Program-made: the position numbers and the translations under genes
In this document: in pieces, positions 1 through 64,000 of the stretch
How positions within the stretch are numbered: position 1 is the stretch's first letter
How the letters are laid out: each line of letters starts with the position of its first letter
The notes under the pieces: generated by a model
The model's database searches: none
Told to the model about the DNA's origin: nothing
What the model saw: only the letters and a program-made list of their open reading frames with translations
NCBI GenBank assembly: GCA_022478985.1
Contig: JAKSZP010014448.1
Span: 310,001 to 374,000 of the forward strand
DNA from: Massospora cicadina
Lineage: Eukaryota > Entomophthoromycota > Entomophthoromycetes > Entomophthorales > Entomophthoraceae
Length of the DNA: 64,000 nt
Direction: 5' to 3'

Positions 1-244
1 AATGACCAAAATTGCCCTTTCATTGATGTTTTTTTCCTAATCACATACGTGGATTCTTAAATTGACTTTATCTGAGCTTATTAAATAATATGTGTTGTAA
101 GTTTACATTTGCGGATTTTAATAACAACTTTGGTTAAAAAAACATTAAAAATATTTATTAAGCTAACTAAAAGATTATGCCCTTAAGATTAAGCTGTTAC
201 AGTAAAATTTGCTTCAGTTTTATTGTCATCCTGTACCTCTTTAG
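1..244. other. AT-rich sequence, no gene seen
   Basis: Very AT-rich, stop codons in all frames, no recognisable domain. Probably decayed transposon sequence like the region to its right; nothing specific can be assigned. Confidence 0.5.
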
Positions 245-260
245 AGCTTTCTTTATTTTA

Positions 261-308
261 TTTTATTTAACCGAGGTAAGCTGACCAGGGGACAGACATT
301 ACCATATA
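261..308 (-). mobile_element. 48-bp truncated LINE/SINE tail insertion
   Basis: Read on the - strand this 48-bp segment ends in CCCCTGGTCAGCTTACC (275-291) followed by an A/T-rich terminus. That is the same 3' tail carried by the full-length LINE at 27046-32281 and by both SINEs. It is flanked by a 16-bp direct repeat, AGCTTTCTTTATTTTA, at 245-260 and 309-324, the mark of target-primed reverse transcription. The copy is therefore a retroinsertion truncated 5' almost down to the tail. Whether the source RNA was the LINE or a SINE cannot be told from 48 bp. Confidence 0.85.
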
Positions 309-504
309 AGCTTTCTTTATTTTAAATACATCTTTTAAAAAATTCTTAAGTGTTTATTAATATGTGTACCCTTTCTAATTCTTAAAGTATTAGTCAGTTT
401 CTCTTATATTGTATTTTTTAATTATTCTTTTAGCTTCATATTCTGGGTAGCCATCATCATATAAAAAATTTACTCCTTTGCAGACTTATTAGTGAGTTAA
501 GTCT

Positions 505-612
505 TTCCTATTCTTTTAAGGTGAGATCTGTGGTACTTGTCATGAATTTTCCCATGGTCTAATAGTTTGATACGGTGGATGACAGGGTTCATCTCCTCTA
601 GCACATCATAAA
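505..612 (-). pseudogene. Ty3/gypsy integrase GPY/F-domain remnant
   Basis: The - strand reading contains GLYDVLEEMNP, then HRIKLLDHGKIHDKYHRSHL. This lines up with the GPY/F module at the C-terminal end of Ty3/gypsy integrases (pattern G-P-F/Y-x-V-L...L-x-L-P...I-H-x-x-F-H-V-S-x-L). No start, no catalytic core and no LTR could be recognised around it. It is an orphan fragment of an older - strand element whose upstream pol would lie to the right (613-3289) but is too decayed to read. Confidence 0.6.
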
Positions 613-3289
613 GTCCAATAATCTATGAGATAATTTATAAGTTACTAATTTAAGTATAGTGCATGATTTTAAATAAATTGATCTCTTGATTAAAGATAAT
701 CTAGAAATCTTTTATATAACAAACTTCAAGTCTTTTAGGTCTTGACTAGTTTGTAGTACATTGGGAGTGAGTTGCATGTAAATTGATACTTACATTCTTT
801 CATTTGATTTTAAAGCTTCTTTATTAGAAAATTGCTAAAATTTTAGTCATAGCCCTAGTTTTCTTAACTTTCTACATAGCAAATAAACTATAATTTTCTG
901 TAGCAAAATGAGCCATATGTATCAAATTTTCCAGTTTAACTATTCCATGCTCACATAACACTCCAGGTATAGGTCAAATAGTTATTCAACTCTTTCAAAT
1001 TGTCTATCAAATAAGATTGATATAACTAAATTTGTAGTAATATTATACCTAATGTCTTCAAAATTGCTTCCAAATTTTTGATATAAACTGTTAGCCTTGA
1101 TCTGTTACAATTCAACCAAAAACTACTGTTCCTTAGAATCATTCTTTATAAATTAATTATTAGTACTTCTTTATCCATTGTAGTCTGTCTAGAAAAAAAC
1201 AAGCATAAATTGTGGACTTACTAATAAATGCCAGTATAGGGTTGCACTCAAGCCAGGGGTGACTTAACAATAGAACCATTGTTATTAATTTCCAAGTTTA
1301 TATGCAAAGGCATGGAAATACAAGAAAACCTTACATTTAATAATTTGTGGTTTTTCATATCACATTTTAATAGTTTTATCTATTAATTGGCCTTTTTTTA
1401 CTTTACTGAACATTAAGCATGTTGGATGCCTTTTAGAGGTTCATTTTTTAGGTGCCTAGCTAAAGGTACTTTGTGATACTCTTTCAAAATATATTGACTC
1501 ATTCTTACCTTTGGTACATATAGACAATTTTAGTTAGTTAAAAATGAGTTATTACAAAAAAATCATCTGTTGTATTACTTGTTGTAAAACTATTAAAGCT
1601 AATATAATTTCTCTAACCTTAAAAGAGTTAAGATGCATAAACTTTACCATCCAGTACTAAAAAAAGATGCATAAACTTTTATCCTTTCAACTGATTAGGC
1701 TCATATAAGTCAAATGACAATTATACAGCTTTTAGGTGAAAATTGTCTGTGCTTTGTGCTCTTAATCATTATCTTTAGTTATTAATTTAGTGCTTATAAA
1801 TAAAGCTTCTGGAACCAAATAAATTAGTCCAGACTTGTTAAGCACTTATAAATCAAACACTTCCAGTTTTAGAGCACATATTACTTTTCAGTATGTAGAT
1901 GAAGGGTTTAAAGTTAAATTTTGTTTTTATAGCCAGTCACAACACTTAATATATTAAACGCTTCCACATATATTATTAGTAACTCAGGGCTTTTATAATA
2001 TTATTGTTTCATTTCATGTATAATATATAATCTTATTTCATTTTTACCAAAATTTCAAATATAATCTATAGGGTGTAGCTTGATCTACATCCCCTCTAGA
2101 AGATCACCCCTCTGATAGCAATTTATAGGCGCTTATTACCAGAGAAATATATTTTATGATCTATCATTATGAGAGATGATGCTTTTGTAGACTTTTATAT
2201 ACTATAGATGTTCTGCAATAATTCTTGTCTAAATGAACTTTTACATATATGTTATAAATTTGGTGATAGGAGGATACAACAGGGTAAGTTTTTATTGGAA
2301 AAGATCTAAGAATTTGTTTAACCCATAAAAGTTTAATTTAGCTATATGCATTGGGTTAGGACAGCTTACAATAGCATTTGAGAATATATAGGCATATTGT
2401 TGTTAGTATATGCTTAGTTCCCTATAATCATACTTCATTAAAAGTATATAAACCTAAATCTCTTAACATGTAGATTTCATCTACTAGACTTACAAGACTA
2501 TTTTAATACGGTTAAGTTTATCATGCCGCTAACTGTTTATTAGAATATAAACCAGATAAGCTTAAAAAATGGTACAAGCAGAACTAAGTACTGAATAAAT
2601 TAGATCTTAATAATTACTTGTAGCATTGTAAAGCCAAAAGACATTACTAGATAATTAACAGGCCTAAACGGGTCTTATTGCAGTTCCACTTTAAGCTTAA
2701 TCTGATCCTAATTTGATTAGAGCATGCTAAGGTAAACTTAGAAAAGCAGTAGCATTATTGAGTTTATCAATCAAGTCTCGTGCACATGTACTGGGTAGCA
2801 ACTCTTTACCTATATGTTTTTTGTCACTGATAATCTTCATTATGTTCTATGTACCCAATCCTATAATGACATAAGTAACAGAAGTAAAGAATAGAATAAT
2901 CACGTACTTTTGAACATCTGCTTTAGTATAGAGTATATAATAGTCAATTAAAGTTTTTTATCTTGATTTGTTGCTATACATGGGTCCATGTTCAAGAAGT
3001 TTCCAGGTATGAGATTTTAAAATGATTTAATATAGCTATCCTTAGGTAGTATACTAGCCTCTTCATTGCTAATCACCTTTGACCATTTAGTAAGATAAGG
3101 TGGTATTTTCAACTTTGATCGCGTCATAACAAAGTACATCAGATTTTCAAGATACTCTTTATCTGGAAAACATCTTAAGTTATAACACAATATCTTCCTC
3201 ATCGTTTTCATTTTTTCATCCTTTATAGACAATAAAATTTACATTTAAAATTATCTATCATTATAGTCTTAGTACGATGGAAGTTAGGA
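613..3289. other. Decayed AT-rich region without recognisable genes
   Basis: About 2.7 kb, strongly AT-rich, with only short chance ORFs (the longest, 3017-3232 on the - strand, matches nothing I recognise). By position it could be the remainder of the - strand gypsy element whose integrase tail is at 505-612, but I see no RT or protease motif. It hosts the micro-insertion at 1646-1663. Confidence 0.45.
1646..1663 (+). mobile_element. Micro-retroinsertion, copy 1 (18 bp)
   Basis: The inserted sequence is ACCATCCAGTACTAAAAA. It is bracketed by perfect 16-bp direct repeats AAGATGCATAAACTTT at 1630-1645 and 1664-1679. The core CCAGTACTA plus A-run matches three further insertions in this window (15791-15807, 20666-20685, 49811-49833), with one C/T difference from their CTAGTACTA. 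The long TSD and 3' A-run point to LINE-type retroposition; 18 bp is far too short to encode anything. Confidence 0.85.
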
Positions 3290-3840
3290 GAGACTATAGT
3301 CAAATTAGTTTGGAAACAAACTGAGTCACAGATGATTCAAGACTCATTTAATGGAAATACAAACCTATAGGTTTGATCAAACCTTAATTGATAAAAGGCC
3401 AAAGGGTCTTCAAATCTAAAATTTCTTCATTTTATCGCAAATAATTTTGCTACTTACCAAACTAAGGAAAATGATACCTTGAATATTGGAAGAGGCTTGC
3501 CACTTAAAGGCATTATATCCTAAATGATAGCATGTCCCATCAAAAATCACTAAAAACCTGAATTTAAGTAATAAATTATGAACTATACCATACCTTTTCT
3601 AATTATAACAAAGTGCACGTTTGCCCTAGTGAAGCAATATATTACTATGAAGCCCATAGACGCTTTTACCAACTAGTAGCTTTATGATTATTAAATGAAC
3701 CAGCTAATAAACTCCAAAGATCATAAACTAGTGCTCCCTGTAAGTAGCTTCTATGGCCAATAGTTGAATATGTACCTACTCTAATAAATAATTCCACCCT
3801 TGAAAACTCTTCAATTAGATAAGTATATAAGTGTGGCCAG
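3290..3840 (+). repeat. Element A1 5' LTR (approximate)
   Basis: Shares scattered but collinear similarity with 13868-14440. Examples are ATGGAAATACAAACC against ATGGAAATACCAACC, TTGATCAAACCTTAATTGAT against TTGATCAAACTTTGATTAAA, and a shared run around AATTTAAAGGC/ACTTAAAGGC. A TATATAAGTG box lies near 3825. No clean TG...CA ends or TSD could be fixed. Confidence 0.5.
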
Positions 3841-6009
3841 ATGATTCCACTCTTACAATCAAGATATACGTGTCCCTAATATGATCAAACTACAAATTTA
3901 AAGCATCAATGACATGTACCCTTATGGCACCTGAAAAATTGATCTATCATATTCAACTAGCCAAAGTGGCCAAGACTGTGGAAGCTCTGGTTTATGAAAC
4001 TTTATATCATTGAGGATGGATCATCCAATGTACTTAACCCTGGCTGCCCAAATCTTATCTATTTATACTCAACAGCAACTACCAATCACTGAAGAAGTAG
4101 TTCATAAATCAATTTTTACATTCAAGTTGCAAATCTTGCTATCCACCATCATATGCAACTTTATGGGGCGTCATCATATGGAGATACAAAGACAATTTGG
4201 CCTTAACCAACAGCCCCATTCCCAAATGCATTTATCAAATTGACTACTGATAATTTCAGTCTGGGTAAGTGAGATGCAATTCTGGATAACTATAGAGCAC
4301 TAAATGAGTTGCAAACTAGATTGTATTTATTGACAATTGAGTTTGTAGATTTTACGCAATGTTGTCATTCATCAAGTTTTAGAGCTTCAGAAGCTATATA
4401 ACACTAATTGGACAGGTTGTAGCTAACTTATTAGCCCAATTTAACAAACAAAAGCAAATTGGATTCTTATATTGGAGATTTGTTTGATTGGATTAACATT
4501 TAAATTAAAGAGCCAACTTACGCTCAACCCAAGAAGTGCATATCCAGGAAAGGCCCCTGGATGCAAAGACCCTAAATTTCTTCAAATATATCATGGTATT
4601 CTACACAGAAAACCATCATAAGACAATTATAATAAGCCCCAGATTATGATTTCTAAAACAGTTGATAGGGGTAGCTTGCAGAAGCTGGATTATATTGAAG
4701 TAAACTATTATAATTATGACTTAATTTAAAAGGTATTCACGACATAATCGCTACTATTTAGAATATGTGTTTAATATAATACCCATTCACCAGCCCATCA
4801 AATCACCTTAGACGCCTTAAATCGACCAATTCATTTCTAGATTCCATAATTTAGAATATTAACAAGAGAATTAACTGTGAAAAAGGATAGCTAGGCTACC
4901 AAAATCTATTCGCTATCAAGATATAATCACTGAGGCTTCCACCATTCATATGATTGACTGGAAAAAGACTCAGAAAGATCCTAAAATTTTATCTGCATCT
5001 TTATTAAACTCACATACAGACTGATATACTTGGAACTGAGCCTTCTGATGCCTAGCGACTTACTACTCCATCTGTACACAGTCTAACCGCACACCTAGTA
5101 AATTTACACCGTCCTTAAAGGAAAATTATGTCATTGGTATTAAGAATATCATAACTTTTTTATTCACATATGACGAATATATGAACTAGCCACAAATTGA
5201 AAAATGGTTTAACATATTTAAATCTGCTTTGATAGTAGCTCCCAGGGAAATGAGGCCTTATTTTATGTAGTGTACCACGTGGGATCAAGTGAAGGTGACC
5301 TCATAAAGAAAGTTGGTGGCAACCCAACCATGTCTAATTTTAAACTGATTATTATGCGCATACATACAAAGAAAGGAGAATATTAATCAGAAGTGCCAGC
5401 CTTTTTCCATTTATGGAGTCCAAAACACAGACTACTGTGATTAAATTTACATTTTGTCCATGCAAAAACTTCTATGTTATCTGCTTACTCTTTTATTGAA
5501 ACTTTGTGACACATTTCTAAGGAGAAAATAAGCTTTTCAAAGTAGATCTTTAATATCAAGGGAGCTTTTTTATATTTCCAAACTGAAGAAACATCAATCC
5601 TCATCCAATTAATATTCTCAGCCCCAAATCCACTCTATTGTTTAAAACTCAAAGCCTAGGCCCAGAAGTGACTTCTATACATATTGTGAGTTCTTTATTC
5701 CCCTGGAGATTCAGTGCTGGAATAAATCTGACAAGGAAGAAAAGGATGTCTGTCTAGGGCATGAAGCTTCTTAAGCTGATGAGTCTTTGCCTTGACATCA
5801 TATATAATAATATCTCAAAGCCTGAGTGCTTCTTAGAGTCTATTAATGAGATTAACATCTCTGAATCTTTAGTTGTAATTATAGCTTTAAGTTCCTCTTA
5901 TTATATTGCTTTTGAAAAAACTACCTATCACTTTCAATGATCCTAAGATCTAATCTATCTATATAAGTACCCAATTTGGCTCCTATATCAAAAGTGTAGA
6001 AGTAGTGGT
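3841..6009 (+). other. Presumed gag region of element A1
   Basis: Lies between the 5' LTR and the protease of element A1, where gag is expected. One 77-codon open stretch (4010-4243, +) is present, but no capsid or zinc-knuckle motif is legible. AT-rich with many stops. The assignment rests on position only. Confidence 0.35.
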
Positions 6010-6110
6010 GCATGATTTGATAGTCTTAGCTATCCTTGATACTGGCTCCCCAGAAAATTTTTCTCCTCTCGCTCTAAAGAGGGTATTAAAAACGCTCTCA
6101 ATTACAATCA
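6010..6110 (+). pseudogene. Retrotransposon aspartic protease remnant (A1)
   Basis: Translation gives LAILDTGSPENFSPLALKRV. The D-T-G triad (6038-6046) preceded by hydrophobic residues is the active-site signature of retroviral-type aspartic proteases, and it sits about 1 kb upstream of the RT remnant, as expected in a gypsy pol. The second half of the domain is not readable, so the gene is inactive. Confidence 0.6.
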
Positions 6111-7004
6111 TATTTTAGAATATTAAACCACTGGACCTTCCTGCACAAGATTCATTGTGGTTTGCTCATTATTTTCAATCTGATTTCAAAAATTAGTGGT
6201 GTTTACTCCTGATATATTACTGGACAGTGATAGCTATATACTCCTCAAAGGAACTCAAGGTCCAGGTTAATTTCAAAAAATATAGTCACAAGAATCTGTG
6301 TTCTCTATATTATGTTATTGAATCCCGCTTATCATTCAGAATCTGCCAAAGGATAAAGTTAAATAAAACCCTAAAGTTGTCTATAGAGCATCCAAAGTAT
6401 ACTAATTAACTGAAATACTGAGTTGTAGATCATGGCTTAGGTTGCCTCCATTATGGTCAAGGCAAAAAATGGATGTCTTTACCTTTCCAACAAGGTCTTT
6501 ATCATTATAAGTCTCAAGTTCTTGTGGAATATAAAATTTAAGTGATTTTACTTTCAAAAAATTTACTTAAAGTCTTTAGGGAAGCTAAACCATCAATATG
6601 AGAACAGTTGACTTGTCCAGGGTTATATACCACGCATTCAAGGACCTATCACCGTTGTGTTAGCAAATTTTACCAATCAGCCTTAGACTTTGACTTTGAA
6701 CCACCTTATAGCTTACATTCAGTATTTACCTATCAATAAAGTTTCTTTAAAACAAATTGTAGAACTTAAATGACACCAAACTAGATGAATATCCCATCAT
6801 AGCATAAGTTAATATGGAGAATAGATTATTAAAAATAAACAACACTAATTGTTGAATTCCCTAATTAATTATAACTTTGACATATTTTAAAAGTTCTAAC
6901 GATTTGAAATGAGAATGAGGGTGCAACATTTGGTAAAGACTGGTAATGTTCAACTTATCTGCCAGGCCGTGTCATAAAGCTAAAGTTGCTGGATTCCCTT
7001 TGTT
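6111..7004 (+). other. Protease-RT linker of A1, decayed
   Basis: Sits between the DTG motif and RT. Contains stops in all frames and one 60-codon AT-rich ORF (6227-6409) without recognisable similarity. Probably the decayed protease C-terminus and RT N-terminus. Confidence 0.35.
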
Positions 7005-7480
7005 TGTGGAATAAAACAACTATTGGAAGCTGGTCTACTGAAGCCCTCTCAAAGCCTGTGGGCCTCGCCACTATTAGTATGCAAAAATGATGGAAGCCAT
7101 TAATTTTAATTAATTGCCAATGGATAAACGAGATAAAAGGAAAGACAGCCATCTACTTCTTCAAGATTGAAAAATTTTCTGGCTCTTGAAAGGATCCCAA
7201 CTTTTCTCCACTATGGACCTTACCAGCGGCTATTGGCAAGATAACTTGATCCTAATTAATGAGAAAAGTGTACTCTAATCTTCAGTGAAGGATTCTTTGA
7301 ACCAATTATAGCCCCAGGGGTTATACAGCGCCCCTGAAACCTTCCATAGAGTAATGAATGCATTTTATGTGGCCTCAAATGGCATGTGTACTGGTCTACC
7401 TGGGTAGCGTCACAGTGTTTTTTGTCCTCTAATGAACACCTCAAGAACTTAAGAGAAATCTTTATTAAAAACAATCAGAC
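7005..7480 (+). pseudogene. Ty3/gypsy reverse transcriptase remnant (A1)
   Basis: The + strand reading shows KQLLEAGLLKPSQSLWASP followed by a V-x-K-N-D-G stretch, the classic start of gypsy RT (LLe-G-iI-pS-SpwaSP...KKDG). Further on are FSEGFFEPIIAPGVIQRP, corresponding to the F-x-x-x-G-L/Y-x-F-x-x-M-P-F-G-L region, and SSNEHLKNLREIF, corresponding to the H-x-x-H-L-x-x-V-F segment after the catalytic YxDD. In-frame stops and the loss of the YxDD motif make it non-functional. The - strand ORFs over the same interval are shadows. Confidence 0.75.
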
Positions 7481-7712
7481 TTTTTAAAATTATGCTACTT
7501 AAAAGAATTTATAGAGATTTGAAGCTCTTGGTCTATAAGGTTACTTAAAAAAGGGATCTCATCATTTCCTGAAAAGGTTGTTGCCATACCAAACATGCTT
7601 TTTAAACATAATACAAAATATGAAAGGCTTTTGATGGGATGGGCAGCTATTATTAATTAGTTAGTACTCACTTTGACAAGCATAGCAAGCCATTAATTTA
7701 TTTACTATACAA

Positions 7713-8343
7713 GTGTTGATAAGTGGCAACTGAACAGGTTTGTGGGGGCTCATATAAATTATATAATGCTTCTTTTTTGGAGATAGGAATAACAATATGA
7801 AGAAATGGTTTAGTGGAGCATCAACCAATGTCAAGAACATAATCAATCTTTTTATAAAAAGCTGAATTTAAAAAACTATCAGATAAACTAAAAATTAAGG
7901 TTTTTTATTAAAATTGATTTATAAGTTTTGTAACATATGACAATCAGATGCCCATCTATTAAATAATTTCATCCTTGGTTGTCAAAAACAATAGATCAAA
8001 ATATCTAAAGTTCTTTATAGAATTGTTGTTATTGGGTTGGAATATCCTATGTGATATTCTGAAAGTTGTGGAAGATATGTCCACAAGTGTTAGTAACAAT
8101 TAATTAAAGTATTTGGCAGAGCTCTAAAAATACTGTTCATTAAATTAGCTATGATTGATTCATTAATTGTCATAAAGACAAATGAAAAGACTACCACTTG
8201 GAAACCTAAAAACATCGTAAGTATTTAAGTATATCAGCATCCATGTCTAAATAGATAAAGTACTAAATTTTGGAACATATTGAAAGAAATAGCCTGGCTA
8301 AAATTCAAAAGCAACCCCCAAATTAACCAAATTATCTTTAACA
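7713..8343 (-). repeat. Nested element, 3' LTR (approximate)
   Basis: Collinear with 11550-12196. Examples are AACAGGTTTGTG against CACAGGTTCATG, AGAACATAATCAA against AGAACATAAGCAA, and ATGCCCATCTATTAAA against ATGCCCATCTATTAAT. The copies have diverged well beyond a recent insertion. Confidence 0.6.
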
Positions 8344-9633
8344 TGTCTGTTCACACAAGCTCCTTTGTAGCTAATAAGCTAAGTTTTATAGCACTAGTGG
8401 CTAACCCAAAAGGGGGAGCTGTCATGCATCTTTATTTGCAAAATGGGCCAAACAAAGGTATTATTGGAAATAAAAAAATCCTAATATGGAACCTCAGCTA
8501 ACAGCCTAGGAAGTCATATAAGAAGGGAGGCTTTGGTGAAAATTTTGTCTGGCGCCCACTTTAGCTGCTGGACCATGGCAGACAGCATCGGGGGTGGGAG
8601 CATCAGTGATATGGGGCATAAGGAGGTATAGTTGTGGGTTTTCTTCATTAATGAGGCCGGAGGTTTCCATTGCCTCAATGTATTGAGCAAGTTGATGATT
8701 AGCAAAAGTGATGAGAGCTGGCACACAAGTAAATGATTGATGCGCTGTCTAATAAGCCAGGTTTGTGGTGCTATTTGTAAGGTCAAAACAACATTGATAG
8801 AATGGCAGAGAGGTCTTCTATACAACCTTCTCCTCCAAGAGGCGTTGGAAAGAAAAAAAGGAATTTAGCGGTAATTATTCCCAGTGATTTTGACACAAAT
8901 TATTTATTTAAACAGTTGATAACCATTGGTGAAGATACTGATGACAAAATACATAAAGTTGATATTAAACATTCATTGCTGAAGAAATCAATGGCAGCGA
9001 TGTAAAGTAAACTGTCAGCATTATTGCTAAATTAAATTGCATTATCCCAGACCAAAAAGCATAGCTTATAATTTATTATAAATTAAATGAAATAATAGGG
9101 GTATATAGTTTATTATTAATTTAATTTTTTTTGTTTTTTTTATTTTCATTTTTTCATTCAGTTTTTATGTATAGCTGATAATTATTTAATGCTTAAAAGT
9201 TTAGCATGTACTATTGGTTTTCATATTGCTTGGTAATCTCATCTCATCCAGCTTGACCAAGTTGTGAGAAGATGTAAGCTCATCCATTGGAATCAAGTTA
9301 TCATATGCTATCACTTGGGTTATTTTTATATGGATTTTTTTATCATATAAATTAGTAACCAACACCTGAATATTACCATAACCTTAGAATAAAGTCTCAG
9401 GTGTAATTCATAGTTTAAATTTGTTTTTCTCTAGGGTGCATGAACTTTGAGCGTAAAGTTATATAGGTATTTCCAAGTGAGTCCACTTTCAACAATGCAC
9501 TGATCTTTGTTTAACAACTTTAATTTATCATTCACTTTGAGGATTTCCACAGAACTCTTCCAGTCAATCAGGAAGGTTTTTAGACGTTGACCAAACTGGA
9601 AATACTTAATTTGGACAATTCTAGCTTCATATA
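8344..9633 (-). other. Downstream interior of nested element, unassigned ORF fragments
   Basis: Holds a block with higher GC than its surroundings (about 8510-9010). It carries overlapping - strand ORFs (8514-8825, 103 codons; 8506-8724, 72 codons) and a + strand 67-codon ORF (8802-9005, starting MAERSSIQPSPPRGVGKKKR). I recognise none of them. The remaining sequence to 9633 is AT-rich; a - strand ORF at 9431-9706 could be the protease-RT linker. No RT signature is visible. Confidence 0.35.
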
Positions 9634-9837
9634 CTAGTTTGATATAGTTTCCCTCCCACTTTGAGTTAATCGCCAATTTAATTGTAGAAAAGTGACAAAG
9701 GTACAATAAAATATTACCGTTTTCTTTATTTTACATTGAAGCCCATACTGACGCAATAAATCAGTGCCAATTTGTATCTCATAATTCTGGTTTAAAAAAC
9801 AGTTTCTAGTGCTGTGACAATTAAAGATACAAACCAC
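9634..9837 (-). pseudogene. Retroviral-type protease C-terminal remnant
   Basis: Reads ...NYEIQIGTDLLRQYGLQCKI.... The I-G-x-D-L-L-x-x-y motif is the conserved C-terminal helix region of Ty3/gypsy and related proteases (pattern I-L-I-G-x-D-x-L). The active-site DTG/DSG half, expected just upstream on the - strand (right side, 9938-10198), is not readable. The overlapping ORF 9431-9706 continues in another frame, which suggests a frameshift. Confidence 0.55.
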
Positions 9838-11549
9838 AATGGAAAATCATTGAAAGCTCCTATAGAAGTGTAGATTGTAAACCTGCAGTCACATATCTTT
9901 TTTATAGTCCAAATCTGGTGCAAGTCTTTATTCTCCATCAACTTTGTAGAGATGATAATAGTTGGAGCCCTGATGTTTTTAATTGTTCAAATCTTGACTT
10001 GGTTAACCATAAATATCCATATATGTACAATCTGAGTCCTGTGAAATACTGTTTACTTGTAAAGTAGCTGTATAATTTGGCAAATTTAATGATTTCATAA
10101 GCTGTTAAGTGTATCAGAAAGTTTTCCTTTAATGGTATTTTTGAGATTTTTCTGTCGTCAGTTGTAATAATGTTCCAGTTCCCATAGGTACTCACCAAAT
10201 CTATTGAGTTTTGGGCTCAGTCACATTAATTTTGGACGAGTAAATAAATGCACTCCAGTACTCAATACTTAATATGTTGAGGGTTTAGGGTCATCATCCA
10301 TCTAGAGCTGTGCTGCATCTAGGAAGTTCTGTTGTTCTGATAAATTGGTTGTAACTTGAGCTTAACAAAATAGACTTTTCCTTGTTTATTCATTCTGACT
10401 TTTCCCTGATAAACTACTTGGTTCACCTTGTCATAAGGGTTTACAATGTTAAATTTGCCTTTATTTTTATGATCTGAAGAACTTTGCAATGTGGCCATCC
10501 TTTCCACAGTGATGATATATAATTTTAAACTTATGGTTTTGGAAAGTTTCCTCATATGGTTAGTATCATTGGAACTCACTTTTGGTGTATCAAATGTGGT
10601 CCCAGATTTGTAGGAAGCTTAGACATTTATTTAATGTCTTGGTATTAGAATATAAGACTGTAAGCATGACCCAGTTTTAATTCATTATAGGAATATAGTG
10701 ACATGGCATTGTGAATATTTATTAAATAATGTAAAATAATGACACAGTGAGAATAGAGTTTTCTGATTGAACTTATCAGCAAAGGCATTTATACTTCATC
10801 ACGGTTGAACTCAATGTACATATATTCCTGCTTTCGGTTTGAAAAGCACTCTAGCTGCCAAATTCACTCATGACGGCGCATTTTTCCTCAATATAAGTCC
10901 ACTTGACTGCTGTTAATCTGATTAGGACCAGGTTTTTCTTTCTGTACCTATACAATTGATATTGTTAGTCCTTCTAATGACTGCCGCATCCCATCATAAT
11001 GATATTAAATGTTGATACATGCAATAGCATTACCCCTTTAAAATTTAGGCAGTTTTGGAGTTAGTCTTAATTTGTCAAATGTTAAGTAATTATTGCTAGT
11101 AAATTCATTTGTTTTGATACAACAGTAAATACCCTGAGTCTTGTTGGTGTGTCTTCATGATTCATTCTAATATTAACGTTATTAGTTGAAGAGCTGACAG
11201 ATATTTAGCCCCATCATTGTTTACTATAAATGACTTTGACTCTTCTCAAGCTAGAATAATTGTGCTAAAGCTTTTTCCTTCCCTATTATTAATAATTGAC
11301 TTTCAAGTTTTCAGCTTCTGGTTTTTCGATTGAGTCTTGTCTAGCCCCTTAGTTGACATATTTTGTCAGCATTCTTCTCCATATATACTATCAAAGCAGA
11401 AATTTGTGTTTGCATTTCTGAGTTTTCCTTACACAATAATTCTTCAGATACAGCATTACTCCCTCTACTATATGCCTCTCCACTCATTCTGTAAGATACT
11501 TGTATAGGAGGAGACCTGGCTCAGATAACCCCCTGTGGTGAGCACTACT
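9838..11549 (-). other. Presumed gag/protease interior of nested element
   Basis: Contains two - strand ORFs without recognisable motifs: 9938-10198, and 10319-10579, which is basic and Lys/Gln-rich with repeated VxxQGKV/KQGKV. In an element read leftward from the LTR at 11550 these would be gag and the protease N-terminus. 10580-11549 has no usable reading frame. Confidence 0.35.
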
Positions 11550-12196
11550 TGTTAAAAAGCGGTGACTGCACAGGTTCATGATGGTTTAGAGAATATATAA
11601 TTGGCCTCACTGTTTGGAGACAGTAAGTACAATATGAGCAAATAAATGATTCAGTGGAAAATAAAACCTTTGTTAAGAACATAAGCAACTGTATCCTAAA
11701 ACTCTGAATAGTAAAATACAAGATACCAGACAAACTAAAACCTAATGTTATTTATTCAAATTGATTTAGGTTTTTGTAATTTATGGCAGTCAAATGCCCA
11801 TCTATTAATAAACCTTGATCTTGGTTGCAAAAACAAAACTAGATCTAATCAATTTAGACTTATAGCATTGTTATGCTATTTGGTTGGAACTTACTACATA
11901 ATGTTTAAAATTTGTGGAGATTTTGCTAAAAGTTCCAATGACAAAAAGGTTATTTCTAATTAAGCTTAATACTATAAGAAAAGAAGCTCATTGAATTAGC
12001 CATTTTAATCCATTTATCAATGAACATAAAGGCTAATTTGGAGCTCCTGACTTGATAACAAAAAACATCGTATTAGTTAATTAAATTGGCATCTATGCCC
12101 AAGGAATATGGTACTAATTTAGAAACTATTAAAAAATATAATCTGGTTAAAAAATTTTAACAGCAAGGAGATCCTTTTAATTAGAAAAAATTTACA
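11550..12196 (-). repeat. Nested element, 5' LTR (approximate)
   Basis: Partner of 7713-8343. It is immediately followed (12264 onward) by the RNase H of the host element A1, which is what makes the two repeats a transposon boundary rather than a simple duplication. Confidence 0.55.
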
Positions 12197-12263
12197 AACA
12201 GGCCTTTAATTATTTAAGAATTGCCCTTAACATGCCCCCATATTAGTTCATGATAAGCTCAAT

Positions 12264-12660
12264 AAGCCCTTTATACCACTTACAGAATCCAATGATGTTG
12301 CAGTCAGAGTTATTTTGGTACAACTTGGTTCCAACCAATCTGATTACCCCACTCCATACTTCAGTAAGGCCCTGATTAAAGCAGAGAGGAATTAAAAGCA
12401 TTATAGAACGCAAATGTTTATCTGTGTTACTAGCCATCAGGCAATTTAGCCCTTTTCTTATATAAGAAGAATTTTATTATAAAAATCAATTAAGCTTTTC
12501 TAAGATAGTTACAACAGATGACGGTTCTGGTATGTAAATTTCTTGATAGGTCCTCAAGCTAAAGAGTTATATTCTCTATATTATTTATCATGAAGGAGCT
12601 ATAAATCAGAACATTAATGGGCTTGTCCGTTTACCTACACAAGCATATTTTGCTTAAAAT
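12264..12660 (+). pseudogene. Ty3/gypsy RNase H and connection remnant (A1)
   Basis: The + strand gives KPFIPLTESNDVAVRVILVQ, then YFSKALIKAERN, matching the gypsy RNase H start (P-f-x-l-x-T-D-A-S-d-x-a-v-G-a-v-L-x-Q ... y-f-S-r-k-L-x-p-a-E-r-N-Y). The first catalytic Asp has become Glu or been lost. Further on, GAINQNINGLVRLPTQA corresponds to the G-k-x-N-x-x-A-D-x-L-S-R-l-P motif that ends RNase H before integrase. Stops interrupt the stretch between them. It continues element A1 pol after the nested insertion. Confidence 0.7.
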
Positions 12661-13867
12661 AATACTGTATTCACAAGATGATTAGACCATCAGACATGGG
12701 ATCTAGAGGACTCCAAGGTTCAAGAGTAACTGAGACAGATGAATTACCATACCCTCATTGAGTAAGTATTACTATACAAGTGTTGTAACTGTCTGTTTAC
12801 TCTGGTACACCCCTCTGCTAAAAGCTCTACCATGATGTGAGCGCATGCTATCATAGGAAATTTTGTTTTATAGAAGACCTAAAAGTGGCTTAGGGTTAAT
12901 TTTATTGAGAAAGCATGAATGATTCCATCAAAATTGTTAATGTTTCTGAATCTTTTATGCAAACCATTACCCATCCAATCTAAATTAACAACATCAAGTT
13001 ATGAGGTCAGCTTTGTCATTTACTAACGTTAGTATTAACGTAATTGGTCTTTTGCTGACCATGATATATGGTCAATGCTATATCATCCTCAAAATATATC
13101 ACTTCACAAAATGTATAAAGCTAATTCCTTAGTTCTTTCAACATCTAAATCAACCGCTCCATCATACTTAAACAAGTCTTCATCTGGAATGGGGATCAAA
13201 GTTTTCTTCTATTAGATGAAAGTACAAATTTTGTATCTCAGGTGGTACATAAACTTAAGTCTTTGATGGACCTATCAAGCTTTTACTGCCCCTAACATAC
13301 TTTCAATAGCGAGGAAGTGGAGAGAGAAAATGGTATATTTATCTTTATACCTTTCCATATGACACATACCATTCTTTCCATGTGTAATAAATACTTCCCT
13401 ATAGCCTTTATAGCTTATTGAGTAAGCTATTGCAGAACTATCAGGATGTCCCTGTTTAAGGCTCTTGATAGTTGAGATCCCATGTTATCCACCCAGCCAC
13501 CCATACCGATCTCCTCTACTCCTGATACTGCTGATTTAACTCAGAGAAGATTAGCAAAAGAATTTTTGGTTACAGGATTTTGTTGCAAAGTCTCTAAAAC
13601 AATTATTATAAGAGAGACCAGACAGCACAAAGCTTAGAAGTCTGTTTTTCCTTAGTAGTATCTGGGAGAGTTAGTAAACTTTAATCATCATTTAGTGTGG
13701 AAAGAGCTCATAAACTAAATTTTATATGTCTGGGCCCTATGAGTGACTTTCCGCCATGGGCCTGGATTTTTCATTGCTTCTGTAAAATATAAGCCTGCTG
13801 TTGATTGATTAACCAAGGTTCCATTAAAGTTATGTGCTCCACGGTAAGATCTTGAGGGGTCATTGTA
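12661..13867 (+). pseudogene. Integrase region of A1, barely readable
   Basis: Position between RNase H and the 3' LTR calls for integrase. Only weak hints remain, such as LTQRRLAKEFLV near 13540, in the place of the Ala/Lys-rich segment after the integrase core. No intact zinc-binding HHCC or D,D-35-E signature can be traced. Heavily interrupted by stops. Confidence 0.35.
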
Positions 13868-14440
13868 GGGAGATGATTGTCAAACTAGTTTGTTACATGC
13901 TTATTTGTTTAAGTCAAACCTTAGTCAATGGAAATACCAACCAAAAATCTGTTGATCAAACTTTGATTAAAAAGAACCTAAAGAACTTTTAGAATCCAAA
14001 ACTCCATTTTTTATACCAAAGAAAACAATTACTGATTCAAAGCCAAAGCTCTTTGTATATTGAGATAGATCTTGCAATTTAAAGGCCATATTATCTGCAA
14101 CAGAAGCGCGCCCAAGTGAACACTATTTAATCTTTACTTTGAGTATATAAAATACAAAAATAAACCATATATTATCTAGCAACTAATTGTTAAGTTGTAC
14201 GTTTGACGTTGAGAAGATTATTACATTAGGAAACCTTCTGAAGCTAAAGCAAATAATAATCATATAGGCTATAAAGAAATTGGTAAATGTCCTCTGAGAA
14301 TAAAAGAATGGGCCATGATTGACTTCCCATATATTATAGCTCAATGGATATTTAGATATCTTTTTGTCTAAGTTTATCCTCTGACATGAGTAGCATAGTC
14401 ATTAATCAAATTTTTAGTAATGACCAATATTCCATTATCC
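13868..14440 (+). repeat. Element A1 3' LTR (approximate)
   Basis: Degenerate but collinear partner of 3290-3840, followed by a TATATAAAA box near 14145. The right edge is uncertain because similarity fades after about 14160. Confidence 0.5.
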
Positions 14441-14834
14441 TTATAAGTGTTCTATTTGATACCATATTTTGTATTTATATAACCTGAGCTTCTTCTGAAT
14501 CTATCATAGCTTCTACTGAGTAGCACAATCATTTGACAAACCTGACTAAGGTCACAGGGTAGGCCTAATTATCTGAATTCTTATATAATTAATCTACAGT
14601 AAGTCTTTTAAGAAGCTCTGGAATTATTTATTAGATGCTACATAGATCATATTTCATTTTTCTAAACTTTACTAAACTATATCAGGTGATATTATGTCAG
14701 GATTCTTAAAAGAGTGGTTATTTTTGATATGCTCACAACTTCCAGCGTTACTTGATTATAACTACATATCTATCTTATCCTCTAAGGGTTGATATGCAAT
14801 AAGTAAAGTATAGTGGATGTTAAGTTATCACTGA
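14441..14834. other. AT-rich spacer, nothing recognised
   Basis: About 400 bp of AT-rich sequence between the A1 3' LTR and a third copy of the B-family LTR. No ORF or motif. Confidence 0.4.
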
Positions 14835-15560
14835 TGATAACTATTGTTTGGTTTTGTCCTAATAGAATATTATTCTATCTTACTGGATTTGATTCCAATG
14901 GATAATTAATGTCACATTAGGGATGATTTCAACAGATGTTTGCAAGGATTTTAATTAAAGAATTAAATAATAATAATAAACTATCTTGCGCATATCAACA
15001 AAAGTTTACTGCCAGTTGATAAGGCTTTATTGATAATTGAAGAAACTTTAAATAAAGCTTGCATTGGCAGTAACTTGCAGGTTATTCTAAAGCAATGTGA
15101 CATGCTGCTTAAGTCAAATTGTCCCATCACCTAAGCAGGTTGCTAGCTAAATAAGGTAATCCGCTGGTGTTGGAAAAATCATTGTGACACGCTAGTTTCT
15201 GAATTCAATCTAAGAGGGGTTGTGACCTATTTAGCGGAAGAATCTGATTAGGCAGATGAGGTATTTATCATTTCAGATGTCTCCTAAGGGTTAAGCTCAT
15301 TAACAATAGATGATGTTCCCATTGAGGTGCTAAGAGAAGAGTTGGGCGCTAGATTCCCTATAAAAATACCTTGTTTAATTAACAAACGACAGCAAAAAGT
15401 AGCACAGTACAAACTTTTTGGTTAGCATTTTGATAGTTATATAATTTCTACTGTTCTATTGTGATTAGAGTAGAAAACATAGTTTTCTCTTATTTATTTG
15501 TATTGTGCCATATCTTGGGATTAGAGTTGAAGTGTTAGTTTCTCTAGTACAATTTGTTCT
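14835..15560 (+). repeat. Diverged B-family LTR (third copy)
   Basis: Shows collinear similarity with the LTR pair of element B. Examples are GACACGCTAGTTTCTGAA against GCACGCTATTTTGAAACT, CTATTTAGCGGAAGAATCTG against CTAGTTAGCGATGGATTCCA, and the promoter-like TTCCCTATAAAAATACCTTG against TTCCCTATAAAAGCCCCTTG at 45402. It could be a solo LTR or the 5' LTR of another insertion. No TSD found. Confidence 0.45.
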
Positions 15561-18291
15561 CTAATAAACCTGTGAAATAATTATGGATTGTTTCCTTTGT
15601 CCATAAATACCTTACAGTTACCATAAGGAAGAACGTCAGCACCTTTCTAACGTTGAAGCTTTAATTAAGCGCTCTTGAAGAACTCAACTAGGGTAATTGT
15701 CTTCATACAATTATCAACTTATACAATATTATATTAATCAACAACAACTTCAAGCACACTTAAACCTGTGCAGTAAGCCCAAGAAATCTTTTTTTAGTAC
15801 TAGATGGAAGCCCAAGAAATCTTACAAATGATCATAATCTTTTTCTAGTCTAAATTTTTGTACCCATAAATCCTTGTAAGACATGAATAAGGGTGATGTT
15901 TCATCAGGTCTTAAGTTTATTGATTCCTTTTTAGTAAATAAGGCATGATGTTCATAATCTTTTGGCCATGAGATTTTAGTGCACTGCATTAAAATACAAA
16001 CATCTGTAAATTTACTTCTTGGTTCCATTTTATCTTTTTGACAAATTCTTTTATATGAGCTCCTTTTGATAAAACAGATTTTAGCAAGCGCAATTTAGAA
16101 GGGATTAATATTCAAAAAAGACCCATCTCTCTTCAACTGAGAAGTAAACCAATTGAAAGAATCTCATGATAAAAAACCCTACAATTATTATTTTATGGTC
16201 ATCACTTTACATAAAATAGTGCTTTGATTTGAGCATTGAGTTGGGTTAGATTTTTTTCTTTAGATATAAAAAAGTCATAATTTGTAAGTAAGCAGTTCAT
16301 AAGACAAGACTGGGATTTTCATATGGTGCAATCAAATTCTTAACTGGCTATTCTTTCTATCTTTGATACTAACAAGCTCCGTTTTTCCTCTTTTTGTGTA
16401 GCTGATAAGTCCTTTATATAAAAGGCTATATTTTCATACTAGAATTAATGAGGCCCCTACTATGATATAAGAGGAGTTAAGGTTAAATTAGTAACAGATA
16501 AACAACCAGTTATGGCTGATAATACTATAAATACAAAAAAGAAAATAATTTCAACCATTCTATAAATTCTTACCTTAGGTTCCCAATATAATAAAGGTGA
16601 AGTCCATATTATTTAAAAAATCAGTAGTAATATGGGTAGAATATAGGAGAGGGTATCTTAACTTCAACCCTACTCATGAATATCATTATGATTAGTCCAG
16701 TAGTACTATGGTTTTAAGATAGTAGTCAAAAAATGCATAAAAACTTTGTGGCACTATTACAATTTCAGACTTTAGTTATTGTTTCATTTAATTTTTAAAA
16801 CTTTAATTTGATAAACTGAACCTGGACTTTGAACATATGAAGATAGGGATGGCGACTTACTAAAAATTAAAAGAAATTAAACTCTTAACTTTCATAGCGC
16901 TTTAATGTTGTTTTTGAAGATTAAAGGAAGAAAAAATGACTTTTATAGCACCTTGTTATGAAAAATACTTATAAACCCTAAATCCTTAAACCAAAAAACC
17001 ATGAAGCCATAAACCAAAAAACCCACAAATCATATATATTATTCATGTTTATATTACTATCTGGGTTAGAAGATCCTAACCTTATAGTGCTTCTAAATTT
17101 GTTGATTTTCATATTTCTGAGCATTTCCAAGTTTAGTTTTGCTCACAATTTGTCATGATCGAATTTAATTAACTACTATCCATTCTTTTATATTGGAAGA
17201 ACATGGAACTTTATATTGCATTTCAAAAAGTTTGTCAGGTTTTAATGTTTCTCAATTTGTGGCATCTTAGAAATATATTTCTAAGAGTTACTTTCCACTA
17301 ATGTTCGCTGACCCTTACAGATATCATCCAGTCTTTTAACACAATATTACGTGTTCAATCTGCAATCAAAGCTATCCATACTAACTGGTCCAAATGTTCC
17401 TGAAATTTTAAATCCCTTGGTCTTTGCTCTCCTCACCTCTCCCACACTTTAGGATTGCCCCTACATCATCTGCGGATGCTTCTATCATACCCATTTGGCT
17501 TGTCATAGAGGCTTTGGTAATATTGCTATAACTTAACCACTTACTTGAAACCTAAGACTTTCATATATAATTATATATACATATTTGCCCCTGGATTTAT
17601 GGGCTATCAGCTTATCCTTGACTTACCTATAATGGGAGCTTAAACGTCTTATGATCAGCTGCTTCCATGACATCCTTTATTAGACTATAATATGCTTATA
17701 TATTGTTAACAAGTTTAGTTATATTTATGGCTGTATAGGTCAACATATCAAATTCATTGATTAGTTACCTATATTAATTGTCTTATGATAAGATTCATTT
17801 ATCGTTGCTTCCCTATAGTACATTTTAGTGTATAGTATCTTCCCTCACCCTTTTAGATTTATAACAACATCTAACACTTGACATATCCTCACACTATTAA
17901 AGACTATGATATGTAATTTTAAACCACTTTATCAGAGCCACAAATGAAAGTATAGTGCAGTTTGTCATCATCATAACCCCTTCATCTGGAAAAAAATAAG
18001 TTAAGCCTATGATCATTTTGCACTTATGGTCTATGCATGGTAGTGAGGGGCTTTACTATTGTCCTAATGCATTCCTCCCCATAGCATTAAACACAATACT
18101 GTTCTCCAATTCAATAAATTGAGGATGACCTTGGCATTTTTCCTCTCTAGTGATTAATGGCTATTCTAAGCTAGGTGCTAAAATTAAAATTTCATTTATT
18201 TTTGGAAAAAAAATAACCCTTAATAGTTAATATAGAGCTGGGCAAAATTTTCTATTTGATTTCTATATGTAATGTCAATATGCCTCAGATA
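15561..18291. other. Decayed AT-rich region, no gene assigned
   Basis: About 2.7 kb with multiple stops in all frames. A - strand 68-codon ORF (15822-16028) has ordinary amino-acid composition but no recognised motif. The part just after 15600 may be the gag side of a B-family element, by analogy with the LTR on its left; this is only positional. It holds micro-insertion copy 2. Confidence 0.35.
15791..15807 (-). mobile_element. Micro-retroinsertion, copy 2 (17 bp)
   Basis: On the - strand the insert reads CCATCTAGTACTAAAAA. Perfect 16-bp direct repeats AAGCCCAAGAAATCTT flank it at 15775-15790 and 15808-15823. In insert orientation the duplicated target begins AAGAT, as in copy 1. A few T/A residues at the junction could be assigned to either insert or TSD. 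Confidence 0.85.
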
Positions 18292-18621
18292 AGGGGGTGT
18301 GGAATAGTTGAGATGGGCATCCCACTATCACCTCCCATGACATGGTTCCAATCCCATCATGGCAGAAATTGTATTTCTGTGCCATGAGGATATCAATACA
18401 TGTGAATTTGCGCACCATGCCTCAGTCTGATTAAGAAAATTAGTAAAGTTAGATCATATAATCCCAGCCTATCAGAACATATGCAGGAAGGATTTACCCC
18501 CAGTACTTGGGTTTTGTCCTCCACTCCTATATTTTCACTCCCTACTCCCTATCCCCACTATCAGTGCGGTATACTTGTCCCAAGTTCAGCTTACCTAAAT
18601 TAAAGATAAAATAAAATAAAA
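18292..18621 (+). mobile_element. tRNA-derived SINE (330 bp), family 1
   Basis: The 5' end is tRNA-like, with an A-box-like TGGAATAGTTGAGATGGG (18299-18316) and a B-box-like GGTTCCAATCC (18344-18354; consensus GGTTCGANTCC), the split RNA polymerase III promoter of SINEs. The 3' part ends with CCCAAGTTCAGCTTACC (18579-18595) and an A-rich AAATAAAATAAAA tail; this tail is shared with the LINEs in the window. Direct repeats AATATGCCTCAGATA (18277-18291) and AATATGTCTCAGATA (18622-18636), 14/15 identical, flank it. Pol III transcription followed by LINE-encoded reverse transcription is the expected mobility route. Confidence 0.85.
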
Positions 18622-20665
18622 AATATGTCTCAGATAGGTATTTTCTATTAGTATGAGTAAATAAAGTCTGAGAGAAGATAGTATTTTCTTCTATCTATTA
18701 GTGCAGAAATTCTAAAGTAAAGATTACCTGTTTGTTTCTATCTTTGCCCTTACAAAGACATAAATTAATTATAAATTATAATTAATTTATATAATTTAGT
18801 GTATATAAGAGAGCTGATCCATGCAGCTTTGCTTGCATAATCTAAAAAATATGATATGCATTTTTATTTTTGTATTTTATAAGAAATATTTTATATAAAA
18901 GTTATTCTATGTACTTAAAAATAAACTTTTTTCAATAGAGTATTTAGAAATATAGTAGTATTGTATAGCAGGGTTTGTTGGATCATCTAACTATCACTTT
19001 AAGTGCAAGAAGTCAAAGTAAATTCTGCATACATGATTGAACTATCTGAACCAGGGACTCTTTATGTCTAGCATCACACATGATTTATAAATCATATAAT
19101 ATCTGGAGAAAAAATAAGATTGAAGCTTCCCAGCTAGGTGGAATAGAAAACTATTTGTTAGTAGAATTCAGTACATCAGGCTTTAAACTGAACCACTTAT
19201 TTTCCATTTTACATAAGTAGACATTAATCTAAAGCCAACATATTTTGGTTATATATAATAGAGATAAATACTTAACAGTAGTATATCTATATAGAAATTA
19301 TAAAATTGATTAAAAGCTTCTTTGCATATGATTTTTCCTTTTTGTTTAGTAAAATCTATCTATAAGTATAGTCATGTATATATGCTTCTTATAGTGATAG
19401 CATTTATATCTACAAATCTTTAATATCTTTTAATGAAGCTTATTATAATTCATTTGATATTAATTTAACTTAGTAATCAAAAGTTCTTATATATTTTTTC
19501 TAATTGTTACATATGATTAAAGATTAATATTTTGTAGAACTGATTAGGGATGAAAACTTTGCCTGGTAGAGTTCAAGCTCTAAACCAGGTTCCTAATTTT
19601 ATTAACTAATGAGACGAAATCTAATATTATTATAAAAACTGATGCTTTGATGGGCTTAGTGCTCAATTTTTATTAAGATATAGTTTAAAAAGCACGTAAT
19701 TTAAGTAAAACTCCAATTTTTTTACAAATTAATTTAGGTTAAAGTGCCTCCAGAAAAATCAACTACCCAATAAGATAGGGTGATTCTAACTATCTAACTG
19801 TTATTACTTAACTTCTTGGCACTTTAAATAGTGTTTTTTCTAAGAGGTGACTTTATACATCTTATTTATTTTAAAAGGCTATTGTAAAGTTCTGGGACCT
19901 CTGAGCCCCTTTGCAAGCAGGACACATTTCATTATATTAATCCAATTTGGACCAATGAACCTCATATTAGATTAAGATCATTGTTGAGAAATGTTAAACT
20001 ATAGAGATTGATTTCTTATCTCATGTAAGACCCTTAAAAACCCCAGTTTAATTAATATTAATAATGGTACTAATCTTATGGTTTCTTGGACAATAATTAA
20101 GCCCCTCTGATCATGGCCAATACTAAAAAAAAATTTAAAATTGAAAGCCCCTTTATAGACTTTAAACTATCTAAAAGTCCTGATGATGGAGACCTTTATC
20201 TAATGCCTAACCTCTTAAATTATTTAAAAGCTAGTGATAAAGCGTTAGAGGGCGCCTCTGTAACAGATTGATTGAAAAGAGTATGTGCCTAATGTCACAA
20301 TCTGTGCAACCATGGTAGATTACTTTATACCTTTAGGTTCTCCCACCAATGACAGCCAAATTATTATTACTCCTTTAAAAGAGAGTTTTTTTGAATGACC
20401 CAATCTAATGAGCATATTACTAAATCAGAAAGTGAGTAAATTCCAAAATAACAATCATTTGATATACATAAAGTACAAAAAGCAAATGCAATAGCCACAG
20501 AATCCACAGGAGTCAAGTCTAAGCTCCAATCAGCCAGATGATAAATTTAAGAAAAAAAACAGGAAATATGCAAAACATTTGTGGTGACAACTCAGGAAGA
20601 TCGCAAGGATCAGGAATATGGACTATGTTGACCCTTAACTTAAGACAAAGAAGCAGAATCGCCTT
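18622..20665. other. Decayed AT-rich region with a short hairpin
   Basis: No gene recognised. A 13-bp inverted repeat with a 3-nt loop (18761-18789, AT-only) is probably composition-driven. Around 20114-20520 the + strand has a broken reading frame beginning MANTKKKFKIESPFIDFK that might be an old gag or ORF1 start, but no domain is visible. Confidence 0.35.
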
Positions 20666-20685
20666 GGGACCATCTAGTACTAAAA
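20666..20685 (+). mobile_element. Micro-retroinsertion, copy 3 (20 bp)
   Basis: Insert GGGACCATCTAGTACTAAAA sits between perfect 19-bp direct repeats AAAGAAGCAGAATCGCCTT at 20647-20665 and 20686-20704. The A-run at the junction is shared with the TSD. It is 4 nt longer at its 5' side than copy 2 and shares GACCATC with copy 4, so the source RNA extends at least that far. It lies just upstream of the full-length LINE at 20802. Confidence 0.88.
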
Positions 20686-20704
20686 AAAGAAGCAGAATCG
20701 CCTT

Positions 20705-20801
20705 CTTCAAAGAAACTGTTTTTTATACACCAAGTCCCATTTTTACTGCCCAAATTTCCCTCTTTCCTATATATACTTACCATATCATAAATAAAGTAAT
20801 T
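20705..20801. other. Short AT-rich interval before LINE-1
   Basis: Nothing recognised. The last 13 bp (20789-20801, AAATAAAGTAATT) are the left TSD of the LINE. Confidence 0.4.
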
Positions 20802-20883
20802 AGAAGCTTTTATTTCCCGTTACTTTCACTATTAGTAACACAATTCTCTGCAAATTATTCAAATTTGACAATCAACCAGGAAA

Positions 20884-22421
20884 ATGAGTAGATTTATATG
20901 CATCAACACCAGCTGGGCAAAAGTGACCATCGCAAAAGGCCCTAAACCCACCCAACCCATCATAGAAAAACGCCCTGGCAGTATGTTGGGACAACCTCCC
21001 CCAAAAAAGGGTGAGCATAGCACCACACGCAGAGTTTTGCAATTTCTACAAAAAATGGACGCTTTCACAAAAATCAAAAATTCCCAACCCTTGTCCTCCC
21101 TCAAGCATGGCCTTAGAATTATGGTTGGTGATACCTCCCTCAAGTTATGAGAAAAAATGGGGGAGGCCTTCTCCACAATTTACCCAAACACCATCTCTGT
21201 AAATTTTAAAAATTTACATAGATGATGGGTGGATGTCAGGTTCATAACTGCAGAGGAAGTGGTGGATGCAGCAAAAACCAAATTTTATGTAAAAATTAAC
21301 AATGAATATCGCATTATCTGCACGGTGCACACACAATGGATTGAGGCAAATGACCTGTTTATCATATTTGACCAACTCCCGAGCACTGTGCACCATGATA
21401 TCCTCAAGGACAAGCTCCACATGGGCATAGAAAGTTACTGCAAAATTAAACAATTTAAATTCAAAAAATTCCCCCTATTGCCCCACCTATGCACAGGGAA
21501 GGAATAACCATTATTGAACCTGACCAGGACATGGTAGAGGATATTACCCTCATTCCATGCACAGCGACCATCAACCTCCCTGACAGCAGAATATCTCACC
21601 CCTTCTGCATCACAACATAACACACTCCACCCATCTGCGGCTTCTGCTCAGCTTTAAGCCACAAAGACCACGCATGCCCCATCAAATGCGGGGTGGAAGC
21701 ATTGGAATTTTGTGAGGATGATATGGATGAAATGATCCCAACCTTTGGTAAAATGAAGGACGCCACTTATGCCTTCCATTGGGGCAAAAGAGACAAAATT
21801 ACTTTAGTCAAACCCGTTTTGCACAAGGATTGTCATCGCACACAGGCTGCCCACAAGCAAACTGCGAGTTCTGCCAAAACCCAAGCACACACCACGATTT
21901 CCCCAGACCAGATTCAGTTGGATGACACAGCAGCATGACGAAATAACCTTTCAGATCCCCCACATAAAATTCAACAAAACCAAAGCAAATTTTTCAAACA
22001 CAACCAATCAGACGCCTCCAATCACACTGAATGAGAACCACCATGCACCACTGTGGATCCTCCTAGCCAATCACACGCGACCAGCAACAACGTGGTCCAT
22101 GATTATGATATGGAAGATCATCCCAGCCAATCACAAAGTGACAATGCTCCCGCACAAAACCCAGTTGCCCTGACACCTATCTTCTACACATCTAGCCCAC
22201 AGGTAAGCAGCGGAAACTTTTACACTGGTGGGGCACAACACAATCAATGCCAGAGCCAAACTCCATGGAGTAATCTGAGCCCAAAGAAACCAAATAAGAC
22301 TGATGCTATGACCACAGAGCAACATGCTGGAACCATTCTGGATGATCAGTCCCAAACTCATAGTATGACCTGCACTGCTAAGGAATGGGGTGACCCCAGT
22401 GGGTCACCCCAACGTTCCTGA
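20884..22421 (+). pseudogene. LINE-1 ORF1 (nucleic-acid-binding protein), broken
   Basis: ORF1 of LINEs encodes an RNA-binding protein that coats the element RNA. Here it starts at ATG 20884, aligned with ORF1 of the sister LINE, and runs in pieces (20884-21150, 21229-21507, 21693-21938, 22053-22421) separated by stops and frameshifts. A middle domain shows WIEANDLFIIFDQLPSTVH, matching WNKVKTLFISFDLLPTNLPH in the sister. A CCHC zinc knuckle, CGFCSALSHKDHAC, lies at 21636-21677 with exact C-x2-C-x4-H-x4-C spacing. The last segment overlaps the ORF2 start by about 30 nt. Confidence 0.8.
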
Positions 22422-23120
22422 TGTGTGGATTACCACAATCACCATAGGGACGCTCAACATTGTGGGAGCCAAAGCCCCCACGTCCTGGGCCAAAAAAATG
22501 GCTTTCCTGCGCAATATCCCCATGGACATCTTGGCCATCCAAGAACCTCACTGTCCACTGGGGAGGAGGAGTCATGGTCAACCATGCTCTTCCTGGCTAA
22601 ATCCTTTTGGACGTACCACTGTGGGATGGTAGTTTGATCCAACTGCAATCCCCCAGTAAATATCTGAAGCACATCCTCCCTCTTGGAGGGATGGCTGCTT
22701 CTAACAGATTTTGAGTGGAATGGAGAAAATTTCGCCGTGGCATGCGTATATGCCCCAAATGATCCAAACAACCGCCAAAAAAAATTTCTGATATCATCTT
22801 GATCCCCTTCACCAAGACAACGTTTTTTGCAGGAGATTTCAATTGCTGGCTTAATCCCATAACTGACCGCTGGCCCAAAACAAAGGCCATACCCCGCGGC
22901 CACATGGAACTTCACATACTAAAGGCAACGCTGGGCCTGTATGATACCTTCCCCAAACAGGCCACCACACTGGCCAACATGACGAGGCCCCGCTACAATA
23001 ACAACCAACTGATCTCAATGACCTGGATTGACCTGATGCTCACCCCTGTAGACTTCCATCACCGTGTATCAAATTTTACAACAACAACTATCCCCCTCTC
23101 CAACCACTGAATGGTTTCAA
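22390..23120 (+). pseudogene. LINE-1 ORF2, APE-type endonuclease part
   Basis: Begins MTPVGHPNVPDVW then TIGTLNIVGAKAPTSWAKK and DILAIQEPHCP. These are the N-terminal Asn/Glu motifs (T-L-N, Q-E-p/t-H) of exonuclease-endonuclease-phosphatase fold enzymes that nick target DNA. The GDFN motif appears frameshifted as AGDFNCW near 22830, followed by DRWPKTKAIPRG; the terminal S-D/N-H is SNH at 23100-23108. Several frameshifts between 22630 and 22800 inactivate it. Confidence 0.8.
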
Positions 23121-23317
23121 TAAAATTATCATCTGTGGCAGAATACCAAAAGCCACCGACCTGGCACAAAGTTCACCCAAGCACCATCCATCTTCCAGAG
23201 CTTAAACTTTGGATTGAGAAGGTGATAACAACACAGACAAAAAAATGACCACCTACAGGGAACCCTATTGCTGAGTGGGAAATTTTCAAGACTAGAGTAA
23301 CCAAGAAAGCCTGTCAC

Positions 23318-24776
23318 TTGAACTCCAGAAAGCTGGCTGCAACGTCCGTGACAATCAATAAGGCTATCAGACAGCTCCAACACTTAGAAAACAACACACC
23401 CTGCGAGGGATACAGCCCTCAATGGGGACGCCTGTGGTTCCAAACATCTGCACAGGTCAACTCCCTCTTTAGAAAACACCAGCACTATGTCAAAGTATGG
23501 CACAAATCAAAATACATTCTATCTGGCGAAACCCACATAGCCCAATTCTTCCGCCGCTTTAAACCAATCTCAATCTCGGTGACCTGCACACAGGTCCATC
23601 GAGAAGACAACACACTGGCGTCCACACCATCTGAAATATTGGCTGAATTACACCAATTTTACACTGACCTGTACATGGCGGATTTCGCGGCACCTATCAA
23701 AATAAAAATTTTTCTATCATCTGCTAATATTGACAATATAGCTGATAAACCAGACCCTGCTGAACCCATCACTAGAGAGGAACTATGGGAGGTAATAAAA
23801 TCAACTCTGCGCCACAAGTGCCCTGGGCCTGATGGCCTCCCATATGAATTTTACAAAAAGTATTTTGATTACATCGCACCAGTACTACTAGCAACTATGA
23901 ACAAGTGCCTGGAGGACACAGCCCTTCTACCTGGAGGCCAAGATGCATATGTGGTCACACTCTTCAAAAAGGAGACCAGGCAGACCTAAACAATTGGCGT
24001 CCAATTGCTCTCACCAACACTGATACTAAAATACTAACAAAAATCTTAGCTAAGCGTCTGGGATGCATTGCACAGACAGCCCTCTCCCCCCATCAGTTTG
24101 GCTTTATCCCCAATCACTCAATTTGGGATAACATTCACACCATAGCCAACATCTGCCAAGCTAACCCCACAGGCGCCCTTGCTTTCCTGGACCAAAAGAA
24201 AGCATATGACCGAGTGCACTGGGACTACTTGGAACAATGTCTAAAGGCCTTCAACCTACCATCCTGCTTTATAAACTGGGTGCTCCTCCTAACACGCTTG
24301 GCCAGGTTTGCAATCAGAGGCCCAGGTTTCCTAACTGACACCATCACCCCACAAAGGGGCCTCAAACAAGGCGACCCGCTTAGCCCCTACTATACAATTT
24401 CAGCCTTGACCCTCTCCTCCGCATAGTAAACTTCAAGCTCTCTGGAATCAGGTTGGAAGGACAACTACCAACCAAAATGCTCGCCTTTGCTGATGACTGC
24501 GTAGTTGGTGTCTCAGGCAATAGGGATGCCAGAGCAATTGAGCGCATTATTCACCAATATGAGTCAGTGAGTAATGCCAAGCTGAACAAACAGAAAACAG
24601 AGGTAATTTTAATGGTCAAATTCAGCTCAAATTGGACCCCCCTCCCACAACTGACCAAACCAACCCACTGCACATCCTACCGCAAGACAAATACCTACGC
24701 CAATAAAACCACTGTGCTTACCCTTCACACCCAACCCCACCACCAACCCATTCCGTCATCTGGAAATATGGCTTGA
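23318..24776 (+). pseudogene. LINE-1 ORF2, reverse transcriptase part
   Basis: Carries LINE RT blocks in order: CPGPDGLPYEFYKKYF, NNWRPIALTNTDTKILTKIL, then GFIPNHSIWDNIH, then the catalytic motif A AFLDQKKAYDRVHW, then RGLKQGDPLSP, and the catalytic FADD (24486-24497) within LAFADDCVVGV. The frame changes near 23950 and 24420, and a stop lies at 24427, so the catalytic blocks are no longer in one ORF. The blocks themselves still look intact, so the damage is limited. Confidence 0.88.
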
Positions 24777-24883
24777 GGCTGGTGGATATGCACTTGATAC
24801 CATTTAAAACCAAAATATTGGACAAAATCACAAAAATAATGACAAGCATGTAGAGGAGTAAAGCTAGTTTAGCTGAAAGGGTT

Positions 24884-26026
24884 GTGTTAGCCAACTCCCT
24901 GATCTTGTCAAAGTTATGGTTTGCTGCTCACGCAGTTCCTTTCTCCACCAACTTTACCAACGCAGTCTACAAGCTCCTGCAGAACTGGCTGTGGTCTGGA
25001 TACCGCGCACCAGTCAGGCTGGAGACCATGTATGTCCCACAGAAGAAAGGCGGGATGGGGCTGCTCAACTTCATGGAACAAGCAACGCAAATCTTTGGCT
25101 CATGGATAGTTATGACAACGTCGCCCAACCCGCTTTCCCCCCACTGGGCCAAGGCAGCCCAAATCAACTTTTCAAGGGCACTACATCTGAGGTGCCCATC
25201 CAACCCTACAACACTGATGAAGTACCTAACAACACACCCAACAGCCACAGGACCGCACAACACCAACCGCTACTTCAAACGCGTCCTGTACACCCTAAGA
25301 CAAGGGGGTTGGAGTTTCTCCTATGCACAACAATCTGAAGATACTAACCCGCCAATAGAGTATATGCAACTCCACAGAGGACAAACTGTGACCAGCGCAC
25401 CTTCTCCACTACCACCTTTCCCTCTATCTCAGATTGACTATCTAGATTATCAAGACGCCCCATATGACTTGCACACCCAAAAGAAGGTGTGGGACCTCAT
25501 CACTTGCCCCCTCTTATCCCCACAAGTGAGCTCCACAGTGTGGCGCTACATGCGTCATACGTTTAAAACAGCCAACCACACCTTCTCAATGTTAAAATCA
25601 TGCGCCATCTGCAGCAGAACCAACACGCTGGCCCACCGCCTGGAAGAGTGCCCGCCGTCCAAGATTATCTGGGCCAATGTGATGTACTTATTCCAGCAAT
25701 CACCATCAGCTGAATTCCGACTATCCCGCGATATCCTAGCACTCAACACAATCTCACCTATCCCCCAGACGCTAAGGGCTTTAATTGTGAGTATTGCAAT
25801 ATGATCCATTCACACAATTGCCCTTTATGCATTCAACGGGATCTTCCACAACACTAACCAAGCTATCATCAGGTTCCACAGCCACTTGGCCGACCACTGC
25901 CAAGCCTGGATATTTGGATCACTAAAACACAAATGGAAGAAACAGATGGGTAATTGGCTACCAATCTGGTTCCTTTGATGTGACACTGAAAACCTCACAA
26001 TCTCTAAAGGCGGTACACTCTACTAG
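24884..26026 (+). pseudogene. LINE-1 ORF2, C-terminal region with zinc finger
   Basis: Open for 306 codons from 24884. It includes QKKGGMGLLNF and the cysteine-histidine motif CAICSRTNTLAHRLEECPPS, then W, typical of the C-terminal LINE zinc finger (C-x2-C...H-x4-C). The ORF stops at 25802 (TGA) where the sister LINE has Trp, a G-to-A change; homology resumes (SIHTIALYAF) and runs to about 26026. Confidence 0.8.
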
Positions 26027-26174
26027 CTCTTGAGCAGTCAAGTCTCTCAAGGTCATAATCACCCACAACCCGTGGCTACTAGTCACACCTAAGTGTACCA
26101 TGTCTTGTCCTATCTTTCTGGTTCTAATGCTTAGTGTGCTCCCCCTCCTTACTTTCCTTTCCTACATATTGGAT

Positions 26175-26215
26175 GTGTCAGTCCTCTGGTTGGCCATCCT
26201 CAAATAAATAAATTT
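26175..26215 (+). promoter_or_regulatory. LINE-1 3' tail (RT recognition element)
   Basis: CCTCTGGTTGGCCATCC (26183-26199) followed by TCAAATAAATAAA. It aligns with the tail of the other LINE and of both SINEs. In tail-dependent LINEs this region is what the RT recognises when priming; that role is inferred here from conservation. Confidence 0.65.
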
Positions 26216-27045
26216 AAATAAAGCAATTTTTCACAGGACTGCTTTTTATTGTAGTATTATTTAATGTGCTTATAACAACAAATGTCATAAGAATTATTTT
26301 TAGAAGGTTTGTACTTAGCCTGGGTTTAAAAAATATAGGTGAAAGAAGTTCCGTTGTTCTTAGGATTAGTCATTATTAGATATATTCCAAGGTTTAACAT
26401 GGTTGAACGCGCTTAGGGAACAAGGAGTAATAGTCTTTTGTACCCAAAAAAAGTCTCTAAATGCCCAGTGATGCACTCTGTGATCAAGTAATTAACTTAT
26501 TGCAACTGGCTCAACCCTTCTAACCAGCACCCTCTGTGCGAGTAGCCAGTTTGGCAATAACTGTACTAACTACAGGGGACAAAACTAAGATATTGTGGGA
26601 GTTCTAAGATTATATCTTGTAAATGTACTATACAGAAAAACTTCCTGAAATAAGATTTTTGCAAAATATGATTAAGTTACTTAATGAATTTCTAAAAGTT
26701 GCTCATTTGACTAGTGAGCTAAGAATAACTATACCAACAACACAAGATGGGTCATAGAGATGGTACAGCATTTTACATAAGTTTGAGGTGTGCAATGAAT
26801 AGATTGTTAATCAAATATAATATATGTGAGTCAGTGATAATATTATGAAGACTATCATCCAGATGAATTTTTACCAACCAAACGTATCCGCTTAGGTTTA
26901 TCCTATGGACAGGTACAATCACCCTTACTTCAACACGTGAAGATTTCTAAACAATCCAGACAAGAAGGGGAAACTAGTCCTTTAACTCTAATCCCAAGAG
27001 TTTGTAAACTTCTGGACAACAAGAAAACATCCCCTTTCCACCCTT
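26216..27045. other. Spacer between the two LINEs
   Basis: About 0.8 kb of older AT-rich sequence. From about 26460 a broken + strand frame (starting MPSDALCDQVINLLQLAQP) reads for roughly 150 codons with stops. It has no recognised domain and may be part of an older element into which the LINE at 27046 inserted. The last 16 bp (27030-27045) are that LINE's TSD. Confidence 0.35.
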
Positions 27046-27090
27046 TTATTTAACCAAGGTAAGCTGACCAGGGGACAGACATTACCGAAT
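27046..27090 (-). promoter_or_regulatory. LINE-2 3' tail (RT recognition element)
   Basis: On the - strand, TTCGGTAATGTCTG then CCCCTGGTCAGCTTACC (27058-27074) and GGTTAAATAAAA at the terminus. The central 17-mer is identical to that of the 48-bp insertion at 261-308 and differs by two bases from the SINE at 45057-45342. Confidence 0.7.
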
Positions 27091-27197
27091 ATATGTGAAA
27101 CTAAGAGAATAACTAACAAATATAAAATTAGGCACCCCAGGGTACTCAAGTTGCCCCTGTTGCCAGCGGGACTGCCAGGTATGGGGGGGTTGGTGAA

Positions 27198-28394
27198 CTA
27201 CTCCGAGGGGGTTTCCCCTGCTATGGAGCAGGTGTGAAGGAAAATGTCTGTTTGGAGGAACCAGAGTGGGAACCATGATTCTATGAGCGCTTTTTGTCTT
27301 GGTCTCATATATCCATAGAGCCAGACTTGGAAGTGCTCTAGTAAGTGGACATGGAATCTGTTAATAATCCCATGAATGGTTGGGACCGTGCCCTTGAATG
27401 CATCTAATGCAATTGTGTGTATTGTCCACATTGCAATGGGTATTATTAGGGAGCGGAGTGTATATGGGATTGATGACTCGATCTGGAGCGCAAAGATACT
27501 TTTTGATATCCAGAATTCCTGTTCGTTTTGAATCTTGAGCAGGCGTGCGACTTCCTGCCATATAGCTTTGGTTGGGGGGCATGTTTCTAGGCGGTGATGT
27601 AGGGATCCCTCCCCTCCACATACTGCACATGTTTTGTGGAGGGAGTTGGAGCGGTCCGCCGTCCTATAGGTCCTTCTCAAACAGCACCAGGCGTTTGCTC
27701 TTACCCTTGGCTGTAGGAGTGGGTGGTGTGTCATTTTCCACATTGCTTTCTGTGTGGTTAAATCATAGGGAATGTCCAGCATATCTAGGTATTCTATCCT
27801 AGCTATGCTTGGGGTTGTTGCGAGCATATCCCTCTGGGGGTGGTTTTCTGGGCTTCTTAATTTGAATTGTGGGCTAGGTCGTCCCCTTCCCTGTATAGTA
27901 CCCATGTTCTCTATGGTCCATCCCATACGGCGGATAGTTCTGAGGATATGTTTGAAATGAGGGGAGGTTCCATGAGGACCTGTTGCAGTAGGGTGCTTGG
28001 CAAGGTATGAAAGTAGTCTGGGTGGACTATGTGGGTTGGTTAATTTGAGCGCCTGTGCAAAGTTAGTCCTTGCTGCTCTGGACCAATGTTGTTGTGGGAG
28101 GTCTGGAGCAAGGATTTCCTTTATCCAGGTACCTAGGATGTGATTGGCATGGCTCTCAAAATCTATTAGTCCCATGCCTCCGCTTGAGCGTGGACCAAAT
28201 AGTGTTTCCATCTGTATAGGAGGGTGAGAGCCAGGCCACAGCCAGACCTGGATAAGCGCGCGAATTGAGGTTATAAAGGTAGGTGAGAAGGCTATCGCAT
28301 GGGCCTGGTACCACAGTATTGGGAGGATGAGCGAGTTAGCAACTGTAACTCGTCCTGTTAGTCCTGGGTTCTCCCCTTGAAGGAGGCTATGCAA
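27198..28394 (-). pseudogene. LINE-2 ORF2, C-terminal region with zinc finger
   Basis: Uninterrupted for 398 codons. Contains RSSGGMGLIDF, then CAVCGGEGSLHHRLETCPPT and a following W, the LINE C-terminal Cys/His motif involved in RNA/DNA contact during target-primed reverse transcription. It ends at TGA/TAA near 27198, about 110 nt before the 3' tail. It is aligned along its whole length with 24884-26026 of the other LINE. The + strand ORFs inside it (27572-27802, 27772-27960) are shadows. Confidence 0.85.
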
Positions 28395-29990
28395 ATGGAT
28401 ACCCGTTGTAACAGGTTACTTTCCATTGTCTCATAAGCATATCCCCCTGATTCTAGCCAGATTCCAAGGTGTTGGACAGGAGTGGTGGTGGGAGGTGTTG
28501 CAAAGGGTAAAATAATTGGGTTTTTTTTCGAGTGTGGGTGTGAAATTCTGATGTTGTGGCTCAATTGTTTGTGTATTTGCCTAAGAGGATGATTTCTGTC
28601 TTCCTTTTGTTGAGCGATGCATTTCTCACCTTGGAGTATTTCTCTAGAGTGTGTTCCAGCTGTCAGGCATCGTCATTGTTTGCTATACCTGCTACGCAGT
28701 CATCTGCAAAGGCCAGTATCTTGACTGTTGGTTGTCCTTGTGTGGTTATCCCCACAAGACGTGAGTTAGTTACTTAGAGGAGCGGGTCAAAGCTGAAATT
28801 TTATAGCAGTGGGCTGAGGGGATCCCCTTGTTTGAGCCCTCTGTGTGGTTTGATATTGTTTGTTAGGAATCCAGGGCCGCATACAGCCATGGTTGCAGAT
28901 TCTGTTAGGAGCATCGCCTTTTTTATAAATCTTGGTGGGAGTTTGAAGGCATGTAGACATACTTTTAGGTATGGCCAGCTAACACGGTCATACGCCTTTT
29001 CCTGATCCAAGAAGACCAGGGCACCAGTTGCTTTGGATTGGCAAATGTTTGCAACATGGTGTATGTTGTTCCAGATTGAACGCTCTGGTAAAAACCCAAA
29101 CTAGTTGGGTGATAGGACGTCAGATGCAATTGCGCCTAATCTAACTGCTAGAATTTTTGTTAGAATTTTTGTGTCAGTGTTGGAGAGTGCAATTGGGTGC
29201 CAGTTGGCCAGGTCCAACTTGTCACCCTTTTTATACAAGATTATAACGTAGGATTCATGGCCTCTTGGTAATAGGCGTGTTTCCAACAAACTCTGGTTCA
29301 TTGACGCCAATAGGAGGGGGGCGATTTGTTGAAAATATTTTTTGTAAAATTCGTAGGGTATCCTATCAGGCCCTGGGCATTTCCTACATGGTGCATCGCG
29401 AATTGTTTCCCAAAGCTCCTCCCGTGTAATAAGGGATAGTATATTGTAATTTGGTGGTGTACTTTGTATCTTGGCAGTTTGAATAAATTCTTTAAAAGTT
29501 TTGTGGATCTGTTGGCATATTGCGATATAATTTGGTGTAATAGCGGTGTACTTCTGCCTTGACCTCCTCAGGGTCAGTTGCCACAGTGCCGTTGGTCTTG
29601 CGGACCTGTGTGCATGTGGGCTGGTTTCCACAAGAGTGGAATTGGCAGAAAAAGTATGTCAAACAGGTTTCGCCTTCCTTTTTTGAACTTACCTTTGTTT
29701 GATACTTTGATTCTGTGTTGATGTTCAAAGATGAGATTGTTAAGTCAGGCTGAAATTTCTGCCCATTTGTGTCCCCAATTAGGGCTATAGCCAGATCTCA
29801 GAGTATTTATTTCCAGGTGGTCTAGTTCTGCCAAGGTACGCTTGATTGTGGCTGTGTCCGCGGTGTACTTGCATGATGCAATATGTCAGGTTTTGTTGAT
29901 TAAATCTTTATTGAAATTTTCCCATGTTCCAATGGGATCTGAAGTGAATGGGGCTGTGAATTCTGGGTTTGTAGCCTTGTTTTCAACCCA
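28395..29990 (-). pseudogene. LINE-2 ORF2, reverse transcriptase part
   Basis: RT blocks run leftward: CPGPDRIPYEFYKKYF, then LANWHPIALSNTDTKILTKI, a TAG stop at about 29102 where the sister LINE has CAG (Gln), ERSIWNNIHHVANIC, motif A VFLDQEKAYDRVSW, RGLKQGDPLSPLL, and FADD (28699-28710). A stop after PLSPLL and frameshifts near 29500 and 28560 break the ORF. Catalytic Asp residues are preserved. Confidence 0.88.
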
Positions 29991-30035
29991 GTCAGATATC
30001 TTGGGCAATTTTATATTTTCTGGGTGAAGCTTTCT

Positions 30036-30758
30036 CTAAGGCGACACCTGTGTGTGGGATTGGGTTGGTGCTAACTGCACCATAACTAATCGGTGATCAG
30101 AAAAATTGATCTTTTTTGTTGTAAATTTGGAGATTCTTGAGTGGTGGGATTTTGGTATGAGGATGTGGTCAATATGACTCATTGATATGAGCAGTCCCTC
30201 ATGTATGTTGGGTCTTGTCATGTGGGTAAGGATTGGTGAATTGGGGGGAAGAGCATCCTGTAAGCCAAGAGATGCCTTCATTGTGCGATATTCAATGTGT
30301 CCAGGTGGGTATCCCCTGGTATTAGGCCATCGATCTGTATTGGGGTTATCCCAGCAGTTGAAATCGCCTAACATGATGATATCTGGTGGGAGGGTGAGAG
30401 TAGAAATTTTTTCAAAAAAAAATTTTCTCTCAGTTGCAGTGCACGGTGCATAGATACATGCTAACGAAATTATTTCATCTTGAAATGTGACTGTTGCTAC
30501 CAGGACTTGACCGTGCAAGTGTGATGATGAATTTGTAATTTTAAATTTTTTGTTGTTTTGGACTATCACCCCACAGTGAGACGTCCATACTGATTGTGAT
30601 GGTGCGACCCTGGTTGACCAGGATTCTTCTTCCCCTTGTAGGCAGTGGGTTTCTTGGATGGTCAAGATGTCTACAAGAGGTTTTTGCAGGAATGTCAGCT
30701 TTTTGGCTTGGGATGTATGAGCCCTGGCTTTCGTGATGTTTAACATCCCTATTGACAC
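30036..30758 (-). pseudogene. LINE-2 ORF2, APE-type endonuclease (domain intact)
   Basis: A 240-codon open stretch containing all endonuclease motifs in order: MLNITKARAHTSQAKK (Asn motif), DILTIQETHC (catalytic Glu region), ACIYAPC, IIMLGDFNCWDNPNTDRWP (Asp/Asn active site), SMSHIDHILIP and FSDHRLVMV (catalytic His). This enzyme nicks target DNA to prime reverse transcription. The first codon shown at 30758 is GTG; an ATG lies 4 codons further in. A stop at 30036 separates it from RT, so ORF2 is split although the domain itself looks whole. Confidence 0.88.
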
Positions 30759-30776
30759 TGAGGTGCCCGCGGCGCC

Positions 30777-32200
30777 TCAGGAGCAGTTGGGAGGACCCTC
30801 TGGTCCTATCCCACCGCGGCTCATTTTGGCCATGCTCCGCATCTGTACTCCAACTCTTTCACTGCCATTGTTGGTTCCCTTAATCTGACCCAATGATTCA
30901 AGGGAATTGCGGTTTTTTGCGTTTGCAACAACTTTTCCTGCACAGGTCTCATGTTGATTTGATGCGGGTTGTTGATTGGATTTTATATTTTTGAGGTTCA
31001 CCTTTGTTGCATTGTGCACCGCATTTTCACCCAAATTGTGGTTGCATTGTTCCTCAGTATGTGCATGACTGATGACGCTTTGTGGCTCAGTCAGGTTACT
31101 GTGAAAATTTTCGACCTGGGCATATTGTTCTAATTTGGTTAGTTCAGTGAATATCCAAAATATCCTCCTAAATTTGTCCATGGTTAATGGCAGATTCCGC
31201 GTGTGCTGCCGCTTCAGCTGCTGCTCTCTTGCGAACTTTTTGTGCTGCTTTACGCTGTTTACTTGTAACTGGGTCCACAATGGAGTATAGTCCATCTTCA
31301 CCCCAGCGGAATGGGTGGTGGCCATCAGTCATTTTGGCGAAGTTTTCATTATCTTTGTCCATAGCTTCTTCACAAAAATCATTTTCTGTTAAGCCCTCTT
31401 TTACAGGGCATGCATGTTCCTTGTGGCCCAGTGAGCCACAGTGGTTGCAAATGGGTGGTGCACGTTCTGGTGTAACTCAGAATGCAGCTGACTGGCCCCC
31501 ATCTGCAAAGTGAAATTCTGCTGCATGGGGAATTCTGGATAAATCCTCTTCCACTTCTGGGAAGGGGTTGATTACAGCAATAGCTTTGCCCGTGCACAGG
31601 TTAGGCATTAAGCAAAATTGCTTTAATTCAAGTTGTTGGATTTCTCCGTAGGCCACAAGACCTTTGCGGAGCTCCTCCTTGATTACCTTATGAGGAAGGT
31701 TGGTGGGGAGCAAGTCAAAGGAGATGAACAAAGTTTTCACTTTGTTCCATCTGGTGCATGCAGTGCGCACAATTTTTTTGCCCTCAGGGAGGGCAATTTC
31801 CACACAGATTTTTGCTGCGGCATCAGCTTCATCAGCTGTTTCAAAACCAATAATGATTAGCCACAGCCCATGTTGTTGGTGGCTACATACACCATGTGAG
31901 GGAAAAGTGAGGCTGTGCCTCACATGTTTTCTCCCACAGGGCCGGTGACTCATCCCCAAGGAAGAGTCTAATCTCATGTTCCACCTTTGACAAAGGTTGG
32001 TTGAATTGAATGTACATGTATTTTGCGTGCTTTACAGTAAATACCATAAACCCAGACGGTGTCTGAGTTTGCAATTTTTTTATGGCTTGGGTTCCTGGTC
32101 CTCCTCCAGGGCGTTTCTTGCCTTTAGTTGCACTGTTAAGTGCACCGCTTGCTGCAACGCTCACACATGTTGTATTATTTTTGTTATTAAAGTCACCCAT
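30777..32200 (-). pseudogene. LINE-2 ORF1 (nucleic-acid-binding protein), broken
   Basis: Starts MGDFNNKNNTTCVSV at ATG 32200 and is carried by pieces 32200-31883, 31977-31477, 31362-31168 and 31325-30777, giving two frameshifts and one stop. Middle-domain residues match copy 1. A CCHC zinc knuckle, CNHCGSLGHKEHAC, is at 31408-31449. The C-terminal stretch is Ala/Arg/Lys-rich (KQRKAAQKVRKRAAAEAAA), consistent with RNA binding. It ends about 20 nt before ORF2. Confidence 0.82.
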
Positions 32201-32281
32201 CTTTCCTGTATGTGGTTATCCAAATTTTCTGTTTGAATTGAATTATAGTAACTAAAGTGATTGTTACGAGAAAGAAAAAGC

Positions 32282-33589
32282 TCCCCTTTCCACCCTTAAT
32301 GCAAGCAATCCTGGGGACAACAGACAATTACATAAGGGAAACTATCCCTCATTTCTTCTTAGGGGAACCATAAAAAAATTGTATTACTATCTTAAATATT
32401 TTTCTCATGAGAGTTTCTGTTTTTATTTATAAAGACAAGGGATTTATATGGGAATGAAGCGCCCAGCTCTTCTGTTGATGCCCCAATGGAAACAGCATCC
32501 ACAGCCATTTAATTTAACCCTTTAAAGATTGCACCAACAATGAATGATGCATCTGCACATCCATCCACCTAGTTAGTATCCACCAATGACTAAATCATGA
32601 TCCATTCTGGGTTGAATTTAAAGAAATTGTGCCTAACGCCCTCATCCAACCATAGCGGATCAACATTATAAAGCTAGCAGCCTACATAGACAATGGGACC
32701 ATTTACCCATTAGTAGCAGGTCAAATTTGCCTTTTAGGCTAATCTGCAAGTTGTTGCCAAGCAAAGCGTTTTCAATGATTTAGCAAACGCCAATATATCC
32801 TTATCAACTTGAAACAAACTCAAATAAATTTGCAAAAGATAATTTAATTATTATTATTTTAACTATTAATTGAAACATTTATAAACATTGTTGATGATTC
32901 TCCCCTGATGGAACAATAATTATGTGGAATTAAACTGAAAATTAGTTAACATTCCATAATGAAATAAACCAACAATAGTTAACAAATTAATAGAGACTAC
33001 CACATCCACTATATGTCTTTATTTTTGAAATTGAATCCTAGAAGATAAAAAAGATCTTTTTTAAAAATGCAATAAATCTAGGTGATGTGGGAAATCCAAA
33101 AAAACCCATCAGTAAGTTGCTAACATCAGATCTTTAGAACTCATTCTGTAGATGTAAGAAATTTTACAATTATTGGTAGTAAATTGCATGATCTGCAGGA
33201 TTAATCCGTGATCTAAACTAATGAAATAACCCAATCTGAAACATTAGGAGTAGTAGAGATCATATGAAGTTTGGGTGGGATGAGGCTGTCTTTAGATATC
33301 ATCAGTGACCAGGCCACACTTGGGGTGATCCTGAGGGTCCTGCTGGATGTTCCTAAACTAAACCACCTCTATGCGCACCCATTCAATCATTTTTACCTGA
33401 TCAGAAGAGGAAATGGGGCAGAGAAGGAGATTCCTTAAGAGTCAGGGAAGTAACGTATTGCTCATCTACCAAATGAGCTAGGTCAATGATCTGAGAGAGG
33501 GACTCTACTGGGGGCTTGAGCCCCTTCCTGTTCTGTGGGGAAATTGCTTACAATCCAGCTGGAGGGGATGGTCATCTGTACTTACACTA
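32282..33589. other. Decayed sequence, probably chromovirus pol (+)
   Basis: Follows the LINE TSD. The 33590-33736 integrase piece on the + strand suggests this is upstream pol of the same old chromovirus, but no integrase core signature could be read. A few better-than-random frames exist around 33300-33560 on the - strand without assignment. Confidence 0.35.
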
Positions 33590-33736
33590 ATGACTCCAAG
33601 AGGTTTGCAGAAAAGAAGTGCCATGCATCTTAACTACTATGTAGGTGACTCATTAATGGTGGGAACAAATAGCCTTCACCTCAAAATTCCATGTCAAAAT
33701 TTAGCTTGCAAATTAAGCTGGGTCATTCCCTGCCGG
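33590..33736 (+). pseudogene. Chromovirus integrase fragment, upstream half (element A2)
   Basis: Reads ...LNYYVGDSLMVGTNSLHLK... then LACKLSWVIPC. This matches the segment after the gypsy integrase core (n-y-x-v-G-D-x-V-l-v-s-t-k-n-l-...-k-L-a-p-k-w-x-G-P-f). The GPY/F module expected next is missing because the sequence is interrupted at 33737 by a B-family LTR. The missing part resumes at 45692, after the second LTR. Confidence 0.7.
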
Positions 33737-34604
33737 TGTACTTTTATGGACCACATTATCCAGCTTTTACTAAATATGGAATTGGTTGATTACCTTATTT
33801 ATCACAATTATTGTTTGGGGAAATCGCCTATAAAATATTAGTTGGTTTTAATGTTAAGATCTGATTTCAATGGTTATGCCAATTGTTGTTTAATCTGACA
33901 AAATTTCCTACAATTTATTTAAGTAAAATTAGTTGCTAGCTGTATAATTTATATTTAATTACCATATATGGATCAGTTTGTTAAGACTCCAAACAATTAA
34001 GGGTGTTTTTGGAGTTATCAAGTTGTTGTAGAGCTTTTTTGATGGTAGCTTGTAGATTTCCTGGGCAATACATCCTGCCATTATTGAATAATATTCCATT
34101 ACCAATCATGGCCGCTATCTTGTGAATGGTTAATTTGCTGGGGCTGGCTAAAGGCGTTGGAGCACGCTATTTTGAAACTCAGTCTGTAAGGATCATAATC
34201 TAGTTAGCGATGGATTCCAATTAGGTGGATGGATAATAAAAAGAGTTAACTTTCAAAGAATATAATTACTTAGGATAAGTTTGTTGTTAGGGAGTGCCGT
34301 TCTATAGAGTTACAACAAGTGTTGATTACTAGCCTCCCCTGTATAAGTGCCCTTGTTAATCTAATAGGCAGATATAGTTTTCAACTATTTTAGTATATTT
34401 TCTCTTTATTAAAATTTTATTAGAAATATTTTAGGTACACTGAAGTGAGGATGATATCACTTGCATGTAAATGGAAACATGAGTGGGGTTTAAACTACAT
34501 GCAAAGAATTATTGATTGATTAGTTTTCTTAAACAACTTGCACTCCCTTTTAATCTTAGATAAGGCATAGAACCTGTGAAGTAGACTTTACCAAAAAGTC
34601 TACA
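33737..34604 (+). repeat. Element B left LTR
   Basis: Collinear with 44490-45671 over its whole length. Shared landmarks are ATTATTGTTTGGG, GGGGCTGGCTAAAGGCGTTGG, GGATCATAATCTAGTT, CAATTAGGTGGATGGAT and the promoter-like CCCCTGTATAAGTGCCCTTG at 34339. Divergence is substantial, so the insertion is old. Confidence 0.7.
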
Positions 34605-35878
34605 TTGATGCTCACTACATGGAGAGTTTTGTCTTTCCAACCAATTGAAGAACCAAAAGTATCAGACACAGTGACATCCATACAGAGCGAAATCTAAAAA
34701 GCTGATAAATGATCATGAAACCATTAACTAAAATACCCTAGTATTGGCAACACATGGCGATGTGATGAAATGATAATAATGAGCTTCAAAGATGAAAGAA
34801 GAAGTAGATATAGTTGCCATGAAAAAATTATTTAAATGGGAAATAACTCTTCTTAGAAAAAAGAGACTCTATGGTCATCAAGGAGCTATTAACGCTAAAG
34901 GTCTTTGAAATCATGGTTTGGAGATTTGCCAACTCATGGGATAGTCAAGCACTAATCTTAAAATAACTACAATATTGCTGTAAATCAAATATGTACCTGA
35001 TCTAAGTTGAGACAGTTTATGTGATAACAACTTGTATGCCTTAGAAAAAGAGAGCAATGAGGGAATCTTTCAGCCCACTAGAATCATGCATGAAACTTTT
35101 GCTGCAATATCAGCAAGGGCCCCAACAATATCTTAACCTCCACAAGGGTTAATGAGCATGAAATTCATACAACTATTAAACTATTGATCATTTAATACTT
35201 TAGAAAACCCCAAAATTACAACCATTTAACTGAGATAATGTCCCAGAATTTTTCAGGCTATTTGAAATGACTATGTTCAGATAAAGTTGTTTCCATAAAG
35301 CTGTTAACATTATAGATTGATTTGATACCACTTATTAAAATATGGTGCTGCACCAATAAAATGAGGACAATTAGTTTTATATCAATTTGAATATGAGATC
35401 ATGAAATAATTTGGTAGCCTCAAATGGATGGCTGACTGCAATCAAGAACTCATGGGAAGTCAATTTAGAAAAGATGAACTTTTGGGAACATTTTCCAGTT
35501 GATTTTATTAGAAAGCCACATTATGTCTGCGTTAACACAATGAGCAGCTCTGACGCTCACATAGCCATTCAAATGTTGCTCTGACTTTCACCAAGAATCA
35601 CAAAGAGAAATTATTTGGGCATCATTGATTAACACTTCTACATCTCAAACGTTAATATACATCAAATTGATGGTTATAAATTTCAAACGCGCCCTTCAAA
35701 TGTTTTAGTTTAACAAAACAAACTCATATCGTGTTAAATTGAGGAAGTTTACTGACAAAAACAGGGTTTAACAAATTTTGTGGACATTTTAAGGGGAAAA
35801 CCTGAAAAGGCCTAAATGGTCTGATAAATATTACAACACCTGCCATAAATAAAGAGTTTGAGACATTACACCTCTCAG
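34605..35878. other. Interior of element B, left part
   Basis: AT-rich, no recognisable domain. Expected to be a leader and gag from its position after the LTR; a few + strand stretches look protein-like (around 35400-35560) but carry stops. Confidence 0.3.
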
Positions 35879-37116
35879 TGTTGGAATAAAAATAGCAAGA
35901 GTCAGTGCGCTGACCTCAGCTCACTTAACTTTAGAGACTAAATCACTGCTTAGGAGATCTACTCAGCGCAGATTATGCACCAGACAATCTTTGCTAACAT
36001 CACAATCTCTCTCATAAATTAAATCCTCCTCATATGCTACTACTTAGTGAATTGATTGCTTGGTTAACTTTATCACACTCATGGTGAATTTCTTGACACT
36101 CTTAGACATTTTTGACAAATGTTAGTCTTCATGACTCAACGGAAACCTTTCTAACCTCTTCCTTGGCGTTATCAGCACCTAGGTATCCTTGAAAGAGTTT
36201 CTTCTTCGTGACAGGTTAATCTCAGGTTGTTACTGACAAGTACTTCATATTGGTCAATCCAAGGCTGGTTACTGGAGACTATTAACTTGATATAACACAA
36301 GTTAAAGCAAGAAAGTATAAACATAAGATTCTGCAGAAAGGTTTTTATTAGGATAAAAAGTGAAGGCCTATATACTTTAGGGGTAAATTCAAGATATAAA
36401 TGAATACTTATTTTATAATTTTTTTAATTTGGGGTTTTATATTGAGGCTTTTCATAATCCACTAGTTAGATGGCGTCTGACTGCTGCTTTGGTCTTTTCA
36501 TCCATTTGTGCTAACTCTTGCAATCATGAATTCTTCCTTGTAGTGGTTACCCTGAGCCTGGATTTTATAGGCCTCTGTGCTAGGCCCTGCTTCTGTTTTA
36601 TGGGCCATTGTTGTTCAGTTGAAATTAGTTGATTACCAAATCTGGTAATATGCACGTCAACATTAGATTCAAGTAATGGCTCTCAAGCAGTATTCCTTGC
36701 ATCGTGCCTTGAGTCACTCTGGAAATTTGACAACTGGCTGATTTGGTAATATTCTATTCAAACTTCAGATGCTTTTTCCAGTGTAATTTAGTTTGCTTAT
36801 TATGGTATCATCAGCATAATGCAAATTATTTTGGCCCCCAAAGGTAAGAAAAGGGGTCAGTATCATATGGAATTTGGGCGGTAACATTGTCCTTTTCTAT
36901 AAATTCTTCTAAATCAACTGGGTAAAGGTTATTTCGCAATAAGCCATCATTTGCAGGCTGAAAATTATTGCTCTTGTCCTCGCCTATAAAAGGGCCTCCT
37001 CTGCCCCCATCTGCGGTGAGCTGGTCACCAGTACTGCCACTGGTTTGGGGTTATTTAAACTAATTCCACTAGCTGAGGAATGACTAATAGCACCAGTTTC
37101 AGTCTCATCTGTGGCA
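35879..37116 (-). repeat. Element C 3' LTR
   Basis: Partner of 42027-43268. Ends are TGTTG...GGCA on the + strand. A conserved + strand TATA-like CCTATAAAAGGGCC near its right edge (36984-36997) points opposite to the coding strand; a - strand TATAAAA candidate lies near 36563 but is absent from the other LTR. Confidence 0.8.
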
Positions 37117-37129
37117 CTTCCCCTTCCAA
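37117..37129 (-). promoter_or_regulatory. Element C polypurine tract
   Basis: On the - strand, TTGGAAGGGGAAG directly abuts the LTR start TGCCACAGATGAG. A purine run at this place primes plus-strand DNA synthesis in LTR retrotransposons. Confidence 0.7.
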
Positions 37130-38240
37130 GATGAGACCTGGGGAATGCTCAAAGGCTGGGCGTGCACTCTGTTAAAAACAGTGTTGGTATCATCGCCCCT
37201 GATAGAATACTCTGATCCTCTCTTAGTTAAGATGGTTGCATGCCCAGTCCAAATGGCCTGCAGTTTCTCTGGTTGTGTACTTCTCAAGTGGTAGAACAAA
37301 ACATTGTCTCCAATGTTAAATTTTTGTAATATTATTATTCTCTGGCTCTTTCTTTGACTTGTAGGGAGGCAAGCTTCAATATTGCTTACAAGCTTCTAAC
37401 TGTATTCTGGTCAACTCTTCAGCCAACTCCTTTTGGTAACTTTCAGATGTCAGGCTTCTTCTATACACTGTTATGATTTATTCCAGGAGGGTAGGCAGTG
37501 CAGCCTCTCTCCCATATAGGAACTTTAAGGGGGCATTCAAATCACGCGGTGATGGCTTAACAGATAAGCCAACAGAGCTAATGTTAGCACTGGTCAAACT
37601 TTGACTTGTAGTTTAGGGCCATCTACTTTAGAATGCCTTCTAGGGTCCCATTAACTTTCTAACACTTCCGTTAAAGGATGGATTGTAGGGGTGGTGAACT
37701 GATGCTTCACCCCTACAAGATCCATTAACTTTATCACTACATCTGAGATAAAGTTTTTGTTATTGTCTGACAAGAGGATTTGAGGGCATCCATGTCTTGT
37801 AATAATCTAATTGTACAAAAAATTGGCAGTTAAATTCACAGTGTACGTCTTTACTACAGATTCTTTGACCCCTTTATTGAATTGTGCAATCGCCATCAGG
37901 ATGAGCTTGGCGCCACTGGATGATGTTGGCAACGGCCTCACCACGTCAATAGATACATTGCTGAATGGTGCAGTGGGTTGAATGAGAATAAACTCAAATC
38001 ACTTTTCCAGCAGGAAAAAACTGGTGCAGGGTACACACAACTAAAATGCTTGTTGCACTTCATTGGACATGAATTTTCAATAGAACCTCTCCTTGAGGCA
38101 AGCCAACGTCTTCTGGAACCTTCCATGGCCCACATGCTTGTGAGACTCCATAACTATCTCCATTAGATCGCTGGGCCAGATGTAAGGGTACCATTTGCCT
38201 TAAACCTTCTTTTTCAGAATCCCATTGACATGCCAGATGT
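37130..38240 (-). pseudogene. Element C integrase remnant
   Basis: The zinc-binding H2C2-type start is visible as ESHKHVGHGRFQKTLACLKE (about 38090-38155). Further left the segment VHHPYNPSFNGSVRKLMG (about 37650-37705) takes the place of the conserved Y-H-P-q-t-N-G-q-x-E-R around the catalytic Glu. That Glu has been replaced, and frameshifts separate the parts. Post-core sequence (Y-x-x-E-L-A-E-E-L-like) extends toward the polypurine tract. Confidence 0.65.
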
Positions 38241-38785
38241 CTTTAGAACATCTGCGCAGGACGCTCTTGATCTCTTCTGTCTTGTCCTGCCAAGTTTCTT
38301 CATATTCTTTAGCCAGTGGAGCGATGCATGATCTGTGACTACTTTGAAATGCACTCCATAAAAATAGGGCTAAATTGCTTGACTACTCTGATTATTGCAA
38401 GGCATTCACATTTGTACCTGTAAAATATTTTCCACCTTGCTGAATACTTTAAAGCAATACTCAATCAGGTGATCTATACCATCTTCATCTAGTTGTTCTA
38501 AGATTACACCAAGTCCCACATCACTGGCGCCAGTGTACAAGTAGAAGGTCTTATTTTTGTCTGGTTATTTCAAGATTGATGCTTCTAAAAATTGTGCCTT
38601 CAACTCCGAAAATGCCTGCTCTTGATCCAGGATCCACTTGAACTTTGCCTCTTTAGTCAGGAGGTAGGTAAGGGGCGCCACCAAGTCCGCAAAATGTGGG
38701 ATAAACTGCCTGTAGTACCCCAACATTTTAAGGAACATTTCAACGTCCCCCTTAATCTAGAATGGCTCCATTGCCATAATCACAT
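38241..38785 (-). pseudogene. Element C RNase H remnant
   Basis: Reads TGASDVGLGVILEQLDEDG (about 38490-38545), matching T-D-A-S-x-x-G-x-G-a-v-L-x-Q at the start of gypsy RNase H with the first catalytic Asp changed to Gly. KVVTDHASLHWLKNMKKLG (about 38305-38360) matches v-x-T-D-H-x-S-L-x-w-L. The thumb/connection segment MFLKMLGYYRQFIPHFADL precedes it at about 38700. Confidence 0.75.
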
Positions 38786-39393
38786 TCATTTTTTATCTTG
38801 AGGCTTAATTATGGCAGGGCTGATATCATGGCTCAGGAACTCAAGTTGCCACTTGAGAAAAGTACATTTGATTCTCTTCAGTTTCAAGTTGGAAGCGCAA
38901 AGCTGTTTGAAAATTTCCCAGAGGTGCTGCAAATATTTTTGAAATGTGCGGCTGAACACTGTGATGTCATTGAGGTATATCACACACTTGATAACTTAAG
39001 GTCGCTGAAGATGCAATCCATCACTCACTGGAAGTTTGCAGAAGCACTATTGAGCCCCTGCATCATCATTGTGGGTTCAAACAACCCTTGGCTGTTGATT
39101 AGGGCGCATTTCTTCTAGTCCTTGGGGGAGAGATCCATTTGCCAGTAGCTGATTGCTAGGTCTATAGCCAAAAAGTATTTTGAGCTTTTCAGGTACTTCA
39201 AAGCATCATTGATGCATGGCAGTGGGTTTGAGTCATTCTTTTTAATCTCAATTAAATAGCGGTAATCCATGACAACCCTGTGGGTCCCGTCCTTTTTGTA
39301 CAACAGCAACAAAGAAGATGCCCATAGGCCATTGGATGGATGAATTAGCCTGGCTTTGTCTGATTTGATTGAGCTCTTGCATGATGACTGCAT
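38786..39393 (-). pseudogene. Element C reverse transcriptase remnant
   Basis: Contains SNGLWASSLLLLYKKDGTHR, then VVMDYRYLIEIK and FLAIDLAISYWQMDLSPKD, the first gypsy RT blocks including the catalytic motif A Asp. The catalytic box reads IYLNDITVFS: Y-L-D-D has become Y-L-N-D at 38966-38977, a G-to-A change that removes an essential aspartate. A stop separates the two halves near 39115. Confidence 0.8.
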
Positions 39394-40308
39394 CCTATGC
39401 TTTTAAATAGTGTTAAGGTTTGGACTTTAAGGGAATATCTGAATTGATGTCCATCATATTGAAATCCCCTTTGACCAAGCCATAGTTGTTGGGGCTAGTG
39501 CTAAAGATGTTTTTAAATTCATTCAAAAGTTTGCCCAACTCTTTTTTGTCTCTTAGGTGTCACATCCTCAAACCAAAGCTTGTCAAAACCTCCGACTGCA
39601 TGTATGGACTCAATATCTTAGCAACTGGTCAGGCGGGCCAGTGCTAAAACTTGTCCCTTTTTAACTTTGATCAATTGGGTAACAATGTCCCCAAAACAAG
39701 GTTTAACTTAATAGAGTAAGTGGTATCATAGTTTCCTGGTAACTTTCTGGGCTTTTGCTCTTGGATTCCAACTTGACTTTACACTTCCAAGATTGTGTCA
39801 GAAGAATTCTTAACGCTGATTGACAAGTTCATTTTTTCTTTTGTCCCCTGGTCAGTTTTATATGCTTTCACTTGAACTCAAGGTGAGTCCAACTTAGCAC
39901 TCATGGTAAGCGGTAATTGTTTACACCCTTCTCTGTTAAGGTGTAATGAATTGGATAGATCAATTTGTCTGTTTTGACCAAGCAAGTATGCTATTTCAAG
40001 GTTTGACGTCCTCGTTCTTGAACACCAGGGGAGTTAGTAGCTCAGAATGCTAACCGTGCTTGTGGCAAAGTCTATATTTGCCCCTAACTCCAGAAGAAAC
40101 TGTGTCAAGATCAGGAAATCGTAGTGGTCATTTTACAACACTATAGCAGGTGCCATTGGGACCATGTTCCCAAATCATAAAGTTAAATCATAATAAGCTC
40201 CTAAGGTGAAGGTGCTGTCAGGTACTGCAGTATGGTATTTCACATTTTAATAAATGTCAGGCATAAAATTTGGCTCCTCATAAGTTTGGAGGAGATAATG
40301 TTCATTGG
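39394..40308 (-). other. Element C protease-RT interval
   Basis: About 0.9 kb between the DTG motif and RT. The - strand has stops in every frame but scattered protein-like segments. It probably holds the protease C-terminus and RT N-terminal extension. Confidence 0.45.
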
Positions 40309-40509
40309 AGCACCAGTATCCTATACTGCTAGCATGCGCACCATCTGGATAACAACTTTCACCTTTGTTACGCTCTTGATGAAGGGGCTTCCAATTGCCA
40401 GAACATCAGTGGCAGAGACCTCGACTTGCTTTAAAATAACAGCGCTTGTATTGGCCTTGGTAGTGTCTTCACCATCCAGTACCACATTCTTGAAGGATGA
40501 CGTGACCAA
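40309..40509 (-). pseudogene. Element C aspartic protease remnant
   Basis: DTGAPMNIIS begins right after a stop at about 40321. The D-T-G-A box (40309-40320) is the protease active site. The 62-codon ORF just upstream (40509-40321) ends at the stop that replaces the residue before the Asp. Confidence 0.65.
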
Positions 40510-40678
40510 CAGCCCATCTTCTTTAATGAATTTATCACTTGGGTGGGTTTAATTGCTTGAGGAAAATATGTATTGCTTACTACAGATCCATAAGTATCAT
40601 GAACTCTCAATCTAGACAGTACAGCTACTGTGCTAGGAGTCCATAACATATGGCAACCTGTACTAACAAAGTCTTCAT

Positions 40679-41554
40679 CTACATGGTCGTCCTCATCCTC
40701 AGCGTGGAGATCCACTCAATTTGTGGTATTAGGTGTGTCCTCTTTGGGGACTTGATTCTTGTTATCAGCTGTAACTGAAGGACAGGATTGAGCACAGTGC
40801 CCGGGTTGGTGACACTCATGGCACTTAAATTCTTAATGTGGCAAGTGTTCAGGCGGTTTGTTGCTCTTCTCCTTGGGCTTTTCAACCTTATTGTTAGTGA
40901 CATAAACAGCCTTACTGACTCATTGAGGGGGTGGTGTAGGTACCATGCTCTTAAACTCAGATCTTTAATCCCTTGTACGTTGAGTAGCACCTCCTTAAGC
41001 GCTTTAGGACATTGCGCTCTTAACCTCCAAAGCCATGTGAATTCTCAAATTAGGATGTATCTCTAGGGAGCTTAACAAGACTATTTTGGTAGCAGGCAGA
41101 TCTATTGTTCCTGTGGTCCATAACTGCTTGGCCTCAAGGTAGAAATGAGAAAAGGAATTTAAGACTGACTTGTTTTTAATCATCTTCATCAACAGGAACT
41201 CTTCCTTCTAATTCTGGACATCTTGTTCACTGATAAACTCAGAAAGTAAGATGCTCTTGATGACAGTCCACGATAAAGCAGTTCCCAAGCTGACATTGAG
41301 GATCTCCTGGGCCTCCAGCTCATGCATCCTTGTATGTGATGAGCCTTCTGGCGATCACTAGTGCCATCCATGCTATGTTCATACATTTGAAGGAAACCAG
41401 CAATTGCCCCCTCTCCAGGTGTGTACATGGTCTTAAAATATGGCTTAAAGTTTGAATCCTCTCCAACAGTATCAGCGTGCATTATAGTTGGCTGAGTACA
41501 AGTTCTGACCAGTAGTTGTGCAACTCTTTGAGCAGTCCACGCATGTGACACCAT
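40679..41554 (-). pseudogene. Element C gag with CCHC zinc knuckle
   Basis: A 121-codon piece (41554-41189) starting MVSHAWTAQRVAQLL and smaller pieces to the left form a broken gag. The retroviral zinc knuckle CHECHQPGHCAQSC lies at 40782-40823 with exact C-x2-C-x4-H-x4-C spacing, the RNA-packaging module of the nucleocapsid. The overlapping + strand ORFs (40788-41066, 40232-40552) are shadows. Confidence 0.75.
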
Positions 41555-42006
41555 TCAAGTAGTGGGTCAAGTAGATGTATTCTCTGGTACAGTGTGCATT
41601 AGTGCCTTCATATCTTCAATACTCTTGTCCATCATAAACAGTATGTTGTCAAGCTGCTCTAAGTGCTATCCATACACATTCAGTGCACTAATGGTTTCAC
41701 TATTCTCTTTTTCAAGAATACAAGTCTCTCCTCAATGTTAAAAAGATTAAGTTCCAGTTTGTTAATTGGTGAGGATCCTCTCACTGTGGGTAGTGAGGCA
41801 ATTCTAGATCTTTTAGCAGTCTCCTTGACACGCTTAAGATTGGTATGCAAATTATGTACTTCAAATTCTAGTGTACAGAGTCTAGTATAAATGGTATTCT
41901 CCTCCCTCACCAGGATATAGAGAAATTCTATCCACCCTCTCCGTGATACACCTCTATATCTGCATCATCATTGGTTTGCTCAGAAAAACTATCATGATCA
42001 TTGCTA
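41555..42006 (-). other. Element C leader and gag 5' end
   Basis: Contains a 76-codon - strand ORF (41680-41910) with a heptad-like, charged pattern that could be a coiled-coil start of gag. No initiation site is clear. Confidence 0.4.
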
Positions 42007-42022
42007 GGGCTTAATGGTGCCA
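42007..42022 (-). promoter_or_regulatory. Candidate primer binding site of element C
   Basis: On the - strand, TGGCACCATTAAGCCC starts 4 nt after the 5' LTR end. TGG followed by about 13 nt complementary to a tRNA 3' end (here ...GGTGCCA) is the usual primer site. The matching tRNA was not identified. Confidence 0.45.
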
Positions 42023-42026
42023 CCCC

Positions 42027-43268
42027 TGTAGTGAGCACCAAAGTCAGCACGCCAACCTCAGCTCACTTAAATTTAGAGGCCAACTCACTGCTCAGGGGAT
42101 CTACTCCATGCAGATTTTGCACCAGACAACCTTTGCTAACTTCACAATCACTCTCACAAAGCAAATCTTCCTCAGATGCTACCTATTAGTGCATTAATCA
42201 TTTGGTTAACTTGTTAGTGATCATGACGAATTTCTTGACACTAGTAGACATTTTTATCATATTTTGGCCTTCATGACTCAATTGGAACCTTTCCAACTTT
42301 TTCCTAGGCGTTATCAGCACCAAGGTATCCTTGACAGAGTGTCTCTTTCAAGACAGGTTAATCCCAGACTGGCTACTGGCAATTAATTCAGATTGGTCAA
42401 TCCCAGAATGGTTACTGGTGATTACTAACTTGATACAACACAAGTTAAAACAAGAAAGGATAAACATAAGATTCTGTAGTAAAATTTTTATTAGGATAAA
42501 AAGTGAAGGCTTATATACTTTAGGGGTAAAGTCAAGATATAAAGAAATAGAAAATTGTAAAATATTTAGGACTTGATGCTCAATATTGAGGATTTTTCAT
42601 AATTTTCTATATAGACATCAGCTTACTACTGCTTTGGTTTTTTTATCCATTTGCACCAAATCATGCAATCATGATCTCTGTCTTGTGGCGGTTACCCCTA
42701 AACCTGGATGTTCAGGGGCTTTTGTGCTAGTTCAAACAACTTCTGAGTTCTGGGTCATTGTTGCTTCAGTTGAACTTAGTAATGGCCAAATCTAACAAAA
42801 TGTGCTTCAAATCAGGTTTGGGCAATGGCGCTCCTGCAATGCACCTTGCATTGTGACTTTGAGTCACTCTGAAAATTAGATTAATGCCCTATTTGGTGAT
42901 CTTTTTTTTCAAACTTCAGATTCTTTCACCGGTTTAATTCAATTCAAACATCAGTTTATCATCCATGGAATGCAAATCATCTAGCCCCCCAAAGGTATAA
43001 TAGAGGGTCAATTTTCATATGGAATTTAGGCAGTGACGTCATCCTCTTCTAAAAAATTTTTAACTCAACAGGGAAAAAACTATTTTTGCATTATGTCATC
43101 ATTTTAAGGCTGAAAATTATTTCTCTCAACCTCACCTATAAAAGGGCCTTCTCTGCCACCATCTGTAACAAGCTGGTCATCAGTACCATCACCAGTTTGG
43201 GGTTATCTAAGCTAATAACACTGGTTGAGAATTGACCAGATGCATCAGTTTCAGTATCATCTGCAACA
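42027..43268 (-). repeat. Element C 5' LTR
   Basis: Nearly the same length as 35879-37116, with extended collinear identity (for example TTTTTATTAGGATAAAAAGTG in both). The + strand TATA-like CCTATAAAAGGGCC is conserved at 43136-43149. Confidence 0.8.
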
Positions 43269-44489
43269 GAAAGGATCAAGTGAAACTTGTTCAAAATCAA
43301 GAGAATGTTTAAAGCAATGAAGATGGAAAAGCTATGCAGTCTGTATGAGCATCAATCCATTATACATGCCATCAAGTTCCATCAGAAAAACCTCAAGAAA
43401 TAATTTGCATATCTCCAACCTGTTTTCAGATGAACCAACAACTAATCCACTATATCAGGTCATATGTTAAGATTTGAATGTGAACACCCAAATGAGAGCA
43501 GAAGAGTGACATCAAAATAATTAATGATGTAGCTCAACCAGAAGCTTGTCAGATATTTAATAAAGCAAATAATGCCACTAAAAATGAGGAGAAATTAAAA
43601 CAGAAGATACAGGATAATGTGGGAGTCAACATTTCTATAATGAAAATTTATAGATTATACATAAATGTCTATACAGCTGAATCAAACATTAAGAGCAGTA
43701 AACAATGCCATTTATTAAGCTAATAATGATGAAAATGAAAATCAACCTGTCCATTACAAATTGGCAATTGTCAATAAATTAACCTATTATGACATAGTTG
43801 GGGTTAGTTCCAACTCAAAGCATGTTAGTTTTTGATAAGATTATTCCAAGTATTTTAAAAAAATTGGTAACAGATGCCTATATATAGTTTAAAATATAAC
43901 CTATGGTAAAATGATTAATAAAATACAAGGCAATTTTATAGAATCTGGATCTAAAAGAAAGAAAAGATATAGCTATGAATTATAAAAAAATTGAATACTG
44001 TAAAAATTGGAAAATAATATATAAATTAGAAAAAAAGGTAAATAAAACTTTTAGTATTTTGTTTTTTGTATTGTATAAATGTCTTTTTGGGATTTATATC
44101 ACTCAAGATGCATCATGGGGTGGGGAAGGTTATCTCATTCTACCTCCAATATAAGCCCATAAGCAAGTAATTGTTTTCTAATTCAGCTCGAACAAAATGC
44201 ATAAAGAGGATAAATATTATATTGAAGCTGACAACTGAAGGATATACAGAATCTAAAGAGGAGTTTAAAATAAAGTTGTCAGAATATGAGTTTGCAGCTG
44301 ATCATCATAACTGTTAGATGTATACATTTTAGATGGTGGCAGGAGTTTCTAGGGACAATATTAAGACTAACTTAGTTGAGTGATACAGGACTATGTAAAT
44401 GAAAGATCCTTGAAGTAGCACTTAGAGTGTAAAGAAGAGAGAAAATGAAAGCCTTTCTGTAAAATCTAGTCAAGCTGGAGGATGGGTTA
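43269..44489. other. Interior of element B, right part
   Basis: AT-rich decayed sequence between element C and the right LTR of B. No domain recognised in either strand. Confidence 0.35.
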
Positions 44490-45671
44490 AATCATTGATG
44501 ATCATATCATCCAGCTTTGACTAATTATATATTTATCTGATTAGGTATCTTATCACCAATTATTGTTTGGGTATAATTGACTACAGATAATATTTGGTTT
44601 TATTGTTAGGATCTGATCCCAACGTTGATACCAATTAATGTTTATTTGGGTTCAATTTTTGCCAATGTTTGTATGTAAATTTGGTTTATTGGCTGTATAG
44701 TAATAATTAAATTCTGTACATGGATCAATCAGGCTAAAAGCTAAACAGTTAGGATGTTTTAGAGTTATCAGTGCATTTTAACGCTTGTCTTATGGTATAT
44801 TGTACCTTCTTTGGGAAAAGCATCTGGTCATTATTGAATAAATTGTTTCATTAACTAAGTATAGCCACTAGCTTATAAAAAGTTTTTTTGGGGGGCTGGC
44901 TAAAGGCGTTGGAATGCACCATTTAGAACTCATTTTATAAAGGATCATAATCTAGTTGTCAATGTTGCCAATTAGGTGGATGGATTTTAGAAAAGTTATT
45001 TGTCAAGTATACTATTTATAAAGGGTTAAGTTTTTTTAGCAATGAATGCAGTTTTATTTATTCGAGGCAAGCCGACCAGGGGACGGACATTACCGAAATA
45101 GAGAAAGTATCGACATGAAACCTGAGCAGGGTCAACTCTGTCGTAGAAAGTTTTTTTCACCTCCGGATCGGGACTCGGATTTTTCTGGTTACGTCATGGG
45201 TAAGGTTTTCGTGTTATTATACCTACTAACCGCCAATAGCTTCCTTCGACTGGCACCCCGATCGATGTGCGAAGGGCGGGAATCGAACCCGCAACCTTCA
45301 GGTTGGTAGCCGTACGCCCTACCGACTCGCCTTCCATCCCCTGCAATGAATGCAGTTTTAATAGAGGTGTAACTGATGAGTTGATCACCAAACTTCCCTA
45401 TAAAAGCCCCTTGTTATTTTAATAAAAGACATATATGTTTTGTCAACTACTTTATTATAAATGCTCTTTGAGAATTTATTATCAGTTCTTAAATTTTCCA
45501 AGTATTTTGAAGTGGGGTAGATATTCACTTGCCTGTAAAAGGATACTTGAATGGGGTCTAAACTGCTTGTAAGAAATATTTGATTGTCTAGTTTTCTCTA
45601 TATAACTAGCTCACTTTCTATTCTTAAAATTAGTTATAGAACCAATGCATTAGACTTTATCAAAAGCTACA
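44490..45671 (+). repeat. Element B right LTR, split by a SINE
   Basis: Collinear with 33737-34604; contains GGGGGCTGGCTAAAGGCG and the promoter-like TTCCCTATAAAAGCCCC (45402-45418). A 304-bp insertion (SINE plus duplicated target) interrupts it at 45039-45360. Confidence 0.7.
45057..45342 (-). mobile_element. Young tRNA-derived SINE (286 bp), family 2
   Basis: Reads on the - strand. The 5' part is tRNA-like: an A-box-like GGCGAGTCGGTAGGGCG (45315-45331) and a perfect B box GGTTCGATTCC (45279-45289), with an intact T-arm-like GCGGG/CCCGC pair. The 3' tail CCCCTGGTCGGCTTGCC (45066-45082) plus AATAAATAAA is shared with the LINEs. It is flanked by a perfect 18-bp TSD, GCAATGAATGCAGTTTTA, at 45039-45056 and 45343-45360. 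The anticodon arm and acceptor no longer fold as a tRNA, so this is a SINE, not a tRNA gene. The GC-rich body and perfect TSD mark a recent insertion. Confidence 0.93.
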
Positions 45672-45910
45672 CCAGTCAACAAAGCTTTAAATGATGGACC
45701 CTTCCACTTGGAAATACCAACCCACTGGAAGATCCACACCTCCTTCTACACTTCAATCTCTCCCCTTTCAAAGGTAAGTGATCAGCGCAGGTTGAGACCA
45801 TCCTGGTTAAAGGAGAACCAGAATTGAAAGTTGAGATAATCTTGGACTCACAACAAGTCAAGTACAGAGTACATTACCTAGTTTCATATAAGGGTACTCC
45901 ATTTCTGAGA
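45672..45910 (+). pseudogene. Chromovirus integrase C-terminus and chromodomain (element A2)
   Basis: Begins with a GPY/F-like GPFHLEIPTHWKIH (from about 45695), continuing the integrase broken at 33736. A chromodomain follows: VEIILDSQQVKY...HYLVSYKGTP (45830-45900), matching v-e-x-I-L-x-x-R...Y-L-V-x-w-K-G-y-p. Chromodomains on gypsy integrases steer insertion toward marked chromatin. Frame changes near 45720 and a stop at about 45900 show it is dead. Confidence 0.75.
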
Positions 45911-46303
45911 ACAACTGTGTCCCTTTATAAGAATTGTGTTAACTGCCATGGATAATTATAAGATTTTAAGCTAAGAAACTCAAACACCCTCATCTCTACC
46001 ACCCAAGAAGGCTGCCATTGCAACAATTAAGCTACCAACTTCCATAAGAATATGCTTTGGAACAGGTCCCAGAAGGAGGGCATGGTCCTTGTTCTTATAG
46101 AAAAGGGTAATGTAAAGTTCCAGGCCCCATCTATCAAGATGAATAAGCTTTACACCCCTTTAGGACAAAAAGGGCACCAATCCCAGGGATCTACCTCTTG
46201 TAAAGATCCACGATCTGAGACATACCCTATATGAAATATGGGTAGCAGCAGCCTCTCTCTGTCTAACCTATTTCACCTTCCAACTCAACCCCAAAGCCAA
46301 ACC
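45911..46303 (+). other. Downstream part of element A2
   Basis: Follows the chromodomain. A + strand 60-codon ORF (46052-46234) has no known domain. The stretch AGCTTTACACCCCTTTAGGA at about 46147 has a diverged relative at 55039, suggesting the same repeat family there. Confidence 0.35.
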
Positions 46304-46858
46304 TGTAACGGACGGTATTAATCCGTTCGTTGCATTTCGATTCGGGTTCGGATTTTCCGAATCCGAATCGATTCGTTTAAAAAAGATTTTTGGTGTTTGT
46401 CGGGTTTGGGCGAGGCCCCGGAAGGGCGACCTTTAAGGTCGAGCCCGCGCAATTCCGAACTTCGTTCGGAATTCTCTCTTTCTCTGTGGCCTCGGGGCCG
46501 CCCTTACCTTTACCTTATCTTACCTGATGATCCACGCACAACAAGTTTTTGTCGCGTCAACAAAAACTTGGGTTTTCGGGGTTTGATCTCCCTCGAATAT
46601 CCTGTCTTTTCCTTGGTGTGTTCGCGGCATCAGATTATCGGGATCCTGTTCGTCAGCGACTTTTTATTCGATAATAAATAAGGTTAATTCCGGGGTTTGC
46701 AACCTCGCTTACCTATTTCGTCTTTTTCTCGCTTCGAATTTCCCTAATTCCGAGGTTTACTACCTCGAGAGTCCAGCTCACGCTGGACGTTCGGCGTGAA
46801 TTGCGTCGAACCTAAGGTAAGATGGCGATCGGAAACTGGGACGTTTCCGACCGTTACA
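46304..46858 (+). repeat. Solo LTR D, copy 1 (555 bp)
   Basis: Starts TGTAACGGACGG and ends CCGACCGTTACA, which are inverted copies with one mismatch, and obeys the TG...CA rule. A perfect 5-bp TSD, AAACC, sits at 46299-46303 and 46859-46863, so this is a complete solo LTR left after recombination between the two ends of an element. It is much GC-richer than its surroundings and full of inverted repeats, including a 15-bp stem at 46338-46352/46356-46370 and CAAGTTTTTGT/ACAAAAACTTG at about 46541-46569. The orientation is arbitrary: no coding part remains. Confidence 0.85.
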
Positions 46859-48006
46859 AAACCCACCACTATAACAGAATCATCAGAGCATTATCACAAA
46901 TCAAACAACTATGTTCTGATTTATGAGGTATGATTAGAGTAGGTGCCACAAATGCAATTCCACCTCCTCAACAAATAATCCCATTCAGAGCATCCTCAGT
47001 TATAAAAAATCTGATACATGGGGCAACCCCAGGTGATAAGAATTATATATAAAAGTTTTCAATAATAAAGTTGATAAAAAAGGTATATAATGGGCTTTAA
47101 GTGTGTTGACTAATCCCAAGATTTCTAAAGTAGATTCAGATAAGTCAAACTCATAGTTGGATGATTGAACCCCTGAATCAAAAAATTGAATCCCAAGATA
47201 TTGTTCAAGAATACTGTTTGCCATCTCAAGCCATTTAAACTTTATAACCCCTCTCCTCCATCCCTTAGGGATAATATCCAACCGCGTATATATTGCAGGT
47301 TGTTGGGTTATTCAAAGTTTCAATTTTATAATAAATTTTTTTACAAGTTCCTTATTTTCACAGTTTAAAGCACAAAATACATTTTTGAAAAATATTTTTA
47401 TGTTAATGGAGGGGCCATTCTTTGGTAGTAAGTTGGTTTTAGCCCTTTCTCTTTTGGTTGCTAAGTTTATATTGGAAAAAACTAAGCAATAAATTCAAAG
47501 AGTAACCACCATTTGCCTAATGTCAAACACCACACAGCTTCCTTTCCATCACATCATAGACACTTACCCCATTCCTATTTTATCATAACAGCGGCACCTT
47601 TTGGCTTTATGCTTTTGTTATGGATGCTTGAGTGCCCATATAGAAGCTGGGGGTTTTCCTTGACATGCCAGTTCCCTGACTTATATAGCTCAGTACAATG
47701 AACTCTCATCCACCACTTTTATTCTTTATGTTCAACATAAGTATGTATCTGCAAAACTGGCTATATTCATAAGATCAAATTATCTGTCCAGAGGGAAAGA
47801 ACTACTGGGCCCATCATAAAAATAAATCATACTTGGGAAATCTTGATTGAGTATAGGATTAAATTAGGCTGTATAGATCGTATACCTTATCCACAAGTTA
47901 AAAATTATCATGTATACGGTTATAAATATAGGAGGATAAATTATCAAGCAAATATTAAAGTTATAAATTAATTATAATTTCATAAAAGCATCTAAAAATT
48001 TATATT
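46859..48006. other. Spacer between the two solo LTRs
   Basis: AT-rich, with a few 60-90 codon ORFs (for example 47000-47281 on the - strand) and no recognised domain. It is not a retrotransposon interior: the left LTR already has its own TSD. Confidence 0.4.
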
Positions 48007-48656
48007 TGTAACGATCGGTTTTGATCGATCGTTACATTTCGGCTCGGGTTCAGATTTTCCGAATCCCGAGCCGATTCGTTTAAAAGGATTTTTTGGGTCA
48101 GATTTGGGGCTGGGTTGTACCTCGCTCGAACCATTGATTAGGGTCTTGCGAGCCTAATCGATGGTTTGGGCGAGGCCCCGGAAAGACGACCTTAAAGGTC
48201 GAGCCCGCACCATTCCGAACTTCATTCAGAATTCTCTCGGTTCCCAACTCGCGTGGGTTTCTTTGGTGGCCTCAGGGCCGCCCTTACCTTGTCTTACCTG
48301 GTGATCCGCAACGCAACAAGTTGTTGTGTGTTAACAAAAACCTGGGTTTCGGGGTCCTCCTCCCCCCAATTACCCTGTCTTTTATCTTGTGTTCACGGCA
48401 CCAGATTATTGGGATCCTGTTCAAACGCAACTCTTTATTCGATAATAACAAAATAAGGTTAATTCCGTGTTTGCAACCTCACTTACCTATTTCGTCTTTG
48501 TCTCGCATGGAATTTCCCTAATTCCGAGGTTTAGTGGGTTAGTTGCATGAGGCACTAACACCTCGAGAGTCCAGCTCACATTGGACATTCGGCGTCGATC
48601 GCGTCGAATCTAAGGTAGGATGAAGATCAGAAACTGGGACGTTTCCGAGCGTGACA
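48007..48656 (+). repeat. Solo LTR D, copy 2 (650 bp)
   Basis: Same family and orientation as 46304-46858: TGTAACGATCGG at the start, CCGAGCGTGACA at the end. It carries about 90 bp extra near 48100-48170, which includes an inverted repeat AACCATTGATTAGG/CCTAATCGATGGTT. The 5-bp flanks (ATATT, AAATG) do not match, so it may have arisen by inter-element recombination, or its TSD has decayed. Confidence 0.8.
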
Positions 48657-49810
48657 AAATGAAGATCTGATTGTATGAATATGGGCCTTTGACAGAACTT
48701 ATAACTAATTGGTTAACCTACTTGGATATCAACTCTGAAATTCTTGCTTAAAATTCAATGCACTTAGATGATCAGCTTAAGTATAAAGTTTAGAGCTTTG
48801 GACATAAAAAAGCTTTTGCATCTGACTAGCCTATGTGGTAGACCTCATCATTAAAATTTTCTGAGAAAATATTACCTGGCGTTGTTATATCAAAAGGTAC
48901 TTGATGGTATAGTTGTTGCACTTGTAGGATTAAAGCAACTCCTGATATATATCCTATGAAAATCTTCACAGCTATCGATATCTTATATGCGCTTATAGTA
49001 TACTTATAAATATATTTTAGTTAAAACCCTGGCCCCTTTTTGCATAAAGGCATTGAATATACTATTACCAAACTCCCTTCATTAATAAAAGGGTTACTTT
49101 TACCCTATGGTAAAAGGCTAAGGAGCATTTATATGTCCTAGCTAAAGTATCTTTTAAAATCTTCTGTGTCATTTCATTTACTGTAATGCTGTGATACCAT
49201 CATTGGGTTTTATCACTTATTTAAAAGAAGATAACTGAGATACTTAGATTACTTAATTGATTGGTTGGATTGGCCTATATTGAAACTGTGAGCAACTGCA
49301 ACCAGATGGCAGGTAGAGATAAACTTGAAATTGGTTTATAATCAGTCAACATCTAGATGAAAGTGATTTAAGAGATCATCCTAAATTTATTCTAGGTGGG
49401 CCAACCTGGGGATGGTACCACACTGATCAATGGGGAAATCAGATGAATGAGAGGAGGGTAAATCCTGGTAAACCTCCACGCGCAGTTCTTTTAGACTAAG
49501 AACCCCATGGACCGCCTTGCTATTTGCTATCTCAGTTTGAGGTATTGGTGCGCAATGCCAACGCAGCCATAATTGTCCCCTACCCAAATTTCATCTACCA
49601 GGGTTAAACTTGGAAGGCGGTGGTCATTGAGTCCATAATCTACCACTGGGGTACCCACCCTCTCTAAGAAATCATCTTATAGATAAAAATAAAATGTATA
49701 TATAAGTATCTGTTTTATAATTTCTCATAAACAAATGGACTAAGATAGCCACTTATTACAAAGGTTTTATGGATAAGGAGAACCAACCCAGGGTGGTTTT
49801 CCTTATCTTT
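48657..49810. other. Decayed region with an unassigned coding-like patch
   Basis: Mostly AT-rich. On the - strand, 49387-49700 has better base composition and protein-like readings in two frames (VVDYGLNDHRLPSLTLVDE, and the 66-codon ORF 49387-49587 with IPQTEIANSKAVHGVLSLKE). I do not recognise it. It could be an exon remnant or transposon coding sequence. Confidence 0.35.
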
Positions 49811-49833
49811 TTTTTAGTACTAGATGGTCAAGT
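49811..49833 (-). mobile_element. Micro-retroinsertion, copy 4 (23 bp)
   Basis: On the - strand the insert is ACTTGACCATCTAGTACTA followed by four or more A. It is the longest of the four copies and extends the shared sequence 5' only to GACCATC. Perfect 17-bp direct repeats TGGTTTTCCTTATCTTT lie at 49794-49810 and 49834-49850. In insert orientation the duplicated target starts AAAGAT. Confidence 0.88.
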
Positions 49834-50030
49834 TGGTTTTCCTTATCTTTATACTCATAGAGATTCAATTAAAAGTTATATATAAGATGTAAAAATGGTA
49901 TATAGGAGCGTAATTGTAATTGATATATCATTTTGGCTGAGCGGTTTAAAAATATCTGGTTTGTTCAATAGCCTAGATGATTTTGTGCAAGAGGGTGATG
50001 GTTATTTCTTTAATTTGATTGGCCCAATTA

Positions 50031-50296
50031 TATACTAAAATTAATGATGGCCATCTATAATACTTATCTTATTTATTTAGCTGCTTTTGATTGGTTAAAT
50101 CTCATACTAAAATTGATGATAGCCATCTACAATACTTATTTAACCTATCAGGATAGTTAAATTAATTGTTTTGATTATTACAAACTAAACTTACTAATGG
50201 ATATCTACAACGCTTAATTAAACTATTTATTTAGTTGATTCAATCGGTTTGATCACTACATACTAAACTTACTAGTGCCATCTACAATACTATAGG
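50031..50296 (+). repeat. Degenerate tandem repeat, four units of 72-78 bp
   Basis: Units start at ACTAAAA/ACTAAAC near 50034, 50106, 50184 and 50262. Each contains a version of GATGGCCATCTATAATACTTA (GATAGCCATCTACAATACTTA, ATGGATATCTACAACGCTTA, AGTGCCATCTACAATACTA) and TTGATTGGTT/TTGATCAC. The units have diverged from each other. AT-rich and non-coding. Confidence 0.75.
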
Positions 50297-50576
50297 CTCA
50301 TCACACTATATCATTTCATACCTTAGATTTTGAACCTAACCCCAGCCATAAGGCATATGTATATCAAAAGGGTGAATATTTTTAATCAGCATGCCTTGAT
50401 TTGATTGGCTCATTTTTTGACAACTTTGCAGCCTTGTTCAAATATTAGATAACTAAATCCATATATAAATGATCTGATACCTAATATATAGCTATTAATA
50501 ATCTGTGCCCCCCTTATAAGCTCTAAGCCTACCAACCTTTTGATCATGCTTAGTTTCGTTTATCTATAAAATTGTT

Positions 50577-51262
50577 TATTGGGGGTAGGAGGACCATGGG
50601 ACCAACACTACTGATATTAAAATAAAATGGTAAAATAAAGAGAAGACCTGTATGGGAGCCCCAAATCCCCAGGACATTAGTCTAACTGCCACCATCCCTA
50701 TCATCAGGGATAAGGGGTATAGGATGAGGTGGCAAGGCTGGATAGGCTTAGGGTGGTGTCCTAATTTTGCAGATGTGGGAATAAGCGTCAACTTCCAGCA
50801 ACCATAGGTTTTTTCATGGCTGGATCTGGCAGTGCCATTTATGAGGCATAGATTCAAAGAACCAATAGTGGAAACTGTGAGTTAGATGACTATGGAGGCA
50901 TACCAATGCTTCAGCCTTGGTGGGGGAAGTCTTAATAGCTTTCAAAAATGATGGTATGGATGGACCACAATGCTGTGGCTGCTATCAGGGCTCTGAGCAG
51001 TGGGGGAATTGCGGCTAGCACCCTCGTGGCAAAAGGATCATGGGTAGGGTAAAATATACTAGGTGCAGGAAGTTGGAACCGATGGGAAGCCTCCCTCCAA
51101 ATTACCCTGGATATGGGATCCCCCGCTATCCTATGGATGAGAGTATTATGGCCACCACAAACTGGCCAAAGGTGGGCATTGGCGTTGGATCGACCCTCAG
51201 CCCCGATATGACCTTGTAAGCCATTTCCATATATGGGCTCGAGTTTTAGGGTGGAGCAATCC
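50577..51262 (-). mobile_element. 5'-truncated LINE, copy 3
   Basis: The - strand reading includes HLWPVCGGHNTLIHRIAG, then PPLLRALIAATALWSIHTII. These align with CAVCGGEGSLHHRLETC and PYTLRSLIIPIAMWTIHTIA of LINE-2, so it is the C-terminal end of ORF2 plus 3' UTR. The 3' tail CCCATGGTCCTCCTACC (50584-50600) is a diverged version of the shared tail. It has several stops. Possible TSD: TATAAAATT near 50565-50573 and 51266-51274 (9 bp, tentative). Only the last 0.65 kb of the element is present, a typical 5' truncation. Confidence 0.75.
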
Positions 51263-51939
51263 GTTTATAAAATTAAATCAATCTAAATCTGATATGGATT
51301 CTAATGGCTCGAATTAAACTTAAAGTAAGATTGGAAACGGATAAAATGTGAACCGGATGCTAAACGATGGACCCATCGACATGGATCTTGGAATATGCAG
51401 ACGGGTAAACGTATAGATTATACTATGCCTTTTAAGGTTATACCTTTCGCTAGTAAAGCCGCTTCAAAATTTGGTTGGCTCCTTTCAAAACAAATTATAT
51501 TATAATTACAATTTATAGGCGTGTAGTTTATCCTTATTGTCGCACATCTAATTTTATCGAAGTAGATTCACTCTGCCATTTGGAGGGGTTGGAATAACCC
51601 TTAACACTTGTTTCATCTGATAACTACACGCCAGGTATCGGCTGCAAATTGTTTTGGTAGTGAGGTTTAAAGCGAATGACATATAAAAAACCTCAAGTGG
51701 TGTGTGATAACTGGCTCAGGTTTCATCCCCTGCCAAACGTACGCTCGGTTAGATTGGCGTGCTAAATCGATGACTTCATAATTAGCAAAGGTTCCATCGA
51801 ATCGGGGCCGCAAATCTTGATTGGTTTCAGTAAGTCTATTCAGCTTCCCCACCGGAGAATTTATACTTTAGAATGTCCAAAACTAGAAGTACACAGGAAG
51901 CTATCATTGGTTAATTCTATGGCCTTAAAAGCTTTATCT
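51263..51939. other. Gene-flanking region, small unassigned ORF
   Basis: Base composition is less AT-biased than the transposon graveyard. A - strand ORF, 51667-51852 (61 codons, MGKLNRLTETNQDLRPRFDG...), reads plausibly but matches nothing I know. No promoter or exon structure could be established. Confidence 0.3.
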
Positions 51940-52431
51940 AGCTTTAGACTGGGTCAGACAATTAGGAGCCTATTTAGAGTAGATTCCTAAATAGATTAGT
52001 TTTTGTCGATAAATTATTACAATTTTCTGCCATCCAAATAGTCCGTATCGCATTCAAGCGTTTGTATATAGTTTTTGTTTATCTGGAAGTTCACCACCTA
52101 AAAGCTTGGCGGATAACTAGGCGATTTAGGAATTTCCTACCTTTTCACAGCTATAAACTTGATGGCTGGTCGAAGCCCTTCTTTTGGCGCAAAGAAACTT
52201 TACTAACTCGAATTCTGTACTCGCTGTCATCGTAAAGGATGGGTTGGCTGTTGGCTTTTCTTTCGTTCACCTTATTATGCTTATTCACCCTGCTCGTTGC
52301 GTTGGTTCTTCTCTTTAAAGGATGGTCGCGTTTGGAACCGGTTGGAAGTTTTCTAATCGCCCAGATGACGCTGAGTATATTGGCATATGTTTCATCCTCT
52401 CTGATCGTTGGGTTCAGCTTACTGATAGAAG
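51940..52431 (+). repeat. Left arm of inverted duplication (5' flank and start of receptor gene)
   Basis: Base-by-base inverted counterpart of 53885-54383: for example GATCGTTGGGTTCAGCTTAC here and its reverse complement at 53894-53913. It covers about 300 bp upstream of the receptor gene and its first 64 codons. The similarity ends abruptly at GATAGAAG (52424-52431). Confidence 0.85.
52063..52075 (+). promoter_or_regulatory. Possible TATA element of receptor gene
   Basis: GTATATAGTTTTT lies about 170 bp upstream of the start codon, in the part of the flank conserved between the two inverted arms. This is only a sequence resemblance; fungal promoters vary. Confidence 0.25.
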
Positions 52432-53117
52432 AAAGTGCCTTTGAAGTATGCCCGCTCATCGTCCAGCTAGCGGGGTTTTTGAACAATACCGCAATCTTGA
52501 CCTTTCCGTTTACGATAGCCGTGCGCTATTCCTATTATTTCTGGGTGGTAGTTTTGGAACGCGAAGTAAGAAGGTTTCGCTGGGTTTCGCTTTGCCTCAC
52601 ATTCTGGCTGCTCGTTTTAGTGTTGAGTTTCGCCCAAGCGTATCAATCCCTATTCCATTATAGGGCCAACCTTCAATGCACCAGTCCCTTCTTCCTTGAT
52701 TCTTTGGTGGTCGAACTTAATGCGGCCTTTTATTTGGCGACTATCGTAGCTGGTGGGGTGACCCTTCTATTCGTTGCCAATTTGATCCTGGGCAAGTTTA
52801 ATACCTCGACAAGCTCTCTCAAGGAGGATCCCGACTTACCCGGCTCCCCTCTAACGCCGGGCGACCGAAAGATCTCCAGGAGGTCCATCATGAGGAAAGT
52901 CATTCCGGTAACGGTTGCGTATATCATCAGCCACATCCCGTTTATGGCTTTCGTTCTATCGGAACTTATCCTCGTAAGGCCTGCGAGCCCGGCCTTGCAA
53001 TATACGTATTCCTTCACGTACACTTTCTTTTCTTTGGTGGCCCCCATGCTCATCGTGTACAACAACCGGTGCATGTTTGAAGCCTTCAAATCTATTCTGG
53101 GATGCGGCTCCCCTTAA
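52239..53117 (+). CDS. Seven-transmembrane receptor, class A-like GPCR
   Basis: An intact, intronless 292-codon gene; ATG in a good context (A at -3, G at +4) with an in-frame TAA two codons upstream (52233). Seven hydrophobic segments lie at about residues 3-27, 36-63, 70-98, 115-135, 157-184, 219-245 and 254-275. Class A hallmarks: Cys71 and Cys147 for the TM3-ECL2 disulfide; Arg96-Tyr97 exactly 25 residues after Cys71, where D/E-R-Y sits (here V-R-Y); Trp123 in TM4; Pro234 in SHIPF (CWxP position); Pro269 in APMLIVY (degenerate NPxxY). TM1 lacks the usual Asn. ICL3 (185-218) is Ser/Pro/Lys-rich and the short tail ends with Cys289. The extracellular N-terminus is only about two residues. 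It likely signals through G proteins at the plasma membrane; the ligand is unknown. Related receptors are, as far as I recall, expanded in Conidiobolus. A non-GPCR 7TM protein is the alternative. Confidence 0.8.
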   Translation: MGWLLAFLSFTLLCLFTLLVALVLLFKGWSRLEPVGSFLIAQMTLSILAYVSSSLIVGFSLLIEESAFEVCPLIVQLAGFLNNTAILTFPFTIAVRYSYYFWVVVLEREVRRFRWVSLCLTFWLLVLVLSFAQAYQSLFHYRANLQCTSPFFLDSLVVELNAAFYLATIVAGGVTLLFVANLILGKFNTSTSSLKEDPDLPGSPLTPGDRKISRRSIMRKVIPVTVAYIISHIPFMAFVLSELILVRPASPALQYTYSFTYTFFSLVAPMLIVYNNRCMFEAFKSILGCGSP

Positions 53118-53884
53118 ACTGCTGGATGTTTCTTTACGGGACAGCTTAGCTTTAGACCCCCCTTCCATAGAATTGTTCTAGGATCCTTGAGCTCCCTTAT
53201 TGTAATGGACCATTTACTTCTGCAACTTTGGTAGTTTCTTACGTTAACCAGATTATTCACTTTAATCCTCGACGCTCAAGTTCTAGGCTTCAAGCCCTTC
53301 CTAACCATCTATAATTGGTCGGGATCGGTAGGTTAAAGGTCAGGACGATGGGGTTTAGTTTGGCACGAAGTAAAATAGAACCTAGCTTCATCCTATACCT
53401 TTATAAAGAGTTTAAACCGGCATGGTTGTTTAGAAGCGATACGTTCCAGTCAGCGACCACTTTTAGCTCCCACGTTGTTACATTGGTGGGACGAGTAGGT
53501 TAGCTTTGGGGTTGGTAATTTAAAGTTGGGGTGAGGTATGTTGATTATACCACACATATGAAGCTATTTGAGAGCTGTAGCCGCTTAGCTTCTATCGTCA
53601 TGGGCAAGGCTTGGTTCGGCTATAACGTCGCCACGCCATTTTAAAAAGGTATGGATCTAGAACCAAATTTAGAAATTAAAATCAGTAGCGCTGATGATCT
53701 AGATAGCGAATATTTTGCAGGAGGGTATATCCGTGACAAAGCTCACAAAGATCTATCGGTAGCGGTGATATTTTAGGCATATCGGTAGTCAATCGGATTT
53801 AAATTTTGCAGTTTCAAATCAAAAACGTAAATCGGTAGCAAATCAGGTGGCCATTAGCTCCAATGATGCCAAATTTATCGTTTG
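53118..53884. other. Receptor 3' flank / spacer of inverted repeat
   Basis: About 0.77 kb without a recognisable gene. Contains three loose copies of ATCGGTAG between 53755 and 53840. No clear polyadenylation signal immediately after the stop. Confidence 0.4.
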
Positions 53885-54078
53885 CTTCTATCAGTAAGCT
53901 GAACCCAACGATCAGAGAGGATGAAGCATATGCCAATACACTCTGTCATCGGGGCGATTAGAAAACTTCCAACCAGTTCCGAATGCGGCCACCCTTTAAA
54001 GAGAAGAACCAACGAGACGAGCAGGGTGAATAAGCTTAATAAAGTGAATGGAAGAAAAGCCACCAACAGCCAACCCAT
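53885..54078 (-). pseudogene. Truncated inverted copy of the receptor gene
   Basis: Starts at ATG 54078 with MGWLLVAFLPFTLLSLFTLL, nearly the same as the first 20 residues of the receptor at 52239. It follows the receptor through TM1 and into TM2 (ELVGSFLIAPMT). A one-base deletion after Met-Thr shifts the frame relative to the parent (ECIGICFILSD instead of LSILAYVSSSL), and the copy ends at 53885 in the middle of codon 65. It cannot make a receptor. It retains the duplicated 5' flank, so it may still be transcribed toward the intact gene. Confidence 0.85.
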
Positions 54079-54383
54079 CCTTTATGAAGATAGCGGGTAC
54101 AGAATTTGAGTTAGTAAAACTTTTTTGCACCAAAAGAAAGGCTTCGATTAGCCATCAAGTTTGTAGATGTGAAAAGATAGGAAATTCCTAAATTGCCTAG
54201 ATATGAGCCAAGCTTATAGGTGGTGAACTACTGATAAACAAAACCAGTTTATAAACAGAAACGCTTGATGCGATACGGACTATTTTAATGGCAGAAAATT
54301 GTAATAATTTATCGACAAAAACTAATCTATTTAGCAACCAGCTCTAAATAGGCTCCTAATTGCCTGACCCAATCTGAAGCCTG
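53885..54383 (-). repeat. Right arm of inverted duplication
   Basis: Reverse-complement partner of 51940-52431, separated by a 1453-bp spacer. It includes the 5' flank counterpart (for example TTATCGACAAAAACTAATCT at 54310-54329, matching the left arm at about 51994). Roughly 85-90% identical by eye, with small indels. Confidence 0.85.
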
Positions 54384-55911
54384 CCAAAGATATTGTATGG
54401 TTTATAAGTTTTGGAAAAGGGCGATGAAAATATTTTGAAGCATCTTCGCCTTGCAAATATCTTCTACGCCAAACTTAAGCTAACATCCAATTCGGTGTTC
54501 GATTCCATCACTTTGATATAACAGACGCGTAAGGTTGCAAATCCATAAGGTTGCTGCCCCCTTCAAACCGTGAATTCGTTACCGTGCTGTTGGGCACGGT
54601 TGCCTGTATGCTTTTCCATATGGTAGCATGTTAAAATTGTGGATTGGCTCCTTATTTAACGTGGATAAGGGTGTCGGATATATAGATGCTCACCCTGCTG
54701 AGAAGGATATTGAGAGGAACATCCCAAAAAACTCCCCAGACTATTTTACCTTGGGAGTTATACCATCAAAACCCCCTGATAACTATCAAAATTTATATGT
54801 TTTACATTATATCTTATTAAGAGTATTCTAGCTACTCAATGTCAACACAAGGCATCATCTCATTAATGAAAAATTCCAGGCTGAGTAAAATTTTTAGTAA
54901 TGATCTGAACAAATACTTTCAAAAGGGTAATACTTTGATAATACAGTTTTAAACCATACAACCAGGACTATTCAATGGATCATTAACTTGGGACCCTTTG
55001 ACTAGTAGTACAAGGTTCCCAGCCACAGCTATCAGACTGGACAGCTTCTTGTACCCCTTTAGAATCAAAAGAGGTGCCCACCCAAAAGTGCTGCCATTGG
55101 ATCAATTAGGGGATGTGGGACATACTGTGGTTAAGCATTGGGTAAATTCTGCCCCTCCCTGTCTTGAATTTCCCATCTCACATCCAACTCCCAATTTCTA
55201 ACTGCTTTATATATTAATAATCAGAATATTAAGTGCAAAGAAACTGGAAGCTCTGTTATTAATTTAGCAATATTTATAAAGGTTGCACAGCAAGCACAAC
55301 TCACTTTTTCAAATATAGGACTCAGCTAGGAGCACGCTCAATTTGAAAAATGATACCCCAAATAACTCCAAGTGAAGATATGTACAAAACAAATCACAGA
55401 TAATAGCAAATCAGATGAAAAAGAGTCAACATTCAAAGTTGATTAAGTTGGCAAGTTTGGATAGTTTCACAGCATAATCAATATTTGGAATAAGGTTCAA
55501 ACCTTTCCAAAATAATGCAGCTGATTAATTTGAATATTGAGTATAGTATCAAAATTTGCCATTTGTTCCCCCATTCAAATCCTCTTAGAAAAAAGTTTTT
55601 TTTTAATTTTGGACGTTGTTAATCATCTAAGCACACCTTAACACCTGCCCAACCCTAAAACCCTGCACCCTACTGATAATAGAACGTTGTCTTTATCCAT
55701 ATTTAACATATCTATACTTACTGGAAACTGTACATCTTTTAAAGTAAATTTTATTAGAATTTTATGGTTACTGCAATGCTAAATATTAAGGTCATGGAAA
55801 GGTCTCACCAGTTAGCTACAATTGAAGGAGAACTTAAGGTTGAGATTCTGAAATATCACCAATAATAGTAGTCTAAACAGTACTAGAAGCACCTCAATAT
55901 TACTCTCACCA
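54384..55911. other. Intergenic/decayed region before the chromovirus LTR
   Basis: No convincing gene. + strand ORFs of 67 codons (54628-54831; 54998-55201) are unassigned; the second shares diverged similarity with 46140-46190 near the chromovirus A2 end, so it is probably old transposon sequence. Confidence 0.4.
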
Positions 55912-57901
55912 TGTCAGGAAGCCCAAACCCCCTGTCAGTAAGACAGCAGATAAAGTTTAGACTGTCCTGCCAGTCAGGATGTAAAAGCACCCAAAAGGCA
56001 AGCCAGAATGCCAGAGGCATTGTTGCCCCAATGATGTTGACTTGTGCAGGGAGATGTGTAACAATTGAACACCGGTGGTCTACAAGTGTAAAAAGAAACC
56101 AGCAAGAAATCAGAATGTTACAACTCTAGACCTGGCAGTCCTTGATGTAGGGACTTGTGCAATTTAATTAGGAGGTTTGTAACTCTCCATAGGAGAGCTG
56201 GGTACAAAAACAGTGGTGAGGGGGTGGATCCTCACATGGAGTGGAGACAGTTGGGCCCACAGGATACTGATATCCTGCAGGCAGATGGCCTTGACAATTG
56301 GGTTGAGTTCCAGAAAATTCTTCACATGATAAACTAAGTTGGCTGTGGTAGGAGCTATAGTTACTATCATGACCAGTACTGCCAACCAATATGGGGCCCA
56401 AGAGGCCACATCATTAGTGCCATAGGGAGTTTGGCAAGGAAAATTTTGAAATAGATCAAAATAATGGGAACTTGGGGAGATTTTTAATGGATGGTAAATT
56501 ATAAAAATTAACTGTCAATTCCTCAGTGTGTTACAACTGCTTAAATAGACAATTGTTATGGGGAATAGCTTAGAAAAGCACAGGATCTGGGACCTCAAGA
56601 TTCATCCTAACCTGGCAAACTTTGAGTGAGGAAAAAATGAACTTAATTTTGAACTGACTTCAAAAGTCAGTGGTGGGCTGAGTCACTGTCAGTTTGACCT
56701 TGGACACCCAAATTGCAGTTTTCAGAAAAACAATCTTCCAAACAGTAGCCTTCACTAGTGTGCCAGGCCAACCAGTATGGAGACTTGCTGACCCTTGTTG
56801 TTTTGCCTTCATAGGTGTACCAACCCCCTACAAGTCCTCATCTAACCCACCAACACAGCAGACCAATGACTTTGCTTTTCCTATGGTCCACCTTGGGTGT
56901 GCCCTGGTAATCCCATCCCCTATCCTGGGTGGCTATGGCATTCCTGTGCTGCACCACCCTCATGACCAATTTCCAACATATCTTGGGTGTGCCCAGCAAG
57001 TCCATTCCCCATCCTGGGTGTCTATGGCACTCCCACGCTGCACCACCCTCAAGGCTGATGGCCAGCAGCACATCATCATTGGTGGCCAGTTAGCCAGGTT
57101 TCCATCAGTTCCTTATAGGGATGAGGTATGGGAGCTGGCAGTGTCAGCCACTTCAGGCATGTCACCCCGCGCCTACTTTGATAATCTCCAGTCCTACCCC
57201 TATCCACTTTAGTGGCTCTTGCTACTTCAAATAAATAGAAAAGTGGGCAAAAGGGAGATCTTTATTTGGAGGGAAGAACAACTGTTTATACTCTAGGCTA
57301 CTGCACCTATGAAAACCCCTCAGCCATTCAAGCTGGAACTCAACCAATTGCAGTCATTTGTTTAGCAATTCCCTCCCATTACGCTCATCCAAATCACCAG
57401 ATATTAGGTCAACTCATCCTCAGCATGAGTCACCAGTAAGCTGTATATAAATTTATTATTATAAATACTTTGAGCATCCTTGGCATAAGTCGCTGGTACT
57501 CCAAATTAGACAGCAAATTCATGATCAGATGATTGATAATGAATAATTTGGCTTTCTGTCAGAAAATCCCACAATCATCTTCATATGGCAGTTAACATCA
57601 GGATAAGTTTCTGCTTAACTCATATTTGAGTCATCAAAATCATTATCAGATGGTTGTAAATAAATACATCGGCTTTCCACCAGAAATTCCCACAATCACC
57701 CACATTTTGCAGTTGGCACCAAACTAGGAATCCGCTGAACCTAAAATGATTAATAAATAACATTAAATAATATCAAACTATGCGATTAGCTGGCAATCAT
57801 GCCAACTAACTGGCACCCCCAATTCTGATATTATTGGGAGTAATCCATCAGGGTAAATTAATGACAGCAGTTTTACTGCATTTTTGATGGTTAGTGTGAC
57901 A
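55912..57901 (-). repeat. Element E 3' LTR (about 2.0 kb)
   Basis: The first 780 or so bp are highly similar to 63221-64000. The right end is set at 57901 because GTGTGACA there forms the inverted match to the TGTCAGG start and the coding region begins just beyond; it cannot be confirmed, since the partner runs out of the window. It contains a 90-bp tandem duplication (56892 and 56982) and a 172-codon + strand ORF (56694-57212) of unknown meaning. Confidence 0.7.
56892..57060 (+). repeat. 90-bp tandem duplication inside the LTR
   Basis: Two units beginning CTTGGGTGTGCCC at 56892 and 56982 and both ending near CTGCACCACCCTCA. About 80% identical. Confidence 0.8.
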
Positions 57902-58858
57902 GCGTCTCACCCATCAGGCAATGGGAACCTCCCAAGGCCACCACATGTAGGGGTGGTCCCAAGAGGTCAGAAATGGGTTTGGGGTGCCCAACCTGCCTGC
58001 ACCTGGTTGCTCTGGCACTCTTTCAGCCAAGCAAAATTCATCAAACAACGATTCTTATATTTGGGGGAGAGGGTTTTGAGCTGGCAGCAACTTTTGATGA
58101 TGAACTAGTGCCATTAATGAGTTCTGCCAAAGATTTAACATCTAGCACATTCATCTTAGAAGGCACATGCCCGTTGGGCTTTGTTCCTGATGTTTTTGAG
58201 GTAACTTTTGAATTGGTGACAACATTTTCCAGTGGCCTGATGATATTGGCGTGTTTGACTGAGGATTTGACACTAGAAACATTCTTCTTGGAAGTTACAC
58301 GCCAGTTGGGCTTTGTTTCCAATGTTTTTGAGGCAGGTTTTGAACTTATAACAACGTTTCCCATTGGCCTGATGCTATTGGCAAGTTTTTCCAAGAATTT
58401 TGCAATTCAATTCCATTTACTGAATGTATGCACCTATCATGCATTATTGCTAAGCGTTTAAGGCCTCCTGGCACTAATTTAAGATCTCCTTACCATCAAC
58501 TTCATAAGGACCTTTAGGCCCATGGGGTGCCAGCTTTCAAGTATTTCACCGCAATTCCCTCAATTTGCCATAATAATTTGGTGGAAGCAATTTCAGGGAC
58601 ATGTGGTGGGATCTTCAAAGGGAGAGTTGTTACCCATTGCTCATTTACCACATGGGTAAGATTGCATCTTAAACAAGAGGGACAGCTGCCATTCTTAGGC
58701 CTTTTTGTAGGGAACGGGAACACCACCTGGTCTAGGCAGAGGGGACTCTTCCATGGACTTTTTTACCCTTCCCTTTTTCCAAAGAGGAGGGGCGCCACCA
58801 CCAGGGAACTGAGCGAGGGCCACAATTTTTCGGGCCTTGGGCAAATTGATCTTCATTA
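57902..58858 (-). pseudogene. Element E pol C-terminal extension with tandem basic repeat
   Basis: Downstream of the chromodomain on the - strand. The 117-codon ORF 58394-58041 contains two 44-residue units (period 132 bp, starts at 58147 and 58279 on the + strand). In each, IRP-x-x-NVV is followed by a Ser/Lys/Thr-rich stretch with ETKPNWRVTSKKNV or GTKPNGHVPSKMNV. A basic, low-complexity tail after a chromodomain is plausible for nucleic-acid contact, but no function is known. The + strand ORF 57973-58461 across it is the complement of the repeat. Confidence 0.5.
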
Positions 58859-59216
58859 AAGTAGAAATCTTTGGGGGAGGATGGGTAGCTTCTGGGTGGG
58901 TGGAATGGAAAGCCTTGACCAGCTCCAAGCAGTTTGCACAATATTGGTCCCTGAGCCAACTGTTCTCCTAGGCCGGATAGCCTTTCCAAGTAACAAGTTA
59001 TTGGAAAGATCACCAAGATTTGTGGGAAGACAGGATGCCCTCCACTTCAGCCTCCTCCACACCCTTGATCATGATAGGCTCTGAGTCTGAGGGGATTGCC
59101 CCTTTGAATGGGGACAACCGAGACACATGGAATGTTGGGAGTTGCTTTAAGTGAGGTGGCAATTTCAAATGGAAAGCGCCATTACCCAATTTTTCTTCCA
59201 CCAAGTGGGGACCCAA
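58859..59216 (-). pseudogene. Element E integrase GPY/F module and chromodomain
   Basis: MGPHLVEEKLGNGAFHLKLP and HLKQLPTFHVSRLSPFKG form the GPY/F module (59216 leftward). Then VEGILSSHKSW and, after a stop and a frameshift, LVTWKGYPA, ENSWLRDQ and CLELVKAFH form the chromodomain with its aromatic cage positions. It targets integration to marked nucleosomes in the family. Confidence 0.75.
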
Positions 59217-60040
59217 TTATTTAATTGTAAACTTACTTGAGGGAACCTTCATCTGCAAATGGCACATGTCAAGCATGATACCTGAACCCACCTTTATTCA
59301 CATTCTGGGAGCTGCTTCCAATCTGTGAACCATTTTTAGTACTTATAGCCTTGGTCAGATGCTCCCAAACCAAGGATTGTGTGGTCCAGATATGCTTGGC
59401 ATGATTGGAAGTGGCTGGTACCTCAGAGTAAAGGCACGGGCTGACTGAGAATGAGGGGCTGTACCCCAAGGTTGCTTCATATGGGGCTAAACCAGTAGAG
59501 GTATGAGTTCCATCAATATACTCAAACTGAGTTAGAGGAAAATCATCAGTCCAGGTATCCTGAGTGGCTTTAGCGTAGCACTTCAGGTACTGTTACAGGA
59601 TTTGATTAACCCGTTCAGTTTGTCCATCAGACTGGGGATGGTACACAGTGGAACAAGAGGGCATAATCTTCAAGATCACCAAAATCTAGTTCCATAATTG
59701 TGCCATGAACTGGGGCCCACAGTCACTGACAATCTCTTGTGGGAAGCTGAACATAGAGAACACATGGCGCACAAAGAGGCGGTCAGTTTACTCAGAAGTA
59801 ATAGTGGAAGAGCATGGGATGAATAGGGAAAATTTTGTGAAGCAGTTGACAATCACCATCACCTCTGTAAACCCATTAGAACTGGGAAATTCAACTATAA
59901 AGTCCACGGAACTGATTTCCATGGACCCTCTTCCTGCTGTAAGGGGTAAAGGAGATCATAACTTCCAGACTGGTCTGACTTGGCCTGCATGCAAGTTACA
60001 CAGTCTGCGATCTAGGCTGTAACATCCTTTGATAAGCTCG
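59217..60040 (-). pseudogene. Element E integrase catalytic core
   Basis: Three catalytic regions are readable on the - strand: SVDFIVEFPSSNGFTEVMVI (first Asp, about 59850-59912), IVSDCGPQFMAQLWN (second Asp, about 59690-59733) and [16 protein letters not shown] (catalytic Glu, about 59597-59645). The D,D-35-E residues themselves appear intact. Stops between the blocks make the gene inactive. The ORF 59269-59469 is the following segment, LGYSPSFSVSPCLYSEVPAT. Confidence 0.85.
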
Positions 60041-60518
60041 CCCAATTATAGGTACGCTTGATTAAGTCAATACACTTCTTATTTCCTGGATATCTTACTG
60101 CGGGAGGATCGTGATGAGCCTGAATTACTTCAGCTCAAAGGAGGGGAGGAACTCAAACCTGTGTTCAAAGTTGAATGAAACCCTTGGGCAGATAATACAA
60201 GGAATGTTTTGAAACAGGGAGGGACAACCGCATCAAAAGCCCACATCTTCTTCACAGGCCATTTGCGCTGTAAAACCTGGGAGATTAGGGGTGCATTTAG
60301 AGCTAAATCTGCTGCCAAAACCATAGGAGGTAGAATGGATAAGATTTGGGTGGGGGGAATGACTGTGACTAGATCCGCCTCATCTGAGTCTGCAGGACAA
60401 TGTTCATGGTTGCAACTTAGTAAGTCAGGAAGGACATTCAACGCTCCTTTTACAAACTCATAACATCAGTTAAAACTACAAAAAACTCAGAGTTTCAGGC
60501 CTGCCAGTGTTCCAGCTT
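60041..60518 (-). other. RNase H-integrase connection of element E
   Basis: Includes a 103-codon - strand ORF (60130-60441) starting MNVLPDLLSCNHEH, which corresponds to the N-x-x-x-D-x-L-S-R connection in decayed form, and the integrase zinc-binding region (a CMQV-like remnant near 59990-60010). Confidence 0.5.
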
Positions 60519-60755
60519 CTATGGGTTGTGAAAATAAAGAAGGGCTTGGTGATCCATGCACACTGTTAACTCATGCTGAGCGCCCTGCAAGAGATACCGC
60601 CAATGGGTCAAGGCCCATGCTATGGCTGCCAGCTCCTTATTGTAGATGACCCAGGATTGTTCAGTGGGAGAGAACTTGCAGGAAAAGTAGGCGACCGGAT
60701 GTTCCAACTCATCATGCTCCTGAAGCAAGAAATCCCCAACTGCAACGGATGACAC
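60519..60755 (-). pseudogene. Element E RNase H
   Basis: Open for 78 codons: SSVAVGDFLLQEHDELEHPV, AYFSCKFSPTEQSWVIYNKE, LAAIAWALTHWRYLLQGAQH and VCMDHQALLYF. These are the gypsy RNase H landmarks, including the catalytic Glu in N-K-E and the Asp in M-D-H. The first catalytic Asp lies just before the ORF. Confidence 0.85.
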
Positions 60756-61600
60756 GTCATATGCTATGACAGGGTTTGTAGGGGTCTGCGTGTTTTAGGA
60801 TGGGGGGGTGACAAAAACACCTCTTTAATTGACTCAAATGCCTGCTGGAACTCAGGCATCCAACAAAAGGGGACATTTTTACCCATGAGCGGATGAAGTG
60901 GGGCGGCTAACTGAAATAGGGCAGGGGAGAATGATTTTTATGAATATGATAGTGTCCAAGAAGCTTCTCAATTGCTTTTGGGTCGTTGGAGTTTGCCAGA
61001 CATGGATGACATCCAGCTTTCTGGGGGGAATGGCATATCCATCTTTTAAGATGAGATTGCCCAAGAAGGTAACTTCTCTGTAAAACTCACATTTTGAAGG
61101 CTTAACAGAAAGACCCGCCTTATGTAAGACAGACACTTCCGCCTCTAAGTCCTTCACATGTTGTTTGGGAGTAGAAAATGTACTAAGATATCATCAATAT
61201 ATGCAACCGTGCAGGTGAACTGGAGAACACCCAGAACACTACCTATCATCCTTTGGAATGTGGCTGGCGCATTCTTTAGCCCAAAAGGCATCACTAGAAA
61301 TTTGAATATGCCCACTTTGTTTGATTTAGTGGTAAGCCATTCCTGACTTTCTGCTACCTAAGTCTGATAGAAGGCATTAACTAGATCAAGTTTTTAGAAC
61401 ACACGCGATTTGGCAATTGCTTGGCCAATTGTCTGTTCAAAAGGCAGTGGATAGGGATCATGGATTGTGATTTTATTAAGGTGGCCGTAATCCATGTAGG
61501 GACAAAGGGAACCATCAGCCTTTTTGGCAAAGACAATGAGAGAGGCAACTGGGATGTTTCGTTGACAACCAACCCTTCTTAAGCATGTCATCTAACCATG
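60756..61600 (-). pseudogene. Element E reverse transcriptase
   Basis: Blocks run leftward from 61591: IVFAKKADGSLCPYMDYGHL (R-x-c-v-D-Y-R-x-L-N region), KLDLVNAFYQT (motif A), VMPFGLKNAPATFQRMIG (motif B), and the catalytic AYIDDILV (YIDD at 61190-61201). AGLSVKPSKCEFYREVTFLG and FLDTIIFIK lie in the thumb part. Several stops and a frameshift near 61160 break the frame, but the catalytic Asp pair is kept. Confidence 0.88.
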
Positions 61601-61854
61601 CGTTGAGGGCAGCCTCCTCTTCCACTGTATGCGTGTTCAGTGGGCAGTTTATGCTCATTACCTGCACCGTTGTCTTAAAACCCAAGTTAAATTCTGTATG
61701 TGGGGAATATGGTCTGCCTTCTCAGAATCAAAAATACTTTGATATCCCATCAACGCTTCTGGAAAATCTGAAGGGAGGCCCGCGGGGGGAACAAGGGAAG
61801 TAACAATCCATGACCTTGAGTTTTAGTAAGGGTATTCAGTAAGGAAAACTCTCT

Positions 61855-62106
61855 CTATATATGAACATTAGAGAATGATAGCATATTAGACTCAAGGTGA
61901 ATCCTTACATGCTGCCAACGCCACCAGCCCACACCCAAAATTACTGGAAACATCAGGCTAGGCATTGCAGAAGAATGATTGCAAAAACTAAACTGGTAAA
62001 CATAGAAAGGTACTGGGCGCCGTACTTTGTATGATGGCTGAGAGGCTGACAAAGCAAACATCACCGCAGGGCCCAAGTCCAGGTCAAGATCAATTTGGTG
62101 GGGCAA
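61855..62106 (-). pseudogene. Element E protease, C-terminal part
   Basis: FPVILGVGWWRWQHVRIHLE matches the end of chromoviral proteases (d-x-I-L-G-m-x-W-L-x-x-h-n-P-x-I-D-w). The DTG/DSG active site upstream (right side, near 62110-62200) is not legible, probably lost to a frameshift. Confidence 0.7.
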
Positions 62107-63220
62107 CTCTTAGCTCATAAAGTTACCCTCTGCTCAAGTTTCAACCAAGGCCTCAAACAACACCTGGTGAGCTCTTATATAATTTTCATTGGCAATAAAA
62201 AGTAGCCGGAATTCTGTTTATTAACAGACTTGTCATTTCTGCTGACACTGAAGAGATTGCAAGCAAATCAAGGGGAAGATTTGCCTCTTTTAAGATAGAA
62301 AAATTGAGGAGAAAAAGGGATTGGGACCCATTTTCTTCAGGCTAACTTCCATCGATTCACCAGCAGGTAAAACAGAATAAACTAACTTGTGCGCAAGGGC
62401 AGCGTCTGACACTTTACCCAATACCAATACTGATTCAACAATAGGATAAGATCTGAGACCACGTCAGCCAACCCAATCATTAAGTTTCCAACTTGAGGGT
62501 GAGGAGTATGGTGAAGAGAGCCATCAATGGAAGTCGCTACCTTGCAAAATTGATAAACTGTCCCCATAGGGTGGACCAAACCTTATGATGAGTGGAGGAA
62601 GAATCCAATGCAGACATGAAAATCTTTTGAAACATATCTCCAGAAAGATCAAGTACTGGGGCTTGCTCACAGAAGGCTGCGGCTAAAGAGCCCATGCTAT
62701 GGCTTTGGCAATAAGAGAGAGTAGTTGGAACAAACGTTCCAAATGAGGTACAGGGATTTTAAGAGCTTCTGATACTGGTGCAACAAGTGAGGTAGGGTCA
62801 TCTGCATGAATAGCAGAACGCAGAAGACCTTGCACCCACCAATGAGATCCTCTTCAACGCATCCAAAAGGGCAACACCTTGCTGGGCATTATTCATTGAA
62901 GCGGCATTGTTCAGGGAAACTGAGGATCACATTTTTACCTTAGCAAGGGCGTTGAGGATCTGATTTGCAACATCTCAGGAAGGAACACCTGGATTCCCTA
63001 TTTGAGGGTAAGCTGAGGGAAGAGTAGCGGGCAATGAGGCCAGCTACCATGGAAAAATTCCTCCAGAGCTATTTGAACGCTGCTTGCAAAATTGGAGACT
63101 GACCAAATAAGCAGCAGGAGACAAACTACTGACTGCACATTCATTTGGTAAAGGGTAACCAATGAAGCTCCCATCTCTATAAGAAGGGTGGAAATGGCGG
63201 GCTCAATGGACAGTCAATTA
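62107..63220 (-). pseudogene. Element E gag region, decayed
   Basis: Position between the 5' LTR and protease calls for gag. Only a 65-codon - strand ORF (62382-62579) and scattered frames are present. No zinc knuckle could be confirmed, and no tRNA-type primer site is visible next to the LTR end at 63220. Confidence 0.4.
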
Positions 63221-64000
63221 TGTCAGGGAGAAAGTAGATAAAGTTTAGATTGTCCTGCCAGTTGGGATGCAAGAGCCCAAAAGGCAAGCCAGAATGCCAG
63301 AGGCATTGTTGCCCCAATGACGTTGACTTGTTCAGAAAGATGTGTAACAATTGAACACCGGTGGTCTACAAGTGTAAAAAGAAAACAGAAAGAAATAAGA
63401 ATGTTACAACTCCAGACCCGGCAGCCCTTGATGCAGGGACTTATGCAATTTAATTTGGTGGTTTGTAACTCTCCATAGGAGAGCTGGGTATGAAAAAGTG
63501 GTGAGGGGGTGGATCCTCACATGAAGTGAAGACAGTTGGGCCCACAGGATACCGATATCCTGATGGTGTATGGCCTTGACAATTGGGTTGACTTCCATGA
63601 AATTCTTCACATAATAAACTAAATGACTGTGATAGGAGCTAAAGTTACTCTCATGATTAGTACTTCCAATCAATATGAGGCCCAAGGGGCCACATCATTA
63701 GTGCCATGTGGAGTTTGGAAAAGAAAATTTTGAAATAAATCAAAATAACGGGAACTTGGGGAGATTTTAATGAATGGGAAATTAGAAAATTATTCGTCAA
63801 ATTCCTTAGTGTGTTGCAATTGCTTATTAGAAACTTGATATAGGGAATAGCTTAGAAAAGCACAGGATCAGTGCCTTAAGATTTAGTCTAACTTGGCGAA
63901 CTTTAAGCGAGGAAAAAATGAACTTAATTTGAACTGACTTAAAAAGAGTTGGCGGCAGGATGAGTTACTGTCAGTTTGACCTTGGACTCCAAAATTGTGG
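63221..64000 (-). repeat. Element E 5' LTR (truncated by window end)
   Basis: Closely matches 55912-56720 throughout (for example AAGGCAAGCCAGAATGCCAG and GAATAGCTTAGAAAAGCACA in both). Differences are mostly single transitions and small indels. Confidence 0.88.

Follow-up and report, generated by a model that had tools for sequence, protein, structure and literature searches.

Four short inserts flanked by target-site duplications

The analysed window is a 64,000-nt stretch of DNA from Massospora cicadina, a fungus that infects cicadas, holding four inserts of 17–23 bp (stubs), each lying between perfect target-site duplications (TSDs) of 16–19 bp. The sequence-only reading had described the four with TSDs of 16, 16, 19 and 17 bp, and all were confirmed, as follows.

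1630..1645, + strand: TSD copy 1, AAGATGCATAAACTTT, 16 bp, flanking the stub at 1646–1663
1646..1663, + strand: stub ACCATCCAGTACTAAAAA, a CCATCC variant
1664..1679, + strand: TSD copy 2, flanking the stub at 1646–1663
15775..15790, − strand: TSD copy on the insert's 3′ side in insert orientation, 16 bp
15791..15807, − strand: stub CCATCTAGTACTAAAAA
15808..15823, − strand: TSD copy on the insert's 5′ side in insert orientation, flanking the stub at 15791–15807
20647..20665, + strand: TSD copy 1, AAAGAAGCAGAATCGCCTT, 19 bp
20666..20685, + strand: stub GGGACCATCTAGTACTAAAA, every letter of which matches the parent tail described below
20686..20704, + strand: TSD copy 2, flanking the stub at 20666–20685
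49794..49810, − strand: TSD copy on the insert's 3′ side in insert orientation, 17 bp
49811..49833, − strand: stub ACTTGACCATCTAGTACTAAAAA, whose first four letters, ACTT, are unmatched by the parent tail
49834..49850, − strand: TSD copy on the insert's 5′ side in insert orientation, flanking the stub at 49811–49833

The core CCATCYAGTACTAAA has four matches in the window at 0 mismatches. At up to two mismatches there are six, against 2.5 expected, and 6 of 100 shuffles reached an equally high number; significance therefore rests on core and TSD together. Perfect, non-low-complexity direct repeats of at least 16 bp, spaced 12–60 bp apart, occurred five times in the real window (the four inserts and one 48-bp LINE tail) and in none of 300 order-2 Markov simulations. 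At 13 other window matches, with up to four mismatches to a 16-base core, no surrounding direct repeat exceeded 9 bp. The insert sequence also contains the palindrome TAGTACTA.

Parent element and genome-wide copies

Far from there being few further copies, a search of the whole genome with CCATCYAGTACTAAA at up to one mismatch returned 38,882 matches, compared with 377 for a reversed control pattern, that is, about 100 times the control; such genome-wide counts may be lower bounds. The core runs on into longer copies that are 95–99% alike, and the inserts are the 3′ end of a 6.1–6.5-kb LINE with endonuclease and reverse-transcriptase (RT) domains, which has no copy within the window. The parent's 5′ end reads TCTCTTTCTGCTAAGCATCAC, and its long copies end in ACATCGATGAATCCCCCCTTGGGTTGGGACCATCTAGTACTAAAAA, with a variable C count. 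A Pfam scan placed the endonuclease (PF03372, E = 3.1e-10) and RVT_1 (PF00078, E = 6e-34) above cut-off and zf-RVT (PF13966, 26.6 bits) under its cut-off of 27.5, while pieces of the ORF1 region (880 and 644 aa) matched no Pfam family. The best solved relatives by sequence were 8c8j, named RNA-directed DNA polymerase, and LINE-1 ORF2 protein chains. Long copies carry TSDs of 15 (L103), 15 (L106), 17 (L107), 13 (L105) and 12 bp (L104), and L103 and L106 start at the identical base behind different 15-bp TSDs. Judged by its domains, TSDs and A-rich junction, the parent is an L1-type LINE.

Two sources for the inserts had been proposed from the window: a LINE lying elsewhere that makes almost wholly 5′-truncated copies, and a tiny RNA carried as a passenger. 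The first fits what was found, namely a multi-kb LINE outside the window ending in the insert sequence, TSDs, an L1-type endonuclease and RT, and one empty site. The second, a tiny non-autonomous RNA or a minimal retroelement of a new kind mobilized by a foreign LINE, would account for the uniform insert length and the absence of a longer copy in the window; it is contradicted by the genome, where the identical tail also closes hairpin-length copies (defined below) and multi-kb copies bearing L1-type ORFs. Whole-genome counts were 9,216 matches for the far (5′) arm of a terminal hairpin predicted in this tail and 3,159 for the sequence upstream of the hairpin, the latter pattern missing diverged long copies such as L011. 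With the parent found, we dropped the tiny passenger RNA, which is now highly improbable.

Other candidates were rejected. Similarity of the insert to the tails of the window's LINEs A–C or SINEs was not significant, with 1,075 of 4,726 control 21-mers scoring equally high. A SINE identity was set aside: an Rfam scan of two of the four inserts showed no tRNA-, 5S- or 7SL-derived head, giving a single chance match (E = 5.5), and the longer copies are LINE sequence. Core matches in viral and prokaryote contigs (3 and 4 loci) had no direct repeat longer than 8 bp and are attributed to chance.

A predicted hairpin in the parent tail

Each of the three long-copy tails that were folded has the hairpin, GAUG..UCCC/GGGA..CAUC, in its minimum-energy structure, although these folds were no more stable than shuffles (z from −0.77 to +0.62) and the young copies are too alike for any covariation in it to show. 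A guessed form of the parent hairpin had GATG..GACCATC, which is present in the parent; other letters of the guess were wrong. Given those wrong letters, and since the parent tail was not matched by a covariance model built on the other L1 tails of the window, we do not claim homology of the hairpins.

Sampled copies fall into discrete length classes

Copy lengths were assessed at the first 100 genomic places among the matches listed (exact core, contigs C1–C7), which are not a random sample. Homology to the parent stopped no more than 12 nt upstream of the core at 67 places, at 13–27 nt at four places (these ends lying in the loop or 5′ arm) and at 28–37 nt at 19 places, so that it was over by 37 nt at 90 of the 100. 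No copy ended at 38–300 nt, and ten extended beyond 300 nt. Nine of these long copies reached the limit of the fetched DNA, and the tenth, L013, ends at about 490 nt; as L013 was itself the homology reference, values of 489–492 mean 'at least'. These homology-based classes keep all 100 places. Parsing by TSD instead gave 65 short, 19 hairpin-length, 10 long, four 'other' (L034, L044, the first L058 copy and L075) and two places without a TSD (L039 and L042); two of the 'other' places, L044 and the first L058 copy, count as hairpin-length when judged by homology.

The hairpin-length class ends sharply. Among its 19 copies the 5′ end was CATC/CATT in seven and ACATC/ACATT in five, and 14 of 20 further hairpin-containing copies stopped near the hairpin base, ten of them at ACATC (7) or CATC (3). 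The short class is more diffuse: the four window inserts had been read as agreeing in their 5′ ends from GACCATC onward, whereas in the sampled genomic copies the ends vary more, most stubs reaching 0–12 nt upstream of CCATC.

Target sites and an empty site

Most sampled copies had TSDs: of 90 places in the short and hairpin-length classes, 82 were usable, 64 of them short and 18 of hairpin length. Excluded from this set were the ten long copies, L044, and copies with a TSD score below 11 (L034, L039, L042, the first L058 copy, L075, the first L079 copy and L101). The 82 copies lie in 82 different TSDs of 12–23 bp (mean 16.3), of which 61 are perfect, the calls tolerating one mismatch. Their inserts measure 11–33 and 42–54 nt, the next copies being about 490 nt or more; the smallest apparent insert is 11 nt, its borders blurred by a few nt through the A-run and matching bases. 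TSDs begin with at least two A in 69 of the 82, and the insert supplies 4–6 A in 55. Directly behind the target A-run stands GA in 30 copies, TA in 20 and some other pair of bases in 32; the target start (A)AAGA, which holds for all four window inserts, is thus not general.

At one place (L037), the stub and one TSD copy are missing from two paralogous repeats. This exact empty site shows that the flanking repeat arose together with the insert. An assembly or sequencing artefact is worth considering in that the published M. cicadina assembly, likely the genome analysed here, was put together from Nanopore reads by wtdbg2 and polished with Illumina data (PMC9584336). Yet an artefact would have to produce 82 copies in 82 different TSDs, an empty site in paralogues and a core count far above the control, and we regard it as even less probable than the tiny passenger RNA.

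If the L1 RNA were first cut or decayed, at the hairpin's 5′ base and inside its 3′ arm, short tail-bearing 3′ fragments could be copied to their end and inserted, leaving similar stubs. The sharp 5′ end of the hairpin-base class is what a defined RNA end would give, and for human L1 chimeras PMC13174262 suggests that truncated U3 and 5S segments were processed as RNA ahead of their insertion. Against this, the main class is spread over 0–12 nt rather than sharp, and 20 of the 82 copies carry unmatched 5′ letters; the latter do not decide the matter, as untemplated addition is possible at a true RNA end too. On balance we consider prior cutting of the RNA unlikely.

A model of aborted target-primed reverse transcription

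We favour, at a probability of roughly 70%, the reading that the inserts are aborted copies of a young M. cicadina L1-type LINE, in which RT stops early and the stub is still integrated. The process would be target-primed reverse transcription, with RT stopping, rather than pre-cut RNA, setting the ends. The element's endonuclease would nick a T-rich strand, and the nicked end would prime on the short A-tract so that RT copies the tail. In about two thirds to three quarters of integrated events, RT would stop within the first ~35 nt, on meeting the 3′ arm of the predicted hairpin; in about a sixth to a fifth the hairpin would be copied, followed by a sharp stop mostly 4–6 nt past its 5′ base; and in about a tenth RT would escape and continue, in many cases as far as the 5′ end or close to it. 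With second-strand cleavage and joining going to completion on very short cDNAs too, abortive starts would leave stubs between TSDs of 12–23 bp. The hairpin is the putative cause of the stops, an alternative being that the G-rich and C-rich runs, not the fold, set them. Counting against the hairpin are its fold stability at shuffle level, the scant variation among the young copies, the lack of a covariance-model match and the four ends inside the loop or 5′ arm.

A stronger form of this model, to which we give slightly less than an even chance, is that the L1 RT goes through a separate abortive phase, for which the 3′ hairpin of the element's RNA acts as the gate: most starts would be over within ~35 nt, a second checkpoint would lie 4–6 nt past the hairpin, and escape would lead to long, often complete copies. 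Were abortive products integrable in this way, single initiation events would be preserved in the genome by the tens of thousands.

To our knowledge, failed starts of target-primed reverse transcription normally leave nothing recognisable, which makes the frequency of starts and failures hard to see. In M. cicadina such failures seem to be preserved, and the stubs may mark the points at which copying was abandoned; if so, they would provide a natural, nucleotide-resolution footprint of RT pausing. The initiation-to-elongation step of an L1-type RT, the shortest integrable cDNA and the second-strand step could then be tested using genome sequence. Most of the element's insertion events would escape a repeat annotation that disregards matches this short.

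Comparison with known systems

Excerpts of a review (PMC3747384) describe plant L1s with a 3′ stem-loop and 'stringent' 3′-end recognition in L1-clade LINEs. The M. cicadina element resembles these in its endonuclease and RT domains, its TSDs and a 3′ tail with a stem-loop, here predicted, before a short A tail. It differs in the length of its copies, the great majority of those sampled reaching no further than the last ~50 nt or slightly beyond; the excerpts mention no such stubs. Among the matches listed for very short or abortive LINE insertions in the literature, no title or abstract opening described them, and the core letters had no match in a literature search.

Human L1 insertions show a T-rich nick, an A-rich 3′ junction, TSDs and extra 5′ letters. 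The M. cicadina copies share these features with 5′-truncated human LINE-1, with a similar TSD length and an RT related by sequence. Truncated human copies, however, are mostly hundreds of bases or longer, unlike the two narrow length ranges seen here. By analogy only, RNA polymerases frequently release a short product before elongation (abortive initiation), and telomerase RNA has a template boundary, where a structure close to the start restricts how long the product becomes. Those are other enzymes, and in M. cicadina the short product ends in the genome.

Window inserts and their parent element

The four inserts in the window are stubs of an L1-type LINE; they are real, abundant and explained in outline, and their new aspect is the extreme, discrete and early truncation together with its scale. 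They were found exactly as the sequence-only reading had described them, with perfect target-site duplications (TSDs):

1646-1663, plus strand: stub, 16-bp TSD
15791-15807, minus strand: stub, 16-bp TSD
20666-20685, plus strand: stub, 19-bp TSD
49811-49833, minus strand: stub, 17-bp TSD

The core, a sequence with CCATC that is common to all inserts, occurs exactly four times in the window, and no direct repeat longer than 9 bp surrounds the 13 other window matches to it (≤4 mismatches). Perfect, non-low-complexity direct repeats of ≥16 bp spaced 12-60 bp apart numbered five in the real window (those of the four inserts plus that of a LINE tail of 48 bp) and zero in 300 simulated windows.

The parent LINE is absent from the window apart from its stubs. 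A LINE outside the window had been proposed as one possible source, and longer copies with endonuclease and reverse transcriptase (RT) domains were indeed found. Of the 30 copies fetched first, five (L009, L011, L013, L020 and L021) continued upstream with a mutual identity of 95-99% and were re-fetched as regions of 7.6-8 kb (L103, L105, L104, L106 and L107, respectively). Pfam identified an endonuclease and RVT_1 (E = 6e-34), a zf-RVT hit fell under its cut-off, and no family matched the ORF1-region pieces scanned; by sequence, the closest solved structures were 8c8j and LINE-1 ORF2 protein chains. L103 (6,453 bases) and L106 (6,449 bases) share their start base behind different 15-bp TSDs and are therefore taken as full length. 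L105 shares that start, measures 6,068 bases from it, is preceded by 12 extra bases and has a 13-bp TSD. In L107 the initial 236 bases are missing (TSD 17 bp), and L104 is truncated to ~490 bases. The parent's RT piece was identical at 62/144 positions to a piece of LINE A and at 61/198 to a piece of LINE B, two other L1 elements in the window. The first ORF region carries a 376-bp tandem duplication (L103:1993-2745, likewise in L106 and L107), of which L105 appears to have a single unit.

Abundance and an empty site

The M. cicadina genome has been published at 1.488 Gb (1,488.88 Mb, 19,694 scaffolds) with 92% transposable elements (PMC9584336), and its LINE expansion came after that of Ty3 (PMC10515909). 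The assembly searched here (1,469,884,898 bases, 16,968 contigs) is near, not identical to, those size and scaffold figures. The genome-wide search that the sequence-only reading had called for returned 38,882 matches to CCATCYAGTACTAAA (≤1 mismatch), against 377 for a reversed-pattern control. For CATCGATGAATCCCC, the 5' arm of a hairpin predicted at the parent's 3' end plus the four preceding bases, there were 9,216 matches against 69, and for AGGCGTAATTCAATAAAC, immediately upstream, 3,159 against 3. After control subtraction, ~24% of core matches extend to the 5' arm and ~8% go past it, both being estimates because the patterns vary in length and do not lose diverged copies to the same extent.

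At one stub, L037, two paralogous repeats, found in L009 and L034, run uninterrupted across the insertion site and lack both the insert and one of its two 18-bp TSD copies. The flanking repeat there therefore arose with the insert and does not predate it.

Length classes and target sites

All 100 places in a non-random sample, the first exact-core matches listed, were fetched and parsed. Homology to the parent ended ≤12 nt upstream of CCATC in 67, at 13-27 nt in 4, at 28-37 nt in 19, at 38-300 nt in none and beyond 300 nt in 10; nine of these long copies run to the edge of the sequence retrieved (800-1490 bases), and the tenth ends at ~490. TSD parsing gave 65 short, 19 hairpin-length (ending near the hairpin's 5' base), 10 long and 6 other copies, two of the last being hairpin-length when judged by homology. 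Usable TSDs were available for 82 copies (64 short, 18 hairpin-length), and all 82 were different, 12-23 bp long (mean 16.3) and perfect in 61. Inserts in this set measured 11-33 or 42-54 bases, with 5' letters mismatching the parent in 20. The target A-run was 2-4 long in 68/82, followed by GA in 30 and TA in 20, and the insert supplied 4-6 A's in 55. Among 20 further hairpin-containing copies, taken from contig C8 onward out of the 100 CATCGATGAATCCCC matches listed, six were long and 14 ended near the hairpin base (ACATC in seven, CATC in three). By eye, L111 holds a second stub inside the A-run of the first, which makes them a tandem pair.

How stubs may form

Target-primed reverse transcription is established L1 biology, from which we infer this step here; the TSDs, A-tract junction, A-rich target start and L1-type protein fit it. 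The 4-6 A's of most inserts resemble an encoded tail more than they do a long poly(A). The length classes suggest that the stub 5' end is fixed by something within the RNA's terminal ~50 nt at the 3' side. In the predicted fold (GAUG..UCCC/GGGA..CAUC), the main class of ends falls within the 3' arm, the loop and 5' arm hold 4/100 ends, and a sharp class sits mostly 4-6 nt beyond the 5' base. RT that stalled on opening the predicted hairpin, and again on leaving it, would yield these end classes. Against such stalling, G-runs and C-runs coincide in position with the hairpin; the fold was also no more stable than shuffles, and covariation is unreadable in the parent tail because the copies are so young. 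Possibly, pre-cut 3' RNA fragments were the copied template instead. L1-clade LINEs whose 3' stem-loop is recognised are known from plants (PMC3747384), and truncation and RNA processing are discussed for human L1 chimeras (PMC13174262); the portions of the literature searched, these papers included, contained no description of a comparable stub class.

Other features of the window

Five other window tails share a 29-nt 3' hairpin:

26171-26212, plus strand: LINE A tail
27045-27086, minus strand: LINE B tail
50571-50612, minus strand: LINE C tail
45053-45094, minus strand: tail of a tRNA-headed SINE
262-303, minus strand: 48-bp truncated tail

Across these five sequences only, 94.5% of cells pair (0/500 shuffles as high) and 4/11 pairs changed on both sides (11/500 as high), with an unremarkable number of further pair types (118/500). 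The hairpin model did not match the stub parent's tail.

The SINE (45057-45342, minus strand) has a LINE-B-type 3' tail, an 18-bp TSD on both sides and a tRNA-like head scoring slightly below the gathering score of 29 (RF00005, 28.3 bits, E = 6.5e-4). A possible second, older SINE (49382-49665, minus strand) carries a comparable hairpin in its tail (19.5 bits, E = 0.018) and tRNA-like boxes by eye, without a match in the Rfam scan. The ~5.2-kb LINE B copy (27046-32281, minus strand) is probably full length and young, since its 16-bp TSD (27030-27045 and 32282-32297) is perfect. At 7702-12785, a 17-bp direct repeat flanks a unit of 5,050 bp, a putative element containing two ~600-bp repeats that are 68% alike. 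An inverted repeat (51941-52434 and 53882-54380, 87.7%) overlaps the start of an ORF (52239-53117) and recurs past it. The ORF looks 7TM-like by eye, without a match in the Pfam scan, and translated 52239-53114 matches 273 of the 274 residues of M. cicadina protein L0F63_000169, with one 18-residue gap.
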